Positions 1 to 64,000 of a stretch of DNA of 64,000 nucleotides are shown piece by piece. Position numbers and translations under genes: made by a program. Source of the stretch: Candidatus Limiplasma pullicola (GTDB lineage: Bacteria > Bacillota > Clostridia > Christensenellales > Aristaeellaceae); the NCBI GenBank assembly GCA_018710985.1, contig DVIV01000033.1, positions 1 to 64,000 on the forward strand, written 5' to 3'. Every line of letters starts with the position of its first letter. Position 1 is the first letter of the stretch. The notes under the pieces were generated by a model. The model was not told where the DNA came from. It saw only the letters and a list, made by a program, of their open reading frames with translations, and made no database searches.

Positions 1-66
1 GGCGGCGTCGGCGGCGCCGGTGGCGGCGTCGGTCAGGCCCATCAGCATTTGAGTCATTGCGTTCAT
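1..66 (-). CDS. 5' fragment of unknown protein, cut by window edge
   Basis: Only the first 22 codons are visible, starting at an ATG at 66-64 and running off the left edge. The peptide is Met/Ala/Thr rich and begins MNAMTQMLMG. A good Shine-Dalgarno (GGAAAGGGG) lies upstream and a promoter is visible at 104-132, so it looks like a real gene start with its own transcription, downstream of the U32 peptidase gene in the same direction. Too little is present to assign a family. Confidence 0.6.
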   Translation of the reverse strand, partial: MNAMTQMLMGLTDAATGAADAA

Positions 67-103
67 CGTTTGGTAAACCCCTTTCCAAGAGTGGTTACGG
101 ATG

Positions 104-132
104 ATTATAGCAAATCCTTGGGAAAAGCACAA
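104..132 (-). promoter_or_regulatory. Promoter for the edge gene
   Basis: On the minus strand TTGTGC is followed after 17 bases by TATAAT, the latter preceded by TG (extended -10). It directs transcription toward the gene starting at 66. Confidence 0.6.
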
Positions 133-174
133 GCGCGCATGTCGAAAAAGTGCGCGGGCCGCGCAGGCGCGCGG

Positions 175-1422
175 TCAGCCGGACCGGTGGTTGCGGCAGG
201 GTCCGCGCAGCAGGTCGCCCGCGTCCGCGCCCGCCGGCAGGGGCATGCGCAGCAGCGTGCCCGCCACCGAGGCCGTCTGGACGGCCTCGCCCGTTTCCGC
301 AAGCGTCATGCGCGAGACGGTGAAGGCCCGCGGCCCCGCCGGGGTGAGCACCTCCAGCGCGTCGCCCACGTAGAAGCGGTTTTTCAGGCGCACGAGACAC
401 TCGCCCGCCTCCGACGGGCCCGACAGCACGTCGCCCACGTATTCCATCGACTGCGTGAAGCCCTCCGCGCCGCCGGGCGGCTCGGGCGGGCCGAAGTAGA
501 AGCCCGTGGTGAGCGTGCGGTGGCTGGCCTTTCGGACCTCCGCAAGCAGCTCCGGCACGGCCCGGCGGTACGCCTCCGCGCCCTCCAGCTCCAGCAGGTC
601 CAGCGCGCGGCGGTAGGCCGATACCACCGTGGCCACGTAGTAGGCGGTTTTCATGCGGCCCTCGATCTTGAGGCTGGCAACGCCCGCGTCCCGCAGGCGG
701 TCCAGATGGCCGATCATGCACAAATCGCCCGCCGAATACAAATAGGTGCCCCGCTCGTCCTCATAGACGGGCAGGTACTCGCCGGGGCGCTTCTCCTCCG
801 TCAGGTGGTAGCGCCAGCGGCAGGGCTGGGCGCACGCGCCGCGGTTGGCGCTGCGGCCGGTGAGCGCCGCGCTGAGCAGGCAGCGCCCGCTGTAGGCCAC
901 GCACATGGCCCCGTGCACGAAGGCCTCCAGCGCCATGTCCGGGGAGAGCGCGCGGCGCAGGGCCGCGATCCCCTCCAGGCGCAGCTCCCGCGCCAGCACC
1001 ACGCGCGCGGCGCCCGTGACGGCGCGCAGCGCCTCCGCCGCCGAAGCGTTGCATACGCTCAGCTGCGTGCTTAAATGCAGCGCAAGGCCCGGCACCTGCC
1101 TTCGCAGCTCCGCCGCCACGCCCACATCGGCCACGATGGCCGCGTCCACGCCCGCCTTAAGCGCCCCGCGCGCCGTATCCACGAAATCCGCAAGCTCGCC
1201 GTCCGTGGCAAGGGCGTTGATCGCGGCGTAGAAGCGCGCGCCCTGCGCGTGGCACAGGTCCACGGCCTCCCGAAGCGCCGCCGCGTCAAAGTTGCCCGCG
1301 AAGGCCCGCAGGCTGTGGCGCGAAAGCCCGCCGTACACCGCGTCCGCGCCGAAGCGCAGCGCGGCTTTGAGCTGCTCCATGCCCCCCGCGGGGGCGAGCA
1401 GCTCCATCCTTTGCATGCTCAC
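175..1422 (-). CDS. Peptidase U32 family protein (tRNA hydroxylation TrhP-like)
   Basis: 415 residues. Peptidase U32 fold with N-terminal MELLAPAGG and the family signature EAFVHGAMCVAYSGRC, followed by the conserved Cys pair region NRGACAQPCRWRY. Proteins of this family (E. coli YegQ/TrhP, B. subtilis YrrN/YrrO) make 5-hydroxyuridine at tRNA position 34; others were described as collagenase-like proteases. The position directly after mltG matches the B. subtilis mltG-yrrM-yrrN-yrrO order, which favours TrhP. The GTG start overlaps the mltG stop as GTGA, with GGAG 8 bases upstream; an ATG two codons later is the alternative. The specific function is inferred from family and context. Confidence 0.88.
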   Translation of the reverse strand: MSMQRMELLAPAGGMEQLKAALRFGADAVYGGLSRHSLRAFAGNFDAAALREAVDLCHAQGARFYAAINALATDGELADFVDTARGALKAGVDAAIVADVGVAAELRRQVPGLALHLSTQLSVCNASAAEALRAVTGAARVVLARELRLEGIAALRRALSPDMALEAFVHGAMCVAYSGRCLLSAALTGRSANRGACAQPCRWRYHLTEEKRPGEYLPVYEDERGTYLYSAGDLCMIGHLDRLRDAGVASLKIEGRMKTAYYVATVVSAYRRALDLLELEGAEAYRRAVPELLAEVRKASHRTLTTGFYFGPPEPPGGAEGFTQSMEYVGDVLSGPSEAGECLVRLKNRFYVGDALEVLTPAGPRAFTVSRMTLAETGEAVQTASVAGTLLRMPLPAGADAGDLLRGPCRNHRSG

Positions 1423-2609
1423 ATGCCCCGCTCCTCGTCATACGCCTTCCACAGCGGCGCGTAGATGGCCACGGCGCGCTCGTGCTCCTCCAGCGTGCGG
1501 CTGAAGTGCAGTTCGCCGGTGCTGGGGTCCTTGCTGCAGAAGTACAGGTATTTTTCCGCCACGTAGCTCTCGTCCGGGTACAGGGCCGCGTTGATGGCCT
1601 CGGGCGAGGGGTTGCAGATGGGGCCGACGGGCAGGCCGCTGACCTTGTAGGTGTTGTAGGGCGAATCCACCTCCAGGTCGCTCTGGCGAAGCGCCATGCG
1701 CCGCTCGCCCGTGACGTAGTGGACGGTGGGGTCGCTCTGGAGCATCATGCCCTGATCGAGGCGGTTGTGGAACACCGCGCTCACCTTGGCAAAGTCCGCC
1801 TTCTTGGCCTCCTTTTCGATCATGGAGGCCAGGGTGAGCACCTCGTCCATCGTCATGCCGATTTCCCCGGCCCGCGCCTGCCATTCGGCGGTAAAGACCT
1901 TGTCCGTCTGGGAGAGCAGCTTTTTGATGATGTCCAGCGCGCTCGCGTCGGTGTAGATCTCGTAGGTGTTTGGCGCGAGGTAGCCCTCCAGCAGGTAGCG
2001 GCGGCTTTCGACGTTTTCGGTCCTTAGCTCCTCGTCGATGAAGTAGTAGTCGGTCACGCCCTCGCCGGTCTTGCAGATGTTCAAAAACTCCGCCGTGTCG
2101 TCAAAGATGCCCTGGTTTTTGAGCGCCTCGGCGATCACCTCCACCGTGTCGCCGGGGATGATGGTGATGTCGGTGGTGATGGGGTTGCCGTCGCCGGTGG
2201 TGAGCAGGTCCGCGATTTCAAAGACGTCCATGCTCTTTTTGATCAGGTAGTCGCCCGCCTGGATCTTCTGGCCCAGGCCCGCGAAGTCGCAGTAGTACTT
2301 GAAAAAGGTGCGGCTTTTGATCAGGCCCTGCTCCTCGAGGTTGTTGGCCACGCGGGTGAGGCTGTTGCCGCTCTCCACGGAAAAGGCGTACTCCTGCATG
2401 TCCGCCGGATCGACGGGGCTGATGAAATGCTCGTCCACCGCCGCGTACACGCCCGACGCCAGCCCAAAGACGATGAGCAGCGCCGTGAGCACGATCAGCA
2501 CGGGCCTTAGGATGTTCCACAGCCCGCTGTACCAGTAAAAGCCGTATTCGCGCTCGTCGCGCAAAGATTCGTGGTCGTATTCCCGGTTGGGGTCGCGCTT
2601 CCTTGGCAA
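1419..2609 (-). CDS. mltG: Endolytic transglycosylase MltG
   Basis: 396 residues. Membrane-anchored YceG-like lytic transglycosylase that cleaves nascent peptidoglycan strands and sets glycan length. A cytoplasmic charged N-terminus is followed by one membrane segment at about residues 34-57, a LysM-like region, then the catalytic domain with LTLASMIEKEA (catalytic Glu), LQSDPTVHY, SPYNTY and GLPVGPICNPS. The start is TTG at 2609 with AAGGAGG 7 bases upstream. It lies 15 bases after ylbF and overlaps the U32 gene by 4 bases, so the three are one operon. Confidence 0.95.
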   Translation of the reverse strand: MPRKRDPNREYDHESLRDEREYGFYWYSGLWNILRPVLIVLTALLIVFGLASGVYAAVDEHFISPVDPADMQEYAFSVESGNSLTRVANNLEEQGLIKSRTFFKYYCDFAGLGQKIQAGDYLIKKSMDVFEIADLLTTGDGNPITTDITIIPGDTVEVIAEALKNQGIFDDTAEFLNICKTGEGVTDYYFIDEELRTENVESRRYLLEGYLAPNTYEIYTDASALDIIKKLLSQTDKVFTAEWQARAGEIGMTMDEVLTLASMIEKEAKKADFAKVSAVFHNRLDQGMMLQSDPTVHYVTGERRMALRQSDLEVDSPYNTYKVSGLPVGPICNPSPEAINAALYPDESYVAEKYLYFCSKDPSTGELHFSRTLEEHERAVAIYAPLWKAYDEERGM

Positions 2610-2624
2610 AACGCCGCCTCCTTT

Positions 2625-2984
2625 TTACATGTCGCCGATCTCCGCGCCGATCTCCGCCGCCTGCGCCACGCGCTCCATCACCGCGGCGGCCAGGCGCTGC
2701 GCGCTCATGCGCGCGATGAGATAGGCCGAAACCTCGTCGCTTTCGTAGAGCAAGGCGCTCAATCGCTCAAATTCCTGCATGTCCTCGGGGCGCGGGTCGC
2801 TCCCCGCGGCCGCCGCCATGCGCAGCGCCGCCTCCGCGCGCGTGAAGCGCCCGAGCAGCCGGCGGCTGACCTCGTCCTCCATGACCGTATCGCGCAGGCG
2901 CGCGCAGGTCTCAAAAGCCTCCGTGGCCTCCAGCGCCGCAAGCAGCGCGTCCGTGGCGCGGGCCACGTCCTCCGGCAGTTCCAT
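2625..2984 (-). CDS. YlbF/YmcA family protein
   Basis: 119 residues, predicted all-helical, matching the Com_YlbF (DUF964) family, whose members YlbF and YmcA work with YaaT in B. subtilis as the Y-complex that affects RNase Y, competence, sporulation and biofilm formation. A strong AAAGGAGGGG precedes the ATG. First gene of the minus operon ylbF-mltG-U32. Which paralog it is cannot be decided from the sequence alone. Confidence 0.8.
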   Translation of the reverse strand: MELPEDVARATDALLAALEATEAFETCARLRDTVMEDEVSRRLLGRFTRAEAALRMAAAAGSDPRPEDMQEFERLSALLYESDEVSAYLIARMSAQRLAAAVMERVAQAAEIGAEIGDM

Positions 2985-3012
2985 GGGTCAGCCCCTCCTT
3001 TCATGCCTATCT

Positions 3013-3041
3013 AGTATAACGCAAACGGGCAAAAATTTCAT
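3013..3041 (-). promoter_or_regulatory. Promoter of the ylbF-mltG-U32 operon
   Basis: Minus strand: ATGAAA, 17-base spacer, TATACT. The predicted start of transcription is near 3006, about 20 bases before the ylbF start. It is divergent from spoIVA. Confidence 0.6.
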
Positions 3042-3110
3042 GCCTTTTTTGCATGGCGCGTGCGGCGGCGCGCATATCGTTTGGCAAGCGCAACGCAAGG
3101 AGGTTTTTTC

Positions 3111-4592
3111 ATGGACAAAACATTCGACCTGTACCGCGATATCGCCGAGCGCACCGACGGCGACGTATACATCGGCGTGGTAGGCCCCGTGCGCACGGGC
3201 AAGAGCACGCTCATCGCGCGCATGATGGAGAAGCTCGTCCTGCCCGCCATGGCGCCCGGCCCGCGCCGCGACCGCCTTTCGGACGAGCTGCCCCAGAGCG
3301 GCAGCGGCCGCACCATCATGACCACGCAGCCCAAGTTCGTGCCCGGCGAGGCCGTGACCGTGACGCTGGGCGATCAGGCCACGGTGCGCGTGCGCATGGT
3401 GGACAGCGTGGGCTATCTGGTGGAGGGGGCGCTGGGCACCGAGGAGGACGGAGCCGCGCGCATGGTGCACACCCCGTGGTTCGACTACGACATCCCCTTT
3501 GAGCAGGCGGCGGAGACGGGCACGCGCAAGGTGATCGCCGACCACGCCACCATCGGCCTGGTGGTGACCACCGACGGCACCGTGGCCGACCTGCCGCGCG
3601 AGAGCTACGCCGCGGCGGAGGAGCGGGTGGTGAGCGAGCTGAAAACCCTGGGCAAGCCCTTCATCGTGGTGCTCAACTCCCGTACGCCCGATTCCCCGGA
3701 CGCCCAGCGCCTGCGCGAGCGGCTGGCCGGGCGCTACGGCGTGCCCGTGATGGCCATGAACGTCAAGGAGATGGAAGTGGACGATATTCTGGGCATGTTT
3801 GAGCAGGTGCTGTTCCAGTTTCCGCTGCGCGAAATCCAGATCAGCGTGCCCGACTGGCTCAGCGCCCTGGACGAGGGACACTGGCTGGCAAAGCATGTGC
3901 TGGAGGGCGTGCGCGCCGGCGCGGCGCAGGTCACGCGGGTGGGTGATCACGCCGTCTTTGCGGGGGCGTTTGCCGATTCGCCCTACACCGAGGGCCTCAA
4001 AAACGAGGGCATCGACCTGGGGCAGGGGCGCGTCCGCTTCTCCCTGCCGCTCAGGGACGGCCTGTTCAACCGGGTGCTGGGCGAGGAGTGCGGCACGGAG
4101 ATCCGCGGCGACGCGCATCTGCTTCGCCTGATGAAGGAGCTGGTGGCCGCCAAGACCGAATACGACCACGTGGCCGACGCGCTCAGGAGCGTGCGGGAGA
4201 CGGGCTACGGCCTGGTGACCCCCACGATGAGCGAGCTGACGCTCCAGGAGCCGCAGATCGTCAAGCAGGGGAGCCGCTTCGGCGTGAAGCTCAAGGCCAA
4301 CGCGCCGTCATTGCACCTCATCCGCGTGGACATCGAAACCGAGGTCAGCCCCGTGGTGGGCACCGAAAAGCAGAGCGAGGAGCTGGTGCGCTACCTGCTG
4401 GAGGAGTTCGAAAACGACCCGCAGCGCATCTGGAACACCAATTTCTTCGGCAAGAGCCTGCACGAGCTGGTGCGCGAGGGATTGAGCAACAAGCTCATGC
4501 GCATGCCCGCCGACGCGCAGGAGAAGGTGCAGGAGACGCTTTCCAAGATCATCAACGAGGGCAACGGGGGGATGATCTGCATACTGCTATAG
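3111..4592 (+). CDS. spoIVA: Stage IV sporulation protein A (spore coat morphogenetic ATPase)
   Basis: 493 residues, close to the 492 of B. subtilis SpoIVA. This TRAFAC-class ATPase polymerises on the outer forespore membrane as the base layer of the coat. Walker A is GPVRTGKST, near residues 24-32; the usual NKxD motif is replaced by NSR, as in the family, and the C-terminus ends in the conserved GGMICILL. The start is chosen at 3111 because AAGGAGG lies 7 bases upstream; the open frame continues 17 codons further up without support. A weak sigma-E-like -10 (CATATCGT near 3069) is visible but not convincing. It marks the organism as a spore former or recent descendant of one. Confidence 0.97.
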   Translation: MDKTFDLYRDIAERTDGDVYIGVVGPVRTGKSTLIARMMEKLVLPAMAPGPRRDRLSDELPQSGSGRTIMTTQPKFVPGEAVTVTLGDQATVRVRMVDSVGYLVEGALGTEEDGAARMVHTPWFDYDIPFEQAAETGTRKVIADHATIGLVVTTDGTVADLPRESYAAAEERVVSELKTLGKPFIVVLNSRTPDSPDAQRLRERLAGRYGVPVMAMNVKEMEVDDILGMFEQVLFQFPLREIQISVPDWLSALDEGHWLAKHVLEGVRAGAAQVTRVGDHAVFAGAFADSPYTEGLKNEGIDLGQGRVRFSLPLRDGLFNRVLGEECGTEIRGDAHLLRLMKELVAAKTEYDHVADALRSVRETGYGLVTPTMSELTLQEPQIVKQGSRFGVKLKANAPSLHLIRVDIETEVSPVVGTEKQSEELVRYLLEEFENDPQRIWNTNFFGKSLHELVREGLSNKLMRMPADAQEKVQETLSKIINEGNGGMICILL

Positions 4593-5410
4593 GGGCGGCG
4601 GAAAAGCCCCGCCTGACGGCGGGCGTCGGAAAAGCTCGCCGTTGGCGATCTTTTCCGACGGGGGGCGCACGTTTCCCCTGCGCCTTCGGCGCGGCCGGGG
4701 AAACGTGTAAGGAATGTTTGCGCCTAGGGGCGCAAACTCCCCGCCCGCCCGGCGGAGCCGGGCGATACGATTTCACTTGGAGGGCTGCGGCCCTCCAAAC
4801 CTCTGACGGCTGGTGCGGGCGGTTGGACCGGCGTAGCGAGCGGGGCGGTGGAACATGCCGCGTTTCTTGCGCCCTGCGGGCGCTCGAAACGCTCGCGCGG
4901 GGGCGTTGCGCACCCATGGCGCGAGCGGTGGGCGCGGGGACGCGCCTACCGCGACGGGAGCGGGCGTGCGCGGCAGGGCTTCTGCCGGGCGGTGCGCAGG
5001 AGCGTGGCCCGGCGGGGACAGCTGCGGGGTGCCGCGAGCCGCGTTTCTTGCGCCAGATGGGCGCTCGAAACGCTCGCGCGGGGGCGTTGCGCACCCATGG
5101 CGCGAGCGGTGGGCGCGGGGACGCACCTACCGCGGCGCGAGCGGGCGCGCGCGGCGGACCGCCCGGCGGCTGGTGCGGGCGCAGGGCCCGGCGAAATACG
5201 CCGCCGGGTGCGGCATGTCGCGTTTCTTGCTCCCTGCGGGCGCTCGAAACGCTCGCGCCGCCTGCGTTCGCCGCAAAGGCGGCCCATGCCACAGCGAGCG
5301 TAGGGTGGGTATGGGACCCGCCCGCAAGCGAGCGGATACCAAGAAAATACCGCGCACAGCATGGACCGCGCCCTCGAGGCGCGGGACATGCGCAGCAACT
5401 TTTTCTGGAA
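4593..5410. repeat. Hairpin island 1 (modules A-B-C-D plus three long direct repeats)
   Basis: No gene. Consecutive hairpins: A 4624-4660 (CGTCGGAAAAG pairing CTTTTCCGACG), B 4668-4707 (ACGTTTCCCC/GGGGAAACGT), C 4717-4736 (TTTGCGCC/GGCGCAAA), D1 4746-4764 (CGCCCGGC/GCCGGGCG) and D2 4778-4797 (TGGAGGGC/GCCCTCCA). Three direct repeats of about 180 bases follow, each containing hairpin G (GTTTC...GAAAC) at 4862-4890, 5043-5071 and 5222-5250. A segment near 5290-5335 matches, inverted, sequence at 63380-63420 and 63600-63660. Modules A-D recur in reverse order at 59515-59683. Confidence 0.85.
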
Positions 5411-5416
5411 AAACGG

Positions 5417-5445
5417 TTGACAAGGCGAAAAGATGGTGCTATCAT
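5417..5445 (+). promoter_or_regulatory. Promoter of the aromatic amino acid operon
   Basis: TTGACA at 5417-5422, 17-base spacer and TATCAT at 5440-5445, near consensus for the housekeeping sigma factor. The predicted transcript starts near 5452, just before the leader peptide. Confidence 0.85.
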
Positions 5446-5479
5446 TCCTCCCATCAACGCAGAAGGAGGCAGAGCCGGT

Positions 5480-5572
5480 ATGAAAGCAGCACGCATGGAC
5501 CACAGCTCCGCCTATTCCTTTACCTTTGGCTTTACGTTTATGCGTAAGGCTCTTTTGCGTTGTGCTGTGTGA
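5480..5572 (+). CDS. Phe/Tyr-rich leader peptide of the aro operon
   Basis: 30-codon open frame beginning MKAARMDHSS and containing YSFTFGFTF (one Tyr and four Phe in nine codons), ending TGA at 5570-5572. AAGGAGG at 5463-5469 sits 10 bases from the ATG. The frame is followed 20 bases later by an intrinsic terminator (5593-5622) and then aroF. This is the arrangement of a translation-coupled attenuator: when charged Phe/Tyr tRNA is scarce the ribosome would stall and terminator formation would be prevented. I could not find a strong antiterminator pairing by eye, so the mechanism is inferred from layout and codon content. Confidence 0.8.
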   Translation: MKAARMDHSSAYSFTFGFTFMRKALLRCAV

Positions 5573-5592
5573 GGTAAAAGGATGGGATTCCA

Positions 5593-5622
5593 CCCCCGCG
5601 GCCAATGCCGCGGGGGTTTTTT
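5593..5622 (+). terminator. Attenuator terminator upstream of aroF
   Basis: CCCCCGCGGC (5593-5602), 4-base loop, GCCGCGGGGG (5607-5616), then six T. A perfect 10-bp stem placed between the leader peptide stop and the aroF ribosome site, so it must be conditional for the operon to be expressed. Confidence 0.9.
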
Positions 5623-5648
5623 CATGAACGAAGGAGGCGGCGGTCCCC

Positions 5649-6671
5649 ATGATCGTGATTCTCAAGAAAAACCCCGAGGAAAAGCAGCTCAATAACCTCA
5701 TGGCCTGGCTCAAGAGCCTGAACATCGCCATTCATCCCTCCGAGGGCGCCACGCATCTGGTGCTGGGGCTGGTGGGGGACACCTCGGTGGTGGACATCGA
5801 CCTGCTTCGCGCGCTGGACATCGTCGAGGACGTCAAGCGCGTGCAGGAGCCCTACAAGAACGCCAACCGCAAGTTCCACGAGGAGGACAGCGTCATCCCC
5901 GTGGGGAACACGCAGATCGGCGGAAACGTGTTTTCCGTGATCGCCGGGCCGTGCAGCATCGAAAGCGAGGAGCAGGTCTGCCTGATCGCCACGGCGGTCA
6001 AGGCCGCGGGGGCCACGATGCTGCGCGGCGGCGCGTTCAAGCCGCGCACCTCGCCCTACGCCTTCCAGGGCCTGCGCGGGCACGGGCTGGAGCTGCTTCT
6101 GGAGGCCAGGCGGCTGACCGGCCTTCCCGTGGTTACGGAGATCATGGACCTCAGCCAGCTTCCCCTCTTTGACGAGGTGGACGTGATTCAGGTGGGCGCG
6201 CGCAACATGCAGAACTTTGAGCTTTTGAAGGAGCTGGGCCACACGGGAAAGCCCATCCTCATCAAGCGCGGGCTGGCGAATACCCTTCAGGAGCTGCTCA
6301 TGAGCGCCGAGTACGTCATGGCCGGGGGCAACGAGAAGGTCATCCTCTGCGAGCGCGGCATCCGCACCTTTGAGACGGCCACGCGAAACACCCTCGACCT
6401 CTCCGCCGTGCCCATGCTCAAAAAGCTCACCCACCTGCCGGTGATCGTGGACCCCAGCCACGCCACGGGCATCTCGTGGATGGTCAAGCCCATGGCGCTG
6501 GCCGCCACCGCCGCGGGCGCGGACGGCCTGATGATCGAGGTGCACAACGACCCGGGGCGCGCCCTGTGCGACGGCGCGCAGTCGCTGACGCCGGAGGCGT
6601 TCCGCGACGTGATGGACGGCGTGCGGGCGGTTTTGCCGCATGCCTGGCATATGCCGAAGGAGGGCGTGTGA
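5649..6671 (+). CDS. aroF: 3-deoxy-7-phosphoheptulonate (DAHP) synthase, AroF/AroA-beta type
   Basis: 340 residues. Condenses phosphoenolpyruvate and erythrose 4-phosphate, the first step of the shikimate pathway. The N-terminal ~70 residues form a ferredoxin-like regulatory domain as in Thermotoga DAHP synthase; the barrel follows with [19 protein letters not shown] and the DPSHATG region. AAGGAGG lies 11 bases before the ATG. First structural gene after the attenuator; tyrA follows after one base. Family members with this N-domain are usually feedback inhibited by Tyr or Phe (family knowledge). Confidence 0.96.
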
Positions 6672-6672
6672 C

Positions 6673-7521
6673 ATGGACATCGGCGTGGTGGGGCTGGGGC
6701 TGATCGGCGGCTCCATGGCCCGGACGATTCGGCGCAATACCCCGCATACGGTGCTGGGCACGGACACCGACGAGCAGGTGATGTACAAGGCCCGGCTGCT
6801 GGAGGCCATCGACGGCGACCTGACCGACGAGCGGCTGGGCATCTGCGACATCGTGCTTATCGCGACCTGGCCCAAGGCGGCGGTGGACTATGTGCAAAGG
6901 CACGCCGCGGCGTTCAAAAAGGGCGCGTGGGTGATCGACCTGTGCGGCGTCAAGCGCGCGGTGTGCGGGCCGCTGTTTGAGACGGCGAAGGAAAACGGCT
7001 TTGTTTTCATCGGCGGCCATCCCATGGCGGGCATCGAGTACTGGGGCTTCGACCACGCGACGGCGACGCTGTTTGACAACGCCTCCATGATCCTCACCCC
7101 GCCGCCGGGCACGGATATTCAGACGCTGTCGGACCTCAAGCACTTCTTCCGGGGCCTTGGCTTCGGGCGGGTGGTCATCACCACGCCTGAGGAGCACGAC
7201 CGGCTGATCGGCTACACCTCGCAGCTGGCGCATGTGGTGTCCAGCGCGTATGTGAAAAGCCCGGAGGCGATGAAGCACCCCGGCTTCTCGGCGGGCAGCT
7301 TCAAGGACATGACGCGCGTGGCGCGGCTGAACGAGAAGATGTGGACGGAGCTGTTTTTGCTCAACCGCGACGAGCTGGGCGCCGAGCTGGACGCGCTGAT
7401 CGGGCATCTTAAGGAGTACCGCGCGGCGCTCTCGGCGGGCGACGCGCAGGGGCTGGAAAGGCTGCTTCGCGAGGGCCGGGAGCGCAAGGAAATCGTGGAC
7501 CGCAGGGAGGATGAGCCATGA
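6673..7521 (+). CDS. tyrA: Prephenate dehydrogenase
   Basis: 282 residues. Oxidises prephenate to 4-hydroxyphenylpyruvate for tyrosine synthesis with NAD(P). N-terminal Rossmann motif [13 protein letters not shown], the GGHPMAG substrate-binding region, and a helical C-terminal domain. No chorismate mutase or ACT domain is attached, so tyrosine control must act elsewhere. The start is the ATG at 6673, two bases after the aroF stop, with GGAGGG inside the aroF end. Its stop overlaps aroB as ATGA. Confidence 0.94.
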
Positions 7522-8579
7522 GAACGGTGCAGGTGCGGGCCGGGCGGCCCTATGAGGTACACATCGGCCGGGGGCTGATGGACGCGGTGGGCGATAAAAT
7601 CGCGCAGGCGCTGGGCGGGACGTGCGCGGCGGCCATCCTGACGGATGACACCGTGGATGCGCTCTACGGCGCGAAGGTGGAGCGGGCGCTCTCGGAAAGC
7701 GGGTTTCGCGCCTGCCGCTTCGCCATGCCGCACGGCGAGGCGCACAAGACGCTGGCAACGTGGGAAAGGATGCTCGCCTTCCTCTCGGAGCAGGGCATGA
7801 CGCGCGCGGACGTGGTGGTGGCCCTGGGCGGCGGCGTGCCGGGCGACGTGGCGGGCTTCGCGGCGGCGAGCTACCAGCGCGGCGTGGCGCTCATCCAGAT
7901 TCCCACGACCTTGCTGGCCATGATCGACAGCAGCGTGGGCGGCAAGACGGGCGTGGACCTGGGGGGCCTCAAAAACCAGGTGGGGGCGTTTCATCAGCCG
8001 CGGCTGGTGCTGATCGACCCGGACGCGCTTTCCACCTTGCCCGCGGCGACGCTTTCCGACGGCGCGGCGGAGGCGGTCAAGTACGGCGTGCTGGGCGATG
8101 GGGAGCTGTTTGAGCGGCTCTCCCGCGGCGGCTGGACGGAGGACGCCGAATGGGTGATCGAGCGGTGCGTTTTCCACAAGGCGGCGCTGGTGGCCGCCGA
8201 CGAGCTCGATACCGGCAGCCGCCAGCTGCTCAACCTGGGCCACACGCTGGGGCACGCCATTGAAAAGTGCAGCGGCCTGCGCTTCTCGCACGGGCAGGCG
8301 GTGGCCGTGGGCATGATCTACGCCGCGCGCATCGCGCGGGGCATGGGCCTGTGCGGGCCGGAGGTGGAGGAGGCTATCGCCGCCGCGCTCGCAGCCAACG
8401 GCCTGCCGCTTTCCGCGCCCTACGGGGCGGCGGAGCTGGCCGCGGCGGCCATGGCGGACAAGAAGCGCGCGGGCGCGCAGATCACGCTGGTGCTGCCCCG
8501 CGAAATCGGCCGGTGCGAGCTCAGGCGCGTGCCGGCGGCGGATATGGAGAAACTTACGCGCGTGGCGGTGGGGGCATAA
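7518..8579 (+). CDS. aroB: 3-dehydroquinate synthase
   Basis: 353 residues, the usual length. Second shikimate-pathway enzyme, NAD and metal dependent. Conserved GGGVPGDVAGFAA, TTLLAMIDSSVGGKTGVD, the Zn-binding Glu in DGAAEAVKYG and the His motif LNLGHTLGHAIE are present. Translationally coupled to tyrA by a 4-base overlap. The end of the gene is partly duplicated just downstream (see 8560-8700). Confidence 0.97.
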   Translation: MRTVQVRAGRPYEVHIGRGLMDAVGDKIAQALGGTCAAAILTDDTVDALYGAKVERALSESGFRACRFAMPHGEAHKTLATWERMLAFLSEQGMTRADVVVALGGGVPGDVAGFAAASYQRGVALIQIPTTLLAMIDSSVGGKTGVDLGGLKNQVGAFHQPRLVLIDPDALSTLPAATLSDGAAEAVKYGVLGDGELFERLSRGGWTEDAEWVIERCVFHKAALVAADELDTGSRQLLNLGHTLGHAIEKCSGLRFSHGQAVAVGMIYAARIARGMGLCGPEVEEAIAAALAANGLPLSAPYGAAELAAAAMADKKRAGAQITLVLPREIGRCELRRVPAADMEKLTRVAVGA

Positions 8580-8700
8580 GGCTCCCGGCGGCGCGATGGA
8601 AAGGCCGGGCACGCGGCGGCAACGGAACCGGGGGCGCCGGCGCGCATGGCGGTGGGGCGTAAGGGCTCCCGGCGGCGGAACGGAAAAGGCCGGGGCGCCG
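8560..8700 (+). repeat. Imperfect duplication of the aroB 3' end
   Basis: The last codons and stop of aroB (CGCGTGGCGGTGGGGGCATAA, then GGCTCCCGGCGGCG) reappear about 80 bases later in diverged form (near 8641-8690), with a second in-context TAA and a similar GGAAAAGGCCGGG tail. The 155-base gap before pheA is mostly this duplication; no gene is seen in it. Confidence 0.7.
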
Positions 8701-8737
8701 GGCCCCCTGTGAATCAGACGAAAGAAGGGCGATTGTG

Positions 8738-9877
8738 ATGGAGATTCAGGAAATCAGGAAGCGGATCGACGAGGCGGACGAGCAGCTGGTGCAGGCGTTT
8801 TCCCGGCGCATGCGCGCGGCGGCGGACATCGCCGACTACAAGCGCGAGCACGGCCTGCCCGTGTGGGACCCGGCGCGCGAGCGCGAGGTGATGGCCAAAC
8901 AGACGCAGGCGGTGGACGGGGACATGGCGATGGACGTAAAATTCCTCTACAACACCATCTTTGACATCAGCCGCAGCTACCAGCAGCGCAGGCTCCATCG
9001 TGGCGGCGAGCTGGGCAACCGCATCGCCCGCGCCATCGAGGAAACGCCGAAAACCTTCCCCCGTCAGGCCGTGGTGGCCTGCCAGGGCGTGGAGGGGGCC
9101 TACAGCCAGCAGGCGTGCGACAAGCTGTTCGCCCTGCCGTCCATCATGTACTTCCGGCGCTTCGAGGGCGTGTTCCAGGCCATCGAAAGCGGGCTGTGCC
9201 GCTACGGCGTGCTGCCGATTGAAAACAGCTCCTACGGCTCGGTCACCGAGGTCTACGACCTGATGCGCCGCTACCGCTTCTCCATCGTCAGAAGCCTTCG
9301 CCTCAAGATCGACCACCGGCTCGTCGCCCGGCCCGGCGCGGCGCTCTCCGGTATCCGCGAGATCGTCAGCCACGAGCAGGCCATCGGCCAGTGCTCCGCG
9401 TTCCTCAAGACCCTCAAGGACGTGAAGATCACCGTCTGCGAGAACACCGCCATGGCCGCCCAGATGGTAAGCCAGAGCGGCCGGGGCGACATCGCCGCCA
9501 TCTCCTCGCCCGCCTGCGCGGGCCTGTACGGCCTTTGCGTGCTCAAGAGCGACATCTCCGATTCCGACAGCAACTTCACCCGCTTCATCTGCATCTCCAA
9601 AAATCTGGAGATCTACCCCGGCGCGGACAAGGTGAGCCTGATGCTCAACGTGCCCCACCGCCCCGGCGCGCTCTACGGCATGATCGCGCGCTTCGCGGCG
9701 CTGGGCCTCAACCTGACGAAGCTCGAAAGCCGGCCCATCGCGGGCACGGACTTCGAGTTCATGTTCTACTTTGATCTGGACGCCTCGGTCTACGACGAGG
9801 CCGCGCTGGGCCTTCTGTGCGAGCTGGACGAGGGCCCGGAGGCGTTCACCTACCTGGGCAGCTATTCGGAGGCCTGA
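8738..9877 (+). CDS. pheA: Chorismate mutase / prephenate dehydratase (P-protein)
   Basis: 379 residues. Bifunctional enzyme leading from chorismate to phenylpyruvate. AroQ-type chorismate mutase at about 1-85 (IRKRIDEADEQLV, IADYKREHGLPV), prephenate dehydratase at about 110-285 (VEGAYSQQA, GVLPIENSSYGSV, SNFTRFICI), and a C-terminal ACT domain with PGALYGM and ESRPIAGTDFEF, the phenylalanine-binding signatures, so feedback inhibition by Phe is expected. ATG at 8738 is preferred over GTG at 8735 because GAAGGG is 8 bases away from it. aroE follows after one base. Confidence 0.96.
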   Translation: MEIQEIRKRIDEADEQLVQAFSRRMRAAADIADYKREHGLPVWDPAREREVMAKQTQAVDGDMAMDVKFLYNTIFDISRSYQQRRLHRGGELGNRIARAIEETPKTFPRQAVVACQGVEGAYSQQACDKLFALPSIMYFRRFEGVFQAIESGLCRYGVLPIENSSYGSVTEVYDLMRRYRFSIVRSLRLKIDHRLVARPGAALSGIREIVSHEQAIGQCSAFLKTLKDVKITVCENTAMAAQMVSQSGRGDIAAISSPACAGLYGLCVLKSDISDSDSNFTRFICISKNLEIYPGADKVSLMLNVPHRPGALYGMIARFAALGLNLTKLESRPIAGTDFEFMFYFDLDASVYDEAALGLLCELDEGPEAFTYLGSYSEA

Positions 9878-9878
9878 G

Positions 9879-11114
9879 ATGCGCTGCGGACTGATCGGCG
9901 AAAGGCTGGGGCACAGCCATTCAAAAACGCTGCACGGGCTGCTGGCGGACTACCGCTACGACCTGATCGAGCTGGCGCCGGAGGAGCTGGGGGCCTTCCT
10001 GCAAAAGGGCGAATTTGACGGGCTGAACGTGACGATTCCCTACAAGCAGGCGGTGATCCCGTACCTGCGCGAGCTCAGCCCCGCGGCGCGGGCCATCGGC
10101 AGCGTCAACACCATCGTGCGCAGGCCGGACGGGACCCTCCTTGGCGACAACACCGACGCCTGGGGCCTTGGCGTGATCGCCGGGCGCGCGGGCATGGCCT
10201 TCGCCGGGAAAAAGACGCTGATTCTGGGCAGCGGCGGCACATCGCGCACGGCGCGCCATGTGGTGGAGGCGGCGGGCGGCGAGGCGGTCACGGTCTCGCG
10301 CACGGGCGAAACCAACTATGAAAACCTGGAGCGGCACGCGGACGCGGCCTACCTGATCAACGCCACGCCCGTGGGCATGTACCCGGGGGTGCAGGCCGCG
10401 CCGGTGGACCTTGAGCGGCTCCCAAACCTTCGCGGCGTGGCGGACGTGATCTACAATCCGCTGCGCACGCGGCTTATGCAGCAGGCGCGGGCGCTGGGCA
10501 TCCCCTGCGAAGGGGGGCTGGCCATGCTGGTGTATCAGGCGGTGCGGGCGTGCGAGCGCTTCACCGCCCGGCCCGTGCCCCCGGAGCGCGCGGCGCAGGC
10601 CGAGCGGGCGCTTAGGCGCGCGGTCACGGGCCTTGCGCTGGTGGGCATGCCGGGCGCGGGCAAGAGCACCGTGGGCGCGCTGGCGGCGGCGCGGCTGGGC
10701 ATGCCCTTTGTGGACCTGGACCGGGAGATCGAAAAGGCGGCGGGCATGCCCATTCCGCGCATCTTTGAAACCGAGGGCGAGGCGGGGTTCCGCCGCCGCG
10801 AGACGGAGGCGCTCAGGCGCGTTGCGCTCGTGGGCGGGCAGGTGATCGCCGCCGGCGGAGGCGTCGTCAAGCGCGCGGAAAACCGCGAGCTGTTGCGCAT
10901 GAACTGCGTGGTGGTGCACCTTACGCGGCCCATTGAGGCGCTGCCCATGGACGGGCGGCCCCTGTCGCAGGGGCGCGAGGCGCTTGCACGGCTTTGGCGC
11001 GAGCGGGCGGGACTCTACGCCGCCGCCGCGGACGCGCAGGTGGAAAACGGCGCGACGGCGGAGGCGTGCGCGCGCGAAGTGGAGGAGGCATACCATGAAG
11101 CTGTTTGTGATTAA
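9879..11114 (+). CDS. aroE-aroK: Fused shikimate dehydrogenase - shikimate kinase
   Basis: 411 residues in one uninterrupted frame. Residues ~1-245 are shikimate 5-dehydrogenase (GLIGERLGHSHSKTLH, GLNVTIPYKQAV, GSVNTIV, GDNTDAWG, the NADP site GSGGTSRTA). Residues ~249-411 are shikimate kinase with Walker A GMPGAGKST, the DLD shikimate/Mg site, FRRRE carrying the substrate Arg, and AAGGGVV. The fusion places two consecutive pathway steps in one chain; all active-site motifs of both halves look intact. The ATG at 9879 is one base after the pheA stop. The 3' end overlaps aroQ by 20 bases. Confidence 0.95.
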   Translation: MRCGLIGERLGHSHSKTLHGLLADYRYDLIELAPEELGAFLQKGEFDGLNVTIPYKQAVIPYLRELSPAARAIGSVNTIVRRPDGTLLGDNTDAWGLGVIAGRAGMAFAGKKTLILGSGGTSRTARHVVEAAGGEAVTVSRTGETNYENLERHADAAYLINATPVGMYPGVQAAPVDLERLPNLRGVADVIYNPLRTRLMQQARALGIPCEGGLAMLVYQAVRACERFTARPVPPERAAQAERALRRAVTGLALVGMPGAGKSTVGALAAARLGMPFVDLDREIEKAAGMPIPRIFETEGEAGFRRRETEALRRVALVGGQVIAAGGGVVKRAENRELLRMNCVVVHLTRPIEALPMDGRPLSQGREALARLWRERAGLYAAAADAQVENGATAEACAREVEEAYHEAVCD

Positions 11115-11526
11115 CGGGCCGAACCTGAACCTGCTGGGCGTGCGCGAGCCGGACATCTACGGCAGAAAGACCTACGCGGACCTGGTGGCCTACGTGCAGG
11201 ACGTGTGCGCGCGGGAGGGCGTGGAGGTGGAATGCTTCCAGTCCAACCACGAGGGCGCGCTGGTGGACATCATCCAGAGCGCGCTGGGCAAGGCGGACGG
11301 CATCGTGATCAACCCCGCGGCCTACACGCACACCAGCGTGGCCATCCTCGACGCGCTCAAGGCCGTCGCTTTGCCCGCCGTGGAGGTGCACCTGAGCGAC
11401 GTGGACGCCCGCGAGCCCTTCCGGCATGTGAGCTACCCGGCGATGGCCTGCATCGCGCAGGTGAAGGGGCTGGGATTTGCAGGATACGAAAAGGCCATTC
11501 TGCTGCTCAGGGAGCGGCTGCGTTGA
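11095..11526 (+). CDS. aroQ: 3-dehydroquinate dehydratase, type II
   Basis: 143 residues, typical for the dodecameric type II enzyme. NGPNLNLLGVREPDIYG (with catalytic Tyr), QSNHEGALVD, NPAAYTHTSVAI and EVHLSDVDAREPFR are conserved. Starts inside the aroE-aroK end (20-base overlap) and is the last gene of the operon; an intrinsic terminator follows at 11538-11566. aroA and aroC, needed to reach chorismate, are not in the window. Confidence 0.97.
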   Translation: MKLFVINGPNLNLLGVREPDIYGRKTYADLVAYVQDVCAREGVEVECFQSNHEGALVDIIQSALGKADGIVINPAAYTHTSVAILDALKAVALPAVEVHLSDVDAREPFRHVSYPAMACIAQVKGLGFAGYEKAILLLRERLR

Positions 11527-11537
11527 GCGCGGGGAAT

Positions 11538-11566
11538 GGCGGCTGCCGGGGGCGGCCGCCTTTTTT
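11538..11566 (+). terminator. Terminator of the aro operon
   Basis: GGCGGC (11538-11543) pairs with GCCGCC (11555-11560) followed by six T, 12 bases after the aroQ stop. Confidence 0.75.
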
Positions 11567-11706
11567 GTTTGTCAAATTTGGCCGAACGGTGAACGATATA
11601 TGAAATAACCGCAAGGCGGAAGGATTGCGCACTTCAAAAACGAACTGCTTAAAATACAGGGCTTTGGTCAACCCTGTTGTACACAGGACGAAGGAGGAAC
11701 GCATTG

Positions 11707-13548
11707 ATGAAGGTGGACGACAAATCGCCCAAAAAACCGTTGATATTTTATTATCTGATCGCCATGGTGGTGCTCATGCTCTTGAACGCGCTGGTGTTCC
11801 CGGCGATGATGAGCACGCCCGTCGCCGAGGTGGGCTACAACGACTTCCTGACCATGATCGAAAACAGGCAGGTCAAGGAAGTGGCCATGGAGGACAGCCA
11901 GATCCTCTTCACCGCCACGGATGAAAACGGACAGACCGCCATCTACAAGACCGGCGTATGGCCGGACGAGGGCCTGACCGAACGCCTCTACGAATCGGGC
12001 GCGGAATTTGCCTCGGCGATTCCCACACAGGATTCGCCGCTTTTGAGCTTCCTGACGACGTGGGTGTTCCCGATTCTGCTGTTCGTGGCCATCGGGCAGA
12101 TCATGGGGCGGATGCTCACCAAGCGAATCGGCGGCAACGCCATGCAGTTTGGCAAGAGCAACGCCAAAATCTACGTCGAGAGCCAGACCGGCAAGACCTT
12201 TGCCGACGTGGCCGGGCAGGAGGAGGCCAAGGACGCCCTGCGCGAGATCGTGGACTTTCTGCACAACCCCGAAAAGTACAAGAACATCGGCGCCTCGCTG
12301 CCCAAGGGCGCGCTGCTCGTAGGCCCTCCGGGCACGGGCAAGACGCTTCTGGCCAAGGCCGTCGCGGGCGAGGCCAAGGTGCCGTTTTTCTCCATCTCGG
12401 GCAGCGAGTTCGTGGAGATGTTCGTGGGCATGGGCGCGGCCAAGGTGCGCGACCTGTTCAAGCAGGCCGCTGAAAAGGCCCCCTGCATCGTCTTTATCGA
12501 CGAGATCGACACCATCGGCAAAAAGCGCGACGGCGCGGCCGGCATCGGCGGCAACGACGAGCGCGAGCAGACCCTCAACCAGCTGCTCACCGAGATGGAC
12601 GGCTTTGACGGCACCAGGGGCGTGGTCATCCTGGCCGCGACCAACCGCCCCGAAAGCCTGGACAAGGCCCTGCTGCGCCCCGGCCGCTTCGACCGGCGCA
12701 TCCCCGTGGAGCTGCCCGACCTGAACGGCCGCATCGCCATCCTCAGGGTGCACGCCAAGGACGTGAAGATGGAGCCGAACGTCGATTTCGACACCATCGG
12801 CCGGGCCACCAGCGGCGCAAGCGGCGCGGAGCTGGCCAACATCATCAACGAGGCCGCCCTGCGCGCCGTGCGCATGGGCCGAAGCGCCGTCAGCCAGACG
12901 GACCTTGAGGAGAGCGTGGAGGTCGTCATCGCCGGCTACCAGCGCAAGGGCGCGGTCATCAGCGAGAAGGAAAAGAAGATCATCGCCTACCACGAAATCG
13001 GCCACGCGCTGGTCACGGCGCGCCAGAAGGACGCCGCCCCCGTGCACAAGATCACCATCATCCCCCGCACCTCCGGCGCGCTGGGCTACACCATGCAGAT
13101 CGAGGAGGGCGAGCGCGTGCTCATGAGCCGCGAGGAGATGCTCAGCCAGCTCGCCACCCTCACCGGCGGACGCGCCGCCGAGGAGGTCGTCTTCGGCTCC
13201 ATCACCTCCGGCGCGAGCAACGACATCGAAAAGGCCACCCAGATGGCCCGCACGATGATCACCCGCTACGGCATGAGCGACCAGTTCGGCATGGTGGCGC
13301 TGGAGACGGTCAGCAATCCCTACCTGTCCTCCGACAGCTCGCTTACGTGCAGCCCGGAGACCAGCGCCCGCGTGGACGCCGAGGTGCAGGGCATGATCGC
13401 CGCCGCCCATGACAAGGCCGTGGCCATCCTCAAGGAAAACCGCGAGCTGATGGACCGGCTGGCCGCCTACCTGCTGGAGAAGGAGACCATCACCGGCGCC
13501 GAGTTCATGGACATCCTTGAGAAGTACGACGCGGAGAAGCAGCAGTAA
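11707..13548 (+). CDS. ftsH: ATP-dependent zinc metalloprotease FtsH
   Basis: 613 residues. Membrane-anchored AAA+ protease. Two membrane segments at about 12-34 and 113-131 flank the extracytoplasmic domain; AAA module with [19 protein letters not shown] and [21 protein letters not shown]; protease domain with zinc motif HEIGH. Start ATG 11707 is 9 bases after AAGGAGG; a TTG at 11704 is possible. A weak promoter (TTGCGC, 19-base gap, TAAAAT at 11625-11655) is visible. Signal peptidase I follows closely. Confidence 0.97.
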
Positions 13549-13580
13549 CGGGACCTGTGCGCGGCGGGGAGGCAGAACCG

Positions 13581-14132
13581 ATGAAGGAAGGGAAAAGGCG
13601 CGTGCTTGGCGAGATCTGGGGCTGGGCGTGGCGGCTGGCGCTGGCGGTGGTCATCGCCCAGGCGGTGCACCTCTTGGTGTTCCAGCCGGTGGCGGTCAAG
13701 GGCGAAAGCATGACCGACACGCTGCAAAACGGCGAGATCATGTACGTGAGCAAGCCCGAATACCTTTTGGGCGACCCGGAGCGATTCGACGTGGTCATCT
13801 GCCACTACCCCGGCAGGCAGGAGAACTTCGTCAAGCGCGTCATCGGCCTGCCCGGCGACGTGGTCGAGATCCGATCCAATCAGGTCTATGTCAACGGCGA
13901 GCCGCTCTCCGAACCCTACCTGACCCCCAAAAGGAACGACGACGGCTTTTCGATGGCCCCCTTCGCGCTGGGCGCGGACGAGTACTTCGTCATGGGCGAC
14001 AACCGCGACAACAGCCACGACAGCCGCAACTACTACGGCGCGGGCCGCCCCGCCGCGATCTCCCGCAAGGACATCGTGGGCAGGGTGCGCTTCGTGATGT
14101 GGCCCCTGAGCAGCCTCAGGGGCGTGGAGTGA
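13581..14132 (+). CDS. Signal peptidase I
   Basis: 183 residues. One N-terminal membrane segment (~13-32), the catalytic Ser in GESMTDTL (about residue 43), the general-base Lys in FVKRVIGLPGD, and the GDNRDNSHDSR box of the family. Removes signal peptides of secreted proteins outside the membrane. The start was chosen after GGGGAGG at 13566-13572. Probably co-transcribed with ftsH (32-base gap) and ends at a strong terminator. Confidence 0.95.
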   Translation: MKEGKRRVLGEIWGWAWRLALAVVIAQAVHLLVFQPVAVKGESMTDTLQNGEIMYVSKPEYLLGDPERFDVVICHYPGRQENFVKRVIGLPGDVVEIRSNQVYVNGEPLSEPYLTPKRNDDGFSMAPFALGADEYFVMGDNRDNSHDSRNYYGAGRPAAISRKDIVGRVRFVMWPLSSLRGVE

Positions 14133-14140
14133 AGCAGAAA

Positions 14141-14169
14141 ATCCCCCGGAGGGCCGGGGGATTTTTTTT
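14141..14169 (+). terminator. Terminator after signal peptidase I
   Basis: ATCCCCCGG pairs with CCGGGGGAT around a 4-base loop, followed by a run of eight T. Confidence 0.92.
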
Positions 14170-14236
14170 GCGGGAACGCAACCTGGGGGAGGGGCTGCGC
14201 GTCTGTAAAGCACAAGGGGAAAGGGGGAAGGCGAGG

Positions 14237-14707
14237 ATGACGGAGGCGGCGTTCGCTGCGCGCGTGATCGCCATGCAGGATACGCTCTACCGCGTGTCCA
14301 CCACGATTCTGCCCCGCCTGTGCGACCGGGAGGACGCGGTGCAGTCGGCCATCGAAAAGGCGCTCAGGAGGCGCGGGCGGCTCCGGGACGAGGCGGCGCT
14401 GGAAAAGTGGCTCACGCGCATTCTGATCAACGAGTGCTACACCATCCACCGGCGGCGCAGGCGCGAGGTGCTCTGCGGCGACCCGGCGGCGCGCGAAACC
14501 GCGCCTGACGCGGACAGGGACCTCTACCGGCTCTTTACCTCGCTGCCGGAGGCGTACCGCCTGCCCATGGTGCTGCACTACGTCGAGGGCTACGCGGTGA
14601 GCGAGGTGGCGCAGATGCTGCGCCTTGGGGTCAATACGGTCAAGTCGCGCCTTCTGCGGGGACGCAGGCTCCTGGGCGCGGCGCTGGAGGAGGGGGAGGA
14701 AGCATGA
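14237..14707 (+). CDS. ECF-type RNA polymerase sigma factor
   Basis: 156 residues. Region 2 is recognisable in the first ~80 residues (DREDAVQSAIEKALRR, WLTRILINECYTIHRRR) and region 4 at the C-terminus (LPEAYRLPMVLHYVEGYAV, LRLGVNTVKSRLLRGRRLL). ATG 14237 follows a purine-rich AGGGGGAAGGCGAGG. Its stop overlaps the anti-sigma gene (ATGA), the usual sigma/anti-sigma coupling. The signal it answers to is unknown. Confidence 0.88.
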   Translation: MTEAAFAARVIAMQDTLYRVSTTILPRLCDREDAVQSAIEKALRRRGRLRDEAALEKWLTRILINECYTIHRRRRREVLCGDPAARETAPDADRDLYRLFTSLPEAYRLPMVLHYVEGYAVSEVAQMLRLGVNTVKSRLLRGRRLLGAALEEGEEA

Positions 14708-15474
14708 ACCGGGAACGGCTGCGGCAGATGTACGGAAGCACGCCGCCGGGCTTTGAGCGGCGTGTGCGGGCGGCGCTTTCGGCGCGGGCCCCGCGCGCGG
14801 AGGCGGGGCGCTGCGGGCGGCGCGGCCCCATGGCGCGGCGGGCGGCGGTGATCGCGGCGCTTGTGCTGCTGCTGGCGGCGGCCGCGGCGGCGGCGTTTCA
14901 CTCGCAGGTGGCGGCGTATTTCGGGTGGTTCTACGGCGGGGACGCGCGGCAGCGGCTGGAGGCGGGCGACGTCTGCGCGCTGGGGGAGACGATGTATACG
15001 CCTGATGCGGCGTACACCGTGGAGGAGCTCGTCCGCACGGCGGAAGGGCTGTACGGCGTGGGGCGCGCGGTCCCGGCGGAGGGCGTGGCGCTGATGCCGG
15101 GCGACGCGCAGCCGGAGGACGCCTCCGCGCTGGACCCGGACGCCCTCACGCCCCTGCCCGGCGCGCCCAGCTACCTGGAGCGGGCGGCGGGCGCGCGGCT
15201 GGTGGCCGTGAAGGTGACGCCCCGCGCGCTGGGCGCGCCTGATACGGAGGAAACGCCGGTGGAGGGGGCGGGGTATCTGCTGTTTCCACTGGAGGACGGC
15301 AGCCTGCGCTTCGCCTTTGAGATTCCGGCGGAAGGCGTGCCGGAGGGGGAACTGACGCTGACGCTGTGGGTGAGCCGCTGGGAGATCGCGCCCGACGGCC
15401 AGCCCCTGCGCGGCGGGGACGGCGATACCTACGAGCGCCGGGAATGGCGCGTGACGGTGACGGGGGACGATTGA
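14704..15474 (+). CDS. Membrane-anchored putative anti-sigma factor
   Basis: 256 residues. Short cytoplasmic N-terminus (~1-42), one membrane segment of Ala/Leu/Val at ~45-65, then an exported ~190-residue domain of unknown fold. Overlap with the ECF sigma gene by 4 bases and this topology suggest it sequesters that sigma factor. No ZAS zinc motif is visible, so the assignment is by position and topology rather than by a family signature. Confidence 0.6.
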   Translation: MNRERLRQMYGSTPPGFERRVRAALSARAPRAEAGRCGRRGPMARRAAVIAALVLLLAAAAAAAFHSQVAAYFGWFYGGDARQRLEAGDVCALGETMYTPDAAYTVEELVRTAEGLYGVGRAVPAEGVALMPGDAQPEDASALDPDALTPLPGAPSYLERAAGARLVAVKVTPRALGAPDTEETPVEGAGYLLFPLEDGSLRFAFEIPAEGVPEGELTLTLWVSRWEIAPDGQPLRGGDGDTYERREWRVTVTGDD

Positions 15475-15496
15475 AAAAACGGGGGGAGGCGGAACC

Positions 15497-16906
15497 ATGA
15501 GGCTGTGGCGAGGGAGGACGAAAGCGGAACATGGCGGCGCGGGGCGTTGTGCGCGGGCGCTGCTGGCGGCGGCGCTGCTGGGGTGTGCGGCGCTGGCCGC
15601 CGGGAGCGCGGCGGCGCAGGCCGGGAGCGTGCCGGGCGCGGGGAGCGCGGCGGTTGCGGCAGAGGCGGGGAGCGCGGCCGTGCAGGCCGCCGGGAGCGCG
15701 GCGGGGACGGCGGCAGGCGCGGTGCGGGCAGAGCAGCCGGCAGAGGAAAGCGCAAGCGCGCGCGATACGGCGGGCACAGGCGGCGACGCCGCCGCCGGGG
15801 CGCCGGAGCGGCTCAGGATGGAGCGGATGCGCACCTCGACGGGGTTTACCGAGATTGTGGTGGACGCGCGCGTGGAGGCCGCGGGCGCGGAGAACGCCGC
15901 GCGCTGGCAGGTGCGGCCGCGGGCGTTTGCGAAGGCGGAGGCGGAGGCGTTTCTTTCGGCGATGGGCTTTGACGCGGAGGGGGTCGATCTGACGCCCGCG
16001 CCGCTTCCCAGGGGGGCGACGACCTACCGCGACTACGCCGAGGCGCGGCTGAGCCGCTCGGCGCAGGGGCGGACGCTCGACCTGTGGAACGGATACGCGG
16101 CGGGCGAGGCGGTGCTGGCGCGGCTGATCGTGACGGAGGGACGCGCGGGGGCGGCCAGCGCGCAGTACCTGACGCTATGGCCCATGGAGGAGGCGGACGA
16201 AAGCGCCTGCGCCCTCGGCTTTGAGGCGGCGCGGGGGCGGGCGCTGGCGCTGGCGGAGCGCATCGCGCCGGAGCTGGCGCTGCGGGCGGAGGGCTTTGTG
16301 GGAAACGCGCAGGCGTATTCGCAGGCGCTGATCGCGCGGGGCGACGGGCTGACGGCCCTGCCGGGCGCGGCGGTCCCGGAGGGGTACGGGTTTGTGTTCA
16401 CCCGCACGGTGGACGGCCTGCCCGTGACCGCCACAGGCCAGGAAACCCTGCCCAACCCGCACGGGGAGGAGCGCCCGCCCTTCGCCTGCGAAAAGCTGCG
16501 GGTGCTGGTGCGGGACAACGGGGCGCTGACGGCGCTCTACACGCCCATGGAGGTGCTGGAGGGCACGCGGGAGCCCGTCGCGCTGCTGCCCTTTGACAGC
16601 GTGGCGCGGATCGCCCGCGAGGCGCTGCCCGAGGCGCTGGAGGCGCAGGAGGCGACCAACCCGGAGCGCGTGCCCCGCGCCGCGCATCGCGTTAGCATCG
16701 ACCGGGTGACGCTGGGCTACGCGTGCGTGCAGACGGGCGTGAACCCGGACCAGTGGGAGCTGCGGCCCGTGTGGGATTTCTTCGGGCGCAGGCATTTCCG
16801 CTATTACGACGCGCGGGAGGACGTCTGGCGGGAACGCTACGAAACCAACCTGCTGACCAGCTGGCTGACCCTGGACGCGGTGAGCGGCGAGATGATCGCG
16901 CGGTGA
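15497..16906 (+). CDS. Exported lipoprotein-like protein, DUF6034-like
   Basis: 469 residues. N-terminal signal with a possible lipobox ending at Cys30 (LLGC), followed by an Ala/Gly/Ser low-complexity stretch (~31-90, recurring GSAA) that looks like a cell-wall spacer, then a globular domain with repeated Trp and charged residues. Resembles the DUF6034 proteins of Firmicutes that sit after sigma/anti-sigma pairs; I am not certain of the family name. GGGGGAGGC precedes the ATG, 22 bases after the anti-sigma gene, so the three genes are likely one regulated unit. Function unknown. Confidence 0.65.
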   Translation: MRLWRGRTKAEHGGAGRCARALLAAALLGCAALAAGSAAAQAGSVPGAGSAAVAAEAGSAAVQAAGSAAGTAAGAVRAEQPAEESASARDTAGTGGDAAAGAPERLRMERMRTSTGFTEIVVDARVEAAGAENAARWQVRPRAFAKAEAEAFLSAMGFDAEGVDLTPAPLPRGATTYRDYAEARLSRSAQGRTLDLWNGYAAGEAVLARLIVTEGRAGAASAQYLTLWPMEEADESACALGFEAARGRALALAERIAPELALRAEGFVGNAQAYSQALIARGDGLTALPGAAVPEGYGFVFTRTVDGLPVTATGQETLPNPHGEERPPFACEKLRVLVRDNGALTALYTPMEVLEGTREPVALLPFDSVARIAREALPEALEAQEATNPERVPRAAHRVSIDRVTLGYACVQTGVNPDQWELRPVWDFFGRRHFRYYDAREDVWRERYETNLLTSWLTLDAVSGEMIAR

Positions 16907-16934
16907 GGCCGCGCCCTGCCAGGGCCTGTCCCCC

Positions 16935-18515
16935 TTAGAGCAGGAGGACCCTGCCCGCGCGCACGCCCAGCGCAGCGCCGTCCCGGACGGCCTGCTCGCC
17001 GTTGACGAACACGTGGCGGATGCCCACGGGCCGCCCGGCGGGGTCGGGGCCGGGGGCGGCGGTGCGGGGGTCGAACACGGTCACGTCGGCGTGGAAGCCG
17101 GGGCGCAGGTAGCCGCGGCCCGTCAGGCCGAAGCGGTCGGCGGCCGCGCCGGTCATCTGGCGCACCACATGGGGCAGCGTGCCCGTCTCCCGGCCCAGGC
17201 GCAGGAATTCGGGGAAGCAGGAGAAGGCCGCGGGGTTCTGCATGCCCTCGTCCTCAATCCAGGCGTCGGTCATATAGAAGCATTTGTCATCCGCCATGAG
17301 GCGGCTGAGGATCTCCGGGGTCAGGTACTTGTGCATCAGCACCCGGCCCTGGCCCTGCGTGTCGTCCACGAGCTGAAGGTAGGTATCCAGCGCGCTGCGG
17401 CCCCAGCGGCGCGCAATCTCCCGCACGTTCAGGCCCGTGATGTCGCGGTGCCTCTCCCCGGCCCAGGTGATCACGATGTCGTCAAAGTCAAAGCCCAGCA
17501 GCTTTTTGGTCACCCCGATCTCCACCGCCAGCCGCGCCCGCACCGCCGCCGAGCGGCGCTTGCCCTCCGGCAGCGTCAGGTACCACGAGGGCAGCACCAC
17601 CGTGATCACCGACGCGCCGTACATCATGGCGTAGGAGTCGTAGTGGAAGGAAAGCCCCTCCGCGTTGGCCCGGTCGATCAGGCGCAGGGCCTCGTCCACC
17701 GTGCGCCAGGTGCGCGCGCCCACGAAGATCAGGTGGGAGAATTGCAGCTTCACGCCCGTCTCGCGCGCGAGGGCGAGCATCTCGTCCAGGGCGCGCAGGT
17801 TGTGCGCCCGGCCGCCCACCGGCGGCGAATACGACGTCGAGGCCGCCGAGCACGCCCGCGCGTGCACCGTGAGCACCCGTCCGTAGCGCTGCGCCATCCG
17901 CGCCGCGCGCCGAAGCTCCTCCGGGGGCGCGTAGCGGTCCGGCTCGTACATCAGGCCCAGCGAAATGCCGCCCGCGCCCGCCTCCAGCGCGGAGGCCATC
18001 AGACCGTCGAGCCGGTCCAGCTCCTCCGCCGTGAGCGGCCGGGGGTCATACCCCGCCAGGCTGATGCGCCCCGACATGTGCCCGTAGAGCGGCAGCAGGT
18101 TCACCGGCGGCCGCCCGCATGCCGAAAGGAAGCCGGGCAGGTCGTGCACGTCCGGCGCGTCCGGCGGCAGGGAAAACAGGCCGCTGCCGATGAGCGCGCG
18201 ATGCGGCGTATCCGCCTCCCAGCCGAAGGGCGAAAAGCCGCAGTTGCCCGCCACCTGCGTGGCGATGCCCTGCTCCAGAAACGGCGTGAAGTAGGGCAGG
18301 GGGTCGCGGCGGCAGGCAAACCAGTCGTTGTGCGAATGGCTGTCGATAAAGCCGGGAGCCACGGCCAGCCCCTCGCAGTCGAGCACGAGGTCCGCCTGCG
18401 CGCCCTCCGGCGCGTCCACGGCGGCAATGGTCCCGTTTTCGATGAGCAGGCTGCCCCGGCGGGCGGGCGCGCCCGTGCCGTCATAGAGCCAGCCGTTTTG
18501 AAAAAGCGTGCGCAT
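16935..18515 (-). CDS. N-acyl-D-amino-acid deacylase-like amidohydrolase
   Basis: 526 residues. Amidohydrolase-superfamily protein with the beta-sandwich N-terminus, the metal motif PGFIDSHSHND, GNCG carrying the family metal-binding Cys, and a C-terminal GYLRPGFHADVTVFD strand typical of D-aminoacylases and dihydroorotase relatives. These enzymes release D-amino acids from N-acyl-D-amino acids; the exact substrate is not predictable here. ATG at 18515 has AAAGGAGGAC upstream. Convergent with the lipoprotein gene. The open frame continues N-terminally through a tandem-repeat region (18516-18873) that I do not regard as coding. Confidence 0.88.
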   Translation of the reverse strand: MRTLFQNGWLYDGTGAPARRGSLLIENGTIAAVDAPEGAQADLVLDCEGLAVAPGFIDSHSHNDWFACRRDPLPYFTPFLEQGIATQVAGNCGFSPFGWEADTPHRALIGSGLFSLPPDAPDVHDLPGFLSACGRPPVNLLPLYGHMSGRISLAGYDPRPLTAEELDRLDGLMASALEAGAGGISLGLMYEPDRYAPPEELRRAARMAQRYGRVLTVHARACSAASTSYSPPVGGRAHNLRALDEMLALARETGVKLQFSHLIFVGARTWRTVDEALRLIDRANAEGLSFHYDSYAMMYGASVITVVLPSWYLTLPEGKRRSAAVRARLAVEIGVTKKLLGFDFDDIVITWAGERHRDITGLNVREIARRWGRSALDTYLQLVDDTQGQGRVLMHKYLTPEILSRLMADDKCFYMTDAWIEDEGMQNPAAFSCFPEFLRLGRETGTLPHVVRQMTGAAADRFGLTGRGYLRPGFHADVTVFDPRTAAPGPDPAGRPVGIRHVFVNGEQAVRDGAALGVRAGRVLLL

Positions 18516-18873
18516 GGGGGATGTCCTCCTTTGGCATGAGGGTCGGCGGGGGGGATGCGCCGGGGGGCGCGGGGATGGTGCGCAGGGGTGCGCGGGTTCG
18601 GTCGGGGAGGGGCGAGGCGCGCCGGGCGGCCATGTGCCAGGGGGCGCGGAGATGGTGCGCGAGGCGCACGGGGCGGCCTTGCGCCGCGAGGCGCGGGGAG
18701 ATGGTGCGCGAGGCGCGCGGGGCGGCCATGCGCCGCGAGGTGCGGGGATGGTGCGCAGGGGTGGCGCGCGGTGCGCGGGGGCGAAGTGGGCGGCGTGGCC
18801 GGGGGATGCGCCGGAGGGCGCGGGGATGGTGCGCGAGGCGCGTGGGGCGGCCATGCGCCGGGCGCAGGCCCCG
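18516..18873. repeat. Degenerate G-rich tandem array
   Basis: No convincing gene. Phrases GGGGATGGTGCGC, GAGGCGCGCGGGGCGGCC and ATGCGCCGCGAGG recur about every 45-50 bases from ~18555 to ~18870, with variation. The array separates the D-aminoacylase gene from the TetM-like gene on the same strand. A similar G-rich array occurs at 41041-41390. Confidence 0.7.
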
Positions 18874-20820
18874 TCAGGGCTGCTCCACGGGCAGGTGCAT
18901 GAGGGCGTCGGCCTCGTCCCAGGGGACGAAGTAGCCCGCGCCGTGCGAGCAGAACACGCTGCCCGCGGGGTTGTCCGCATCCGCGCCGGGGTCGTAGGCG
19001 GCGGCTTCGATGGCGGGCGCGGGGTCGCGGCAGGGGTCGTAGCCGTCGGGCAGGAGGGAAAGCTCCCCCTCGCCGTGGGTGAGCGCGCGCAGGGCCGCGG
19101 GGTAGTCCATCAGCGAGGCTACCGGGCCGCGGCCCGAAAGCCGCGCGCACGCGCCCAGCGTTTCGGGCGCGCCGCAGTCCGCGCCCATGGCGGCCAGATC
19201 GGTCATCACGCGGCCCACGTTTTCGGCGGGCACGGTGAGGGAAAAGCGGTAGTACGGCTCCAGCAGCACGCAGCCCGCCTTCATCAGCGCCTGCCGGATG
19301 GCGCGGTACACCGCCTGCCGGAAGTCGCCGCCCTCGGTGTGCTTGAGGTGCGCGCGGCCGGAGAGCAGCGTCACCCGCACGTCGCTGAGCGGCGCGCCCG
19401 TGAGCACGCCGCGGTGCTCGCGCTCCATGACGTGCGTGCGGATCAGACTCTGGCAGGGCGCGGGCAGGTCGTCCACATGGCAGCGGGAGTCAAAGGTCAC
19501 GCCGCTGCCCCGCGGGCCGGGGGCGAGGAGCAGGTGCGCCTCGGCATAATGCCGAAGCGGCTCGTAATGGCCGCAGCCCACGGCGGGCCGGGCGATCGTC
19601 TCGCGGTAGAGCACGTGGGGCGGCAGAAGGCGCGCGTCAAGGCCGAAGCGGTCCAGAAGCAGCCGGGCGAGCACCTCGATCTGCACCGGGCCCATCACGC
19701 GCACGGTGGCGCAGGCGTGCTCCGCGTCCCAGGCCGCGCACAGGGCGGGGTCCTCGTCCTCCAGAAGGCGCAGGCACTCCATCAGCCGCGTGGGCGGCGT
19801 GCCCTCCGGCGGCTCCACGCGCACGGCCAGCACCGGCTGAGCCGCCGCGGGCGAGGGCGCGAGGCCGTCCGGGCGCAGGATATCGCCGCAGCGGGGCGCG
19901 GTCAGGCCCGTCGCGCCCACCACGTCGCCCGCGCGCGCCTCGTTGGCGGGCGTGAAGGCCGCGCCCCGGTAGAGGCGCAGCTGGTGAATCTTCTCCGCGC
20001 CGCCGGGGAGGTCAAAGGCGTCGCGCGGGCGCAGCGTGCCCGCAAGCACCTTGAGAAAGCACACGCGCTCGCCCGACGGGTCGCGCCGCACCTGATAGAT
20101 CAGCATTTCGGGCGCGCCGTCCGCGGACGGCTCCGGCAGGGCGGCGCTCAGGCGCGCGAGCGCGTCCAGCAGCCCGCTCACGCCCTGCCCGCGCAGCGCC
20201 GCGCCCGATAGCACCGGAAACGCCCCGCGCCGCGCAAAGAGCGCCGCGAGCGTGTCCCACGCGTCGTCCGGGGTGGCGGTCCCTTCCAGACAGCGCTCGA
20301 GAAAGCCGTCGTCCAGGAGGGACAGCGCGTCGATATCCGGCGCGCCGTCCGATACGGGCACCAGCTGCGGGGCGAGGCGCTCCCGGAGGCGGGAAAGCGC
20401 GTCGGGCAAAGAAAAGCCCGGCAGGTCCGATTTGTTGAGGAAGAGCAGCGTGGGCAGGCCCCGCTCCGCCGCCATGGCAAAGAGCGCCGCGGTGTGCGCG
20501 TCCACGCGGGCGGTGCCGTCCACCACCAGCACGCACAGGTCCGCCGCCGCCAGCGCCCGCGCCGTCTCGGAGGCGAAATCGACGTGGCCGGGCGTGTCGA
20601 TGAGGGTGAAGCGGCGGCCCTGCCACGCGAGCCACGCCTGCCCCGAAAACACCGTGATGCCCCGCTCCCGCTCGATGGGGTCCGCGTCCAGCGCAGTGTC
20701 GCCGTGATCGACGCGGCCCGCCCGGCGCAGCGCCCCGGACATGAGCAGCAGCTGCTCGCACAGGGTCGTCTTGCCCGCGTCCACGTGGGCCATCACCGCA
20801 AAGGTGCGCGCGGCGCTCAT
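18874..20820 (-). CDS. TetM/EF-G-like translation GTPase (ribosomal protection family)
   Basis: 648 residues. GTPase with G1 AHVDAGKTT, RERGITV (switch I), DTPGHVDF and NKSD, followed by EF-G-like domains II, III, IV and V and a C-terminal helix-like tail CSHGAGYFVPWDEAD. Length and order match TetM/TetO proteins that remove tetracycline from the ribosome, but the tail resembles the housekeeping 'translation factor GTPase' relatives common in Clostridia. Resistance should therefore not be assumed. Its stop codon lies just after the tandem array; the start overlaps the methyltransferase stop by 4 bases, so both are translated together. Confidence 0.85.
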   Translation of the reverse strand: MSAARTFAVMAHVDAGKTTLCEQLLLMSGALRRAGRVDHGDTALDADPIERERGITVFSGQAWLAWQGRRFTLIDTPGHVDFASETARALAAADLCVLVVDGTARVDAHTAALFAMAAERGLPTLLFLNKSDLPGFSLPDALSRLRERLAPQLVPVSDGAPDIDALSLLDDGFLERCLEGTATPDDAWDTLAALFARRGAFPVLSGAALRGQGVSGLLDALARLSAALPEPSADGAPEMLIYQVRRDPSGERVCFLKVLAGTLRPRDAFDLPGGAEKIHQLRLYRGAAFTPANEARAGDVVGATGLTAPRCGDILRPDGLAPSPAAAQPVLAVRVEPPEGTPPTRLMECLRLLEDEDPALCAAWDAEHACATVRVMGPVQIEVLARLLLDRFGLDARLLPPHVLYRETIARPAVGCGHYEPLRHYAEAHLLLAPGPRGSGVTFDSRCHVDDLPAPCQSLIRTHVMEREHRGVLTGAPLSDVRVTLLSGRAHLKHTEGGDFRQAVYRAIRQALMKAGCVLLEPYYRFSLTVPAENVGRVMTDLAAMGADCGAPETLGACARLSGRGPVASLMDYPAALRALTHGEGELSLLPDGYDPCRDPAPAIEAAAYDPGADADNPAGSVFCSHGAGYFVPWDEADALMHLPVEQP

Positions 20821-21983
20821 TTGAACACCTGGAAGATGCCGCACTTGAGGTACTGCGTCTCCGGCGAGGCGAGCAGAATGGGGTGGTCGCGCCCCTGCGT
20901 GCGCCATTCGATCTGCCGAAGCTGGACATGCGCGTCCTTCTGCGCCTCCAGAAGCATCCCGCGAAAGAGGTCGGGGGTCACGTGCTGGCTGCACGAGCAG
21001 GTGACGAAATAGCCCCCGTCCCGCGTGAGCTTCATGCCCCGCAGGTTGATTTCCTTGTAGCCGCGCAGCGCGCCCTCCACCGCCGAGCGCGTCTTGGTGA
21101 AGGCCGGCGGGTCGAGGATGACCACGTCGTAGTGCGCCTTGGCGGTCTGCTGCGCGCGCAGGAAGTCGAAGGCGTTGGCGCACTCGAAGCGCACGCGGTC
21201 CTCCACGCCGTTGAGCCGCGCGTTTTCCAGCGCGCAGGCGCAGGCGTGCTCGCTGATGTCCACGCCCGTGACCTCCGCCGCGCCGTAGCGCGCCGCGTGC
21301 AGGGCAAAGCTGCCCGTGTGCGTGAAGCAGTCCAGCACCCGCATGCCCGGCACGAACGGCGCGATGGCCGCGCGGTTCTCCTTCTGGTCGAGGAAGAAGC
21401 CCGTCTTTTGCCCCTCCTTGACATCCACCAGAAAGCGCACGCCGTTTTCCTGCATCTCCACGCGGCTAGGCACCTCGCCCCACAGAAGGCCCGTCTGCTG
21501 GCTCAGCCCCTCCAGCTCGCGCACGGGCACGTCGTTTCGCTCGTACACGCCGCGCGGCGAAAGCTCCTGAACCAGCGCGTCCACGATATCGCCCTTGAAC
21601 CGCTCCATGCCAAGGCAGAGAATCTGGAGCACGATCACCTCGCCGAACTTGTCCGCGATCACCGCAGGCAGGCCGTCGCTCTCGGCGAAGATCAGCCGGC
21701 AGCTGTTCAGATCGGCAAAGCGCCGCCGGTAGTCCAGCGCGCGATGGACCCGCCCGCGGATGAACGCCGCGTCGATGGGCTCGTCCCGGCGGGAGAGCAC
21801 GCGCAGGCTGATTTGCGAGCGCGGGTTGTACACCGCCATGGCCAGAAACCGGCCCGCCGCCGTCAGCACCCGGACGGGCAGGCCGTCCGCCGCGCCCTCC
21901 TCGCGCTCGATATCGCTTCTGAACACCCAGGGATGACCGCCGAGCACGCGCTGCTCCCGGCCCCTGCGCAGATACACATTCAT
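20817..21983 (-). CDS. RlmI/RlmK-like rRNA cytosine methyltransferase
   Basis: 388 residues. N-terminal PUA domain (~1-70; GHPWVFRSDIE), a central EEHxx domain, and a class I SAM methyltransferase with VLDCFTHTGSFALHAA (motif I), ILDPPAFTK (motif IV) and a Cys-rich TCSCS segment. Related to E. coli RlmI, which makes m5C in 23S rRNA. Start MNVYLRRG at 21983 is supported by GAGGAGGC; six upstream codons are ignored. Operon with the TetM-like GTPase, so both genes act on the ribosome (inference). Confidence 0.9.
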   Translation of the reverse strand: MNVYLRRGREQRVLGGHPWVFRSDIEREEGAADGLPVRVLTAAGRFLAMAVYNPRSQISLRVLSRRDEPIDAAFIRGRVHRALDYRRRFADLNSCRLIFAESDGLPAVIADKFGEVIVLQILCLGMERFKGDIVDALVQELSPRGVYERNDVPVRELEGLSQQTGLLWGEVPSRVEMQENGVRFLVDVKEGQKTGFFLDQKENRAAIAPFVPGMRVLDCFTHTGSFALHAARYGAAEVTGVDISEHACACALENARLNGVEDRVRFECANAFDFLRAQQTAKAHYDVVILDPPAFTKTRSAVEGALRGYKEINLRGMKLTRDGGYFVTCSCSQHVTPDLFRGMLLEAQKDAHVQLRQIEWRTQGRDHPILLASPETQYLKCGIFQVFK

Positions 21984-22027
21984 CGAAAAAAGCCTCCTCA
22001 TGAAACGGATATGGGGGCGCCGCTTCC

Positions 22028-22036
22028 ATTATAGCA
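22028..22036 (-). promoter_or_regulatory. Extended -10 promoter for the methyltransferase/GTPase operon
   Basis: Minus strand TGCTATAAT, a perfect extended -10, 45 bases before the RlmI-like start; no good -35 is seen. Divergent from the promoter at 22111. Confidence 0.65.
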
Positions 22037-22110
22037 CAGCCCCCGAAGGGATGGGAAGCGGGGCTTTTGCGGCGCGGGGGCATGTGTGTGTGGCGTTTTT
22101 TGCCGGACCG

Positions 22111-22119
22111 TGGTACAAT
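22111..22119 (+). promoter_or_regulatory. Extended -10 promoter for the kinase gene
   Basis: TGGTACAAT about 25 bases before the start codon; AGGGGGAGGA is the ribosome site. The -35 region is poor. Confidence 0.55.
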
Positions 22120-22143
22120 GGTGAGCCGAAAGGGGGAGGACGC

Positions 22144-22665
22144 ATGCGCAATGTGATTCTGATCGGCATGCCCGGATGCGGCAAGAGCACGGTGGGGGTG
22201 CTGGCGGCCAAGGCCCTGACGATGGATTTTGTGGACACGGACCTGCTGCTTCAGCGAAAGGCCGGGCGGCCTTTGCAGCGGATGGTGGACGAGCTGGGCG
22301 CGGAGGGCTTCGCGCACGTGGAGGAGGCCTGCGTGTGCGACCTGAACGTGCGCGGCGCGGTGATCGCCACGGGCGGCTCGGTGGCCACGGAGGACGCGGC
22401 CATGGAGCACCTGAGGGAAGGCGGGCTGGTGATTTTCCTCAGGCTGCCGCTGGAGGCGCTCTCCCGCCGCCTGAGGAACATGAAAACCCGCGGCATCGCC
22501 ATGGAAAAGGGCCAGACGCTGCGCGACCTCTACGAGCGCCGCCAGCCGGCCTATCTCAAATGGGCGGACGCGGTGGTGGACGCCGAGGGGCTGGGCGTGG
22601 AGGAAACCGTGGAGCGCGTGGTGGCCGCCGTGCGGGAGCGCGGGGACGAGGCGCGGGAAGGATAA
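22144..22665 (+). CDS. Shikimate-kinase-like P-loop kinase
   Basis: 173 residues, shikimate kinase fold. Walker A GMPGCGKST, VDTD metal/substrate site, lid TRGIAMEKGQTL and LYERRQPAY are present. However the substrate Arg expected in FRxxE is Ala (FAHVEE) and the third glycine of GGG is Ser (ATGGSV). A kinase with a full motif set already exists in the aroE-aroK fusion, so this paralog may have another substrate or be non-essential. Monocistronic by its own promoter. Confidence 0.75.
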   Translation: MRNVILIGMPGCGKSTVGVLAAKALTMDFVDTDLLLQRKAGRPLQRMVDELGAEGFAHVEEACVCDLNVRGAVIATGGSVATEDAAMEHLREGGLVIFLRLPLEALSRRLRNMKTRGIAMEKGQTLRDLYERRQPAYLKWADAVVDAEGLGVEETVERVVAAVRERGDEAREG

Positions 22666-22682
22666 AAAATAAAGCAATATAT

Positions 22683-22737
22683 ATAAAGAAAGGCGGGCCG
22701 CGCCGGGAAAGCATGCTGCTTCTCCGGGGCGGCCCGC
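22683..22737 (-). terminator. Terminator downstream of the cupin gene
   Basis: GCGGGCCGC (22693-22701) and GCGGCCCGC (22729-22737) form a long hairpin; on the minus strand it is followed by CTTTCTTTATATATAT. It serves the minus cupin/oxidoreductase genes and may also stop the convergent kinase transcript. Confidence 0.65.
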
Positions 22738-22777
22738 TTGGGGATGATGCTGTTTTGGGGGAGGGCTGCGGCGGGGA

Positions 22778-23269
22778 CTAGCGGTAGCGGACCTCGCCGG
22801 TGAGCAGGCGGATGCGCGCCGCCTCGCCGGGATACTGCGCGATCAGCGCCTCCGGGTCGGAGGCGTGCTCGTAGTCGGAGTCCTCGTAGCCGGGGCTCAT
22901 GGTGGTGCCCATGAGGCCGTACCGTCCGCCGTGGCAGAGGCGGGACCCCTGCCACGCGCCGGCGGGGACCACATGCTGCACCTGCTGCCCGCCGCAGATA
23001 TCGCTCCCCAGCACCGTTACCCGGCTGCCGCCGTCGGGCAGCAGCTCCAACAGCTCCACCGGGTCGCCGGCGTAGAAGTGGTACACCTCGTCGGTGCAGA
23101 GCCGGTGCAGGTGGGAATACCCCTGCCCGGTGAGCATGAAGTAGATGGCCGAGCCCATGTCCCGCCCGTCCGCCTTGGCGGGGGAGCGGTAGCTGGAGCG
23201 GAACAGGCCCCCTTCCTGCGAAAGCGGGGTCAGGCCCAGAATCTCGATGATCTTCTGAATGTCGTCCAT
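22778..23269 (-). CDS. DUF985 cupin-family protein
   Basis: 163 residues, Cupin_5 (DUF985) family. Signature YSHLHRLCTDEVYHFYAGDPVEL with His and Glu of the cupin metal box, and PAGAWQGSR. Members bind a metal in a single cupin barrel; sugar-related functions have been suggested but none is established. GTAAGGAGGCG precedes the ATG. It begins 12 bases after the Gfo/Idh oxidoreductase stop, so the two are an operon. Confidence 0.88.
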   Translation of the reverse strand: MDDIQKIIEILGLTPLSQEGGLFRSSYRSPAKADGRDMGSAIYFMLTGQGYSHLHRLCTDEVYHFYAGDPVELLELLPDGGSRVTVLGSDICGGQQVQHVVPAGAWQGSRLCHGGRYGLMGTTMSPGYEDSDYEHASDPEALIAQYPGEAARIRLLTGEVRYR

Positions 23270-23281
23270 GGTCGCGCCTCC

Positions 23282-24364
23282 TTACACGTCCGCCCAGACG
23301 CCGTCTTCCCGGGCGCTGCGCTCCACCGCCCGGCACAGGCGCGCAAGCCGCGCTCCGTCTTCGAAGGTGGGGAAATCCCCCTGCTGCGCCGGGGCGGTCC
23401 AGCCCAGGGCCGCGTAGTAGCGCTCCGCCAGGGTGATAAAGGTGTCGGTGAAGCCGTTGAAGCCGAAGGGGTAGAGGGCGGTCCGCACCCCGCTGCCCCT
23501 GGAGGCTCCATGCAGGGCGGTGCTGGCCTCGCTGTCCCACCACAGGCTGCGGTGTTTGCCGGTGATCTCGAGGGTCAGGCGGTTGGTGCGGCCGTGGGAC
23601 ACCTCGGAGAGAACCGCCGAGCCGATGGCCCCGCCCGCCATGCGGAAGTGGAGGAGGGCGCTGTCCTCCGAGCGCACGGTGACGGGGACGCCCTCCGCCG
23701 CTTCGGGCGGCTCCATCATGCCGTCCTTCAATACCCGCTGCGGCTGGAAGCAGCCAAAGAGCGCCTGCACCGCCGTGATCCGCTCGCCGGTGAGGTACTC
23801 CGCCAGATCCAGCCAGTGGGTGCCGATCTCGGTGACGGCCCGCATGGTCCCGCCCACCGCCTCGTCGTAGCGCCAGCCGTAGGGCGCGGGGAGGGCGTGG
23901 AACTCCTGCAGATAGGCGCCATGGACCAGAAACACCGGCCCGAACGCCGGGTCGGCCACCCGCGCCTTCGCCTCCTGACAGGCCGGGTGAAAGCGCACGT
24001 TCAGGTTCACCGCGCACGCAAGCCCCTTCTCCCGCGCCAGACGGGCCAGCTCGCCGGCCTCGTCCGGGTCCAGGCACAGGGGCTTTTCGCACAGCACATG
24101 CCGGCCGTGTTCCAGGAGGAATTTGACCATTTCATAATGCAGCCCCGGCGGGGTGCAGACGTGGACCGAGCCGACGGCTTCGTCCAGCAGCGCCGCCGGG
24201 TCCGTGGACCACCGGGGAACCCCCCACTGCTCCGCGAAGGCCCGGGCCGCCGCCTCGTTGTGATTTACCACCGTGCGGATGGGGATACCGACGGCCCGCA
24301 GGGCCATGGCGTGGGTCTGCGCGATGCCTCCGGCGCCCCAGATGGCTGCCTGACGCTGATGCAT
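23282..24364 (-). CDS. Gfo/Idh/MocA-family oxidoreductase
   Basis: 360 residues. N-terminal NAD(P)-binding domain (IWGAGGIAQTHAMAL), the CEKPLCLDPDEA motif with the family Lys, and a C-terminal alpha/beta substrate domain with GTHWLDLAEYLTG. Typical substrates are sugars or inositols. The start after AAAGGAGGC at 24364 is chosen; the frame remains open upstream into hairpin island 2 but that is noncoding. With the cupin gene downstream, a small sugar-modification unit is possible (inference). Confidence 0.88.
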   Translation of the reverse strand: MHQRQAAIWGAGGIAQTHAMALRAVGIPIRTVVNHNEAAARAFAEQWGVPRWSTDPAALLDEAVGSVHVCTPPGLHYEMVKFLLEHGRHVLCEKPLCLDPDEAGELARLAREKGLACAVNLNVRFHPACQEAKARVADPAFGPVFLVHGAYLQEFHALPAPYGWRYDEAVGGTMRAVTEIGTHWLDLAEYLTGERITAVQALFGCFQPQRVLKDGMMEPPEAAEGVPVTVRSEDSALLHFRMAGGAIGSAVLSEVSHGRTNRLTLEITGKHRSLWWDSEASTALHGASRGSGVRTALYPFGFNGFTDTFITLAERYYAALGWTAPAQQGDFPTFEDGARLARLCRAVERSAREDGVWADV

Positions 24365-24399
24365 GGCGGGTGCCTCCTTTTTGGCCTTTGGTGTGTCGA

Positions 24400-24592
24400 A
24401 AAAGTCCGCCGGCGGCGGACTCAGATTGTTGGCAAACTTTTTTCCCGGGAGGTTTGGAGGGCCGAAGCCCTCCAAAGTGGATTCGTATCGCCCGGCTTTG
24501 CCGGGCGGGCGGGGAGTTTGCGCCCCCCGGCGCAAACATTTCTTAAGCACCCGCCGGAAAAGATCGCCGCAGGCGAGCTTTTCCGGCGCGCG
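24400..24592. repeat. Hairpin island 2 (D-C-A, inverted)
   Basis: Lies between RNase J and the oxidoreductase gene. Hairpins: 24404-24420 (GTCCGCC/GGCGGAC), D2 ~24454-24475, D1 24489-24507 (CGCCCGGC/GCCGGGCG), C 24517-24536 (TTTGCGCC/GGCGCAAA), A 24553-24587 (GCCGGAAAAG/CTTTTCCGGC). Module B is absent. Module A sits 12 bases from the RNase J stop. Confidence 0.85.
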
Positions 24593-24599
24593 TCAGCGT

Positions 24600-26264
24600 T
24601 TAGATTTCCATAATGATCGGCAAAATCATGGGGTTGCGCTTGATCTTGTCGAAGATGTAGCGGTGCAGTTCGTCCTTGATGCGGTTTTTCATGTTCTGCC
24701 ACTCGCTGCCGTCCACCTGGCCGTAGCTGAGGACGATGCTGCGCGCCAGCTCGCGGCTGCACTCGATGATGTCCTCGTTCTCGCGCACGTAGACGAAGCC
24801 GCGGCTGATGATGTCCGGGCCGGACACCAGCGCGCCGCTGTCGCGGTCGATGGCCATGACCACGATGATCAGGCCGTCCTGACTGAGGTGCTTGCGGTCG
24901 CGCAGGACCACGTTGCCCACGTCGCCGATGCCCAGGCCGTCCACCAGCACGCCGCCCGTGGGCACCTCGCCCACGATGGCCAGGCTGTCCTGACTCATCT
25001 CGATGACCTGGCCGATCTCGGGGATCACGATGTTCTCCGACCGCGTGCCCAGCGCCTCGGCCAGCTCCGCGTGCTGCCACAGCTTGGAATACTCGCCGTG
25101 GATGGGCAGGAAATACTTGGGCTTGACCAGCGCGTGCAACAGCTTGATCTCCTCCTGGCAGGCGTGGCCGGAGACGTGCACCTCGCCCAGCTGGCCGTAG
25201 ATGACGTTGGCCCCGCAGCGGTAGAGCTGGTTGATGACCCGCGCCACGGGCTTTTCATTGCCGGGGATGGGGTGGGCCGAGAGGATGACCATGTCGGTGG
25301 GGCGGATCTGGAGCTTGCGGTGCTCGCCGTAGGCCATGCGGGTGAGGCCCGCCATGGCCTCGCCCTGGCTGCCGGTGGTGACGACGAGGATCTCCTCGTC
25401 GGCGTAGTTTTCCAGATCGTCCACGTCGATGAGGTTTTCCTCGGGGATGGACAGCTCCCCGATGGACATGGCCACGCGGGTGACGTTGACCATGCTGCGG
25501 CCCACGAAGCACACCCGCCGCCCGAACATCGCCGCCGAATCCACCACCATCTGCACGCGATGGATGTTGGAGGCGAACATCGCCACGATCACCCGGCCCT
25601 TGGCCTGCTGGAACATGTCGATGAACGTCTGGCCGATCTTGGTTTCGCTCATGGTGTGGCCCTTGCGCTCGATGTTGGTCGATTCGCACAGGAACGCCAG
25701 CACGCCCTTCGTGCCCAGCTCGGCGAAGCTGGCCAGGTCGGTGACCTGCCCGTCGATGGGCGTGAAGTCCACCTTGAAGTCGCCGCTGAACACGATGGTG
25801 CCCGCCGGGCAGGTGATCGCCAGCGCCACCGCCCCCGCGATGGAGTGGTTGACGTGGATGAAGCGCACCTCAAAGCACCCCAGGCGGATCTCGTCGCCCG
25901 GGCGCACGACGTTGAGCGGCACGCCCGCGATGCGGTGCTCCTTGAGCTTGAGGTCCACCAGCGCCAGCGTCAGCTTCGTGCCGTACAGGGGCATGGGCAC
26001 CTGCCGCAGCACGTAGGGCGTCGCGCCGATGTGGTCCTCGTGCCCGTGGGTGAGCAGCATGCCGCGGATGCGCTCGCGGTTTCTGATGAGGTAGGTCACG
26101 TCCGGAATCACCAGGTCCACGCCCAGCATGTCTTCCTTGGGGAAGATGGACCCGCAGTCCACCACCACCATGTCCTCTCCGTATTCGACGACGGTGATGT
26201 TCTTGCCGAATTCATCCACGCCGCCCAGCGGGATGATGCGGATTTTGTGTTCGCTCTCTGCCAT
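24600..26264 (-). CDS. rnj: Ribonuclease J
   Basis: 554 residues. Metallo-beta-lactamase/beta-CASP ribonuclease with 5'-3' exo- and endonuclease activity, a core mRNA decay enzyme of Firmicutes. LTHGHEDHIG (zinc motif), FSGDFKVD, the beta-CASP segment with SAHPIPGNE, and FLPIHGEYSKL. ATG at 26264 follows AAAAGGAGGC. The promoter is at 26485-26493, giving a 5' untranslated region of about 210 bases. Whether it is J1 or J2 cannot be told. Confidence 0.95.
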   Translation of the reverse strand: MAESEHKIRIIPLGGVDEFGKNITVVEYGEDMVVVDCGSIFPKEDMLGVDLVIPDVTYLIRNRERIRGMLLTHGHEDHIGATPYVLRQVPMPLYGTKLTLALVDLKLKEHRIAGVPLNVVRPGDEIRLGCFEVRFIHVNHSIAGAVALAITCPAGTIVFSGDFKVDFTPIDGQVTDLASFAELGTKGVLAFLCESTNIERKGHTMSETKIGQTFIDMFQQAKGRVIVAMFASNIHRVQMVVDSAAMFGRRVCFVGRSMVNVTRVAMSIGELSIPEENLIDVDDLENYADEEILVVTTGSQGEAMAGLTRMAYGEHRKLQIRPTDMVILSAHPIPGNEKPVARVINQLYRCGANVIYGQLGEVHVSGHACQEEIKLLHALVKPKYFLPIHGEYSKLWQHAELAEALGTRSENIVIPEIGQVIEMSQDSLAIVGEVPTGGVLVDGLGIGDVGNVVLRDRKHLSQDGLIIVVMAIDRDSGALVSGPDIISRGFVYVRENEDIIECSRELARSIVLSYGQVDGSEWQNMKNRIKDELHRYIFDKIKRNPMILPIIMEI

Positions 26265-26484
26265 TGGAGCCTCCTTTTGCGCGGCGCGCCGCGCCTGTGA
26301 TGGGGTCCCTATCTGGAGGCGGACGCGCCGCAAGGGCCGCCGACCGCCTGATCATCCCCGGGGCAAGGCTCCGCGCGCACGCAAAAAACACGCTTCGGAC
26401 CGCGCCATGCAGCCCGCGCCGGAACCGATGTATGAAGGGGGCGCGAGGTCCCCGCCAAAGCCCACGAACCCTTATAACGTTGTT

Positions 26485-26493
26485 AGTATATCA
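26485..26493 (-). promoter_or_regulatory. Extended -10 promoter for RNase J
   Basis: Minus strand TGATATACT; -35 weak. About 220 bases upstream of the RNase J start, the intervening 26265-26480 holding no gene that I can see. Confidence 0.5.
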
Positions 26494-26572
26494 CAGAAAA
26501 GGCATTTTGAACAGCAAAAATGCAAAGGATTTCTTCACAGACTTTGCGAAGGCTTTTTCGGCGGGTTGACCG

Positions 26573-26602
26573 AAAAAAACGGCCAAAGCGGCCGCTTTGG
26601 CC
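26573..26602 (-). terminator. Terminator after the RseC-like gene
   Basis: A perfect 22-base palindrome (26581-26602, GGCCAAAGCGG and its complement) is followed on the minus strand by seven T at 26579-26573. A second small stem (TTTTTCGG/CCGAAAAA) lies immediately beyond. Confidence 0.88.
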
Positions 26603-26687
26603 ATCTTTCGGCCAGAAACGCCCGCTTTCGCCGCGAAGGAGGGGCAAAAAAAGGGGCGGCGGGCATTCCCTGCGCCGCGAAGAAGCC

Positions 26688-27131
26688 TTATTTGCCGCCG
26701 CCGCAGCCGATATCCTCGATGTCGGGCTTGTCGTGGTAGACGGCGCAGACGCGCGGGGTCCATTCCGGGCGAAGGCGCAGGCGAAGCTCGGCCACGCGCA
26801 GCGCGATGGCCGACAGGCTCAGCCCGATGGCGCTGCCCAGCAGCGCCCACAGCTCCATCCCGCCGGAGAGGCGGTAGCCCAAAAACAGGCCCGCGAGGAA
26901 GCACGCCAGCGGCAGCGCGTAGGCGATGGCCGTGGCGCCCAGGAAGCGCCCGTCGGGGAGCTCGACCTTGACCCAGTCGCCCACGGCGCAGTCGGCCTTT
27001 AAGCGGATGGAGCGGCTCTTGCCCCCGCCGCCGCACGCGCCGCACTTGGCGCACGCGTCGGGCCGCATGTAAACGATGGTAGCTTCTCCGGTCGTTTTGT
27101 CGTATGCCTGCACCTGGCCGAATTTGATCAT
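26688..27131 (-). CDS. RseC/MucC-like integral membrane protein
   Basis: 147 residues, SoxR-reducing/RseC_MucC family. N-terminal soluble domain with CAKCGACGGGG, two membrane segments at about 67-85 and 90-109, and a C-terminal tail ending in GCGGG. RseC-family proteins are membrane partners in redox systems (SoxR reduction, RnfABCDGE) in other bacteria; here no rnf genes are near. GGGAGGC precedes the ATG. Monocistronic, divergent from rpoB. Confidence 0.82.
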   Translation of the reverse strand: MIKFGQVQAYDKTTGEATIVYMRPDACAKCGACGGGGKSRSIRLKADCAVGDWVKVELPDGRFLGATAIAYALPLACFLAGLFLGYRLSGGMELWALLGSAIGLSLSAIALRVAELRLRLRPEWTPRVCAVYHDKPDIEDIGCGGGK

Positions 27132-27194
27132 CTCCGGTACGCCTCCCGATGGCCTCGCGGCCGCGTCAAAAAGGAAAAAACGGAACGAATTTTG

Positions 27195-27233
27195 CCCATG
27201 CGTATTGACACATGGGCTAAAAGGCGCTATAAT
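27195..27233 (+). promoter_or_regulatory. Consensus promoter of rpoBC with overlapping dyad
   Basis: TTGACA (27205-27210), 17-base spacer, TATAAT (27228-27233): a perfect match to the housekeeping consensus. CCCATG (27195-27200) and CATGGG (27211-27216) form an inverted repeat that straddles the -35, a possible operator. The 5' untranslated region (~27240-27405, no gene) contains a stem formed by GGCGCAAAAA and TTTTTTGCC at about 27304-27338. Confidence 0.92.
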
Positions 27234-27405
27234 TTAAACTTGCATCAGTATCGTTACTGTGCGAAGCCGCGCCCGTCCGTTGTTGAGTATTGTACATGCC
27301 CCGGCGCAAAAATGCAACAGGAAATTTTTTGCCCGGGCACAGGGGAGAGGGACGCGGCTTTCGCAGCGGATACGCTTGCGAGGAACATAAGGGGTGATGG
27401 CATTT

Positions 27406-31158
<3,753 letters not shown>

Positions 31159-31197
31159 TCCGTTCCCCCCTGACAGACCGAAAGGGAGTGCCGCGTT

Positions 31198-34761
<3,564 letters not shown>

Positions 34762-34763
34762 GA

Positions 34764-34803
34764 GCGTCGGAAAAGCTCGCAAGCGGTCGGCTTTTCGCCA
34801 CGC
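34764..34803 (+). repeat. Solo degenerate A-module hairpin after rpoC
   Basis: GCGTCGGAAAAG ... CTTTTCGCCACGC, a worn copy of module A, directly after the rpoC stop and before the terminator. Confidence 0.6.
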
Positions 34804-34805
34804 TG

Positions 34806-34836
34806 CCCCCGCCCCCGTCAGGGTGCGGGGGTTTTT
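34806..34836 (+). terminator. Terminator of rpoBC
   Basis: CCCCCGC (34806-34812) pairs with GCGGGGG (34825-34831), then five T. The -35 of the next promoter begins two bases later. Confidence 0.85.
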
Positions 34837-34837
34837 C

Positions 34838-34867
34838 TTGTGCAAAAACGGGGTTTCGTGCTATAAT
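34838..34867 (+). promoter_or_regulatory. Promoter of the topoisomerase operon
   Basis: TTGTGC, 18-base spacer ending in TGC, TATAAT at 34862-34867 (extended -10). It abuts the rpoC terminator. Confidence 0.75.
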
Positions 34868-34928
34868 AAAGTGTTGCGTTGCATGCCTTTTTGCATGTGC
34901 GCGCCAATCCGCCAAGGGGTGAAATGCA

Positions 34929-36941
34929 TTGACCAACCATTACGACGCGCGAAACATTCAGGTGCTGGAAGGGCTGGACGCGGTGCGCATGCGGCCCGGC
35001 ATGTACATCGGCTCGACCGGCGCGCGCGGGCTGCACCACATGCTGTGGGAGATTGTGGACAATTCCATCGACGAGGCCATGGCCGGCTTTGCCACGCGCG
35101 TGGACGTGACGCTGGGCCGCGACGGGTCGGTGACCGTTGAGGACAACGGGCGGGGCATGCCCGTCGATATCCACCCGACCATGGGGGTATCCGGCGTGGA
35201 GGTGATCTACACCAAGCTGCACGCGGGCGGCAAGTTTAACAGCGAGAACTACGCCTATTCCGGCGGCCTGCACGGCGTGGGCGCGAGCGTGGTCAACGCC
35301 CTGAGCCGCTGGGTGGAGGTGGACGTGTGCCGCGACTTTCAGCACTGGCACATCCGCTTTGAAAGCGCGTGGGACGAGAAGGAGAAGAAGATCGTGGCCG
35401 GGCGCGCGACGGGGCCGCTCACGCTGGTGGGCAACACCAAAGAGCGCGGCTCGCGGGTGCGCTTTCTGCCGGACGACCGCGTGTTTGAGACGGTCCGGTT
35501 CAACGCCGAGACCGTATCGCGCCGCCTGCGCGAGCTGGCGTATCTGAACCGCGGGCTGACGATCACGTTTCTGGACGAGCGCGAGCCGCAGGACGAGGGC
35601 GACGCGGGCGAGGGGCCCCGCGCCCCGGAGCGCGAGGTGTACCGCTTTGACGGCGGGCTGGTCGATTATGTGCGCTACCTCAACGCCGACAAGACCCCCC
35701 TGCACGACGAGCCGATCTATCTGGCCGGGCAGCGGGAGGACGTGATCTTCCGCGTGGCGATTCAGTACACCGACAGCTACACCGAAAACGTGTTTTCCTA
35801 CGTCAACAACATCCCCACCGCCGAGGGCGGCACGCACGAGACGGGCTTCAAGGCCGCCTACACCAAGGTGATGAACGACTTCGCGCGAAGGCTGGGCGCG
35901 CTTAAGGACAGGGACGCGAACCTCAGCGGCGACGATTTCCGCGAGGGCATGACCGCCGTGATGCTGGCGATGGTCAAAAACCCGCAGTTCGAGGGGCAGA
36001 CCAAGGGGAAGCTGGGCAACACGGAGGTGCGCCCGCTGGTGGAGGCGATTCTCACGCAGCAGCTGACGGCGTATTTCGAGGACCTCAAGCATCAGGATCT
36101 GGCCCAGCAGATCATCGAAAAGGCGGTGCGGGCGGCGAAGGTGCGCGAGGCCGCGCGCAAGGCCCGCGACGTGGCGCGCACGCGCAGCGCGCTGGAGGCC
36201 GCGCCGCTGGTGGGCAAGCTCTCCAGCTGCACGGGGCGAAGGCCGGAGCAGAACGAACTGTTCATCGTGGAGGGCGACAGCGCGGGCGGCAGCGCCAAGC
36301 AGGGGCGCGACCGGCGGTTCCAGGCGATTCTGCCGCTGCGCGGAAAGCCGCTGAACGCCGAGAAAAAGCGCCTTGATCAGGTGCTTGGCAACGAGGAGTT
36401 CCGCTCCATCATCACCGCGCTGGGCACGAACATCGACGAGAGCTTCTCGCTCGCCTCGCTCAAGTACCACAAGGTCATCATCCTCTCCGACGCTGACCAG
36501 GACGGCGCGCACATCCGCGCCATTCTGCTGACCTTCTTCTACCGCTACATGAAGGAGCTCATCACCGAGGGGCATGTGTACATCGGCATGCCGCCGCTCT
36601 ACAAGGTGCAAAGGGGCAACAGGGTGCAATACGCCTACGACGACGCGGAGCTTCGAAAGCTCACGCGCGGGCAGACCAAGGGCTACACCCTCCAGCGCTA
36701 CAAGGGCCTGGGCGAGATGAACCCCGAGCAGCTCTGGCAGACCACCATGGACCCCGAACAGCGAAAGCTGATGCGGGTGAGCATCGAGGACGCGGCGCAG
36801 GCCGAGCGGCTCGTGACCATTTTGATGGGGGACAAGGTGGAGCCGCGCAGGCAGTACATCAGCCAGCACGCCAACTTTAACCGCGAGGACCGCTTCGAGG
36901 CCCTCGGCGGCGGCGCGGGCGAAGGGAGGGAAAGCCGTTGA
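34929..36941 (+). CDS. Type IIA DNA topoisomerase subunit B (GyrB/ParE)
   Basis: 670 residues. GHKL ATPase domain with [25 protein letters not shown] and [15 protein letters not shown]; transducer; TOPRIM with [19 protein letters not shown] and [12 protein letters not shown]-terminal [13 protein letters not shown]. The TTG start at 34929 follows AAGGGGTG. Couples ATP hydrolysis to strand passage with the downstream A subunit. Whether the pair is gyrase or topoisomerase IV is left open because the partner lacks a normally placed GyrA box. Confidence 0.93.
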
Positions 36942-39418
36942 GCCGCAGGCAGGACGACCGTCCGCCCATCGGGGTGGACCACAACATCATCGTATCGCCC
37001 ATGGAGGAGGTCATGCACAACAGCATGATCCCCTACGCCGAGCACGTCATCATGGAGCGCGCCGTCCCCCGCGTGGAGGACGGGCTCAAGCCCGTGCAGC
37101 GGCGCATCCTCTTTACCATGAACGAGCTGGCCATCGGCCCCGATACGCCGCACCGCAAGTGCGCGCGCATCGTGGGCGACTGCCTGGGCAAATACCACCC
37201 GCACGGCGACAGCTCGGTCTACGAGGCGCTGGTGCGCATGGCGCAGGATTTCAGCATGCGCGGGCCGCTGGTGGACGGCCACGGCAACTTCGGCAGCGTG
37301 GACGGCGACGGCGCGGCCGCCATGCGCTACACCGAGGCGCGCATGACCCCGCTGGCGGTGGAGATGCTGCGCGACATTGACAAGGACACCGTGCCCTTCC
37401 GGCTCAACTTCGACGACACCCTCAAGGAGCCGGACATGCTGCCCGCGAGCTTCCCGAATCTTTTGGTCAACGGGGCGAGCGGCATCGCCGTGGGCCTTGC
37501 GACCAACATCCCGCCGCACAACCTGCGCGAGATCATCGAGGCCACGGCGGCGCAGATCGACAACCCCGACATTTCGCTGGACGAACTGATGAAGCTGGTG
37601 CCGGGGCCGGACTTCCCCACCGGGGGCGTGCTCATCGACACGCCGGAGCTGCGCGCCGCCTACGAGACGGGGCGCGGCAAGCTCACGCTGCGCGCCCGCA
37701 CGCACATCGAGGACGGGCCCGCCGGGCGAAAGCTGATCGTCATCACCGAGATTCCCTATCAGGTGAACAAGGCGGCGATGCTGGAGAAGATCCTCAAGCT
37801 CAGCGAGGAGAAAAAGGCCGCGCTGGGCTGCATCTACGACATCCGCGACGAGAGCGACCGCACCGGCATGCGCGCCGTGATCGAGCTTAGAAAGGACGCC
37901 GACGTCGAAAAGGTGCTCTCCTACCTGCTCAAGTACAGCGAATTGCAGGTCACCTTCGGGGTGAACATGGTGGCCATCGCCGACGGCAAGCCGCGCCTGC
38001 TTTCGCTCCGGCGCGCCATCGGCTACTACATCCGCCACCGCAAGAACGTCGTGACCGCCCGCACCCGCTACGAGCTGGACCGCGCGCTCGCCCGCGCCCA
38101 CATCCTCGAAGGCCTGATGGTCGCGGTGGACAACCTGGACGAGGTGATCGCCCTCATCCGAAAGAGCGAGAACCCCAGGGCCGCCAAGGCCGGGCTGATG
38201 GAGCGCTTCGCCCTGTCGGACGCGCAGGCGCAGGCCATTTTGGACATGCGGCTTCAGCGGCTGACGAACCTCGAAATTCTGGCGCTGCGCAAGGAGTACG
38301 CGGACCTCAAGAAGCGCATCGCCGAGCTGGAGGCCATCCTCGCCAGCGAAAAAAAGCTCATGAACGTGATCAAGAAGGAGCTGCGCGCCGTGGCCGAGCG
38401 CTACGGCGACGAGCGCCGCACCGAGATCGCCCGCGCGGGCGACGTGGTGGAGGCTGCGGCCAGGGAGGAGATTCTCGCCGAGGACGCGCTGGTCACCTAT
38501 TCGCGCGCGGGGCTGCTTCGGCGCGTGTACCCGCCGCGGGCGCGGCGGCAGGCGGCGGAGGAGGGCGCGGAGGAAGCGCCGCTCTACCGCTTCGACACGC
38601 AGACCGACCATACGCTCTACTTCTTCACCGACCGGGGCAACTGCTACCCCTTGAGCGTGGCGGCCCTGCCGGAGATGAAGCCCAGGGACCGCGGCGCGCT
38701 GCTAAACGGCGTTTTGGCGGGCCTTGAGGAGAACGAAACCCCGGTGAACATCCTGTGCATGAGGCCCTCGGAGCTGGCCTCCGCGCCGGACCTGCTGTTC
38801 GTGACGCGAAAGGGGCAGGTGAAGCGCACGGCCGCGGCGGAGTACGACGTCAGGCGCGCGAAGTTCGCCGCGCTCACGCTGCGCGAGGGCGACGCGGTCA
38901 TGGGCGTTTTGCCGCTGGACGCGGCGGCGGACGTGCTCCTCATCAGCCGCAGCGGCATGAGCGTGCGCTTCCATGCCGACGGCGTGCCCGCGCAGGGCCG
39001 CACGGCGGGCGGCGTGAAGGGCATGACCCTCGAACCCGGCGACGCGGTGCTCTGGTCGGGCCAGCCGCAGGCCGCGGATCAGGTGTTTCTGATGACCGAG
39101 CGCGGATTTGCCAAGCGCGTGCTCTACATGGACTTTGAGCCGCAGGCGCGCGGCGGCAAGGGCGTGAAGGCCTTCTATTTCAACAAGAGCGGCTCCAACG
39201 GGACCTGCGTGGCGGGCGCGGCGCTCCTTGCGGGCGACGGCGCGGGCGCGCAGGTGCGCGTGGAGCAGCGCATCAGCCCGCCGACGGCGCTCATGGCGCA
39301 GGAGGCGCCCTTGCAGGGTAAGCAGGATAAGGGCCTGCCGCTGGTGATGGCGCTGATGGACGACGTGGTGACGGCGGTGGAAGGCGCGGCGGAGAGCGGG
39401 GCGGAGGAAGGCGCGTGA
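36938..39418 (+). CDS. Type IIA DNA topoisomerase subunit A (GyrA/ParC)
   Basis: 826 residues. Quinolone region [19 protein letters not shown] keeps the sensitive-type Ser and an acidic residue; active-site Tyr in [10 protein letters not shown] at about 131. The C-terminal beta-pinwheel begins near 515, but its first blade lacks the GyrA box and instead has [12 protein letters not shown]; a GyrA-box-like QARGGKG appears only near residue 736, in a late blade. TTG start overlaps the B-subunit stop by 4 bases, GGGAGGG upstream. Confidence 0.93.
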
Positions 39419-39473
39419 GGCGTGAGGCCGGCGCGCGGGCCAGCCCCCCGGCCCGGAGAAAGGACGGAATGCG

Positions 39474-39995
39474 ATGATACGCAGGGCGCGGGCGGAGGAC
39501 GTGGACGCGGCGGCGCGCATCTATGAGGCGCTGCTGGACCGGGAGGAAGCCGGGCAGGGCGCGACGAACTGGAAGCGGGGCGTCTATCCCACGCGGGCGA
39601 CGGCGCGGCGCGCCATGGAGGCGGGCTGGCTGTACGTCAGGGAGGACGGCGCGGGCGGCATCTGCGCGAGCATGATCTTAAACCACGAGCAGCCGCCCTG
39701 CTACCTCGGCGCGGACTGGCGCGTGCCCGCCGCGCCGGAAAACGTGCTGGTGCTGCACACGCTTTGCGTGGACCCATCCTGCGCCGGGCGGGGCATCGGC
39801 CGGGAGATGGTGCGCTTCGCGCTCTCCCGCGCGCGGGAGACGGGCATGCGCGCCGTGCGGCTGGACACCTACGAGGGCAACGCCCCGGCGCGGGCGCTGT
39901 ACGCGGGGCTGGGATTCCGCCTCGCGGGGCGCGCCGACGTGCTGCACGAGGGCGTGATCCCGGAGACGCTGGTGCTGTTTGAAAAAGAGGTATAA
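39474..39995 (+). CDS. GNAT-family N-acetyltransferase
   Basis: 173 residues. GNAT fold with LHTLCVDPSCAGRGIGREM (acetyl-CoA loop RGIG) and the C-terminal RLDTYEGNAPARALYAGLGF. Acceptor unknown. GAAAGGACGG precedes the ATG, 55 bases after the topoisomerase gene, so it may be cotranscribed. Ends at a strong hairpin at 39999. Confidence 0.88.
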   Translation: MIRRARAEDVDAAARIYEALLDREEAGQGATNWKRGVYPTRATARRAMEAGWLYVREDGAGGICASMILNHEQPPCYLGADWRVPAAPENVLVLHTLCVDPSCAGRGIGREMVRFALSRARETGMRAVRLDTYEGNAPARALYAGLGFRLAGRADVLHEGVIPETLVLFEKEV

Positions 39996-39998
39996 AAG

Positions 39999-40030
39999 GA
40001 GGCGCGGGAGCGGCATGGCTCCCGCGCCTC
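39999..40030. terminator. Bidirectional terminator hairpin
   Basis: Perfect 13-bp stem GAGGCGCGGGAGC / GCTCCCGCGCCTC between convergent genes; on the minus strand it is followed by CTTTTATACC, on the plus strand by GGCTTTG. Confidence 0.75.
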
Positions 40031-40062
40031 GGCTTTGTATCCGGCCGGGTTTTTTCGACGCG

Positions 40063-41040
40063 CTAGCGGTATTCCCCGATGATCCGGTGGCTCAGCCACA
40101 GGTCCGGGTCGTCCTGGGCGAGGGCCCACATCAGCTTGCAGACGGCGGCCTCGGTGGTCATGTCCGCGCCGCCCCGCACAAGCGAGGCGCCCAGGCCGCT
40201 GGCCACCTCGTAGAGGCCCAGGTCGGCCTTTTCGTAGAGGCACTGGCTGACCACCAGCACGCGCACGCCGCTTTTGGCGAGGGCGTCCAGCGCGCGCACG
40301 AGGTTGCGGCGGATGTAGTGCAGGCCGCCCAGACCGAACGCCTCGATGACCAGCCCGCGATAGCCCGCCTCCCGGACGAAGCGCAGCACGTCCGGCGAGG
40401 TGCCGGGGACGAGCTTGAGCAGAAACACGCGCGGGTCGATGCCGTCCCGAAGGGGCAGGTCCTCCGCGCCGGGCGGCGGGGTATAGGCCTGCGGATGGTC
40501 GAAGTGCACGCCCTCCACGTCGAAATGGCCCGCCAGCGGCGCGTTGACGCTGGAGAACGCGTCCATGGAGGTGGTGTGCGTCTTGACGCAGCGAACGCCG
40601 GAGATCAGCCGGTCGCCGAAGCACACGTACACCCCGCCCACGCCCGCCTGCGCCGCCGCGAAGGCGCGCAGGAGGTTGAGCCGCGCGTCGGTCAGGGGAT
40701 GGTCCAGCGGCAGCTGCGAGCCGGTGAGGATCACGGGCTTTCGCTCGCCCGCCAGCATGAACGACAGCGCCGCCGCCGTGTAGGCCATGGTGTCGGTGCC
40801 GTGGGTGATCACCACGCCGTCGCTGGCCCTGAGCGCCTCGTGCGCCGCGCGGGCCAGCGCGCGCCATTCCTCCGGCTGCACGTTGCTGGAATCGAGGGTG
40901 AACACGTCCCGCGCGCGCACGGGCGCGGGCGCGGCGGGGCCGAGCGCGCGCAGCAGGTCCGCCGCGCCCAGCGTGGGCTCCAGCCCGTTCTTGCCGGGCG
41001 TGCACGCGATGGTGCCGCCCGTGGCCAGCAAAGTCAGCAT
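40063..41040 (-). CDS. L-asparaginase
   Basis: 325 residues. Hydrolyses asparagine to aspartate and ammonia. Both catalytic Thr motifs are present: LLATGGTIACT at the N-terminus and ITHGTDTMAYTA around residue 85, plus GSQLPLDHPLTDARLNL. There is no signal peptide, so it is probably cytosolic (type I-like). ATG at 41040 with GGAGGGACG upstream; the very long N-terminal extension in the open frame runs through a G-rich tandem array and is not real. Confidence 0.93.
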   Translation of the reverse strand: MLTLLATGGTIACTPGKNGLEPTLGAADLLRALGPAAPAPVRARDVFTLDSSNVQPEEWRALARAAHEALRASDGVVITHGTDTMAYTAAALSFMLAGERKPVILTGSQLPLDHPLTDARLNLLRAFAAAQAGVGGVYVCFGDRLISGVRCVKTHTTSMDAFSSVNAPLAGHFDVEGVHFDHPQAYTPPPGAEDLPLRDGIDPRVFLLKLVPGTSPDVLRFVREAGYRGLVIEAFGLGGLHYIRRNLVRALDALAKSGVRVLVVSQCLYEKADLGLYEVASGLGASLVRGGADMTTEAAVCKLMWALAQDDPDLWLSHRIIGEYR

Positions 41041-41390
41041 GGTACGTCCCTCCGGGGGCGCCGCGGGGTGCGCGGCGCGGAATGATGGGGGATGCGTGGG
41101 ATGCGCGGAGTGGTGCGCCCGCGGGGCGCGCGGATTGCGCGGATGGCGCGCAGCGCCCGCCGCGGGGTGCGCGGATTGCGCGGAACGCGCGCGGGGAGCC
41201 GCCGCAGGGCGCGCGGGATGCGCGCGGGGCGCGGGCGCAGGGTACGCAAGGTATGCGGAGCGCGCGGGGTGCGCGCGGGGCGCGGGGCGCACGGAGCGCG
41301 GGGGGCGCAGGGTACGCGGGGCGCACGGGATGCGCGGATGGCGCGCAGCGCCCGCCGCGGGGCGCGCCGCCTGTCGCCGGAACGGCGAAA
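41041..41390. repeat. G-rich tandem/direct repeat array
   Basis: No gene. Short phrases GCGCGGATTGCGCGGA, GGGGTGCGCG and GGGTACGC recur throughout. A ~36-base segment (GCGCGGATGGCGCGCAGCG then CCCGCCGCGGGG) occurs at ~41126 and again at ~41330. In character it is like 18516-18873. Confidence 0.7.
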
Positions 41391-41421
41391 GGCCCGCCGG
41401 AATGCCGCGCGGGCCTTTTTT
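41391..41421. terminator. Terminator hairpin after nrdG
   Basis: GGCCCGC (41391-41397) pairs with GCGGGCC (41409-41415); six T follow on the plus strand and TTTCGCC on the minus strand. It lies 8 bases beyond the nrdG stop. Confidence 0.7.
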
Positions 41422-41422
41422 G

Positions 41423-41941
41423 CTACCACTCCGGCGGGGTGTAGCGCACGATTTCGCCCGCGGCACGGGTTTTGGCAAGGTCGATCAGGCGCTGGTTGCG
41501 GCTGCCGCAAAAGTCCAGCTCCAGCGAGCGCTCGCTTAGCACGAACGGACCGTCCACCAGCACGTCGGTGGCCTTGAGCAGCGCGGCCACGTCGGGGTCC
41601 GAGGCGGCCATGTCCAGCAGCTTTTCGTAGGTGTAGCCGGTGTAGGTCCACACGTTCAGGCCCCGCGCGCGCGCGCGCCGCGCCAGCTCCGCGCACGCCG
41701 CCGCCTGGCAGAACGGCTCGCCCCCGGTGAGGGTCACGCCGTCCAGCAGGGGGTTTTTGGAAAACTTCGCTTCCACGTCGTCGAGGGTATAGACGGTGCC
41801 CGCGTCAAAGTCGTGGCTGCCGGGATTGTGGCAGCCGGGGCAGTGATGCGGGCATCCCTGCGTGAAAATCGACGTGCGAAAGCCCGGCCCGTCCACGATG
41901 GAATCGGTCACCAGGCCGTAGAGGCGGATGGTATCAGTCAT
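41423..41941 (-). CDS. nrdG: Anaerobic ribonucleotide reductase activating protein
   Basis: 172 residues. Radical-SAM activase that installs the glycyl radical on NrdD. FTQGCPHHCPGCHNPGS supplies the CxxxCxxC cluster motif; TLTGGEPF is the SAM-binding GGE motif. nrdD is not adjacent. Its start overlaps the small Cys-rich gene (41934) by 8 bases, tying it to the feo transcript, which is unusual: an Fe-S activase placed behind an iron transporter. Confidence 0.93.
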   Translation of the reverse strand: MTDTIRLYGLVTDSIVDGPGFRTSIFTQGCPHHCPGCHNPGSHDFDAGTVYTLDDVEAKFSKNPLLDGVTLTGGEPFCQAAACAELARRARARGLNVWTYTGYTYEKLLDMAASDPDVAALLKATDVLVDGPFVLSERSLELDFCGSRNQRLIDLAKTRAAGEIVRYTPPEW

Positions 41942-42095
41942 GTGAATCGTCTCCCCGTTGGGTTTTGCAGGAGCCGGCGCAAGGGCACCCGGCGCAGCCG
42001 CCGCCGCACCCGCGCCGCCGCCGCAGGCGCAAAAGCGCCCACGCGGCCCACGCCAGCAGCGCGATGAGAATCAGGATATCCAACACAAGGCCCAT
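41934..42095 (-). CDS. FeoB-associated Cys-rich membrane protein
   Basis: 53 residues: one membrane segment (MGLVLDILILIALLAWAAW), a basic stretch LRRRRG, then six Cys in CGGGCAGCPCAGSC. This is the pattern of FeoB-associated small Cys-rich proteins in Firmicutes, thought to aid ferrous iron uptake. GAGGAGGCG overlaps the FeoB stop, and the gene lies 12 bases after feoB. It overlaps nrdG by 8 bases. Confidence 0.9.
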   Translation of the reverse strand: MGLVLDILILIALLAWAAWALLRLRRRRGCGGGCAGCPCAGSCKTQRGDDSHD

Positions 42096-42107
42096 GTTCG
42101 CGCCTCC

Positions 42108-44213
42108 TCAGCCAAGGCCCAGAAGCCGCCCCACCTGGTACACCAGCGTGGCCGCGCCCCAGGCCAGCAGCGTCTGCCCCGCCACGGCGAGGGTGGCCAG
42201 ACGGCCGCTCTCCATCTCGCGGCGCATGGCGGCATAGGCCGCCACGCAGGGCATGTAGAGCAAAACGAAGGTCAGGAACGAAACCGCCTGCAGCACCGTG
42301 GGGAACACCGCGTGCAGGGCGGTGACCATCTGCGCGCTGTCGGGGTCCACGCCGGCCAGCACGCTCAGGGTGCTGACGACGCTTTCCTTGGCCATCACGC
42401 CGGTGAGCACGGCGGTGGACGCCTCCACCGAGCCAAAGCCCGCCGGGACGAACACCGGCGCGATGGCCCCGGCGATCACGCCCAGCATGCTGTGCGCCAT
42501 GTCGGGCGCGGGGGCGAGGGTGAAGGTGAAGTGCTGCAAAAACCACACGACCATGGTGGCCAGGAAGATGACGGTGAAGGCGCGCTTTAGGAAATCGCCG
42601 GCCTTGTCCCACAGCTGCCGGGCCACGTTGCGCGGGGCGGGCAGGCGGTAGGCGGGCAATTCCATGATGAAGGGCGCGGCGTCGCCGTGGAAGGCGGTAT
42701 GCTTGAGAATCAGCCCCACGACGATGGAAACCGCAACGCCCGTGAGATAGAATGCGCTCATCACCAGCACCTGATGCCCGTCAAAGAACGCGCGGGTAAA
42801 GAGCGCGTAGATGGGCACCTTGGCCCCGCAGCTCATGAAGGGCGTCAGGAGGATGGTGAAGCGCCGGTCGCGCTGGTTGTTCATGCTGCGGGCGCTCATC
42901 ACGGCGGGCACCGTGCAGCCAAAGCCCATCATCATGGGGATGAAGGCGCGGCCGTTGAGGCCGAGCTTTCGAAGCGGCTTATCCATGAGGAACGCCGCGC
43001 GGGCCATATAGCCGCTGTCCTCCAGAATGGACAGGAGCAAGAACAAAAGCAGGATCGTGGGCAGGAACGAAAGCACGCTCCCCACGCCCGTGAGCGCGCC
43101 GTCCACCAGCAGGCTTCGCACCCAGCCGGCCACGCCCCAGCCCGCCAGCGCCGCGCCCAGCGCGTCCACGCCCCGCTGCACCAGCGCGGCGAACCCGTCC
43201 GCCAGCCACGCGCCAAACGGCCCGAAGGTGATGTAGAACACCAGCAGCATCATCAGAAGGAACACCGGAATCGCCAGCACCGGATGCGTCAGCACCCGGT
43301 CCAGCCGGTCGGTGAGCGTGTCGCCGTCCTCCTGGGCGCGCGTGTAGCAGGTGGAGAGCAGCTTTTCGATGAAGCGGTAGCGCGTGTCGGCCATCACCGC
43401 CGCGCGCTCCATGCCCACCTCCCGCTCCATGGCGGAGAGAATCTCCTCGATGATGTGGCGCGTGTCCTCGGAAAGGTCCAGCTCCTCCATCATGGGCGCG
43501 TCGCCCTCGAAGAGCTTGGTGGCCGCGTAGCGCGAGGTCATGCCGTGCGCCTGCGCCGGCTGCTCCACCAGATGCTGGATGGCGTGCAGCGCCTTGTGCG
43601 CCGCCCCGCCGCAGATGTCCAGCTTCGGCGGCAGGCGGTGGTTCTCCGCCGCGTCCATCGCCCGGCGCACCAGCTCGTCCAGGCCCTCGCCCCTGCGCGC
43701 GCAGATGGCCACCACCGGCACGCCCAGCCCCTTCTCCATGGCCGCCAGGTCGATGGCGTCGCCGTGGCTGCGCACCTCGTCCATCATGTTGAGGGCCACC
43801 ACCACGGGCCGCCCCAGCTGGAGCAGCTGCAGGGTCAGGTAGAGGTTTCGCTCGAGGTTGGTGGCGTCGACGATGTTGATGACCACGTCGGGCTTGTCGC
43901 GGACGATGAAGTTGCGGCTGACGATCTCCTCCATCGAATAGGGGCTGAGGGAGTAGATGCCGGGCAGATCGACGATGGTCACGTCCGAATACTTGTCCGG
44001 CACCGCCTGCCCGCTCTCGTGCGCGCGCCGGAGGCGCCGGGGCAGGCCCAGGTGGGTCTGCTGGCCGTGGTGGTGGTGCAGCATCGCGCCGGTCTTTTTT
44101 TCCACCGTCACGCCGGGCCAGTTGCCCACGTGCTGGCTGCTGCCGGTGAGCTGGTTGAAAAGGGTGGTTTTGCCGCTGTTCTGATTGCCTGCCAGAGCAA
44201 AGGTGTAATGCAT
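42108..44213 (-). CDS. feoB: Ferrous iron transporter FeoB
   Basis: 701 residues. N-terminal G domain with GNQNSGKTT (G1), DLPG (G3), NMMD (G4) and CARRGEG (G5); helical regulatory domain; then the polytopic transport domain with GFGCTVPAVMSAR and SCGAKVP in the two Gate repeats. Between switch I and DLPG there is an insertion of about 33 residues (~43-76) beginning AMLHHHHGQQTH, absent from typical FeoB. The ribosome site is weak (AAAGAGCG), and the 5' side faces a 766-base hairpin island instead of feoA. Confidence 0.96.
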   Translation of the reverse strand: MHYTFALAGNQNSGKTTLFNQLTGSSQHVGNWPGVTVEKKTGAMLHHHHGQQTHLGLPRRLRRAHESGQAVPDKYSDVTIVDLPGIYSLSPYSMEEIVSRNFIVRDKPDVVINIVDATNLERNLYLTLQLLQLGRPVVVALNMMDEVRSHGDAIDLAAMEKGLGVPVVAICARRGEGLDELVRRAMDAAENHRLPPKLDICGGAAHKALHAIQHLVEQPAQAHGMTSRYAATKLFEGDAPMMEELDLSEDTRHIIEEILSAMEREVGMERAAVMADTRYRFIEKLLSTCYTRAQEDGDTLTDRLDRVLTHPVLAIPVFLLMMLLVFYITFGPFGAWLADGFAALVQRGVDALGAALAGWGVAGWVRSLLVDGALTGVGSVLSFLPTILLLFLLLSILEDSGYMARAAFLMDKPLRKLGLNGRAFIPMMMGFGCTVPAVMSARSMNNQRDRRFTILLTPFMSCGAKVPIYALFTRAFFDGHQVLVMSAFYLTGVAVSIVVGLILKHTAFHGDAAPFIMELPAYRLPAPRNVARQLWDKAGDFLKRAFTVIFLATMVVWFLQHFTFTLAPAPDMAHSMLGVIAGAIAPVFVPAGFGSVEASTAVLTGVMAKESVVSTLSVLAGVDPDSAQMVTALHAVFPTVLQAVSFLTFVLLYMPCVAAYAAMRREMESGRLATLAVAGQTLLAWGAATLVYQVGRLLGLG

Positions 44214-44979
44214 ACTGTGCGTCGCTCTTTTCTATCAAAGCTGTCGCCCGTCGGAAAAGCCCGGCTGGCGCCGATCTTTTCCGACGGGTTGCGCCGTTTC
44301 CCTCTCGCCCTCCTTCGGAGGGCTCCCGGGCGGGAAACGGCGTAAGGAATGTTTGCGCCAGGGGCGCAAACGCCCCGCCCGCCCGGCGAAGCCGGGCGAT
44401 ACGATTTCACTTGGAGGGGACGGAGGGAAGCGTCAGCCCAGTGGGCTGTTGCCACCGAAGGTGGCAAAGCGACCCGAAGGAGTCAACCGAAACGAGCGGC
44501 GGACGCGGCCAGCGGCCGTCGCGACGATTGAGGTTGCGGACCTGCGGCCCTCCAAACCTCTGACGGCTGGTGTGGGACGGAAGGCTCCGGGGCGGTTAGG
44601 GTGGGGTTGTGGTGAGGCGCGGGGGTGTTGACGAACAGCCGCGGATGTTGGCAGCGCTTTCACCGGGAAAAGGTCCCGCTCCCATCGGCGCGAGCGTTTC
44701 GAGCGCCCTTCCGCGCAAGAAACGCGGCTTGCCGCACCGCGTCGCTCGCTGTCCCGGAGCCAACCGCCCTCACCACCTGTCGGGAGGTTCGGAGGGCTCG
44801 CAGTCCCTCCGAATGCATTCCGAATCCGGCGACATGTGCGGCGGATTCGGAAGCCTTGCGTAAGCAAGGCTACCTTACGCCGTCCGCCGCCCGGCGAGCC
44901 GGCGGCAAAGCCGCCGGCGAAGTAGGCGGACGGCGCAACCTCGTCGGAAAAGATCGCCGCGGGCGAGCTTTTCCGACGC
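44214..44979. repeat. Hairpin island 3, between feoA and feoB
   Basis: No gene. A 44247-44288, B 44292-44342, C 44352-44370, D1 44381-44397, D2 arms 44411-44418 and 44541-44555 split by a ~122-base insert that contains E hairpins CAGCCCA/TGGGCTG-type at 44434-44448 and TTGCCACC/GGTGGCAA at 44449-44467. Then an inverted G hairpin near 44693-44727, CGAATCCG/CGGATTCG 44821-44849, GCCTTGC/GCAAGGC ~44853-44870, nested hairpin H 44879-44934 and a second A 44942-44978 touching the feoA stop. Confidence 0.88.
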
Positions 44980-45207
44980 TCACCGGAGGGTGATTTTTCC
45001 GGCGTCCTCCAGCCGCAGGGTGAGGGCGTAGCCGCGCAGGTGGATCTCCACCGGGTCGCCCATGGGGGCGGTTTTTTGCAAAAGCACGGTCACGCCGGGC
45101 GTGATGCCCATGTCCAGCAGGTGGCGGTGCAGCGCGTCCTCGCCGCCGACCGCGGCCACCACGCCGCTCTCGCCGGGCCTGAGGTCGGCCAGGGTACGGG
45201 TATCCAT
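44980..45207 (-). CDS. feoA: Ferrous iron transport accessory protein FeoA
   Basis: 75 residues, SH3-like FeoA fold: LADLRPGESGVVAAVGG, HRHLLDMGITPGVTV, DPVEIHLRGYALTLR. Works with FeoB in Fe(II) uptake. AAAGGGGG precedes the ATG. It begins 42 bases after the glycosyltransferase stop. It should be next to feoB but is separated by hairpin island 3. Confidence 0.94.
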   Translation of the reverse strand: MDTRTLADLRPGESGVVAAVGGEDALHRHLLDMGITPGVTVLLQKTAPMGDPVEIHLRGYALTLRLEDAGKITLR

Positions 45208-45249
45208 GGGAAAGGCCCCCTTTCGGAGATGGGATGGGTGCGGGCCGCC

Positions 45250-46578
45250 TCAGCCCGCCGGGGCGGAGGGCGGCGCGTCGGGCGGCGCGGGGCGGCTTTG
45301 CTCCAGCGCGGGGTCCGGCGGCAGGCCCTCCTCCCGCAGCCATTTGCGCAGCTCGTGCTCGATGATGTTGGCCGCGATCACCTCGCCCTGCTCCAGGCGC
45401 AGGCGCTCGCCCAGCTCGCGCGCGGCCACGCGGTACTTCGGCGTTTCGGTCAGCTCCGTGAGGGCGCGCGCCAGGCGCGGCGCGGTCAGCCGGTCGCGCG
45501 GGATGGCGGTGGGGCCGATGCCCAGCGCCTTCACCCGCGTGGCCCAGAAGGGCTGGTCGCCCCCGAAGGGCACCACCAGCGTGGGCCGCCCCGCCGTGAT
45601 GCCCGCCGCCGTCGTCCCCGCGCCGCCGTGGTGCACCACCGCGCTCACCCGGTCAAACAGCCAGTCGTGCGGCACGAAGCCCGCCACATAGAGATTTTCC
45701 TCCGGGGGGACCTCCACCCCGCCCCAGCCGGTGGACAAAACCGCGCGCACGCCGCTTTCGCGCACGGCCTCGCGCACGACGTCCAGCGTCTCGGCCATGT
45801 CCCCGGCGTTCATGGAGCCAAAGCCGATGTACACCGGCTTTTCGCCCGCGTCGAGGAACGCCGCCAGCGCCGGGTCGGGCTGGTAGCTGCTCTCGCGCCG
45901 GTCCAGCCAGAAGCCCGTCATGTGGATGTTTTCCCCCCAGCGCGCCGGGCGCGGCATGATCAGCGGGCTGATGGCGTAGAGCACCGGGATCAGGTGCCCG
46001 CACAGCTCATAGCTGGGGGCCGCCTCCAGCCTGCGCGGGCTCATGCCCCGCGACTGCCGCCAGTCGGAGAGGTAGTACTTCTCCAGCGTGCTGATGAGCA
46101 GGTGGCCCAGCTGGTAGGTCGCCAGGTTCCACGCCTTGCCCACCCGCTGCCCCGGCGCGGAGGCGATGGGCGCCTGTGGGTTGGGGTCGATGGGGAAGTA
46201 GTGCGTCTGCACATAGGGCACATGGCGCATCTCCGCCAGGGACTGGAACACCTGCCCGAAATACGTACCGATGACCGCCTGCGCATCCGCCGTGGCCGCC
46301 TCCAGATCGGCAAGGAACGGCTCGATGAACTCGCGCAGGGTGTCGCGCACCTGCTTGAGGAAGGCCACGCCGTTGGCCCCGTTCATCAGGTTGGCCATGA
46401 AGGTTTTCACATCGCCGCTCACGGGCCTGAAGCCCAGGCCCTCGGCCTTTACCGCGGATGCAAAATTTGAAAAGGCGCAGATGGACACCTCATGCCCCCG
46501 GCGCCTGAGCTCGCGCCCCAACACCAGGTAGGGGCGCACGTCGCCGGTGGAGCCTATGCAGATCATGGTGATGCGCAT
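45250..46578 (-). CDS. UDP-sugar-dependent glycosyltransferase (GT1/GT28-like)
   Basis: 442 residues. GT-B fold with N-terminal GSTGDVRPYLVLGREL as in sterol/macrolide glucosyltransferases, PVYIGFGSMNAGD, and the C-terminal donor site HHGGAGTTAAGITAGRPTLVVPFGGDQPFWA. No signal peptide or membrane segment. Acceptor unknown; lipid or natural-product glycosylation is plausible. ATG 46578 with AAAGGAGGT 13 bases upstream. May be cotranscribed with feoA. Confidence 0.88.
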   Translation of the reverse strand: MRITMICIGSTGDVRPYLVLGRELRRRGHEVSICAFSNFASAVKAEGLGFRPVSGDVKTFMANLMNGANGVAFLKQVRDTLREFIEPFLADLEAATADAQAVIGTYFGQVFQSLAEMRHVPYVQTHYFPIDPNPQAPIASAPGQRVGKAWNLATYQLGHLLISTLEKYYLSDWRQSRGMSPRRLEAAPSYELCGHLIPVLYAISPLIMPRPARWGENIHMTGFWLDRRESSYQPDPALAAFLDAGEKPVYIGFGSMNAGDMAETLDVVREAVRESGVRAVLSTGWGGVEVPPEENLYVAGFVPHDWLFDRVSAVVHHGGAGTTAAGITAGRPTLVVPFGGDQPFWATRVKALGIGPTAIPRDRLTAPRLARALTELTETPKYRVAARELGERLRLEQGEVIAANIIEHELRKWLREEGLPPDPALEQSRPAPPDAPPSAPAG

Positions 46579-46627
46579 GCCGGTGGGGCACCTCCTTTCG
46601 GGAAAAAAAGCGCGGTTTCGTCTACAC

Positions 46628-46656
46628 AGTATACCGCAGTTGCGCCGGAAAAGCAA
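46628..46656 (-). promoter_or_regulatory. Promoter of the glycosyltransferase gene
   Basis: Minus strand TTGCTT, 17-base spacer, TATACT; divergent from 46702. Confidence 0.55.
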
Positions 46657-46701
46657 TGCGCAGAGCGGGGCACGGGCGGGGCGCGCAAATTTTGCCGGGC
46701 A

Positions 46702-46730
46702 TTGAAATTTGCCGCGCGGCATTGTATAAT
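46702..46730 (+). promoter_or_regulatory. Promoter of the receiver-like/SPFH pair
   Basis: TTGAAA, 17-base spacer, TATAAT. The spacer contains the palindrome GCCGCGCGGC. Confidence 0.82.
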
Positions 46731-46767
46731 AAATGTCGAATCCGGACAGGCATATGGAGGGAAACGA

Positions 46768-47562
46768 GTGTACAGACTGCTGATCGTCACCACGGACCAG
46801 GCTACGAAGGACATGCTGGCCTCCATGGAGGGGTGGGAAGCGCTGGGCGTCAAGCCCCCGCGCGTGCGCGAAACCGTCGAGGACGCGGTGGAATGCATGA
46901 AAAAACACCCCATCGACGCCATCGCCATCGAGGACGCGCCCGCCTTCGCGCCGCTTTCGGCCTATCTGGACCGGCAGGCGCCCGCCATGCCGCTGTTCGC
47001 CATTGAAAACGACGCGCAAAAGCAGCTGGAAACGGTGCGCCAGACCGTCAACCTGCTCACCCGCCTGCGCGCGGATGACTCCAACGACGAGTACGACCCC
47101 GCCTACATGATGGAAAAGCAGCGCTCCCGCTGGCTGCGCAAGGTGATCTCCGGCCTGGAGCCCACCGCCGCCGACATCGAGCGCGGCCTGCGCCTCTACC
47201 GCTGCGCCATGCGCCCCGGCGTGCCCTGCGTGCTCGCCCGCCTGGCCGTGCCCGAGGACGACGGCTTCATGACCGAGCGCTGGCACTACGGCGGCGAACG
47301 CCTCGAAATCGCCCTGCGCAACTTCTTTGGCCGCGAGCACGGGCATATGCTGCTGCGGGTGGCGGTGATCTCCCCGCAGGAGGTGCGCGTTTTGTGCTAC
47401 CCCCGCGACGAGGGCGAGGGCCTGAGCGAAAACGCCGCCTTTGAGTACGTGCAGGAGACCATCGAGCAGATCACCCGCTACCTCGGCCTTGCGCTGAAGG
47501 TGCTGGAGGTGCGGCGCATCGCCGGGCTGGGCGACTTCGCCGCCGAAAACGACGCCATTTGA
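46768..47562 (+). CDS. Degenerate receiver-domain protein of unknown function
   Basis: 264 residues. The N-terminal ~115 residues look like a response-regulator receiver (YRLLIVTTD at the acidic pocket, IDAIAIED at the strand-3 position), but the phosphoacceptor Asp appears replaced, so it may not be phosphorylated. A linker and a ~130-residue C-terminal region follow, without a recognisable helix-turn-helix. GTG start at 46768 with GGAGGG upstream. Its own promoter is strong; the SPFH gene follows after 32 bases. Confidence 0.55.
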   Translation: MYRLLIVTTDQATKDMLASMEGWEALGVKPPRVRETVEDAVECMKKHPIDAIAIEDAPAFAPLSAYLDRQAPAMPLFAIENDAQKQLETVRQTVNLLTRLRADDSNDEYDPAYMMEKQRSRWLRKVISGLEPTAADIERGLRLYRCAMRPGVPCVLARLAVPEDDGFMTERWHYGGERLEIALRNFFGREHGHMLLRVAVISPQEVRVLCYPRDEGEGLSENAAFEYVQETIEQITRYLGLALKVLEVRRIAGLGDFAAENDAI

Positions 47563-47594
47563 CCGGCGGCATCCGCCAAGGAGGGATTTTGCCC

Positions 47595-48686
47595 ATGGGA
47601 CTGTTTGACATGGTACGCGGCCAGCTGATTGACGTGATCGAATGGACCGACGATTCGAGCGACACGCTGGTGCACAAATATGACATGAACGGCAAGGACA
47701 TCATGATGGGCGCGCAGCTGACCGTGCGCGAAAGCCAGGCCGCCGTCTTTGTGGACGAGGGCCGGCTGGCCGACGTGTTCGGCCCCGGCCGCTACGAGCT
47801 CACCACCCGCAACCTGCCCGTGATGACCAGCCTGCGCGCGTGGAAGTTCGGCTTCAACTCGCCCTTCAAAAGCGACGTGTATTTCGTGGTCACCCGCCGC
47901 TTCATGGACCGCAAGTGGGGCACCGCCAACCCCGTGATGATGCGCGACAGCGAGCTGGGCATGATCCGCGTGCGCGCGTTCGGGTCCTTCGCCTTCCGCG
48001 TCAAGGACCCCGCCGCTTTCATGCGCGAGGTGTTCGGCACCAGCTCCCTCTTTACCGCCGAGGGCGTGGAGGGGCAGATCCGCAGCCTCGCGGTCAGCGC
48101 GCTCAGCGACGCCATCGCCGAGAGCGGCATCCCCGCGCTGGACCTGGCGAGCAGGTACGACGAGCTTTCCCGCCGCGCGCTGGAAGCCCTCGCCCCGCAG
48201 GTGGCGGCGCTGGGCCTTGAGCTGTGCGGCTTCGTGATCGAAAACATCAGCCTCCCCGAAGAGGTCGAAAAGGCCATTGACCGCCGCACCTCGATGGGCG
48301 TGGCGGGCGACCTGAACCGCTACGCGCAGTTCCAGGCCGCCGAGGCCATGCGCGAGGCCGCGTCCAACCCCGGCGGCATGGCCGGCGTGGGCGTGGGCAT
48401 GGGCGCGGGCGCGGCCATCGGGCAGATGTTCGCGCAGGGGCTGAACGGCGCGGCGGGCGCGGCTGGCGCTGGGGCTGGTGCGGCCGGTGGCGCTGGTGCG
48501 GCCGGCGTGGCTGGCGCTGCGGGCGTGTGCGCCGGGTGCGGCGCGGCGCTTCCGGCGGGGAGCCGGTTCTGCCCCGCGTGCGGCGCGGCCTGCGGGCAGG
48601 GTGCGGAGCGGTTTTGTCCCGGCTGCGGGCGCAAGGCCGAGCCGGGCGCGAAGTTCTGCGCGGGCTGCGGGCAGAAGCTGGGCTGA
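47595..48686 (+). CDS. SPFH-domain protein with C-terminal zinc ribbons
   Basis: 363 residues, YdjI/'virion core'-like SPFH family. SPFH domain ~35-250; Gly/Ala-rich linker ~265-310; then two zinc ribbons CAGCGAALPAGSRFCPACG and CPGCGRKAEPGAKFCAGCG. Such proteins assemble on membranes with partners in stress or phage-shock-like systems. AAGGAGGG lies 8 bases before the ATG. Followed by hairpin 48824-48856. Confidence 0.85.
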   Translation: MGLFDMVRGQLIDVIEWTDDSSDTLVHKYDMNGKDIMMGAQLTVRESQAAVFVDEGRLADVFGPGRYELTTRNLPVMTSLRAWKFGFNSPFKSDVYFVVTRRFMDRKWGTANPVMMRDSELGMIRVRAFGSFAFRVKDPAAFMREVFGTSSLFTAEGVEGQIRSLAVSALSDAIAESGIPALDLASRYDELSRRALEALAPQVAALGLELCGFVIENISLPEEVEKAIDRRTSMGVAGDLNRYAQFQAAEAMREAASNPGGMAGVGVGMGAGAAIGQMFAQGLNGAAGAAGAGAGAAGGAGAAGVAGAAGVCAGCGAALPAGSRFCPACGAACGQGAERFCPGCGRKAEPGAKFCAGCGQKLG

Positions 48687-48823
48687 GGCGAGCGCGCGGG
48701 AGGCGCGGTGTGCGGCTTGCGGGAGGCGCGGTGTGCGGCTTGCGCCGGGCGCTGCGGGCCGGGCGCGGTGTGCGCCGGGTCAGGCCGATTGGAAAAATGG
48801 ATCGTTACGGAAGCGATGACGCG

Positions 48824-48856
48824 CGGCGCCCTTCCCCATGGCGGGGGAGGGCGCCG
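48824..48856. terminator. Probable terminator hairpin after the SPFH gene
   Basis: CGGCGCCCTTCCCC pairs with GGGGGAGGGCGCCG across a 5-base loop; only GCTTTG follows, so it is not a canonical U-tract terminator. 48687-48820 contains short GGCGCGGTGTGCGGC direct repeats and no gene. Confidence 0.5.
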
Positions 48857-48905
48857 CTTTGCGCCGCGCGCGATAGAAACAAACGGCAAATACCGCGTCC
48901 GCCGC

Positions 48906-48954
48906 TTGACTTGTGCATGCGGGGGGGCGTACAATGCTCATATTAGCCGGCTAA
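48906..48954 (+). promoter_or_regulatory. MarR promoter and palindromic operator
   Basis: TTGACT (48906-48911), 18-base spacer, TACAAT (48930-48935). The perfect palindrome TTAGCCGGCTAA at 48943-48954 overlaps the expected transcription start, the usual position for MarR autorepression. Confidence 0.8.
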
Positions 48955-48981
48955 CAAAAGCCGGCGGAGGAGGGAGCGGCC

Positions 48982-49437
48982 TTGGAGGAGGAAACCCGGC
49001 TGATGCTGCGCATGCTCTCGGCGGTGCGGCTGTATTTTGAGAAGGCGCGGGCCGAGATGGGCGGCGAAATCGGCGCGCAGCCGCGGCAGGCCCCGGTGCT
49101 GGGCGTGCTGGCGCGCGGGGGCGAGATGAGCCAGGCGGAGGTGGCGCGGGCGCTGAGCGTGACGGCGGCGACGGTGGCGGTATCGGCGGCGCGGCTGGAA
49201 AAGCTGGGCTACGTGACGCGGCGGGTCAACGAGGACAACCGGCGGGCGAACGTGATCGCCCTGACGGAAGCGGGAAGGGCGGAGGCGCAGCGGCTGGGCG
49301 ACCTGCTGGACCGGGTGAGCCGGGAGGCGCTGCGCGGCCTGACGGCGGCGGAGCGGGCGGAGCTTGCGCGCCTGTGCGACGCGGTCATGGGCAACCTGCG
49401 CGCGGGGGAGCGCGAGGCCGGCGCGCGGGCGGACTGA
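48982..49437 (+). CDS. MarR-family transcriptional regulator
   Basis: 151 residues. Winged helix with MSQAEVARALSVTAATVAVSAARLEKLGYVTRRV and the wing DNRRANVIALTEAGR. TTG start at 48982 with GGAGGAGGG upstream; the palindrome 28 bases before the start suggests autoregulation. No transporter or enzyme gene follows: hairpin island 4 begins right after the stop, so its target genes are elsewhere or lost. Confidence 0.9.
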   Translation: MEEETRLMLRMLSAVRLYFEKARAEMGGEIGAQPRQAPVLGVLARGGEMSQAEVARALSVTAATVAVSAARLEKLGYVTRRVNEDNRRANVIALTEAGRAEAQRLGDLLDRVSREALRGLTAAERAELARLCDAVMGNLRAGEREAGARAD

Positions 49438-49884
49438 ACCCCGCGCGGCAAGGCGGGCCTCCCGGAAAGCGCGGGGCGCGGGGGGCGTGCGCCGAAAAAG
49501 GCGCAAAGCAGCCCGCCTCCCCCGTGGGGAAGGCGGGCGCGGGCTGCTGACAAAGTGCGGGGTGCAGGGGGATCATCAGTTGCTCAATCATTCGCGCTTC
49601 CCTGACGGTCGCGCTCATGGTTTCGCTGCCCCGCTGCGGGTCGCTTTGGGCCTTCGGCCCAAGTGCCCACAGGGCACACGCTTCCCTCCGCGCCTGCCGG
49701 GGTTTGGGGCAGAGCCCCAAGCCCTTATGCCGCAGCATTTCTTGCGAGCGTTGCGAGCGCCCGTAGGGCGCAAGAAACGCGGCTCTCTCCAAAATCAGGG
49801 GTTTTTCAACGGTCTGAGCCCGCCTCCCCCGTGGGGGAGGCGGGCGCGGGATCGTCAGCCGGGCTTTTCCGGCGGGCTTTCGTT
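49438..49884. repeat. Hairpin island 4
   Basis: No gene. Hairpins: GCAGCCCGCC...GGCGGGCGCGGGCTGC at ~49508-49550; E unit ~49643-49690 (TTTGGGCC/GGCCCAA then TGCCC/GGGCA); GGGGTTTGGGGC/GCCCCAAGCCC ~49698-49722; G-like unit 49737-49777; perfect 12-bp stem CCCGCCTCCCCC/GGGGGAGGCGGG ~49828-49854; half of an A module before the glyS stop. The phrase GTTGCTCAATCATTCGCGC at ~49578 recurs at ~59133. Confidence 0.8.
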
Positions 49885-51264
49885 TCAGAAGGTGAGTTTT
49901 TCGCCGATGAAGGCGGGCAGGTCGTCCGCCTTGACGCGAACCTGGGTCATGGTGTCGCGGTCGCGCACGGTCACGGTGCCGTCCTCCACGGTGTCGAAAT
50001 CGACCGTCACGCACAGGGGCGTGCCGATCTCGTCCTGGCGGCGGTAGCGCTTGCCGATGGAGCCGGTCTCGTCATAGTCCACCATGAAGTGCTTGGAGAG
50101 CTTCTCGTAGATCTCGGTGGCCAGGCCGCCGAGCTTGTTTTTCTGAAGCGGCAGCACTGCGCACTTGTAGGGCGCCAGCGCCGGGTGCAGGTGCAAAACC
50201 GTGCGCACGTCGCCGCCCTCGAGGGTTTCCTCGTCGTAGGCGTCGCACAGGAAGGCGAGCAGCATGCGGTCCACGCCCAGGGACGGCTCGATGCAGTAGG
50301 GCACGTACTTTTCGTTGGTCACGGGGTCGAGGTACTCCATGCTCTTGCCCGAGTGCTCCTGATGGCGGGTGAGGTCGTAGTCGGTGCGGTCCGCCACGCC
50401 CCACAGTTCGCCCCAGCCGAAGGGGAAGAGGTACTCAAAGTCCGTCGTCGCCTTCGAGTAAAAGGCCAGCTTCTCCGGCTCATGGTCGCGCAGGCGCAGG
50501 TTTTCCTCCCTGAGGCCCAGGCTCAAAAGCCAGTCGCGGCAGAAGGAACGCCAGTAGCTGAACCACTCGAGGTCCTCGCCGGGCTTGCAGAAGAACTCCA
50601 GCTCCATCTGCTCGAACTCGCGCACGCGGAAGATGAAGTTGCCGGGGGTGATCTCGTTGCGGAAGGACTTGCCGATCTGCGCGATGCCCGCGGGGAGCTT
50701 CTTGCGCGAGGCGCGCATGACGTTCTGGAAATTGACGAAGATGCCCTGCGCCGTCTCCGGGCGCAGGTAGATTTCGTTGGTGGCGTTCTCGGTCACGCCG
50801 GCGTGGGTCTTGAACATGAGGTTGAACTGGCGGATGCCGGTGAAGTCCTTCTTGCCGCACACCGGGCAGACGATGTCGTGCTCGTTGATGTAGGCCTCCA
50901 GCTCGGCGTTGGTCCAGCCGTCGCCCGTCTCCGCGCCCTTAGTGAAATCCTCGATGAGCTTGTCGGCCCGGAAGCGCGCCTTGCACGCGCGGCAGTCCAT
51001 CAGCGGGTCGTTGAAGCCGCCCACGTGGCCGCTGGCCACCCAGACCTCGCGGTTCATCAGAATCGCCGCATCCAGGCCCACATTATATTTGTTCTCCTGC
51101 ACAAACTTCTGCCACCAGGCGCGCTTGACGTTGTTTTTAAGCTCCACGCCCAGGGGGCCGTAGTCCCAGCTGTTGGCCAGGCCGCCGTAGATCTCGCTGC
51201 CCGGATAGATGAAGCCGCGCCCCTTGCACAGGGCCACCAGCTTGTCCATGGTCAGAGCCGACAT
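49885..51264 (-). CDS. glyS: Glycyl-tRNA synthetase (dimeric type)
   Basis: 459 residues. Class II alpha2-type GlyRS. Motifs: [19 protein letters not shown], the zinc-like CRACKARF and CPVCGKKD inserts, [44 protein letters not shown] split across motif 2, and [12 protein letters not shown] (motif 3), followed by the anticodon-binding domain. Promoter at 51316-51344. No T-box is recognisable in the short 5' leader. Followed by hairpin island 4. Confidence 0.96.
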
Positions 51265-51315
51265 GGTGATAATCTCCCCTCATAAAATAGGTTGAAACCG
51301 GTTGGAATCCTTTTT

Positions 51316-51344
51316 ATGATAGCCGCGGGGGGACCGTTTGTCAA
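51316..51344 (-). promoter_or_regulatory. Promoter of glyS
   Basis: Minus strand TTGACA, 17-base spacer, TATCAT. The leader contains GGTTTCAACC-type repeats. Confidence 0.85.
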
Positions 51345-51429
51345 GACGCGCCGCGGCGCCCCCGGCCGCGATTTTTACATCCGTGCGGGAAGGAAAAGGG
51401 GCGGCGCGCTTCCCAGGGGGAGGAAACTG

Positions 51430-51438
51430 TGCTATAAT
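51430..51438 (+). promoter_or_regulatory. Extended -10 promoter of maf-mreB
   Basis: TGCTATAAT, 54 bases before the maf start; -35 weak. Confidence 0.65.
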
Positions 51439-51491
51439 AAACTGTTGTAACCTATCCCAACGCAGGCGAGCAAGCGAGGAGGAAGCCGCCC

Positions 51492-52190
51492 ATGACGAAG
51501 GTGCCGGACAGGACGAGGAAGGACCCGCCCCCCTTGCCGGGCAAGGACGAAAAGATCATTCTGGCGTCGGGATCGCCCCGGCGCAGGGCCATGATGGAGT
51601 ATTTCGGCGTGCCCTTTGAGGTGATCCCCTCCGAGCTCAGCGAGTTCTTCGCCGAGGGCGAGGGCCAGTGGCGCGCCCTGGACATGGCCCGCAAAAAGGC
51701 CTTCATGCTCAGCCGCAAGCAGCAAGGCCGCTTCATCCTCGCGGCGGATACGATGGTGCACGTGGGCAAACACTACCTGGGCAAGCCCAAGGACCGCGAT
51801 GACGCCATCCACATGCTCAAGATGCTCCGCGGCCGCGGCCACTACGTCTACACCGGCGTGTGCCTGCGCCGCCCCGACGGGTCGGAGCTGTATGACGCCT
51901 CCATCACCCGCGTGGGATTCGTCACCATCCCCGACAGGCTCATCGAGCAGTATGTCGATTCCGGCGAGCCCATGGACAAGGCCGGCGGCTACGGCCTGCA
52001 GGGGCTGGCGAGCGTGTTCATCAGCCGCATCGAGGGCAGCCCCACCGGCGTGATCGGCTTTCCGCTGACGATGGTGGCCAAGCTCCTCATGGACGCGGGC
52101 TTTGAGCTCCACCTGCGCAGCGAACGCGAGATCCACGACTGGTACGATGTCAAATATGCCGCCGAGGCGGCGCAAGAGGACGGGGATTGA
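51492..52190 (+). CDS. maf: Maf-family nucleotide pyrophosphatase
   Basis: 232 residues. Maf/YhdE fold: ILASGSPRRRAMMEYFG, AADTMVHVGKHYLGKP, and GGYGLQGLASVFISRIEG with the conserved Asp/Lys positions. Hydrolyses non-canonical NTPs; often adjacent to mreB. GAGGAGG precedes the ATG. A ~20-residue basic N-terminal extension precedes the fold. Confidence 0.93.
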   Translation: MTKVPDRTRKDPPPLPGKDEKIILASGSPRRRAMMEYFGVPFEVIPSELSEFFAEGEGQWRALDMARKKAFMLSRKQQGRFILAADTMVHVGKHYLGKPKDRDDAIHMLKMLRGRGHYVYTGVCLRRPDGSELYDASITRVGFVTIPDRLIEQYVDSGEPMDKAGGYGLQGLASVFISRIEGSPTGVIGFPLTMVAKLLMDAGFELHLRSEREIHDWYDVKYAAEAAQEDGD

Positions 52191-52193
52191 CCG

Positions 52194-53222
52194 ATGGGCT
52201 TTGTGGCGCATGACCTGGGCGTGGACCTGGGCACCAGCAACACGCTGGTTTACGTTAAGCACAAGGGCATCATGATCAGCGAGCCCACCATCGTCGTGGT
52301 GGACGCCGGAAACGAGCGCAAGGTGCGCGCCGTCGGCGACGACGCCAAGATCATGCTGGGCCGCACCACCGAGGGCGTGATAGCCGTCAGGCCCATGCGC
52401 GAGGGCGTGATCACCGATTTCGACATGACCGAAATCATGATCCAGTACTTCATGCGCAAGGCCATCGGCTCCAGCTACCTCGTCAAGCCGCGCCTGTTTC
52501 TGAGCTACCCGTGCTCGATTTCCCCCATCGAGCGCCGCGCCGTGGGCGAGGCCGCCAAGTACGCCGGCAGCCGCAAGGTCATGCTGGTGGAAAAGCCCTT
52601 CGCCGCCGCCCTGGGCAGCGGCCTGCCCGTGTTTGACCCCAACGGCTGCATGGTGGTCGATATCGGAGGCGGCACCACCGACGCCGCCGTCATCTCCCTG
52701 GGCGGCGTGGTCATCAGCCATTCGGTGCGCGTGGGCGGCGTCAAGATGGACGAGGCCATCATCGACTTCATCAAGCGCGAGTTCAACATTTTGATCGGCG
52801 ACCGCACCGCCGAGGAGGTCAAGCTGGACCTGGGCTCCGCGCTCCCCCTGCGCGACGAGCGCCGCGCCCGCATCCGCGGCCGCGACATGGTCACCAACCT
52901 CCCCCAGACCACCGAGATCACCTCCACCCAGATCTACGAGGCCCTCCACGAGCCGTGCGTGGCCATCCTCGGCGCCATCAAGTGGGTCCTGGAGCGCACC
53001 CCCCCGGAGCTGGCCGCCGACATCATGCACAACGGCCTCTACCTCACCGGCGGCGGGTCCCTGCTCTACGGCATGGACCAGCTCATCGCAAGCGAGCTGG
53101 GCATCCCGGTGCTGCTGTCCAAGGAGCCGATGGACTGCGCCGCCCTGGGCCTGGGCAACATCATCGAAAACTACGAGCTGCTGGAACACCTGGGCCGCAC
53201 CAGCTTCCTAAAGCCGTTCTGA
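52194..53222 (+). CDS. mreB: Rod-shape actin homolog MreB
   Basis: 342 residues. Actin-fold ATPase that guides the elongasome. GVDLGTSNTLVYVK (phosphate 1), DIGGGTTDAAVISLGG (phosphate 2), and YLTGGGSLLYGMD (adenosine). Starts 3 bases after maf. mreC would normally follow at once but hairpin island 5 (583 bases) intervenes. Confidence 0.96.
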   Translation: MGFVAHDLGVDLGTSNTLVYVKHKGIMISEPTIVVVDAGNERKVRAVGDDAKIMLGRTTEGVIAVRPMREGVITDFDMTEIMIQYFMRKAIGSSYLVKPRLFLSYPCSISPIERRAVGEAAKYAGSRKVMLVEKPFAAALGSGLPVFDPNGCMVVDIGGGTTDAAVISLGGVVISHSVRVGGVKMDEAIIDFIKREFNILIGDRTAEEVKLDLGSALPLRDERRARIRGRDMVTNLPQTTEITSTQIYEALHEPCVAILGAIKWVLERTPPELAADIMHNGLYLTGGGSLLYGMDQLIASELGIPVLLSKEPMDCAALGLGNIIENYELLEHLGRTSFLKPF

Positions 53223-53805
53223 CGGGCTGCTGGATGGGCGGACGCAAACATTTGGAGGATTGCCGGCGGGCTGAACACTGACGGCTGCTGGACGGGCGGG
53301 GCCTTGCGCAGGGGCGCAAACGCAGCCCCGTTGACAAACCCTTTTCGGGAGGTTTGGAGGGCCGCAGCCCTCCAAGTGAATTCGTATCGAGCGGCTTTCC
53401 CCGGTCGCTCAATCGTCGCGGCGGGCGCTGGCCGCGCCCACCGCTCGTTTCGCTCCCTCGCAAATATCGGCGTTCTGCGCGCTGGCCGCGCGCAGCCCTT
53501 GTATTTGCTCACGCCTTTAGGTCGCTTTGGTCCCTTCGGGGCCAAGTGCCCACAGGGCACACGCTTCCTTTCGGCGCACCTTCGGGTCGCTTTGCCACCT
53601 TCGGTGGCAACAGCCCACTGGGCTGACGCTTCCCTCCGGTGCCGGGCGGGCGGGGAGTTTGCGCCAAGGGCGCAAACATACCTTACGCCGGCCGCCGCCC
53701 GGCGAAGTCAACGGCGAAGCCGTTGACGTAGTAGGCGGCCGGCGCAAACCTGGCGGAAAAGATCGCCACAGGCGAGCTTTTCCGCCACACCGCAGGGAGG
53801 TCGGC
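53223..53805. repeat. Hairpin island 5, between mreB and mreC
   Basis: No gene. D2 inverted near 53352-53378; D1 split at ~53400 by an insert containing F 53462-53511 (CAAATA/TATTTG around CTGCGCGC/GCGCGCAG) and two E units 53519-53640 (TTTGGTCC/GGGGCCAA with TGCCC/GGGCA; TTTGCCACC/GGTGGCAA with CAGCCCA/TGGGCTG); then the D1 remainder, C 53659-53677, nested H 53687-53743 and A 53752-53786, 20 bases from mreC. Confidence 0.88.
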
Positions 53806-55053
53806 ATGAAGCTAAAGGTACCCAAAACCGAACGCAAACGGCCCCAGGACAGCCGCCTCAGGCGCATCCTGCGAAGGGCGCTGATCATCGCCCTGGTGGT
53901 GGGGCTGATGGGGCTGGCGGCCACGCATCTGCTGGCCCTCATCACGGGCTACGACGTGCTGGCCGTGCCCGAGGAGGGCGTGTCGGCGGTGATGACCCCG
54001 CTGCAGACCGGCTTTTCCACCGTGGTGGACTGGGTGGTGGACTACCTCTACACCCTCAAGCTGCGCGCCCGCATCGAGCTGGAGTACAACCAGCTCAAGA
54101 CCGAAAACGAGCAGCTGGTCTACGACGCCATGCTCGCCGAGGAGATGCAGCACAAGCTGTCCGTCTACGAAAACCTCTACGACGAGATCTCCGTCAACGA
54201 AAGCCTCAACCCCCTCGTGGCCACCGTCATCGGCCGGGAGAGCGGCAACTATTTCTCCGTCTTTACCATCAACAAGGGGTCCAACGACGGCGTGGAGGAC
54301 TACATGGCCGTCACCATGGACGGCGCCATGGTCGGCTATACCTACAACGTGACCCCCACCAAGTCCACCGTGCGCACCATCATCGACAGCGAGGCCTCCA
54401 TTGCGGCGCTCATCCAGTCCTCCCGCGACCAGGGCACGGTGCGCGGCACCCTCGGCGTGGACGGCACCCCCCTGTGCCGCATGTACTATCTGCCCGAGGA
54501 CAACCTGCCCCGCCCCGGCGATGTGGTCGTCACCAGCGGCGTGGGCGACCTAAACGACGGCCGCTCCTTCCCCAAGGGCATCCCCATCGGCACCGTGCGC
54601 GAGAGCACGCGCGGCATGGAGAGCAACAAGCAGTTCGTCGTGGTGGAGCCGCAGGCGGACTTTCAGCACATCGAATACGTGATCGTGCTGCGCTATCAGC
54701 CCGTGGCCCAGGCCGTGGAGGAGCGCGCCTCCACAGACGCGGGCATCAGCTTCACGCCGCTGGATTCGCCCGTGCCCGTGCCTACGGTGCAGATCGGCAG
54801 CGACTTCTACCAGCTCGCGCCCACGCCTACCCCCAGCCCCACGCCCGGTCCCACCGTGACCGTGGGCGAGGACGGGCAGGAGGAGCTCGTGACCCCGGCG
54901 CCCGTCGAGCCCACGCCCGACCCCGGCGAGAGCTACGAGTACCAGGTGCCCGACGCGGCGGCCACGGACATGAGCTACGGCTTCACGCTGCCGCCCACGG
55001 CCACGCCCAGCCCCACGCCGCCGCCGCTGGATTTGTCGGTGGAGGAGGATTAA
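53806..55053 (+). CDS. mreC: Rod-shape-determining protein MreC
   Basis: 415 residues. Membrane segment ~25-46, coiled coil ~85-115, then the periplasmic-type MreC beta domains (INKGSNDGVEDYMAV, PRPGDVVVTSGVGD, FPKGIPIGTV). The C-terminal ~85 residues are a Pro/Thr/Ser-rich tail (PTPTPSPTPGPT) not found in short homologs, probably extended into the wall. AGGGAGG lies 5 bases from the ATG, just outside island 5. Confidence 0.94.
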   Translation: MKLKVPKTERKRPQDSRLRRILRRALIIALVVGLMGLAATHLLALITGYDVLAVPEEGVSAVMTPLQTGFSTVVDWVVDYLYTLKLRARIELEYNQLKTENEQLVYDAMLAEEMQHKLSVYENLYDEISVNESLNPLVATVIGRESGNYFSVFTINKGSNDGVEDYMAVTMDGAMVGYTYNVTPTKSTVRTIIDSEASIAALIQSSRDQGTVRGTLGVDGTPLCRMYYLPEDNLPRPGDVVVTSGVGDLNDGRSFPKGIPIGTVRESTRGMESNKQFVVVEPQADFQHIEYVIVLRYQPVAQAVEERASTDAGISFTPLDSPVPVPTVQIGSDFYQLAPTPTPSPTPGPTVTVGEDGQEELVTPAPVEPTPDPGESYEYQVPDAAATDMSYGFTLPPTATPSPTPPPLDLSVEED

Positions 55054-55056
55054 GCG

Positions 55057-55602
55057 GTGCTAAGCAAGCTGCTCAAGGTTTCGGCGCTGACGCTGCTGGC
55101 CTATCTCCTGCAGGCCACCACCGCCGAGTACCTCTCCCTGTGGGACATCGCCCCCGGCCTCGCGCTGGCCGTGATCGCCGTGGTCACCGTCGGCCTGGGG
55201 CGGAAATACACGTTTCTGATGTCCCTGACCATCGGCTACCTGCTGGAGATCATGCTGCCGATGCTGGACTATCTGGCGCTGATTCTCTATCCCGTGTGCT
55301 GCATGCTGGGCGCGCTGGCCTTCTCCGACAAGAGCGAGCGCCGCCTGGAGGAGGAGCGCGCCGCCGGCCGCCGCGCCCGGCAGCTCGACCCCCACATCCG
55401 CACCCCCCTGTGCGCGGCGCTCAGCGCCGCCGTGTTTGAGGGCGTCAACCTGATCTACGTGTACTTAAGCGGCGTGACGCTCGACAGCGGGCATTTCGGC
55501 CGGTCGCTGGTTTGCGTGCTGTACACTGCGGCCATCGCGGGGGTGATTCAGTTCCCGATCCGGGCGTGGCTGGGGGTTTACAAGCTGGCGAAGGCGCGCT
55601 GA
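55057..55602 (+). CDS. mreD: Rod-shape-determining protein MreD
   Basis: 181 residues, five or six predicted membrane segments, small MreD-like protein following mreC by 3 bases with a GTG start. Part of the elongasome membrane core with MreC, RodA and PBP2. Weak sequence conservation is normal for the family; identification rests on topology and position. Confidence 0.9.
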   Translation: MLSKLLKVSALTLLAYLLQATTAEYLSLWDIAPGLALAVIAVVTVGLGRKYTFLMSLTIGYLLEIMLPMLDYLALILYPVCCMLGALAFSDKSERRLEEERAAGRRARQLDPHIRTPLCAALSAAVFEGVNLIYVYLSGVTLDSGHFGRSLVCVLYTAAIAGVIQFPIRAWLGVYKLAKAR

Positions 55603-55605
55603 CGC

Positions 55606-55644
55606 GCGTCGGAAAAGATCGGCTGCGCCGGGCTTTTCCGACGC
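55606..55644. repeat. Solo A-module hairpin between mreD and mrdA
   Basis: GCGTCGGAAAAG ... CTTTTCCGACGC around CGGCTGCGCCGG. Same family as 4624-4660, alone in a 62-base gap. Confidence 0.9.
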
Positions 55645-55664
55645 ACCGACGAAGGAGGTGTAGT

Positions 55665-58292
55665 ATGCGCAGACGCATCAAGAACCCCGGGGACCGGCAG
55701 GGATACAACCTGGGGGCAAGGTATCTGGCGTTTCTGATCATCACGCTGGGCATGTTCGCCTACCTGCTGACGGGCGTGTTCCGGCTGCAGGTGGTGGAGA
55801 GCGAGGCGTACACCGAGGACGCCGAAAGCAGCCGCACCACCACCATCACCCTGCGCGGCAGCCGCGGCATGATCACCGACGCGGACGCGGTCATTCTGGC
55901 GCGCGACGCGGACATCTACAACGTGACCTTCTACCGCGACGCGAGCCAGAACTCCGCCGCGCAATACCGGGAGCTGACGCAGAGCATCGTGGAGACGGTG
56001 GAGATCATCGAGCGAAACGGCAACGAGCTGGACGTCGACTTCGTGATCGAGCGCGACCCGGAGACGAACGAGTGGGTGTTCAACTTCGGCAGCGGGGTGA
56101 GCGAATCGGTCCTGCAGACGCGCGAAAACCAGTGGCGCAGCAACAACTACATGACCAACCTGAGCGCTACCGGCTATCCCACGGCGGAAAGCTGCTTAAA
56201 CCAGCTCAAGAAGCGCTACAAGATCGCCAATACCCGGGAGGAGGCCGACGCCCGCAAGGCCGCCAGCTCCGACCCCACGACCTACGTTGAGGACATGGTG
56301 CTGGACGAAACCACCATGCTCAAGGTCATGGCCGTCTACTCCGAAATGCAGATGAACCTCTTTAACTCCCAGCCCATCGTGATCGCCGAGGACGTGCCCT
56401 ATGAAACGGTCATCGAGATCGAAACCCGGTCGATGACGCTGCCGGGCATGGAGATCGCCATGGGCACCAAGCGCGTCTACCCGCGCGGCACGCTGGCCTC
56501 GCAGGTGATCGGCTACATGGGCGCGATTCCCTCGACCGAAAAGTGGCTGGAGCTCGAGGAAAAGGGCTACAAGTACTCCGACACCATCGGCGTGGACGGC
56601 ATCGAGGCCTCCATGGAGGACTGGCTGACGCAAAACAGCGACCTGCGGCAGGGCTACCGCGAGGTGGAGCGCAACAGCGTGGGCAAGATCACCCGCGAGC
56701 TGAGCTACACCGAGCCCGAGGACGGCAACAACGTCAAGCTCACCATCGTGGCCAGCTATCAGCAGCAGGCCGAGCGCGCGCTGGCCGAAAACGTCGCTTC
56801 CACCCGCGCGGTGCAGGAGGGCAAGCTCATGGACGCCACCTGGCTTGAGAAAAACCGCGACGACATCTTAAGCCGCTCGTGGGAGAAATACCCCCTCTCG
56901 CTGGCCGAGCGCGCCGCCATGATGGTGGTGGACATGGAGGGCCGCGTGCTGGCCATGGCCAATTACCCGACCTTTGACCTAAACGCCCTCGTCGCCGCGG
57001 GGCCGGAGAGCCGCACCATCCTCTCCGACAGCCGGAACGTGCTGATGAACTACAACATCCACGCCCGCGGCACCCCCGGCTCCATCTTCAAGATGGTCAG
57101 CGCCCTTGGCGCGATGTTGGAGGGCGAGCTGTACGTCAACGAAACCATCTCCGACGAGGGCCGCTTCATGCTGGTCACCAACGTCGAAAGCCAGGCCCCG
57201 AAATGCTGGATCAGCGAAAGCCAGCGCTACAAGCACCAGAGCCAGACCATCATCGATGGCCTCTCCCACAGCTGCAACTACTTTTTCTACACGCTGGGCT
57301 ACCGTCTGGGCGAAACACGCCTGTACCAGTACGCCAGCGAGTTTGGCCTCACCAGCAAGACCGGCATCGACCTGCCCGGCGAGCAGCGCAGCGTCGTGGG
57401 CTGCCAGACCAGCCTCTACGACCCCGACAAGGCCATGGGCGAGGCCGATCAGGACACGGCCGTGCCGATCATCGTGTTTAACTCCATCAAGCGCCACCTG
57501 CGCAATCAGGGCGCCAGCCGCAACATCACCTACGACGACGAGCGCCTCGACCGCTGCGTCAAGCGCCTGATGGACATGGCCGTGAACACCTCCCAGAATG
57601 ACTGGCTGCTCTACATGCGCCCCATTTTGATGGAGGAACTCAACATGACGCGCGAGATGGTCTACACGCAGAGCATCATCGGCGATACGTACAACTACCT
57701 CAACGACATCAAGTGGGGCCCCTCCCAGACCGTTCAGGTCGCCATCGGGCAGTCGATCACGGTGGTCACGCCCGCCGCCGTCAGCCGCTATGTCGCGGCG
57801 CTGGGCAACGGCGGCAAGGTGTACAACCTGATGATCGTCGATTCCATCACGTCCCCTGAGGGCGAGATCGTCAGCCAGCGCGCGCCCAGCCTGTTCAACG
57901 AGTTCGAGGGCGCGGAGGAATACCTGCCCTACATCCTCGAAGGCATGAAGGGCGTTGTGGACGAGAGCGGTACCGCCGCCAAGTACTTCCGCAGCTGGGC
58001 CTATCAGGATCAGGTGTGCGCGAAAACAGGAACCGCCGAGGTTACGACCATCGACCTTGAAAACAACGCGTGGTTCGTTATGCTCGCGCCCTACGCAAGC
58101 GAGATGGTGAACGGCGTGCCCACCACGGTGACGGAGCCGGAAATCGCGGTGGTGGTGTTCATCCCCAGTGGATTCAGCGGGGGCGAAGCCAGCATGGCGG
58201 CCCGCGAATTCGTGGGCTGGTACATGGACCAGAAAACCCTGCGCAACAATCAAAACAGCGTGTTCCCGGGCGGCAACCAGCTGGCCCCGTGA
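55665..58292 (+). CDS. mrdA: Penicillin-binding protein 2 (elongation transpeptidase)
   Basis: 875 residues. Class B PBP: membrane segment ~18-40, long dimerisation/pedestal region (~60-400, larger than in E. coli PBP2), transpeptidase with Ser473 in SIFK, SCN at about 536 and KTG at about 787. Crosslinks peptidoglycan during elongation. GAAGGAGGTG precedes the ATG. Lies between mreD and minD, the usual Firmicute order. Confidence 0.95.
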   Translation: MRRRIKNPGDRQGYNLGARYLAFLIITLGMFAYLLTGVFRLQVVESEAYTEDAESSRTTTITLRGSRGMITDADAVILARDADIYNVTFYRDASQNSAAQYRELTQSIVETVEIIERNGNELDVDFVIERDPETNEWVFNFGSGVSESVLQTRENQWRSNNYMTNLSATGYPTAESCLNQLKKRYKIANTREEADARKAASSDPTTYVEDMVLDETTMLKVMAVYSEMQMNLFNSQPIVIAEDVPYETVIEIETRSMTLPGMEIAMGTKRVYPRGTLASQVIGYMGAIPSTEKWLELEEKGYKYSDTIGVDGIEASMEDWLTQNSDLRQGYREVERNSVGKITRELSYTEPEDGNNVKLTIVASYQQQAERALAENVASTRAVQEGKLMDATWLEKNRDDILSRSWEKYPLSLAERAAMMVVDMEGRVLAMANYPTFDLNALVAAGPESRTILSDSRNVLMNYNIHARGTPGSIFKMVSALGAMLEGELYVNETISDEGRFMLVTNVESQAPKCWISESQRYKHQSQTIIDGLSHSCNYFFYTLGYRLGETRLYQYASEFGLTSKTGIDLPGEQRSVVGCQTSLYDPDKAMGEADQDTAVPIIVFNSIKRHLRNQGASRNITYDDERLDRCVKRLMDMAVNTSQNDWLLYMRPILMEELNMTREMVYTQSIIGDTYNYLNDIKWGPSQTVQVAIGQSITVVTPAAVSRYVAALGNGGKVYNLMIVDSITSPEGEIVSQRAPSLFNEFEGAEEYLPYILEGMKGVVDESGTAAKYFRSWAYQDQVCAKTGTAEVTTIDLENNAWFVMLAPYASEMVNGVPTTVTEPEIAVVVFIPSGFSGGEASMAAREFVGWYMDQKTLRNNQNSVFPGGNQLAP

Positions 58293-58313
58293 CGCGCATG
58301 GGAGAGATGCAAC

Positions 58314-59105
58314 GTGAGTCAGGCATGGACGGTGCTTTCGGGCAAGGGCGGCGTGGGCAAGAGCACGGTGAGCGCGGCGCTGGGCATGGCGCTGGCGCGG
58401 CGGCGGCTGCCATGCTGTCTGGTGGACGCGGATCTGGGCCTTCGCAGCCTTGACATGCTGATGAACCTGCACAGCCGGGTGGTCTACGACGTGCTGGACG
58501 TGGCGCGCAGGGACTGCAAGCTGAAATACGCGCTGATCCGCCACACGGCGGACGGCGCGCTATGGCTGCTGCCCGCGGCGCAGGAGGGTCAGGGCGGCGA
58601 CGCGGACCGCGAGGACATGGAGCGGATTGTGAAGAAGCTGAAAAAGCGGATGGCGTACGTGCTGCTGGACGCGCCGGCGGGCCTGGGGCCGGGGGTGCGG
58701 GCGCTGTTGCCCGCCTCGGACCACGCGCTGGTGGTGACCACGCCCGACGACGTGGCCATGCGCGACGCGGAGCGGGCCATTGCGCTGGCGGAGGCCGCGG
58801 GGCTGCCCCGGCCGATGCTGGTGGTGAACCGGGTACGGCCCGACATGGTGGCGCGCGGGGAGATGTACAGCCCGCAGGCGGTGGCCTCCACGCTGGACGT
58901 GCCGCTGCTGGGATTTGTGCCGGAGGACCGGGCGGTGCTGGCGGCGGCGGCGAAGCAGGAGAGCTTCATGGATACGGATGGACCGGCGAAGCAGGCCATG
59001 GAGCGGATTGCCCAGCGGTTTCTGGGCGAGTTTGTGCCGATGCCGACGGTGGAGAGGAAGCGGCGCTGGTGGGAGCGGGGAAGGAATGTGGGCATAGGGG
59101 TGTGA
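58314..59105 (+). CDS. minD: MinD/ParA-type ATPase
   Basis: 263 residues. Deviant Walker A SGKGGVGKST, VDADLGLRSLD and LLDAPAGLGPGV. Septum-site protein by position after mrdA; the C-terminus RRWWERGRNVGIGV could be a membrane-targeting amphipathic helix. minC and minE, usually flanking, are absent: mrdA precedes directly and hairpin island 6 follows. GTG start. Confidence 0.85.
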   Translation: MSQAWTVLSGKGGVGKSTVSAALGMALARRRLPCCLVDADLGLRSLDMLMNLHSRVVYDVLDVARRDCKLKYALIRHTADGALWLLPAAQEGQGGDADREDMERIVKKLKKRMAYVLLDAPAGLGPGVRALLPASDHALVVTTPDDVAMRDAERAIALAEAAGLPRPMLVVNRVRPDMVARGEMYSPQAVASTLDVPLLGFVPEDRAVLAAAAKQESFMDTDGPAKQAMERIAQRFLGEFVPMPTVERKRRWWERGRNVGIGV

Positions 59106-59681
59106 AAAGAGCGGGGTGCAGGGGCCTCCCCGGTTGCTCAATCATTCGCGCTTCCCTGACGGCATGCCGCTTCCGTCTATGCCCGCTCAATCGTCGCGGA
59201 GGGCGCGGGGCGCGCCCACCGCTCGTTTCGCGGTCCGCCTTCGGGTCGCTTTGCGCTTCGCGCAACAGCCCACCGGGCTGACGCTTCCCTTCGGCGCGCT
59301 CATGGTTTCGCTGCCCTCGCAAATATCGGCGTTCTGCGCGCTGGCCGCGCGCAGCCCTTGTATTTGCTCACGTCTGCGGGTCGCTTTGCGCTACGCGCAA
59401 CAGCCCACAGGGCTGACGCTTCCCTCCGGCGCACCTTCGGGTCGCTTTGGGCCTTCGGCCCAAGTGCCCACAGGGTACACGCTTCCCTTCGCGCCACTGG
59501 GCTGGCGCTTCCCTCCGGTGCCGGGCGGGCGGGGAGTTTGCGCCCCCAGGCGCAAACATTCCTTACACGTTTCCCCGGCCGCGCCGAAGGCGCAGGGGAA
59601 ACGTGCGCCCCCCGGCGGAAAAGATCGCCAACGGCGAGCTTTTCCGACGCCCGCCGTCAGGCGGGGCTTTTCCGCCGCCCC
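59106..59681. repeat. Hairpin island 6
   Basis: No gene. Three E units (~59232-59290, 59378-59430, 59441-59490), F 59321-59370 identical in design to 53462-53511, then D1 remainder ~59518, C 59538-59557, B ~59567-59604 and A 59614-59650 in inverted order relative to island 1, ending at the stop codon of the phage tape measure gene. The E-D junction CTTCCCTCCGGTGCCGGG is shared with island 5. Confidence 0.88.
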
Positions 59682-61808
59682 CTACAGCATGACAGCCAGC
59701 GCCTCGTTGACCTCTTCCATCCGCCGCGCCACCTGCGCCGGGGTCTCGACGGGCTGGTTGAATTCGACGGTCTGGTTCACCGTGACCGCCGGGGCCGCCT
59801 GCGGCGTCTGGCGGCTGTCGTAGAAGGCGTCCGCCGCCGACTGGGCCAGCGCCGCCATATCGGCCTGCGCCTGGGTCAGACGGGCGCTGAAGTCCTCAAA
59901 CCACGCGGCCACGTCGCCCACGCCGCGCGCGAAGCCGTCCAGCAGCCTTTCGCCCAGCGTCTGCCCCAGCGCGTCGTACTCCGGCGCGTACTGCTCAAGA
60001 AGCGAGAGCAGCTCGTCCTGCGACTGGCTCAAAATCAGCTTCTCCGCCTCCGCCCGCAGCGCCGCCTCCTGCATGCGCTCGGCGTAGGCCGCCTCGACGG
60101 CCTCCTGCTCGCGGTCCAGCGCCTCCAGCTGGCTGTCCGCCGCCTGCTCGATCTGCTCGATCTGCGCGCGCAGGGCCTCCTTCTGATCCTCCAGATCAAG
60201 GCGCGCCAGGCGTTCCTCGCGGCTCTCCAGCGCCTGGTCCAGCTGCTGCTGGAGCTTGGCGCGGTTGAAATCGTCCTGCTCGTAGGCGATCTGCTGGCGG
60301 AGCTTCTCGATCTTGCGCAGTTCCTCCGCGTCCTGCTTCTCGCGGTCCTGCGCCTTGGCGAGCTGGTCCAGCGCCGCGATCTGGTCCTCCACGGCTCTCA
60401 CGCTGTCGTCCCGCCACGTCTGCCACGCCTCGCGGCTCTGCTCCAGCCGGGCGGTTTCGCCGTCCAGCATGGCCTGATAGCGGTTTTCCAGCGCGTCGAT
60501 GACGCTGTCGGACAGTTGATCGAGGCTCTCGGCGTCCCGCTCGCGGATCTCCTGCTTGAGATCATAGACCTTTTCCTCCCAGTCCATGATCTCCTCGGCG
60601 TTGAGCTGATGCTTCTGCCGCAGGGCCTCCAGCTGCGCCAGCTCCTCCTCGAAGGTGATCTCGTTCATGTGGCGGCGGTGCTCGATGAGGCGGTAGTCCG
60701 CCTCGATGGCCTCCTGACGCCGCCGCTCGGCCTCCTCCGCCGCGCGCCGGGCCGCCTCGGCCGCGTCGGCCTCGTCATCCCCGCGCCTGCTGCCGCCGCC
60801 GCCTCCGCCGCCGCGCGAGCCGCCGCCGCCCCCCGCGCTGATGCCCGCCTGCCCCATCAGGGAAAGCAGCGTGGTGATCAGCGCGATCACCGCCTGAATG
60901 GCCGACAGCGGCTGGCTCACGTCCACGCCCATGGCCGCCTGGATCATGAGCGCCTGCTCCGTCTGCCGGGCCTGCGAAAGCATGCCCTGCAAGGTCGATA
61001 CGATGCCCGCGCCCTCGCGCTGCACCCCGTCGCCCAGCGCGTCCACCTGCCTGTCCGCGGCGGCGGCGGCCTCGTCCATGGCCTCAAGGCTCCCGGAGCC
61101 CTTGTCGACGTTCACGCCCAGCTTCCTGGCCGCGCCGCTCAGGCTGTCGAATTCCTTTTCGACGTTCCGGCCGCTCTTTCGCGCGTCGTCGTAGGCGCGT
61201 TTGGCGTCCCGGTAGGCGTCGATGTGCCGCTGGATGCCGCTGAGGCTGCGCGCCTGCGATTCCAGGCCCCGCAGCGCCTGCGCCATGTCGGAGGCCGCGT
61301 CCGCGTATTCCGCCGCGCCCGCCGTCGCCCCGGCCTGCGCCTGCGCAAGCGGCGAGAGCGCCTCCGCCGGGCCCGGCAGCGCTTCGGAGAGGCCCTCCGC
61401 GCCCTCCGCCGCCGCCTGAAACGTCTCCAGCAGGGCCGTCAGCCCTTCGCCCACGGCCGGCAGCGCCGTTCCCGCCGCCTCGCCCAGCGACGTGAGGTCG
61501 CCCGCCAGCGCGCCCTCCGGGCCCAGCAGCGCGCCCCACGCCTCGCGCAGGGCCTGCCCCTCCTCCCCGGCGGGCACGGCGGCGGCCAGCGAAAGCCCGG
61601 CGCGCACCGCCTCCGCCACCTGCGAAAACGCGCCCTTCGCCGCCTCCGCCAGCTCCGCCCAGAGCGCCTCCTGCGGCGCGGCCGCATCGCCCGCCGCGGC
61701 GGCGGCCTCCCCGGCAAAGCGGCGCAGGTCCGACAGCACCGCGTCCAGCTCGCCGTCCGCCTCCTCGACGGCCACGCGAACCCGTACCACCAGTTCATCC
61801 AGCGTCAA
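59682..61808 (-). CDS. Phage tail tape measure protein
   Basis: 708 residues. N-terminal ~100-residue region, Ala-rich helical stretches, a hydrophobic segment near 295-315, a poly-Gly stretch ~323-342, a long charged coiled coil ~350-620, and the C-terminal VTVNQTVEFNQPVETPAQVARRM typical of tape measure proteins of Firmicute siphophages. It sets tail length. TTG start overlaps the frameshifted chaperone stop (TTGA). No distal tail or baseplate gene follows. Confidence 0.85.
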   Translation of the reverse strand: MTLDELVVRVRVAVEEADGELDAVLSDLRRFAGEAAAAAGDAAAPQEALWAELAEAAKGAFSQVAEAVRAGLSLAAAVPAGEEGQALREAWGALLGPEGALAGDLTSLGEAAGTALPAVGEGLTALLETFQAAAEGAEGLSEALPGPAEALSPLAQAQAGATAGAAEYADAASDMAQALRGLESQARSLSGIQRHIDAYRDAKRAYDDARKSGRNVEKEFDSLSGAARKLGVNVDKGSGSLEAMDEAAAAADRQVDALGDGVQREGAGIVSTLQGMLSQARQTEQALMIQAAMGVDVSQPLSAIQAVIALITTLLSLMGQAGISAGGGGGSRGGGGGGGSRRGDDEADAAEAARRAAEEAERRRQEAIEADYRLIEHRRHMNEITFEEELAQLEALRQKHQLNAEEIMDWEEKVYDLKQEIRERDAESLDQLSDSVIDALENRYQAMLDGETARLEQSREAWQTWRDDSVRAVEDQIAALDQLAKAQDREKQDAEELRKIEKLRQQIAYEQDDFNRAKLQQQLDQALESREERLARLDLEDQKEALRAQIEQIEQAADSQLEALDREQEAVEAAYAERMQEAALRAEAEKLILSQSQDELLSLLEQYAPEYDALGQTLGERLLDGFARGVGDVAAWFEDFSARLTQAQADMAALAQSAADAFYDSRQTPQAAPAVTVNQTVEFNQPVETPAQVARRMEEVNEALAVML

Positions 61809-62493
61809 ACGCGCTCACCTTCCCCTCCGAAAAACGCTTCGGGATGCATAGCCTCCTCCGCCTCATCCGCGGGCGGGCGGCGCAGGGCGTTCCATGCCTC
61901 CGCCACGGCCCCGATCTCGTCGAAATAGTAGTCCTCCATCAGCTCCCGCTTGCCGATGCCCAGACACAGCCCCATGGCGATCAGCCGCTGGAGCCAGCGC
62001 CCGTCCGCCCCGCGCGCGCCCGCTGCCACAGCGCCCGCGCGGCCCTGATAAAATTTTCGAGGTTGTTGACCTCCATCCACGCCCCGATCATCTCCATGAG
62101 GCCGTCCAGCCCCACGTTCGGGTCGTCGCGCAGGGCCTGCTCATCCAGCCCCGCCAGCTCGGCAAAGACCGTCACCGCCTCGTCCGGCAGCACGGTCAGC
62201 GCCCTCGCGCACAGGGCGATCAGCCCCTCGCGGTCCAGCGAGGCCAGCGCCCGCGCCGCGTCCTGCGCGCCGGGAAACAGCCGCCGGAGCACCTCCTGCG
62301 GCAGCCCGTCGATGCGCCGCGCCGCCCGCAGGAACCGCCCGATGGGCATGCGCCCGATCTCGTAGCCGCGCACCGTGCGCGCGGCGGGCAGCGACAGGTC
62401 AATGCTGGCGATCACGGGCGGTTTCGGGGCCGCGCCGGGTTTGGGGGATGCGGGGGGTTTGGGGGATGCTTTGGAAGATGGTCTGGGGGACAT
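61805..62493 (-). CDS. Tail assembly chaperone GT, made by -1 frameshift
   Basis: The G frame (from 62493) shifts -1 at 62056-62050, where codons AAT TTT preceded by A form the slippery heptamer AAATTTT. After ENF the -1 frame continues YQGRAGAV... to the stop at 61805, adding ~83 residues including ELMEDYYFDEIG. Seven bases after the heptamer starts a hairpin with CCGCGCG/CGCGCGG outside and CGCTG/CAGCG inside. This is the gpG/gpGT design of long-tailed phages; the T part recruits tape measure protein. Confidence 0.82.
61981..62493 (-). CDS. Tail assembly chaperone G (unshifted product)
   Basis: 170 residues. Pro/Ser/Lys-rich start, then a helical domain (RGYEIGRMPIGRFLRAARRI, LPEDA-like LPDEAVTVFAELAG) like the Firmicute phage tail chaperones preceding tape measure genes. 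AAAGGAG lies before the ATG at 62493. Encodes the abundant short form when ribosomes do not slip at 62050-62056. Confidence 0.82.
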   Translation of the reverse strand: MSPRPSSKASPKPPASPKPGAAPKPPVIASIDLSLPAARTVRGYEIGRMPIGRFLRAARRIDGLPQEVLRRLFPGAQDAARALASLDREGLIALCARALTVLPDEAVTVFAELAGLDEQALRDDPNVGLDGLMEMIGAWMEVNNLENFIRAARALWQRARAGRTGAGSSG

Positions 62494-62692
62494 GGGCAAT
62501 CGCTCCTTTGCTTTTTTTGGGGGAACGGAGGCTCCCCGCAGGGGGACGGGGGATGAGGCGGGGGCGTCGGGGGACGCCGTCCGCCGCTGGGGCGGGCGTT
62601 CGCCGTCGGGGCGGGCGTCCGCCGTTGGGGCGGGCGTCTGCCGTTGGGATGGGCGTCCGCCGTCATCCGCCGTCATCCGCCGTGCCGCGCGC
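62494..62692. repeat. Short tandem repeats between tail genes
   Basis: Four 19-base units of the type GCCGTTGGGGCGGGCGTCC at 62583-62658, followed by GCCGTCATCC copies. No separate gene seen. Confidence 0.75.
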
Positions 62693-63274
62693 TTACGCGC
62701 CCGGCTTGCTCTCCGCCGCCGTGAGGAAGGCCGTGCAGGCCGCCTCGTTGCTGCGGTCGTCCGCCAGCTGCATCACCGCGTAGGGCTTGAGGCTGGCCAG
62801 CGCGGGCCGCTTGAACACGCCCGTGATGATCACCTCGCACACGGTCACGCTGTCCTGCTTGGTGGTGAAGTTATCAAACCGGATGCCCGTGAGCTGGAAC
62901 ACGCGGTAGTTGAAGTAGTAGGGCAGATGGTCCACCGTGTCCACCACGCAGCGAAGCGCGTACTCCTTGCCCGCTACGGTGAAATCGCCCTCCAGCGTGT
63001 TCGTCTCCTCGTCGTAGTCGCCCAGGCCCAGCGCCGCCATGCGCTCCAGCGGCACCTCCGCCACGCGGATCTCGACGTCCTCGCCGCTCACGTTCTTGAT
63101 CTGCGCGTAGAGGTCGTCGTCGTAGTACAGGTCGGTGGTGCTCTCCTTGGCCGTGCGGCTCATGCTGCCCGCGTAGGGCAGGGCCTCGCCCGCCGAGGCC
63201 GCGTAGCTCGTCAGCGTGTTTTCCGTTACCGGGGCCAACGCCAGGCCCTTGAATCCGATGGCTGCTCTCCTCAT
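62693..63274 (-). CDS. Phage major tail protein (phi13-like)
   Basis: 193 residues. KESTTDLYYDDDLYAQ and GKEYALRCVVDTVDHLPYYFNY match the phi13-family major tail protein, the tube subunit. The ATG at 63274 lacks a Shine-Dalgarno, whereas AGGAG lies inside the first codons; repeat sequence abuts the start. The natural 5' end may therefore have been replaced when the flanking repeats arose (inference). Confidence 0.82.
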   Translation of the reverse strand: MRRAAIGFKGLALAPVTENTLTSYAASAGEALPYAGSMSRTAKESTTDLYYDDDLYAQIKNVSGEDVEIRVAEVPLERMAALGLGDYDEETNTLEGDFTVAGKEYALRCVVDTVDHLPYYFNYRVFQLTGIRFDNFTTKQDSVTVCEVIITGVFKRPALASLKPYAVMQLADDRSNEAACTAFLTAAESKPGA

Positions 63275-63700
63275 GATGGTTCGCGCGTGCGGCAGCGAAA
63301 GGGCCGCACGCTACTCCTTCCTTGTGTTGGTTCGCACGGCGGCCCTTTCGGGTCCGCCCGCGCTGTGCCCGTTATGGGCTTGGTCGCCGCTCGCTTTCGG
63401 GCGGGTCCCATACCCGCCCTGCGCTCGCTGTGGCGGTGGGCCGTTTTTGCGGCGAACGGTGGGGGTGGGGGTGGATGGGTTTCTTGCCCGCCCTTCGCTC
63501 GCGGCGGCGGTGGGCTGCGCACGTGCGGCAGCGAAAGGGCCGCACGCTACTCCTTCCTTATGTTTGTGCACGTGCGGCCCTTTCGGGTCCGCCCGCGCTG
63601 TGCCCGTTATGGGCTGGGTCGCCGCTCGCTTACGGGCGGGTCCCATACCCACCCTTCGCTCGCTGTGGCATGGGCCGTCAGTGGGCCGGGGCGGGGTGTT
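63275..63700. repeat. Duplicated ~240-base noncoding segment
   Basis: No gene. GTGCGGCAGCGAAAGGGCCG, CACGCTACTCCTTCCTT, GGCCCTTTCGGGTCCGCCC and GCGCTGTGCCCGTTATGGG occur at 63287-63375 and again at 63523-63612, each followed by a TCGCCGCTCGCTT...GGGCGGGTCCCATACCC segment. The latter matches, inverted, 5290-5335. Confidence 0.8.
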
Positions 63701-63704
63701 CCTC

Positions 63705-63888
63705 TTGTATATCCTAGGATATATTACTGCCCCTGCATTTCCGCGAGGCGTTTTATATCCTAGGATATATCCCCGCCCCTGCTTCCCTTCGCGGCCTTGT
63801 ATATCCTAGGCTATATTACCATCCTCGCTTCTCTGCAAAGCGTCGTATATCCTAGGCTATACCCCCCTGCTTTCCCGACACACCGCGG
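63705..63888. repeat. Four palindromes at exact 46-base spacing
   Basis: TATATCCTAGGATATA (perfect 16-base palindrome) at 63708-63723 and 63754-63769, and TATATCCTAGGCTATA at 63800-63815 and 63846-63861. Starts differ by 46, 46 and 46 bases. The 30-base intervals are only partly alike (CCCCTGCNTTCC recurs). The AT-rich core stands out from the surrounding G+C-rich DNA. Beyond it, 63890-64000 has no recognisable gene. Confidence 0.92.
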
Positions 63889-64000
63889 CGCGGGGAGCGC
63901 TGAACCGGCGACTGTCTCTCAATCTGTGGTGTCCCGCCGTCCGCTCCCGCGCGGGGCGCGCCATGTTTCGGGGCTTGGGGGGCCGCGCCCGCCTCAGCAG

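What the first reader, a model, noticed from the sequence alone, without database searches (positions are those of the whole stretch)
4593..59683. A family of modular hairpins builds noncoding islands between genes
The same stem-loop modules recur at 4600-4800, 24400-24592, 34764-34803, 44214-44979, 49438-49884, 53223-53805, 55606-55644 and 59106-59683. Module A (CGTCGGAAAAG/CTTTTCCGACG), B (ACGTTTCCCC), C (TTTGCGCC/GGCGCAAA), D (CCCGGC and TGGAGGG stems), E, F, G and H appear in ordered strings that can be inverted as a whole (A-B-C-D at 4600; D-C-B-A at 59515). No transposase is present. This looks like a composite, non-autonomous repeat system rather than classic REP, BOX or a single MITE.
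Basis: seen in the sequence. Interest (0 to 1): 0.85.

Follow-up and report, generated by a model that had tools for sequence, protein, structure and literature searches.

The report
Hairpin islands are terminator-seeking mini-transposons
The repeated hairpin islands are best read as small, gene-free jumping elements that land in hairpin stop signals at the ends of genes and leave a copy of the whole hairpin on each side, a habit they share with a common family of bacterial jumping genes.

Summary
The hairpin modules are real (longest distant exact inverted repeat 67 nt; 16-18 in five shuffles) and occur genome-wide (at least 48 matches). Best reading: not a new repeat class but a swarm of miniature transposons (MITEs) moved by IS1182-family transposases, with nested hairpin cargo and decayed copies. 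Of 56 element ends, 34 exceed the window's 99.99th percentile on a matrix built only from IS1182 ends. 13 of 28 copies examined have a 25-38 nt direct duplication of a whole hairpin; window island 49544-49816 does too. At mnmE the closest sister genome has one hairpin and no element. The own genome holds IS1182 fragments at contig ends, two of them ending at the same hairpin. Of 80 named IS1182 loci, 48 carry duplications of 14-52 nt whose length follows the target palindrome (r = 0.97). The related IS1272 is reported to remove its target hairpin; whole stem-loop duplication was drawn there only as an alternative pathway (PMC5678879). Four of five window places tested show no duplication. Mobility and termination are inferred, not tested.

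The parts
4593..4803 (+). MITE-derived island A-B-C-D-E directly after the spoIVA stop codon; ends decayed, no target duplication seen
4621..4664 (+). module A hairpin; in intact copies elsewhere its counterpart is the left-end hairpin, which aligns with the left end of an IS1182 element
4669..4706 (+). module B hairpin (ACGTTTCCCC..GGGGAAACGT)
4717..4736 (+). module C hairpin (TTTGCGCC..GGCGCAAA)
4747..4763 (+). module D hairpin (GCCCGGC..GCCGGGC), site of nested cargo in other copies
4777..4798 (+). module E hairpin (TTGGAGGGC..GCCCTCCAA), second site of nested cargo
24422..24592 (-). MITE copy next to the 3' end of an RNase J gene; the end at 24422 scores 19.7 with the IS1182-end matrix, the other end is decayed
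24399..24421 (.). hairpin AAAAAGTCCGCCGGCGGCGGACT next to that end; 24391-24421 also matches a MITE left end, so possibly one element inserted into an older one
34764..34803 (.). solitary module A hairpin directly after rpoC, not seen at that place in sister G015; target duplication not tested
44249..44979 (+). decayed composite island upstream of feoB, with nested cargo in module E; no duplication seen
49510..49543 (.). left copy of the duplicated target hairpin (34 nt)
49544..49816 (.). 273-nt element with IS1182-like ends (scores 14.4 and 19.7) between a MarR-like gene and the 3' end of a glycine--tRNA ligase gene; filled with cargo hairpins
49817..49850 (.). right copy of the duplicated target hairpin (34 nt, 1 mismatch)
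53223..53805 (-). decayed composite island after mreB; remnant end near 53324 (score only 3.4); target duplication not tested
55606..55644 (.). solitary module A hairpin between two ORFs; target duplication not tested
59106..59681 (-). island A-B-C-D plus nested cargo between convergent ORFs; 162 nt 99% complementary to 4592-4753; no duplication seen

Best explanation
The islands are intact and decayed copies of a family of non-autonomous IS1182-type MITEs. An IS1182 transposase acting in trans recognises the CAG..TGTC..AAAA ends and joins them to the two feet of a stem-loop in the target, usually a gene-end terminator. Repair then leaves one whole stem-loop on each side, so the length of the target duplication is set by the palindrome and is not fixed. 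The near stem often loses its U-tract while the far stem keeps it, and the element carries a terminator-like hairpin of its own (module A), so landing should do little harm. Other hairpins, and perhaps other MITEs, insert into the element's own hairpins, which builds ordered modular strings. Shown by sequence: ends, duplications, an empty site, the transposase family, the length relation. Inferred: trans-mobilisation, attack on an extruded hairpin or cruciform, preserved termination.
For: 13 of 28 own-genome copies have hairpin duplications of 25-38 nt with at most 2 mismatches; in the 12 clearest, direct alignment scored 20-34 against at most 11 with other copies' right flanks and exceeded the inverted alignment. 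34 of 56 ends (19 of 26 in the 13 duplicated copies) exceed the window's 99.99th percentile on an IS1182-only matrix. A MITE left end and the IS left end align at score 13 against a maximum of 10 in 1000 shuffles, and both fold as hairpins. An own IS1182 type has the same 27-nt hairpin at its two ends, on contigs C33 and C30. Empty site after mnmE in sister G015, and a different 161-nt element after mnmE in G005 with a perfect 47-nt hairpin duplication. 48 of 80 named IS1182 loci have duplications of 14-52 nt; palindrome and duplication borders agree within 2 nt in 44 of 48; 0 of 780 mismatched flank pairs reached 14 nt. Far copies keep a U-tract in 41 and 46 of 48 (two directions), near copies in 11 and 24. 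The 4 genomes with 27 or more MITE matches all carry PF13751, 2 of the other 13 do (p = 0.006).
Against: No duplication at 4 of the 5 window places tested; three listed places were not tested. 15 of 28 copies lack a clean duplication. Only fragments of the transposase, at contig ends, were found in the own assembly. The IS type whose ends fit best (L152 type) was found closely only in G000, G005 and G008, not in MITE-rich G013, and G015 and G016 gave only distant (38-47%) hits. With a threshold of one MITE match the genus association vanishes (p = 0.30), kinship is not corrected for, and the DNA query misses other MITE types (G005). Copies L022 and L027 carry each other's hairpin. Of the 80 named IS1182 loci, 18 had under 14 nt and 14 no end pair. 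IS1182-family elements with 4-bp repeats are in print (PMC3196728, PMC11578231; passages). 19 window positions exceed matrix score 8 against 5-11 in shuffles, so a score alone is weak. Own-genome U-tracts are weak (far copy 6 of 13 each way).
Confidence: 0.8

Rival explanations
1. REP/BIME-like palindromes spread by a RAYT (Y1, IS200/IS605-related) transposase.
For: Small G+C-rich palindromes between genes, clustered.
Against: No PF01797 match in the own genome, while 5 of 14 control genomes ring. IS1182-type ends and long target duplications.
Confidence: 0.03
2. Stem-loop replacing transposition as reported for IS1272, in which the target hairpin is removed and no duplication arises.
For: Same transposase family and same kind of target (PMC5678879, PMC4923244). 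Some copies show no duplication.
Against: Whole hairpins are duplicated in 13 of 28 MITE copies and 48 of 80 IS1182 loci.
Confidence: 0.06
3. The hairpins are host-made terminators or other RNA structures that spread by recombination, not transposition.
For: Position at gene ends, strong folds, solitary module A hairpins, high identity of the 4592 and 59520 copies.
Against: Terminal repeats, target duplications and an empty site; no Rfam family at gathering score in the window.
Confidence: 0.08
4. Assembly artefact of a repeat-rich, fragmented genome.
For: At least 15 of 132 contig ends lie in the element (my count); two copies have swapped hairpins.
Against: The 13 duplications lie inside contigs; C. 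carboxidivorans P7, titled complete genome, shows duplications at 9 of 9 IS1182 copies fetched; rpoC on the window's contig is found once and is 99% identical to that of sister G015.
Confidence: 0.03

Closest known systems
IS1272 / TnSha1 (IS1182 family, staphylococci; PMC5678879, PMC4923244)
   Same: IS1182-family transposase; targets inverted repeats, several confirmed as terminators by RNA-seq; no primary sequence consensus in the target
   Different: Reported to remove part or all of the target stem-loop with no duplication; here the whole stem-loop is duplicated, which PMC5678879 drew as pathway b, an alternative to the one it proposes for IS1272
MITEPye1 of Paracoccus yeei (PMC11578231, passages read)
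   Same: MITE with ends like IS1182-family elements, intergenic, folds into stem-loops
   Different: 4-bp direct repeats and 1-3 copies per chromosome; no hairpin duplication mentioned in the passages read; here 25-38 nt hairpin duplications, about 45 places, nested modules
BOX, RUP and SPRITE clusters of pneumococcus (PMC10969869, passages read)
   Same: Small elements clustered and inserted into one another, some terminator-like
   Different: Different families and hosts; a terminator hairpin as duplicated target is not described in the passages read
REP/BIME and REPIN
   Same: Intergenic palindromes in clusters
   Different: No Y1 transposase match in this genome; IS1182-type ends

Membership tests
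MITE | short element with terminal inverted repeats | tested here: met
   CAGCTTGTCGAAAAAG / CAGACTGTCAAAAAAC and variants in the better copies; decayed in the four window copies
MITE | target site duplication | tested here: met
   13 of 28 copies, 25-38 nt; window 49510-49850
MITE | ends matched to an autonomous element | tested here: met
   IS1182-only matrix, 34 of 56 ends above the 99.99th percentile, and left-end alignment
MITE | moved in trans by the partner transposase | not testable with these tools
   only co-occurrence of element and transposase
IS1182 family (partner element) | transposase matches the family model above cut-off | tested here: met
   NF033551 at 415-439 bits for L137, L138, L152, cut-off 270; the own-genome fragments reach 235 and 74 bits only
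IS1272-type stem-loop replacement | target stem-loop lost, no duplication | tested here: not met
   whole stem-loop duplicated in 13 of 28 MITE copies and 48 of 80 IS loci
REP/BIME/REPIN | Y1 (RAYT) transposase in the genome (defining feature recalled) | tested here: not met
   PF01797: 0 matches
Group IIC intron (targets terminators, recalled) | group II intron RNA in the islands | tested here: not met
   no Rfam match at gathering score in the window; reverse transcriptase not searched

The most novel reading that the evidence does not exclude
This IS1182 branch senses the shape of its target, not its sequence: the transposase joins the element to the two feet of an extruded hairpin or cruciform, so the stagger of its cuts equals the palindrome length (14-52 nt here). 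Terminators thereby become self-restoring landing sites, and a MITE swarm has exploited this to build self-nesting hairpin islands.
Probability: 0.45. Interest if true: 0.78.

Novelty: new variant of a known kind. Interest (0 to 1): 0.62.

Why it matters
A DDE transposase whose target duplication has no fixed length but follows the target's secondary structure is unusual, and the collected sites (48 loci, some in complete genomes) make cruciform-directed integration directly testable. It would also explain how a small element can reach dozens of copies at gene ends at little cost, why contigs of such genomes break there, and how modular hairpin islands arise without a dedicated repeat system.

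Tried and rejected
Rfam gave nothing at gathering score in the window. RAYT/IS200 was set aside after a null search. I suspected that contig C6 was foreign because its exact module A flavour matches nowhere else; set aside because rpoC on it is found once and is 99% identical to that of G015, the genome whose MnmE is also closest (96%). L140 and L136 (IS copies with different hairpins on the two sides) show no duplication and were not explained. G013 IS1182 copies show no clear hairpin at the end read. The borders of the nested cargo were not resolved well enough to call a loop duplication. In one search the border search was free by 4 nt each side and over several end pairs, whereas the control kept the chosen end pair and allowed only the 4 nt, so the control is somewhat weaker; the borders were also free by several nt. 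One search misses some true pairs (L168, the same insertion as L138, whose duplication is visible). My first window coordinates for the right hairpin were off by one, corrected. On checking the draft I found that the empty site in G015 does not have both neighbouring genes intact: mnmE is orthologous, and 126 nt beyond the hairpin align at 91%, but only 29 residues at the end of the convergent gene match clearly.

That I found no printed description of whole stem-loop duplication as an observed outcome for IS1182 elements or their MITEs rests on searches of an open-access library. I recall, without a source seen here, that ISfinder lists variable direct repeats for IS1182, so the bare fact may be known there; two reviews that I tried were not held.
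Full report
OBSERVATION. The repeats exist at all the coordinates given and far exceed chance (67 nt against 16-18 in five shuffles). A query from the first island gives 49 matches in the 2.78-Mb, 66-contig genome of the window, and a query from a complete copy elsewhere gives 48. Both are lower bounds (40 of 100 and 40 of 76 candidates scored). I merge the rows by eye to 40 places, and adds 5, so about 45. At least 15 of the 132 contig ends lie within 25 nt of a copy (counted), which explains part of the fragmentation.

ANATOMY. Copies outside the window are on the whole better preserved than those inside. The standard element is 164-174 nt (nine copies): left end CAGCTTGTCGAAAAAG, hairpin A, then hairpins C, D and E, right end TTTTTTGACAGTCTG. 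A second type of about 200 nt has hairpins A, B, two others and E between the same kinds of ends (L061, L062, L063). Longer copies (L055, 291 nt; L050, 434 nt) carry cargo hairpins inside the D hairpin; others carry cargo in E (L056, L042). Cargo-bearing L055 and L050 have target duplications of their own, so the composite seems to move as a unit. The window's islands combine the two types plus cargo.

TARGET DUPLICATION. I examined 28 of about 45 places; the 17 left out are cut off by a contig end. In 12 of the 28 the left flank aligns directly with its own right flank at scores 20-34, while the best right flank of another copy gives at most 11, and direct exceeds inverted alignment in all 12. 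Exact duplications were then read in 13 of the 14 copies re-examined: 25-38 nt, 0-2 mismatches, each with an inverted repeat by eye. The other 15 of 28: two carry each other's hairpin (L022 and L027), two lack a full left flank (L026 and L042), four are window copies with decayed ends (L001, L002, L003, L046), and seven are truncated or unclear (L004, L053, L056, L057, L059, L060, L061; L056 has a 16-nt repeat at its ends). A copy outside this set, on C53, also lies between two identical hairpins (L079). In the window, 49544-49816 is bounded by IS1182-like ends and by AGCCCGCCTCCCCCGTGGGG(A/G)AGGCGGGCGCGGG on both sides, 1 mismatch in 34.

EMPTY SITE. After mnmE the own genome has hairpin, element, hairpin. 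The closest sister, G015 (MnmE 96% identical), has one hairpin and no element; beyond it 126 nt align at 91% with the own sequence beyond the second hairpin. Of the convergent gene only 29 residues at its end match clearly, so the site is orthologous on the mnmE side and partly so on the other. G005 has a different 161-nt element after its mnmE, with a perfect 47-nt hairpin duplication: an independent hit. In the other 14 of the 17 genomes read I saw, by eye, no such element in the 260 nt printed.

PARTNER. PF13751 transposase fragments lie at the ends of contigs C33 and C40, further IS1182 pieces on C32, C39, C16, C30 and C57. On C32, C33, C39 and C40 the end of the IS follows within 2 nt on a hairpin. 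C33 and C30 carry the two ends of one IS type, both next to the same hairpin CGGAGCGCTTCTGGAGGAAGCGCTCCT, consistent with one insertion. The left end of this IS is a terminator-like hairpin that aligns with a MITE left end (score 13, maximum of 1000 shuffles 10). Full-length relatives in the taxonomic family match the IS1182 model NF033551 above its cut-off; of five copies with both ends and both flanks in view, three show hairpin duplication (L137, L138, L152) and two do not (L136, L140). In the genus, all 4 genomes with 27 or more MITE matches have PF13751, against 2 of the other 13 (Fisher p = 0.006; at 4 or more matches p = 0.005; at 1 or more p = 0.30). This is not corrected for kinship. 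The IS type with the best-fitting ends was found closely (76% identity or more) only in G000, G005 and G008, with distant hits in G015 and G016 and none in G013, so which IS1182 type drives each genome's MITEs is open.

GENERALITY. A scan of named genomes gave 80 IS1182 loci, the best 80 of 572, several from the same genomes (nine from Clostridium carboxidivorans P7). 66 had an end pair, 48 had a duplication of at least 14 nt, 18 had less, 14 had no end pair. Median length 22.5, range 14-52 nt. The best inverted repeat found in the right flank without using the duplication length coincides with the duplication within 2 nt at both borders in 44 of 48, and lengths correlate at 0.97. None of 780 mismatched flank pairs reached 14 nt. 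A matrix built from the 35 distinct ends of these copies, without any MITE, puts 34 of 56 ends of the 28 MITE copies above the window's 99.99th percentile of 9; 23 of the 56 score 15 or more.

HOW IT MAY WORK. In the 48 IS loci the far hairpin keeps a U-tract in 41 (rightward) and 46 (leftward), the near one in 11 and 24, so the cut tends to fall between stem and U-tract and a terminator-like hairpin remains beyond the element for each neighbour. In the G+C-rich own genome U-tracts are weaker (far 6 of 13 each way, near 3 and 0). Module A may itself terminate transcription; this is inferred from its fold and its A and T runs only. The geometry fits pathway b in PMC5678879 (abstract and first part of the discussion read): joining of the element at the 5' feet of both stem-loops of a cruciform duplicates the whole stem-loop. 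That paper proposes removal of the stem-loop for IS1272, and PMC4923244 (passages) reports deletion of the hairpin and terminators as targets. MITEPye1 (PMC11578231, passages) is a MITE with IS1182-like ends and 4-bp repeats, and PMC3196728 (passages) lists an IS1182 element with 4-bp repeats in two of three copies, so not every branch of the family does this.

HOST. 

OPEN. Why the exact module A of the window matches only on contig C6, where the cargo hairpins come from, and whether solitary module A hairpins are remnants or minimal elements.

Noticed in passing
contig C6 (window numbering): 4628, 24556, 44253, 44946, 53755, 55611, 59617, 70238: The exact palindrome GGAAAAGNTCG..CTTTTCC is found 8 times on this 72-kb contig and nowhere else in the genome; local spread or gene conversion is possible. 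One such palindrome was seen in sister G015 (L119).
   Followed up: partly
L022 (C47 end), L027 (C51), L010 (C53): Copies carry each other's target hairpins, which suggests recombination between copies or chimeric assembly.
   Followed up: partly
4815-5258: Three imperfect tandem units of about 180 nt with a palindrome CCGCGTTTCTTGCGCC..GGGCGCTCGAAACGC that also recurs elsewhere in the window.
   Followed up: no
63704-63866: TATATCCTAGGATATA-like palindromes repeated at 46-nt spacing.
   Followed up: no
63339-63434 and 63574-63669: 96-nt direct repeat, 96% identical, also related in inverted form to 5269-5360.
   Followed up: no
L270 (G005:C51) about 1496-4097: A 2.6-kb stretch containing an IS1182 gene, with the same hairpin on both sides: a possible larger composite.
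   Followed up: no
4590-4592 and 59682-59684: Both copies of the 162-nt inverted island start directly at a TAG stop codon.
   Followed up: no
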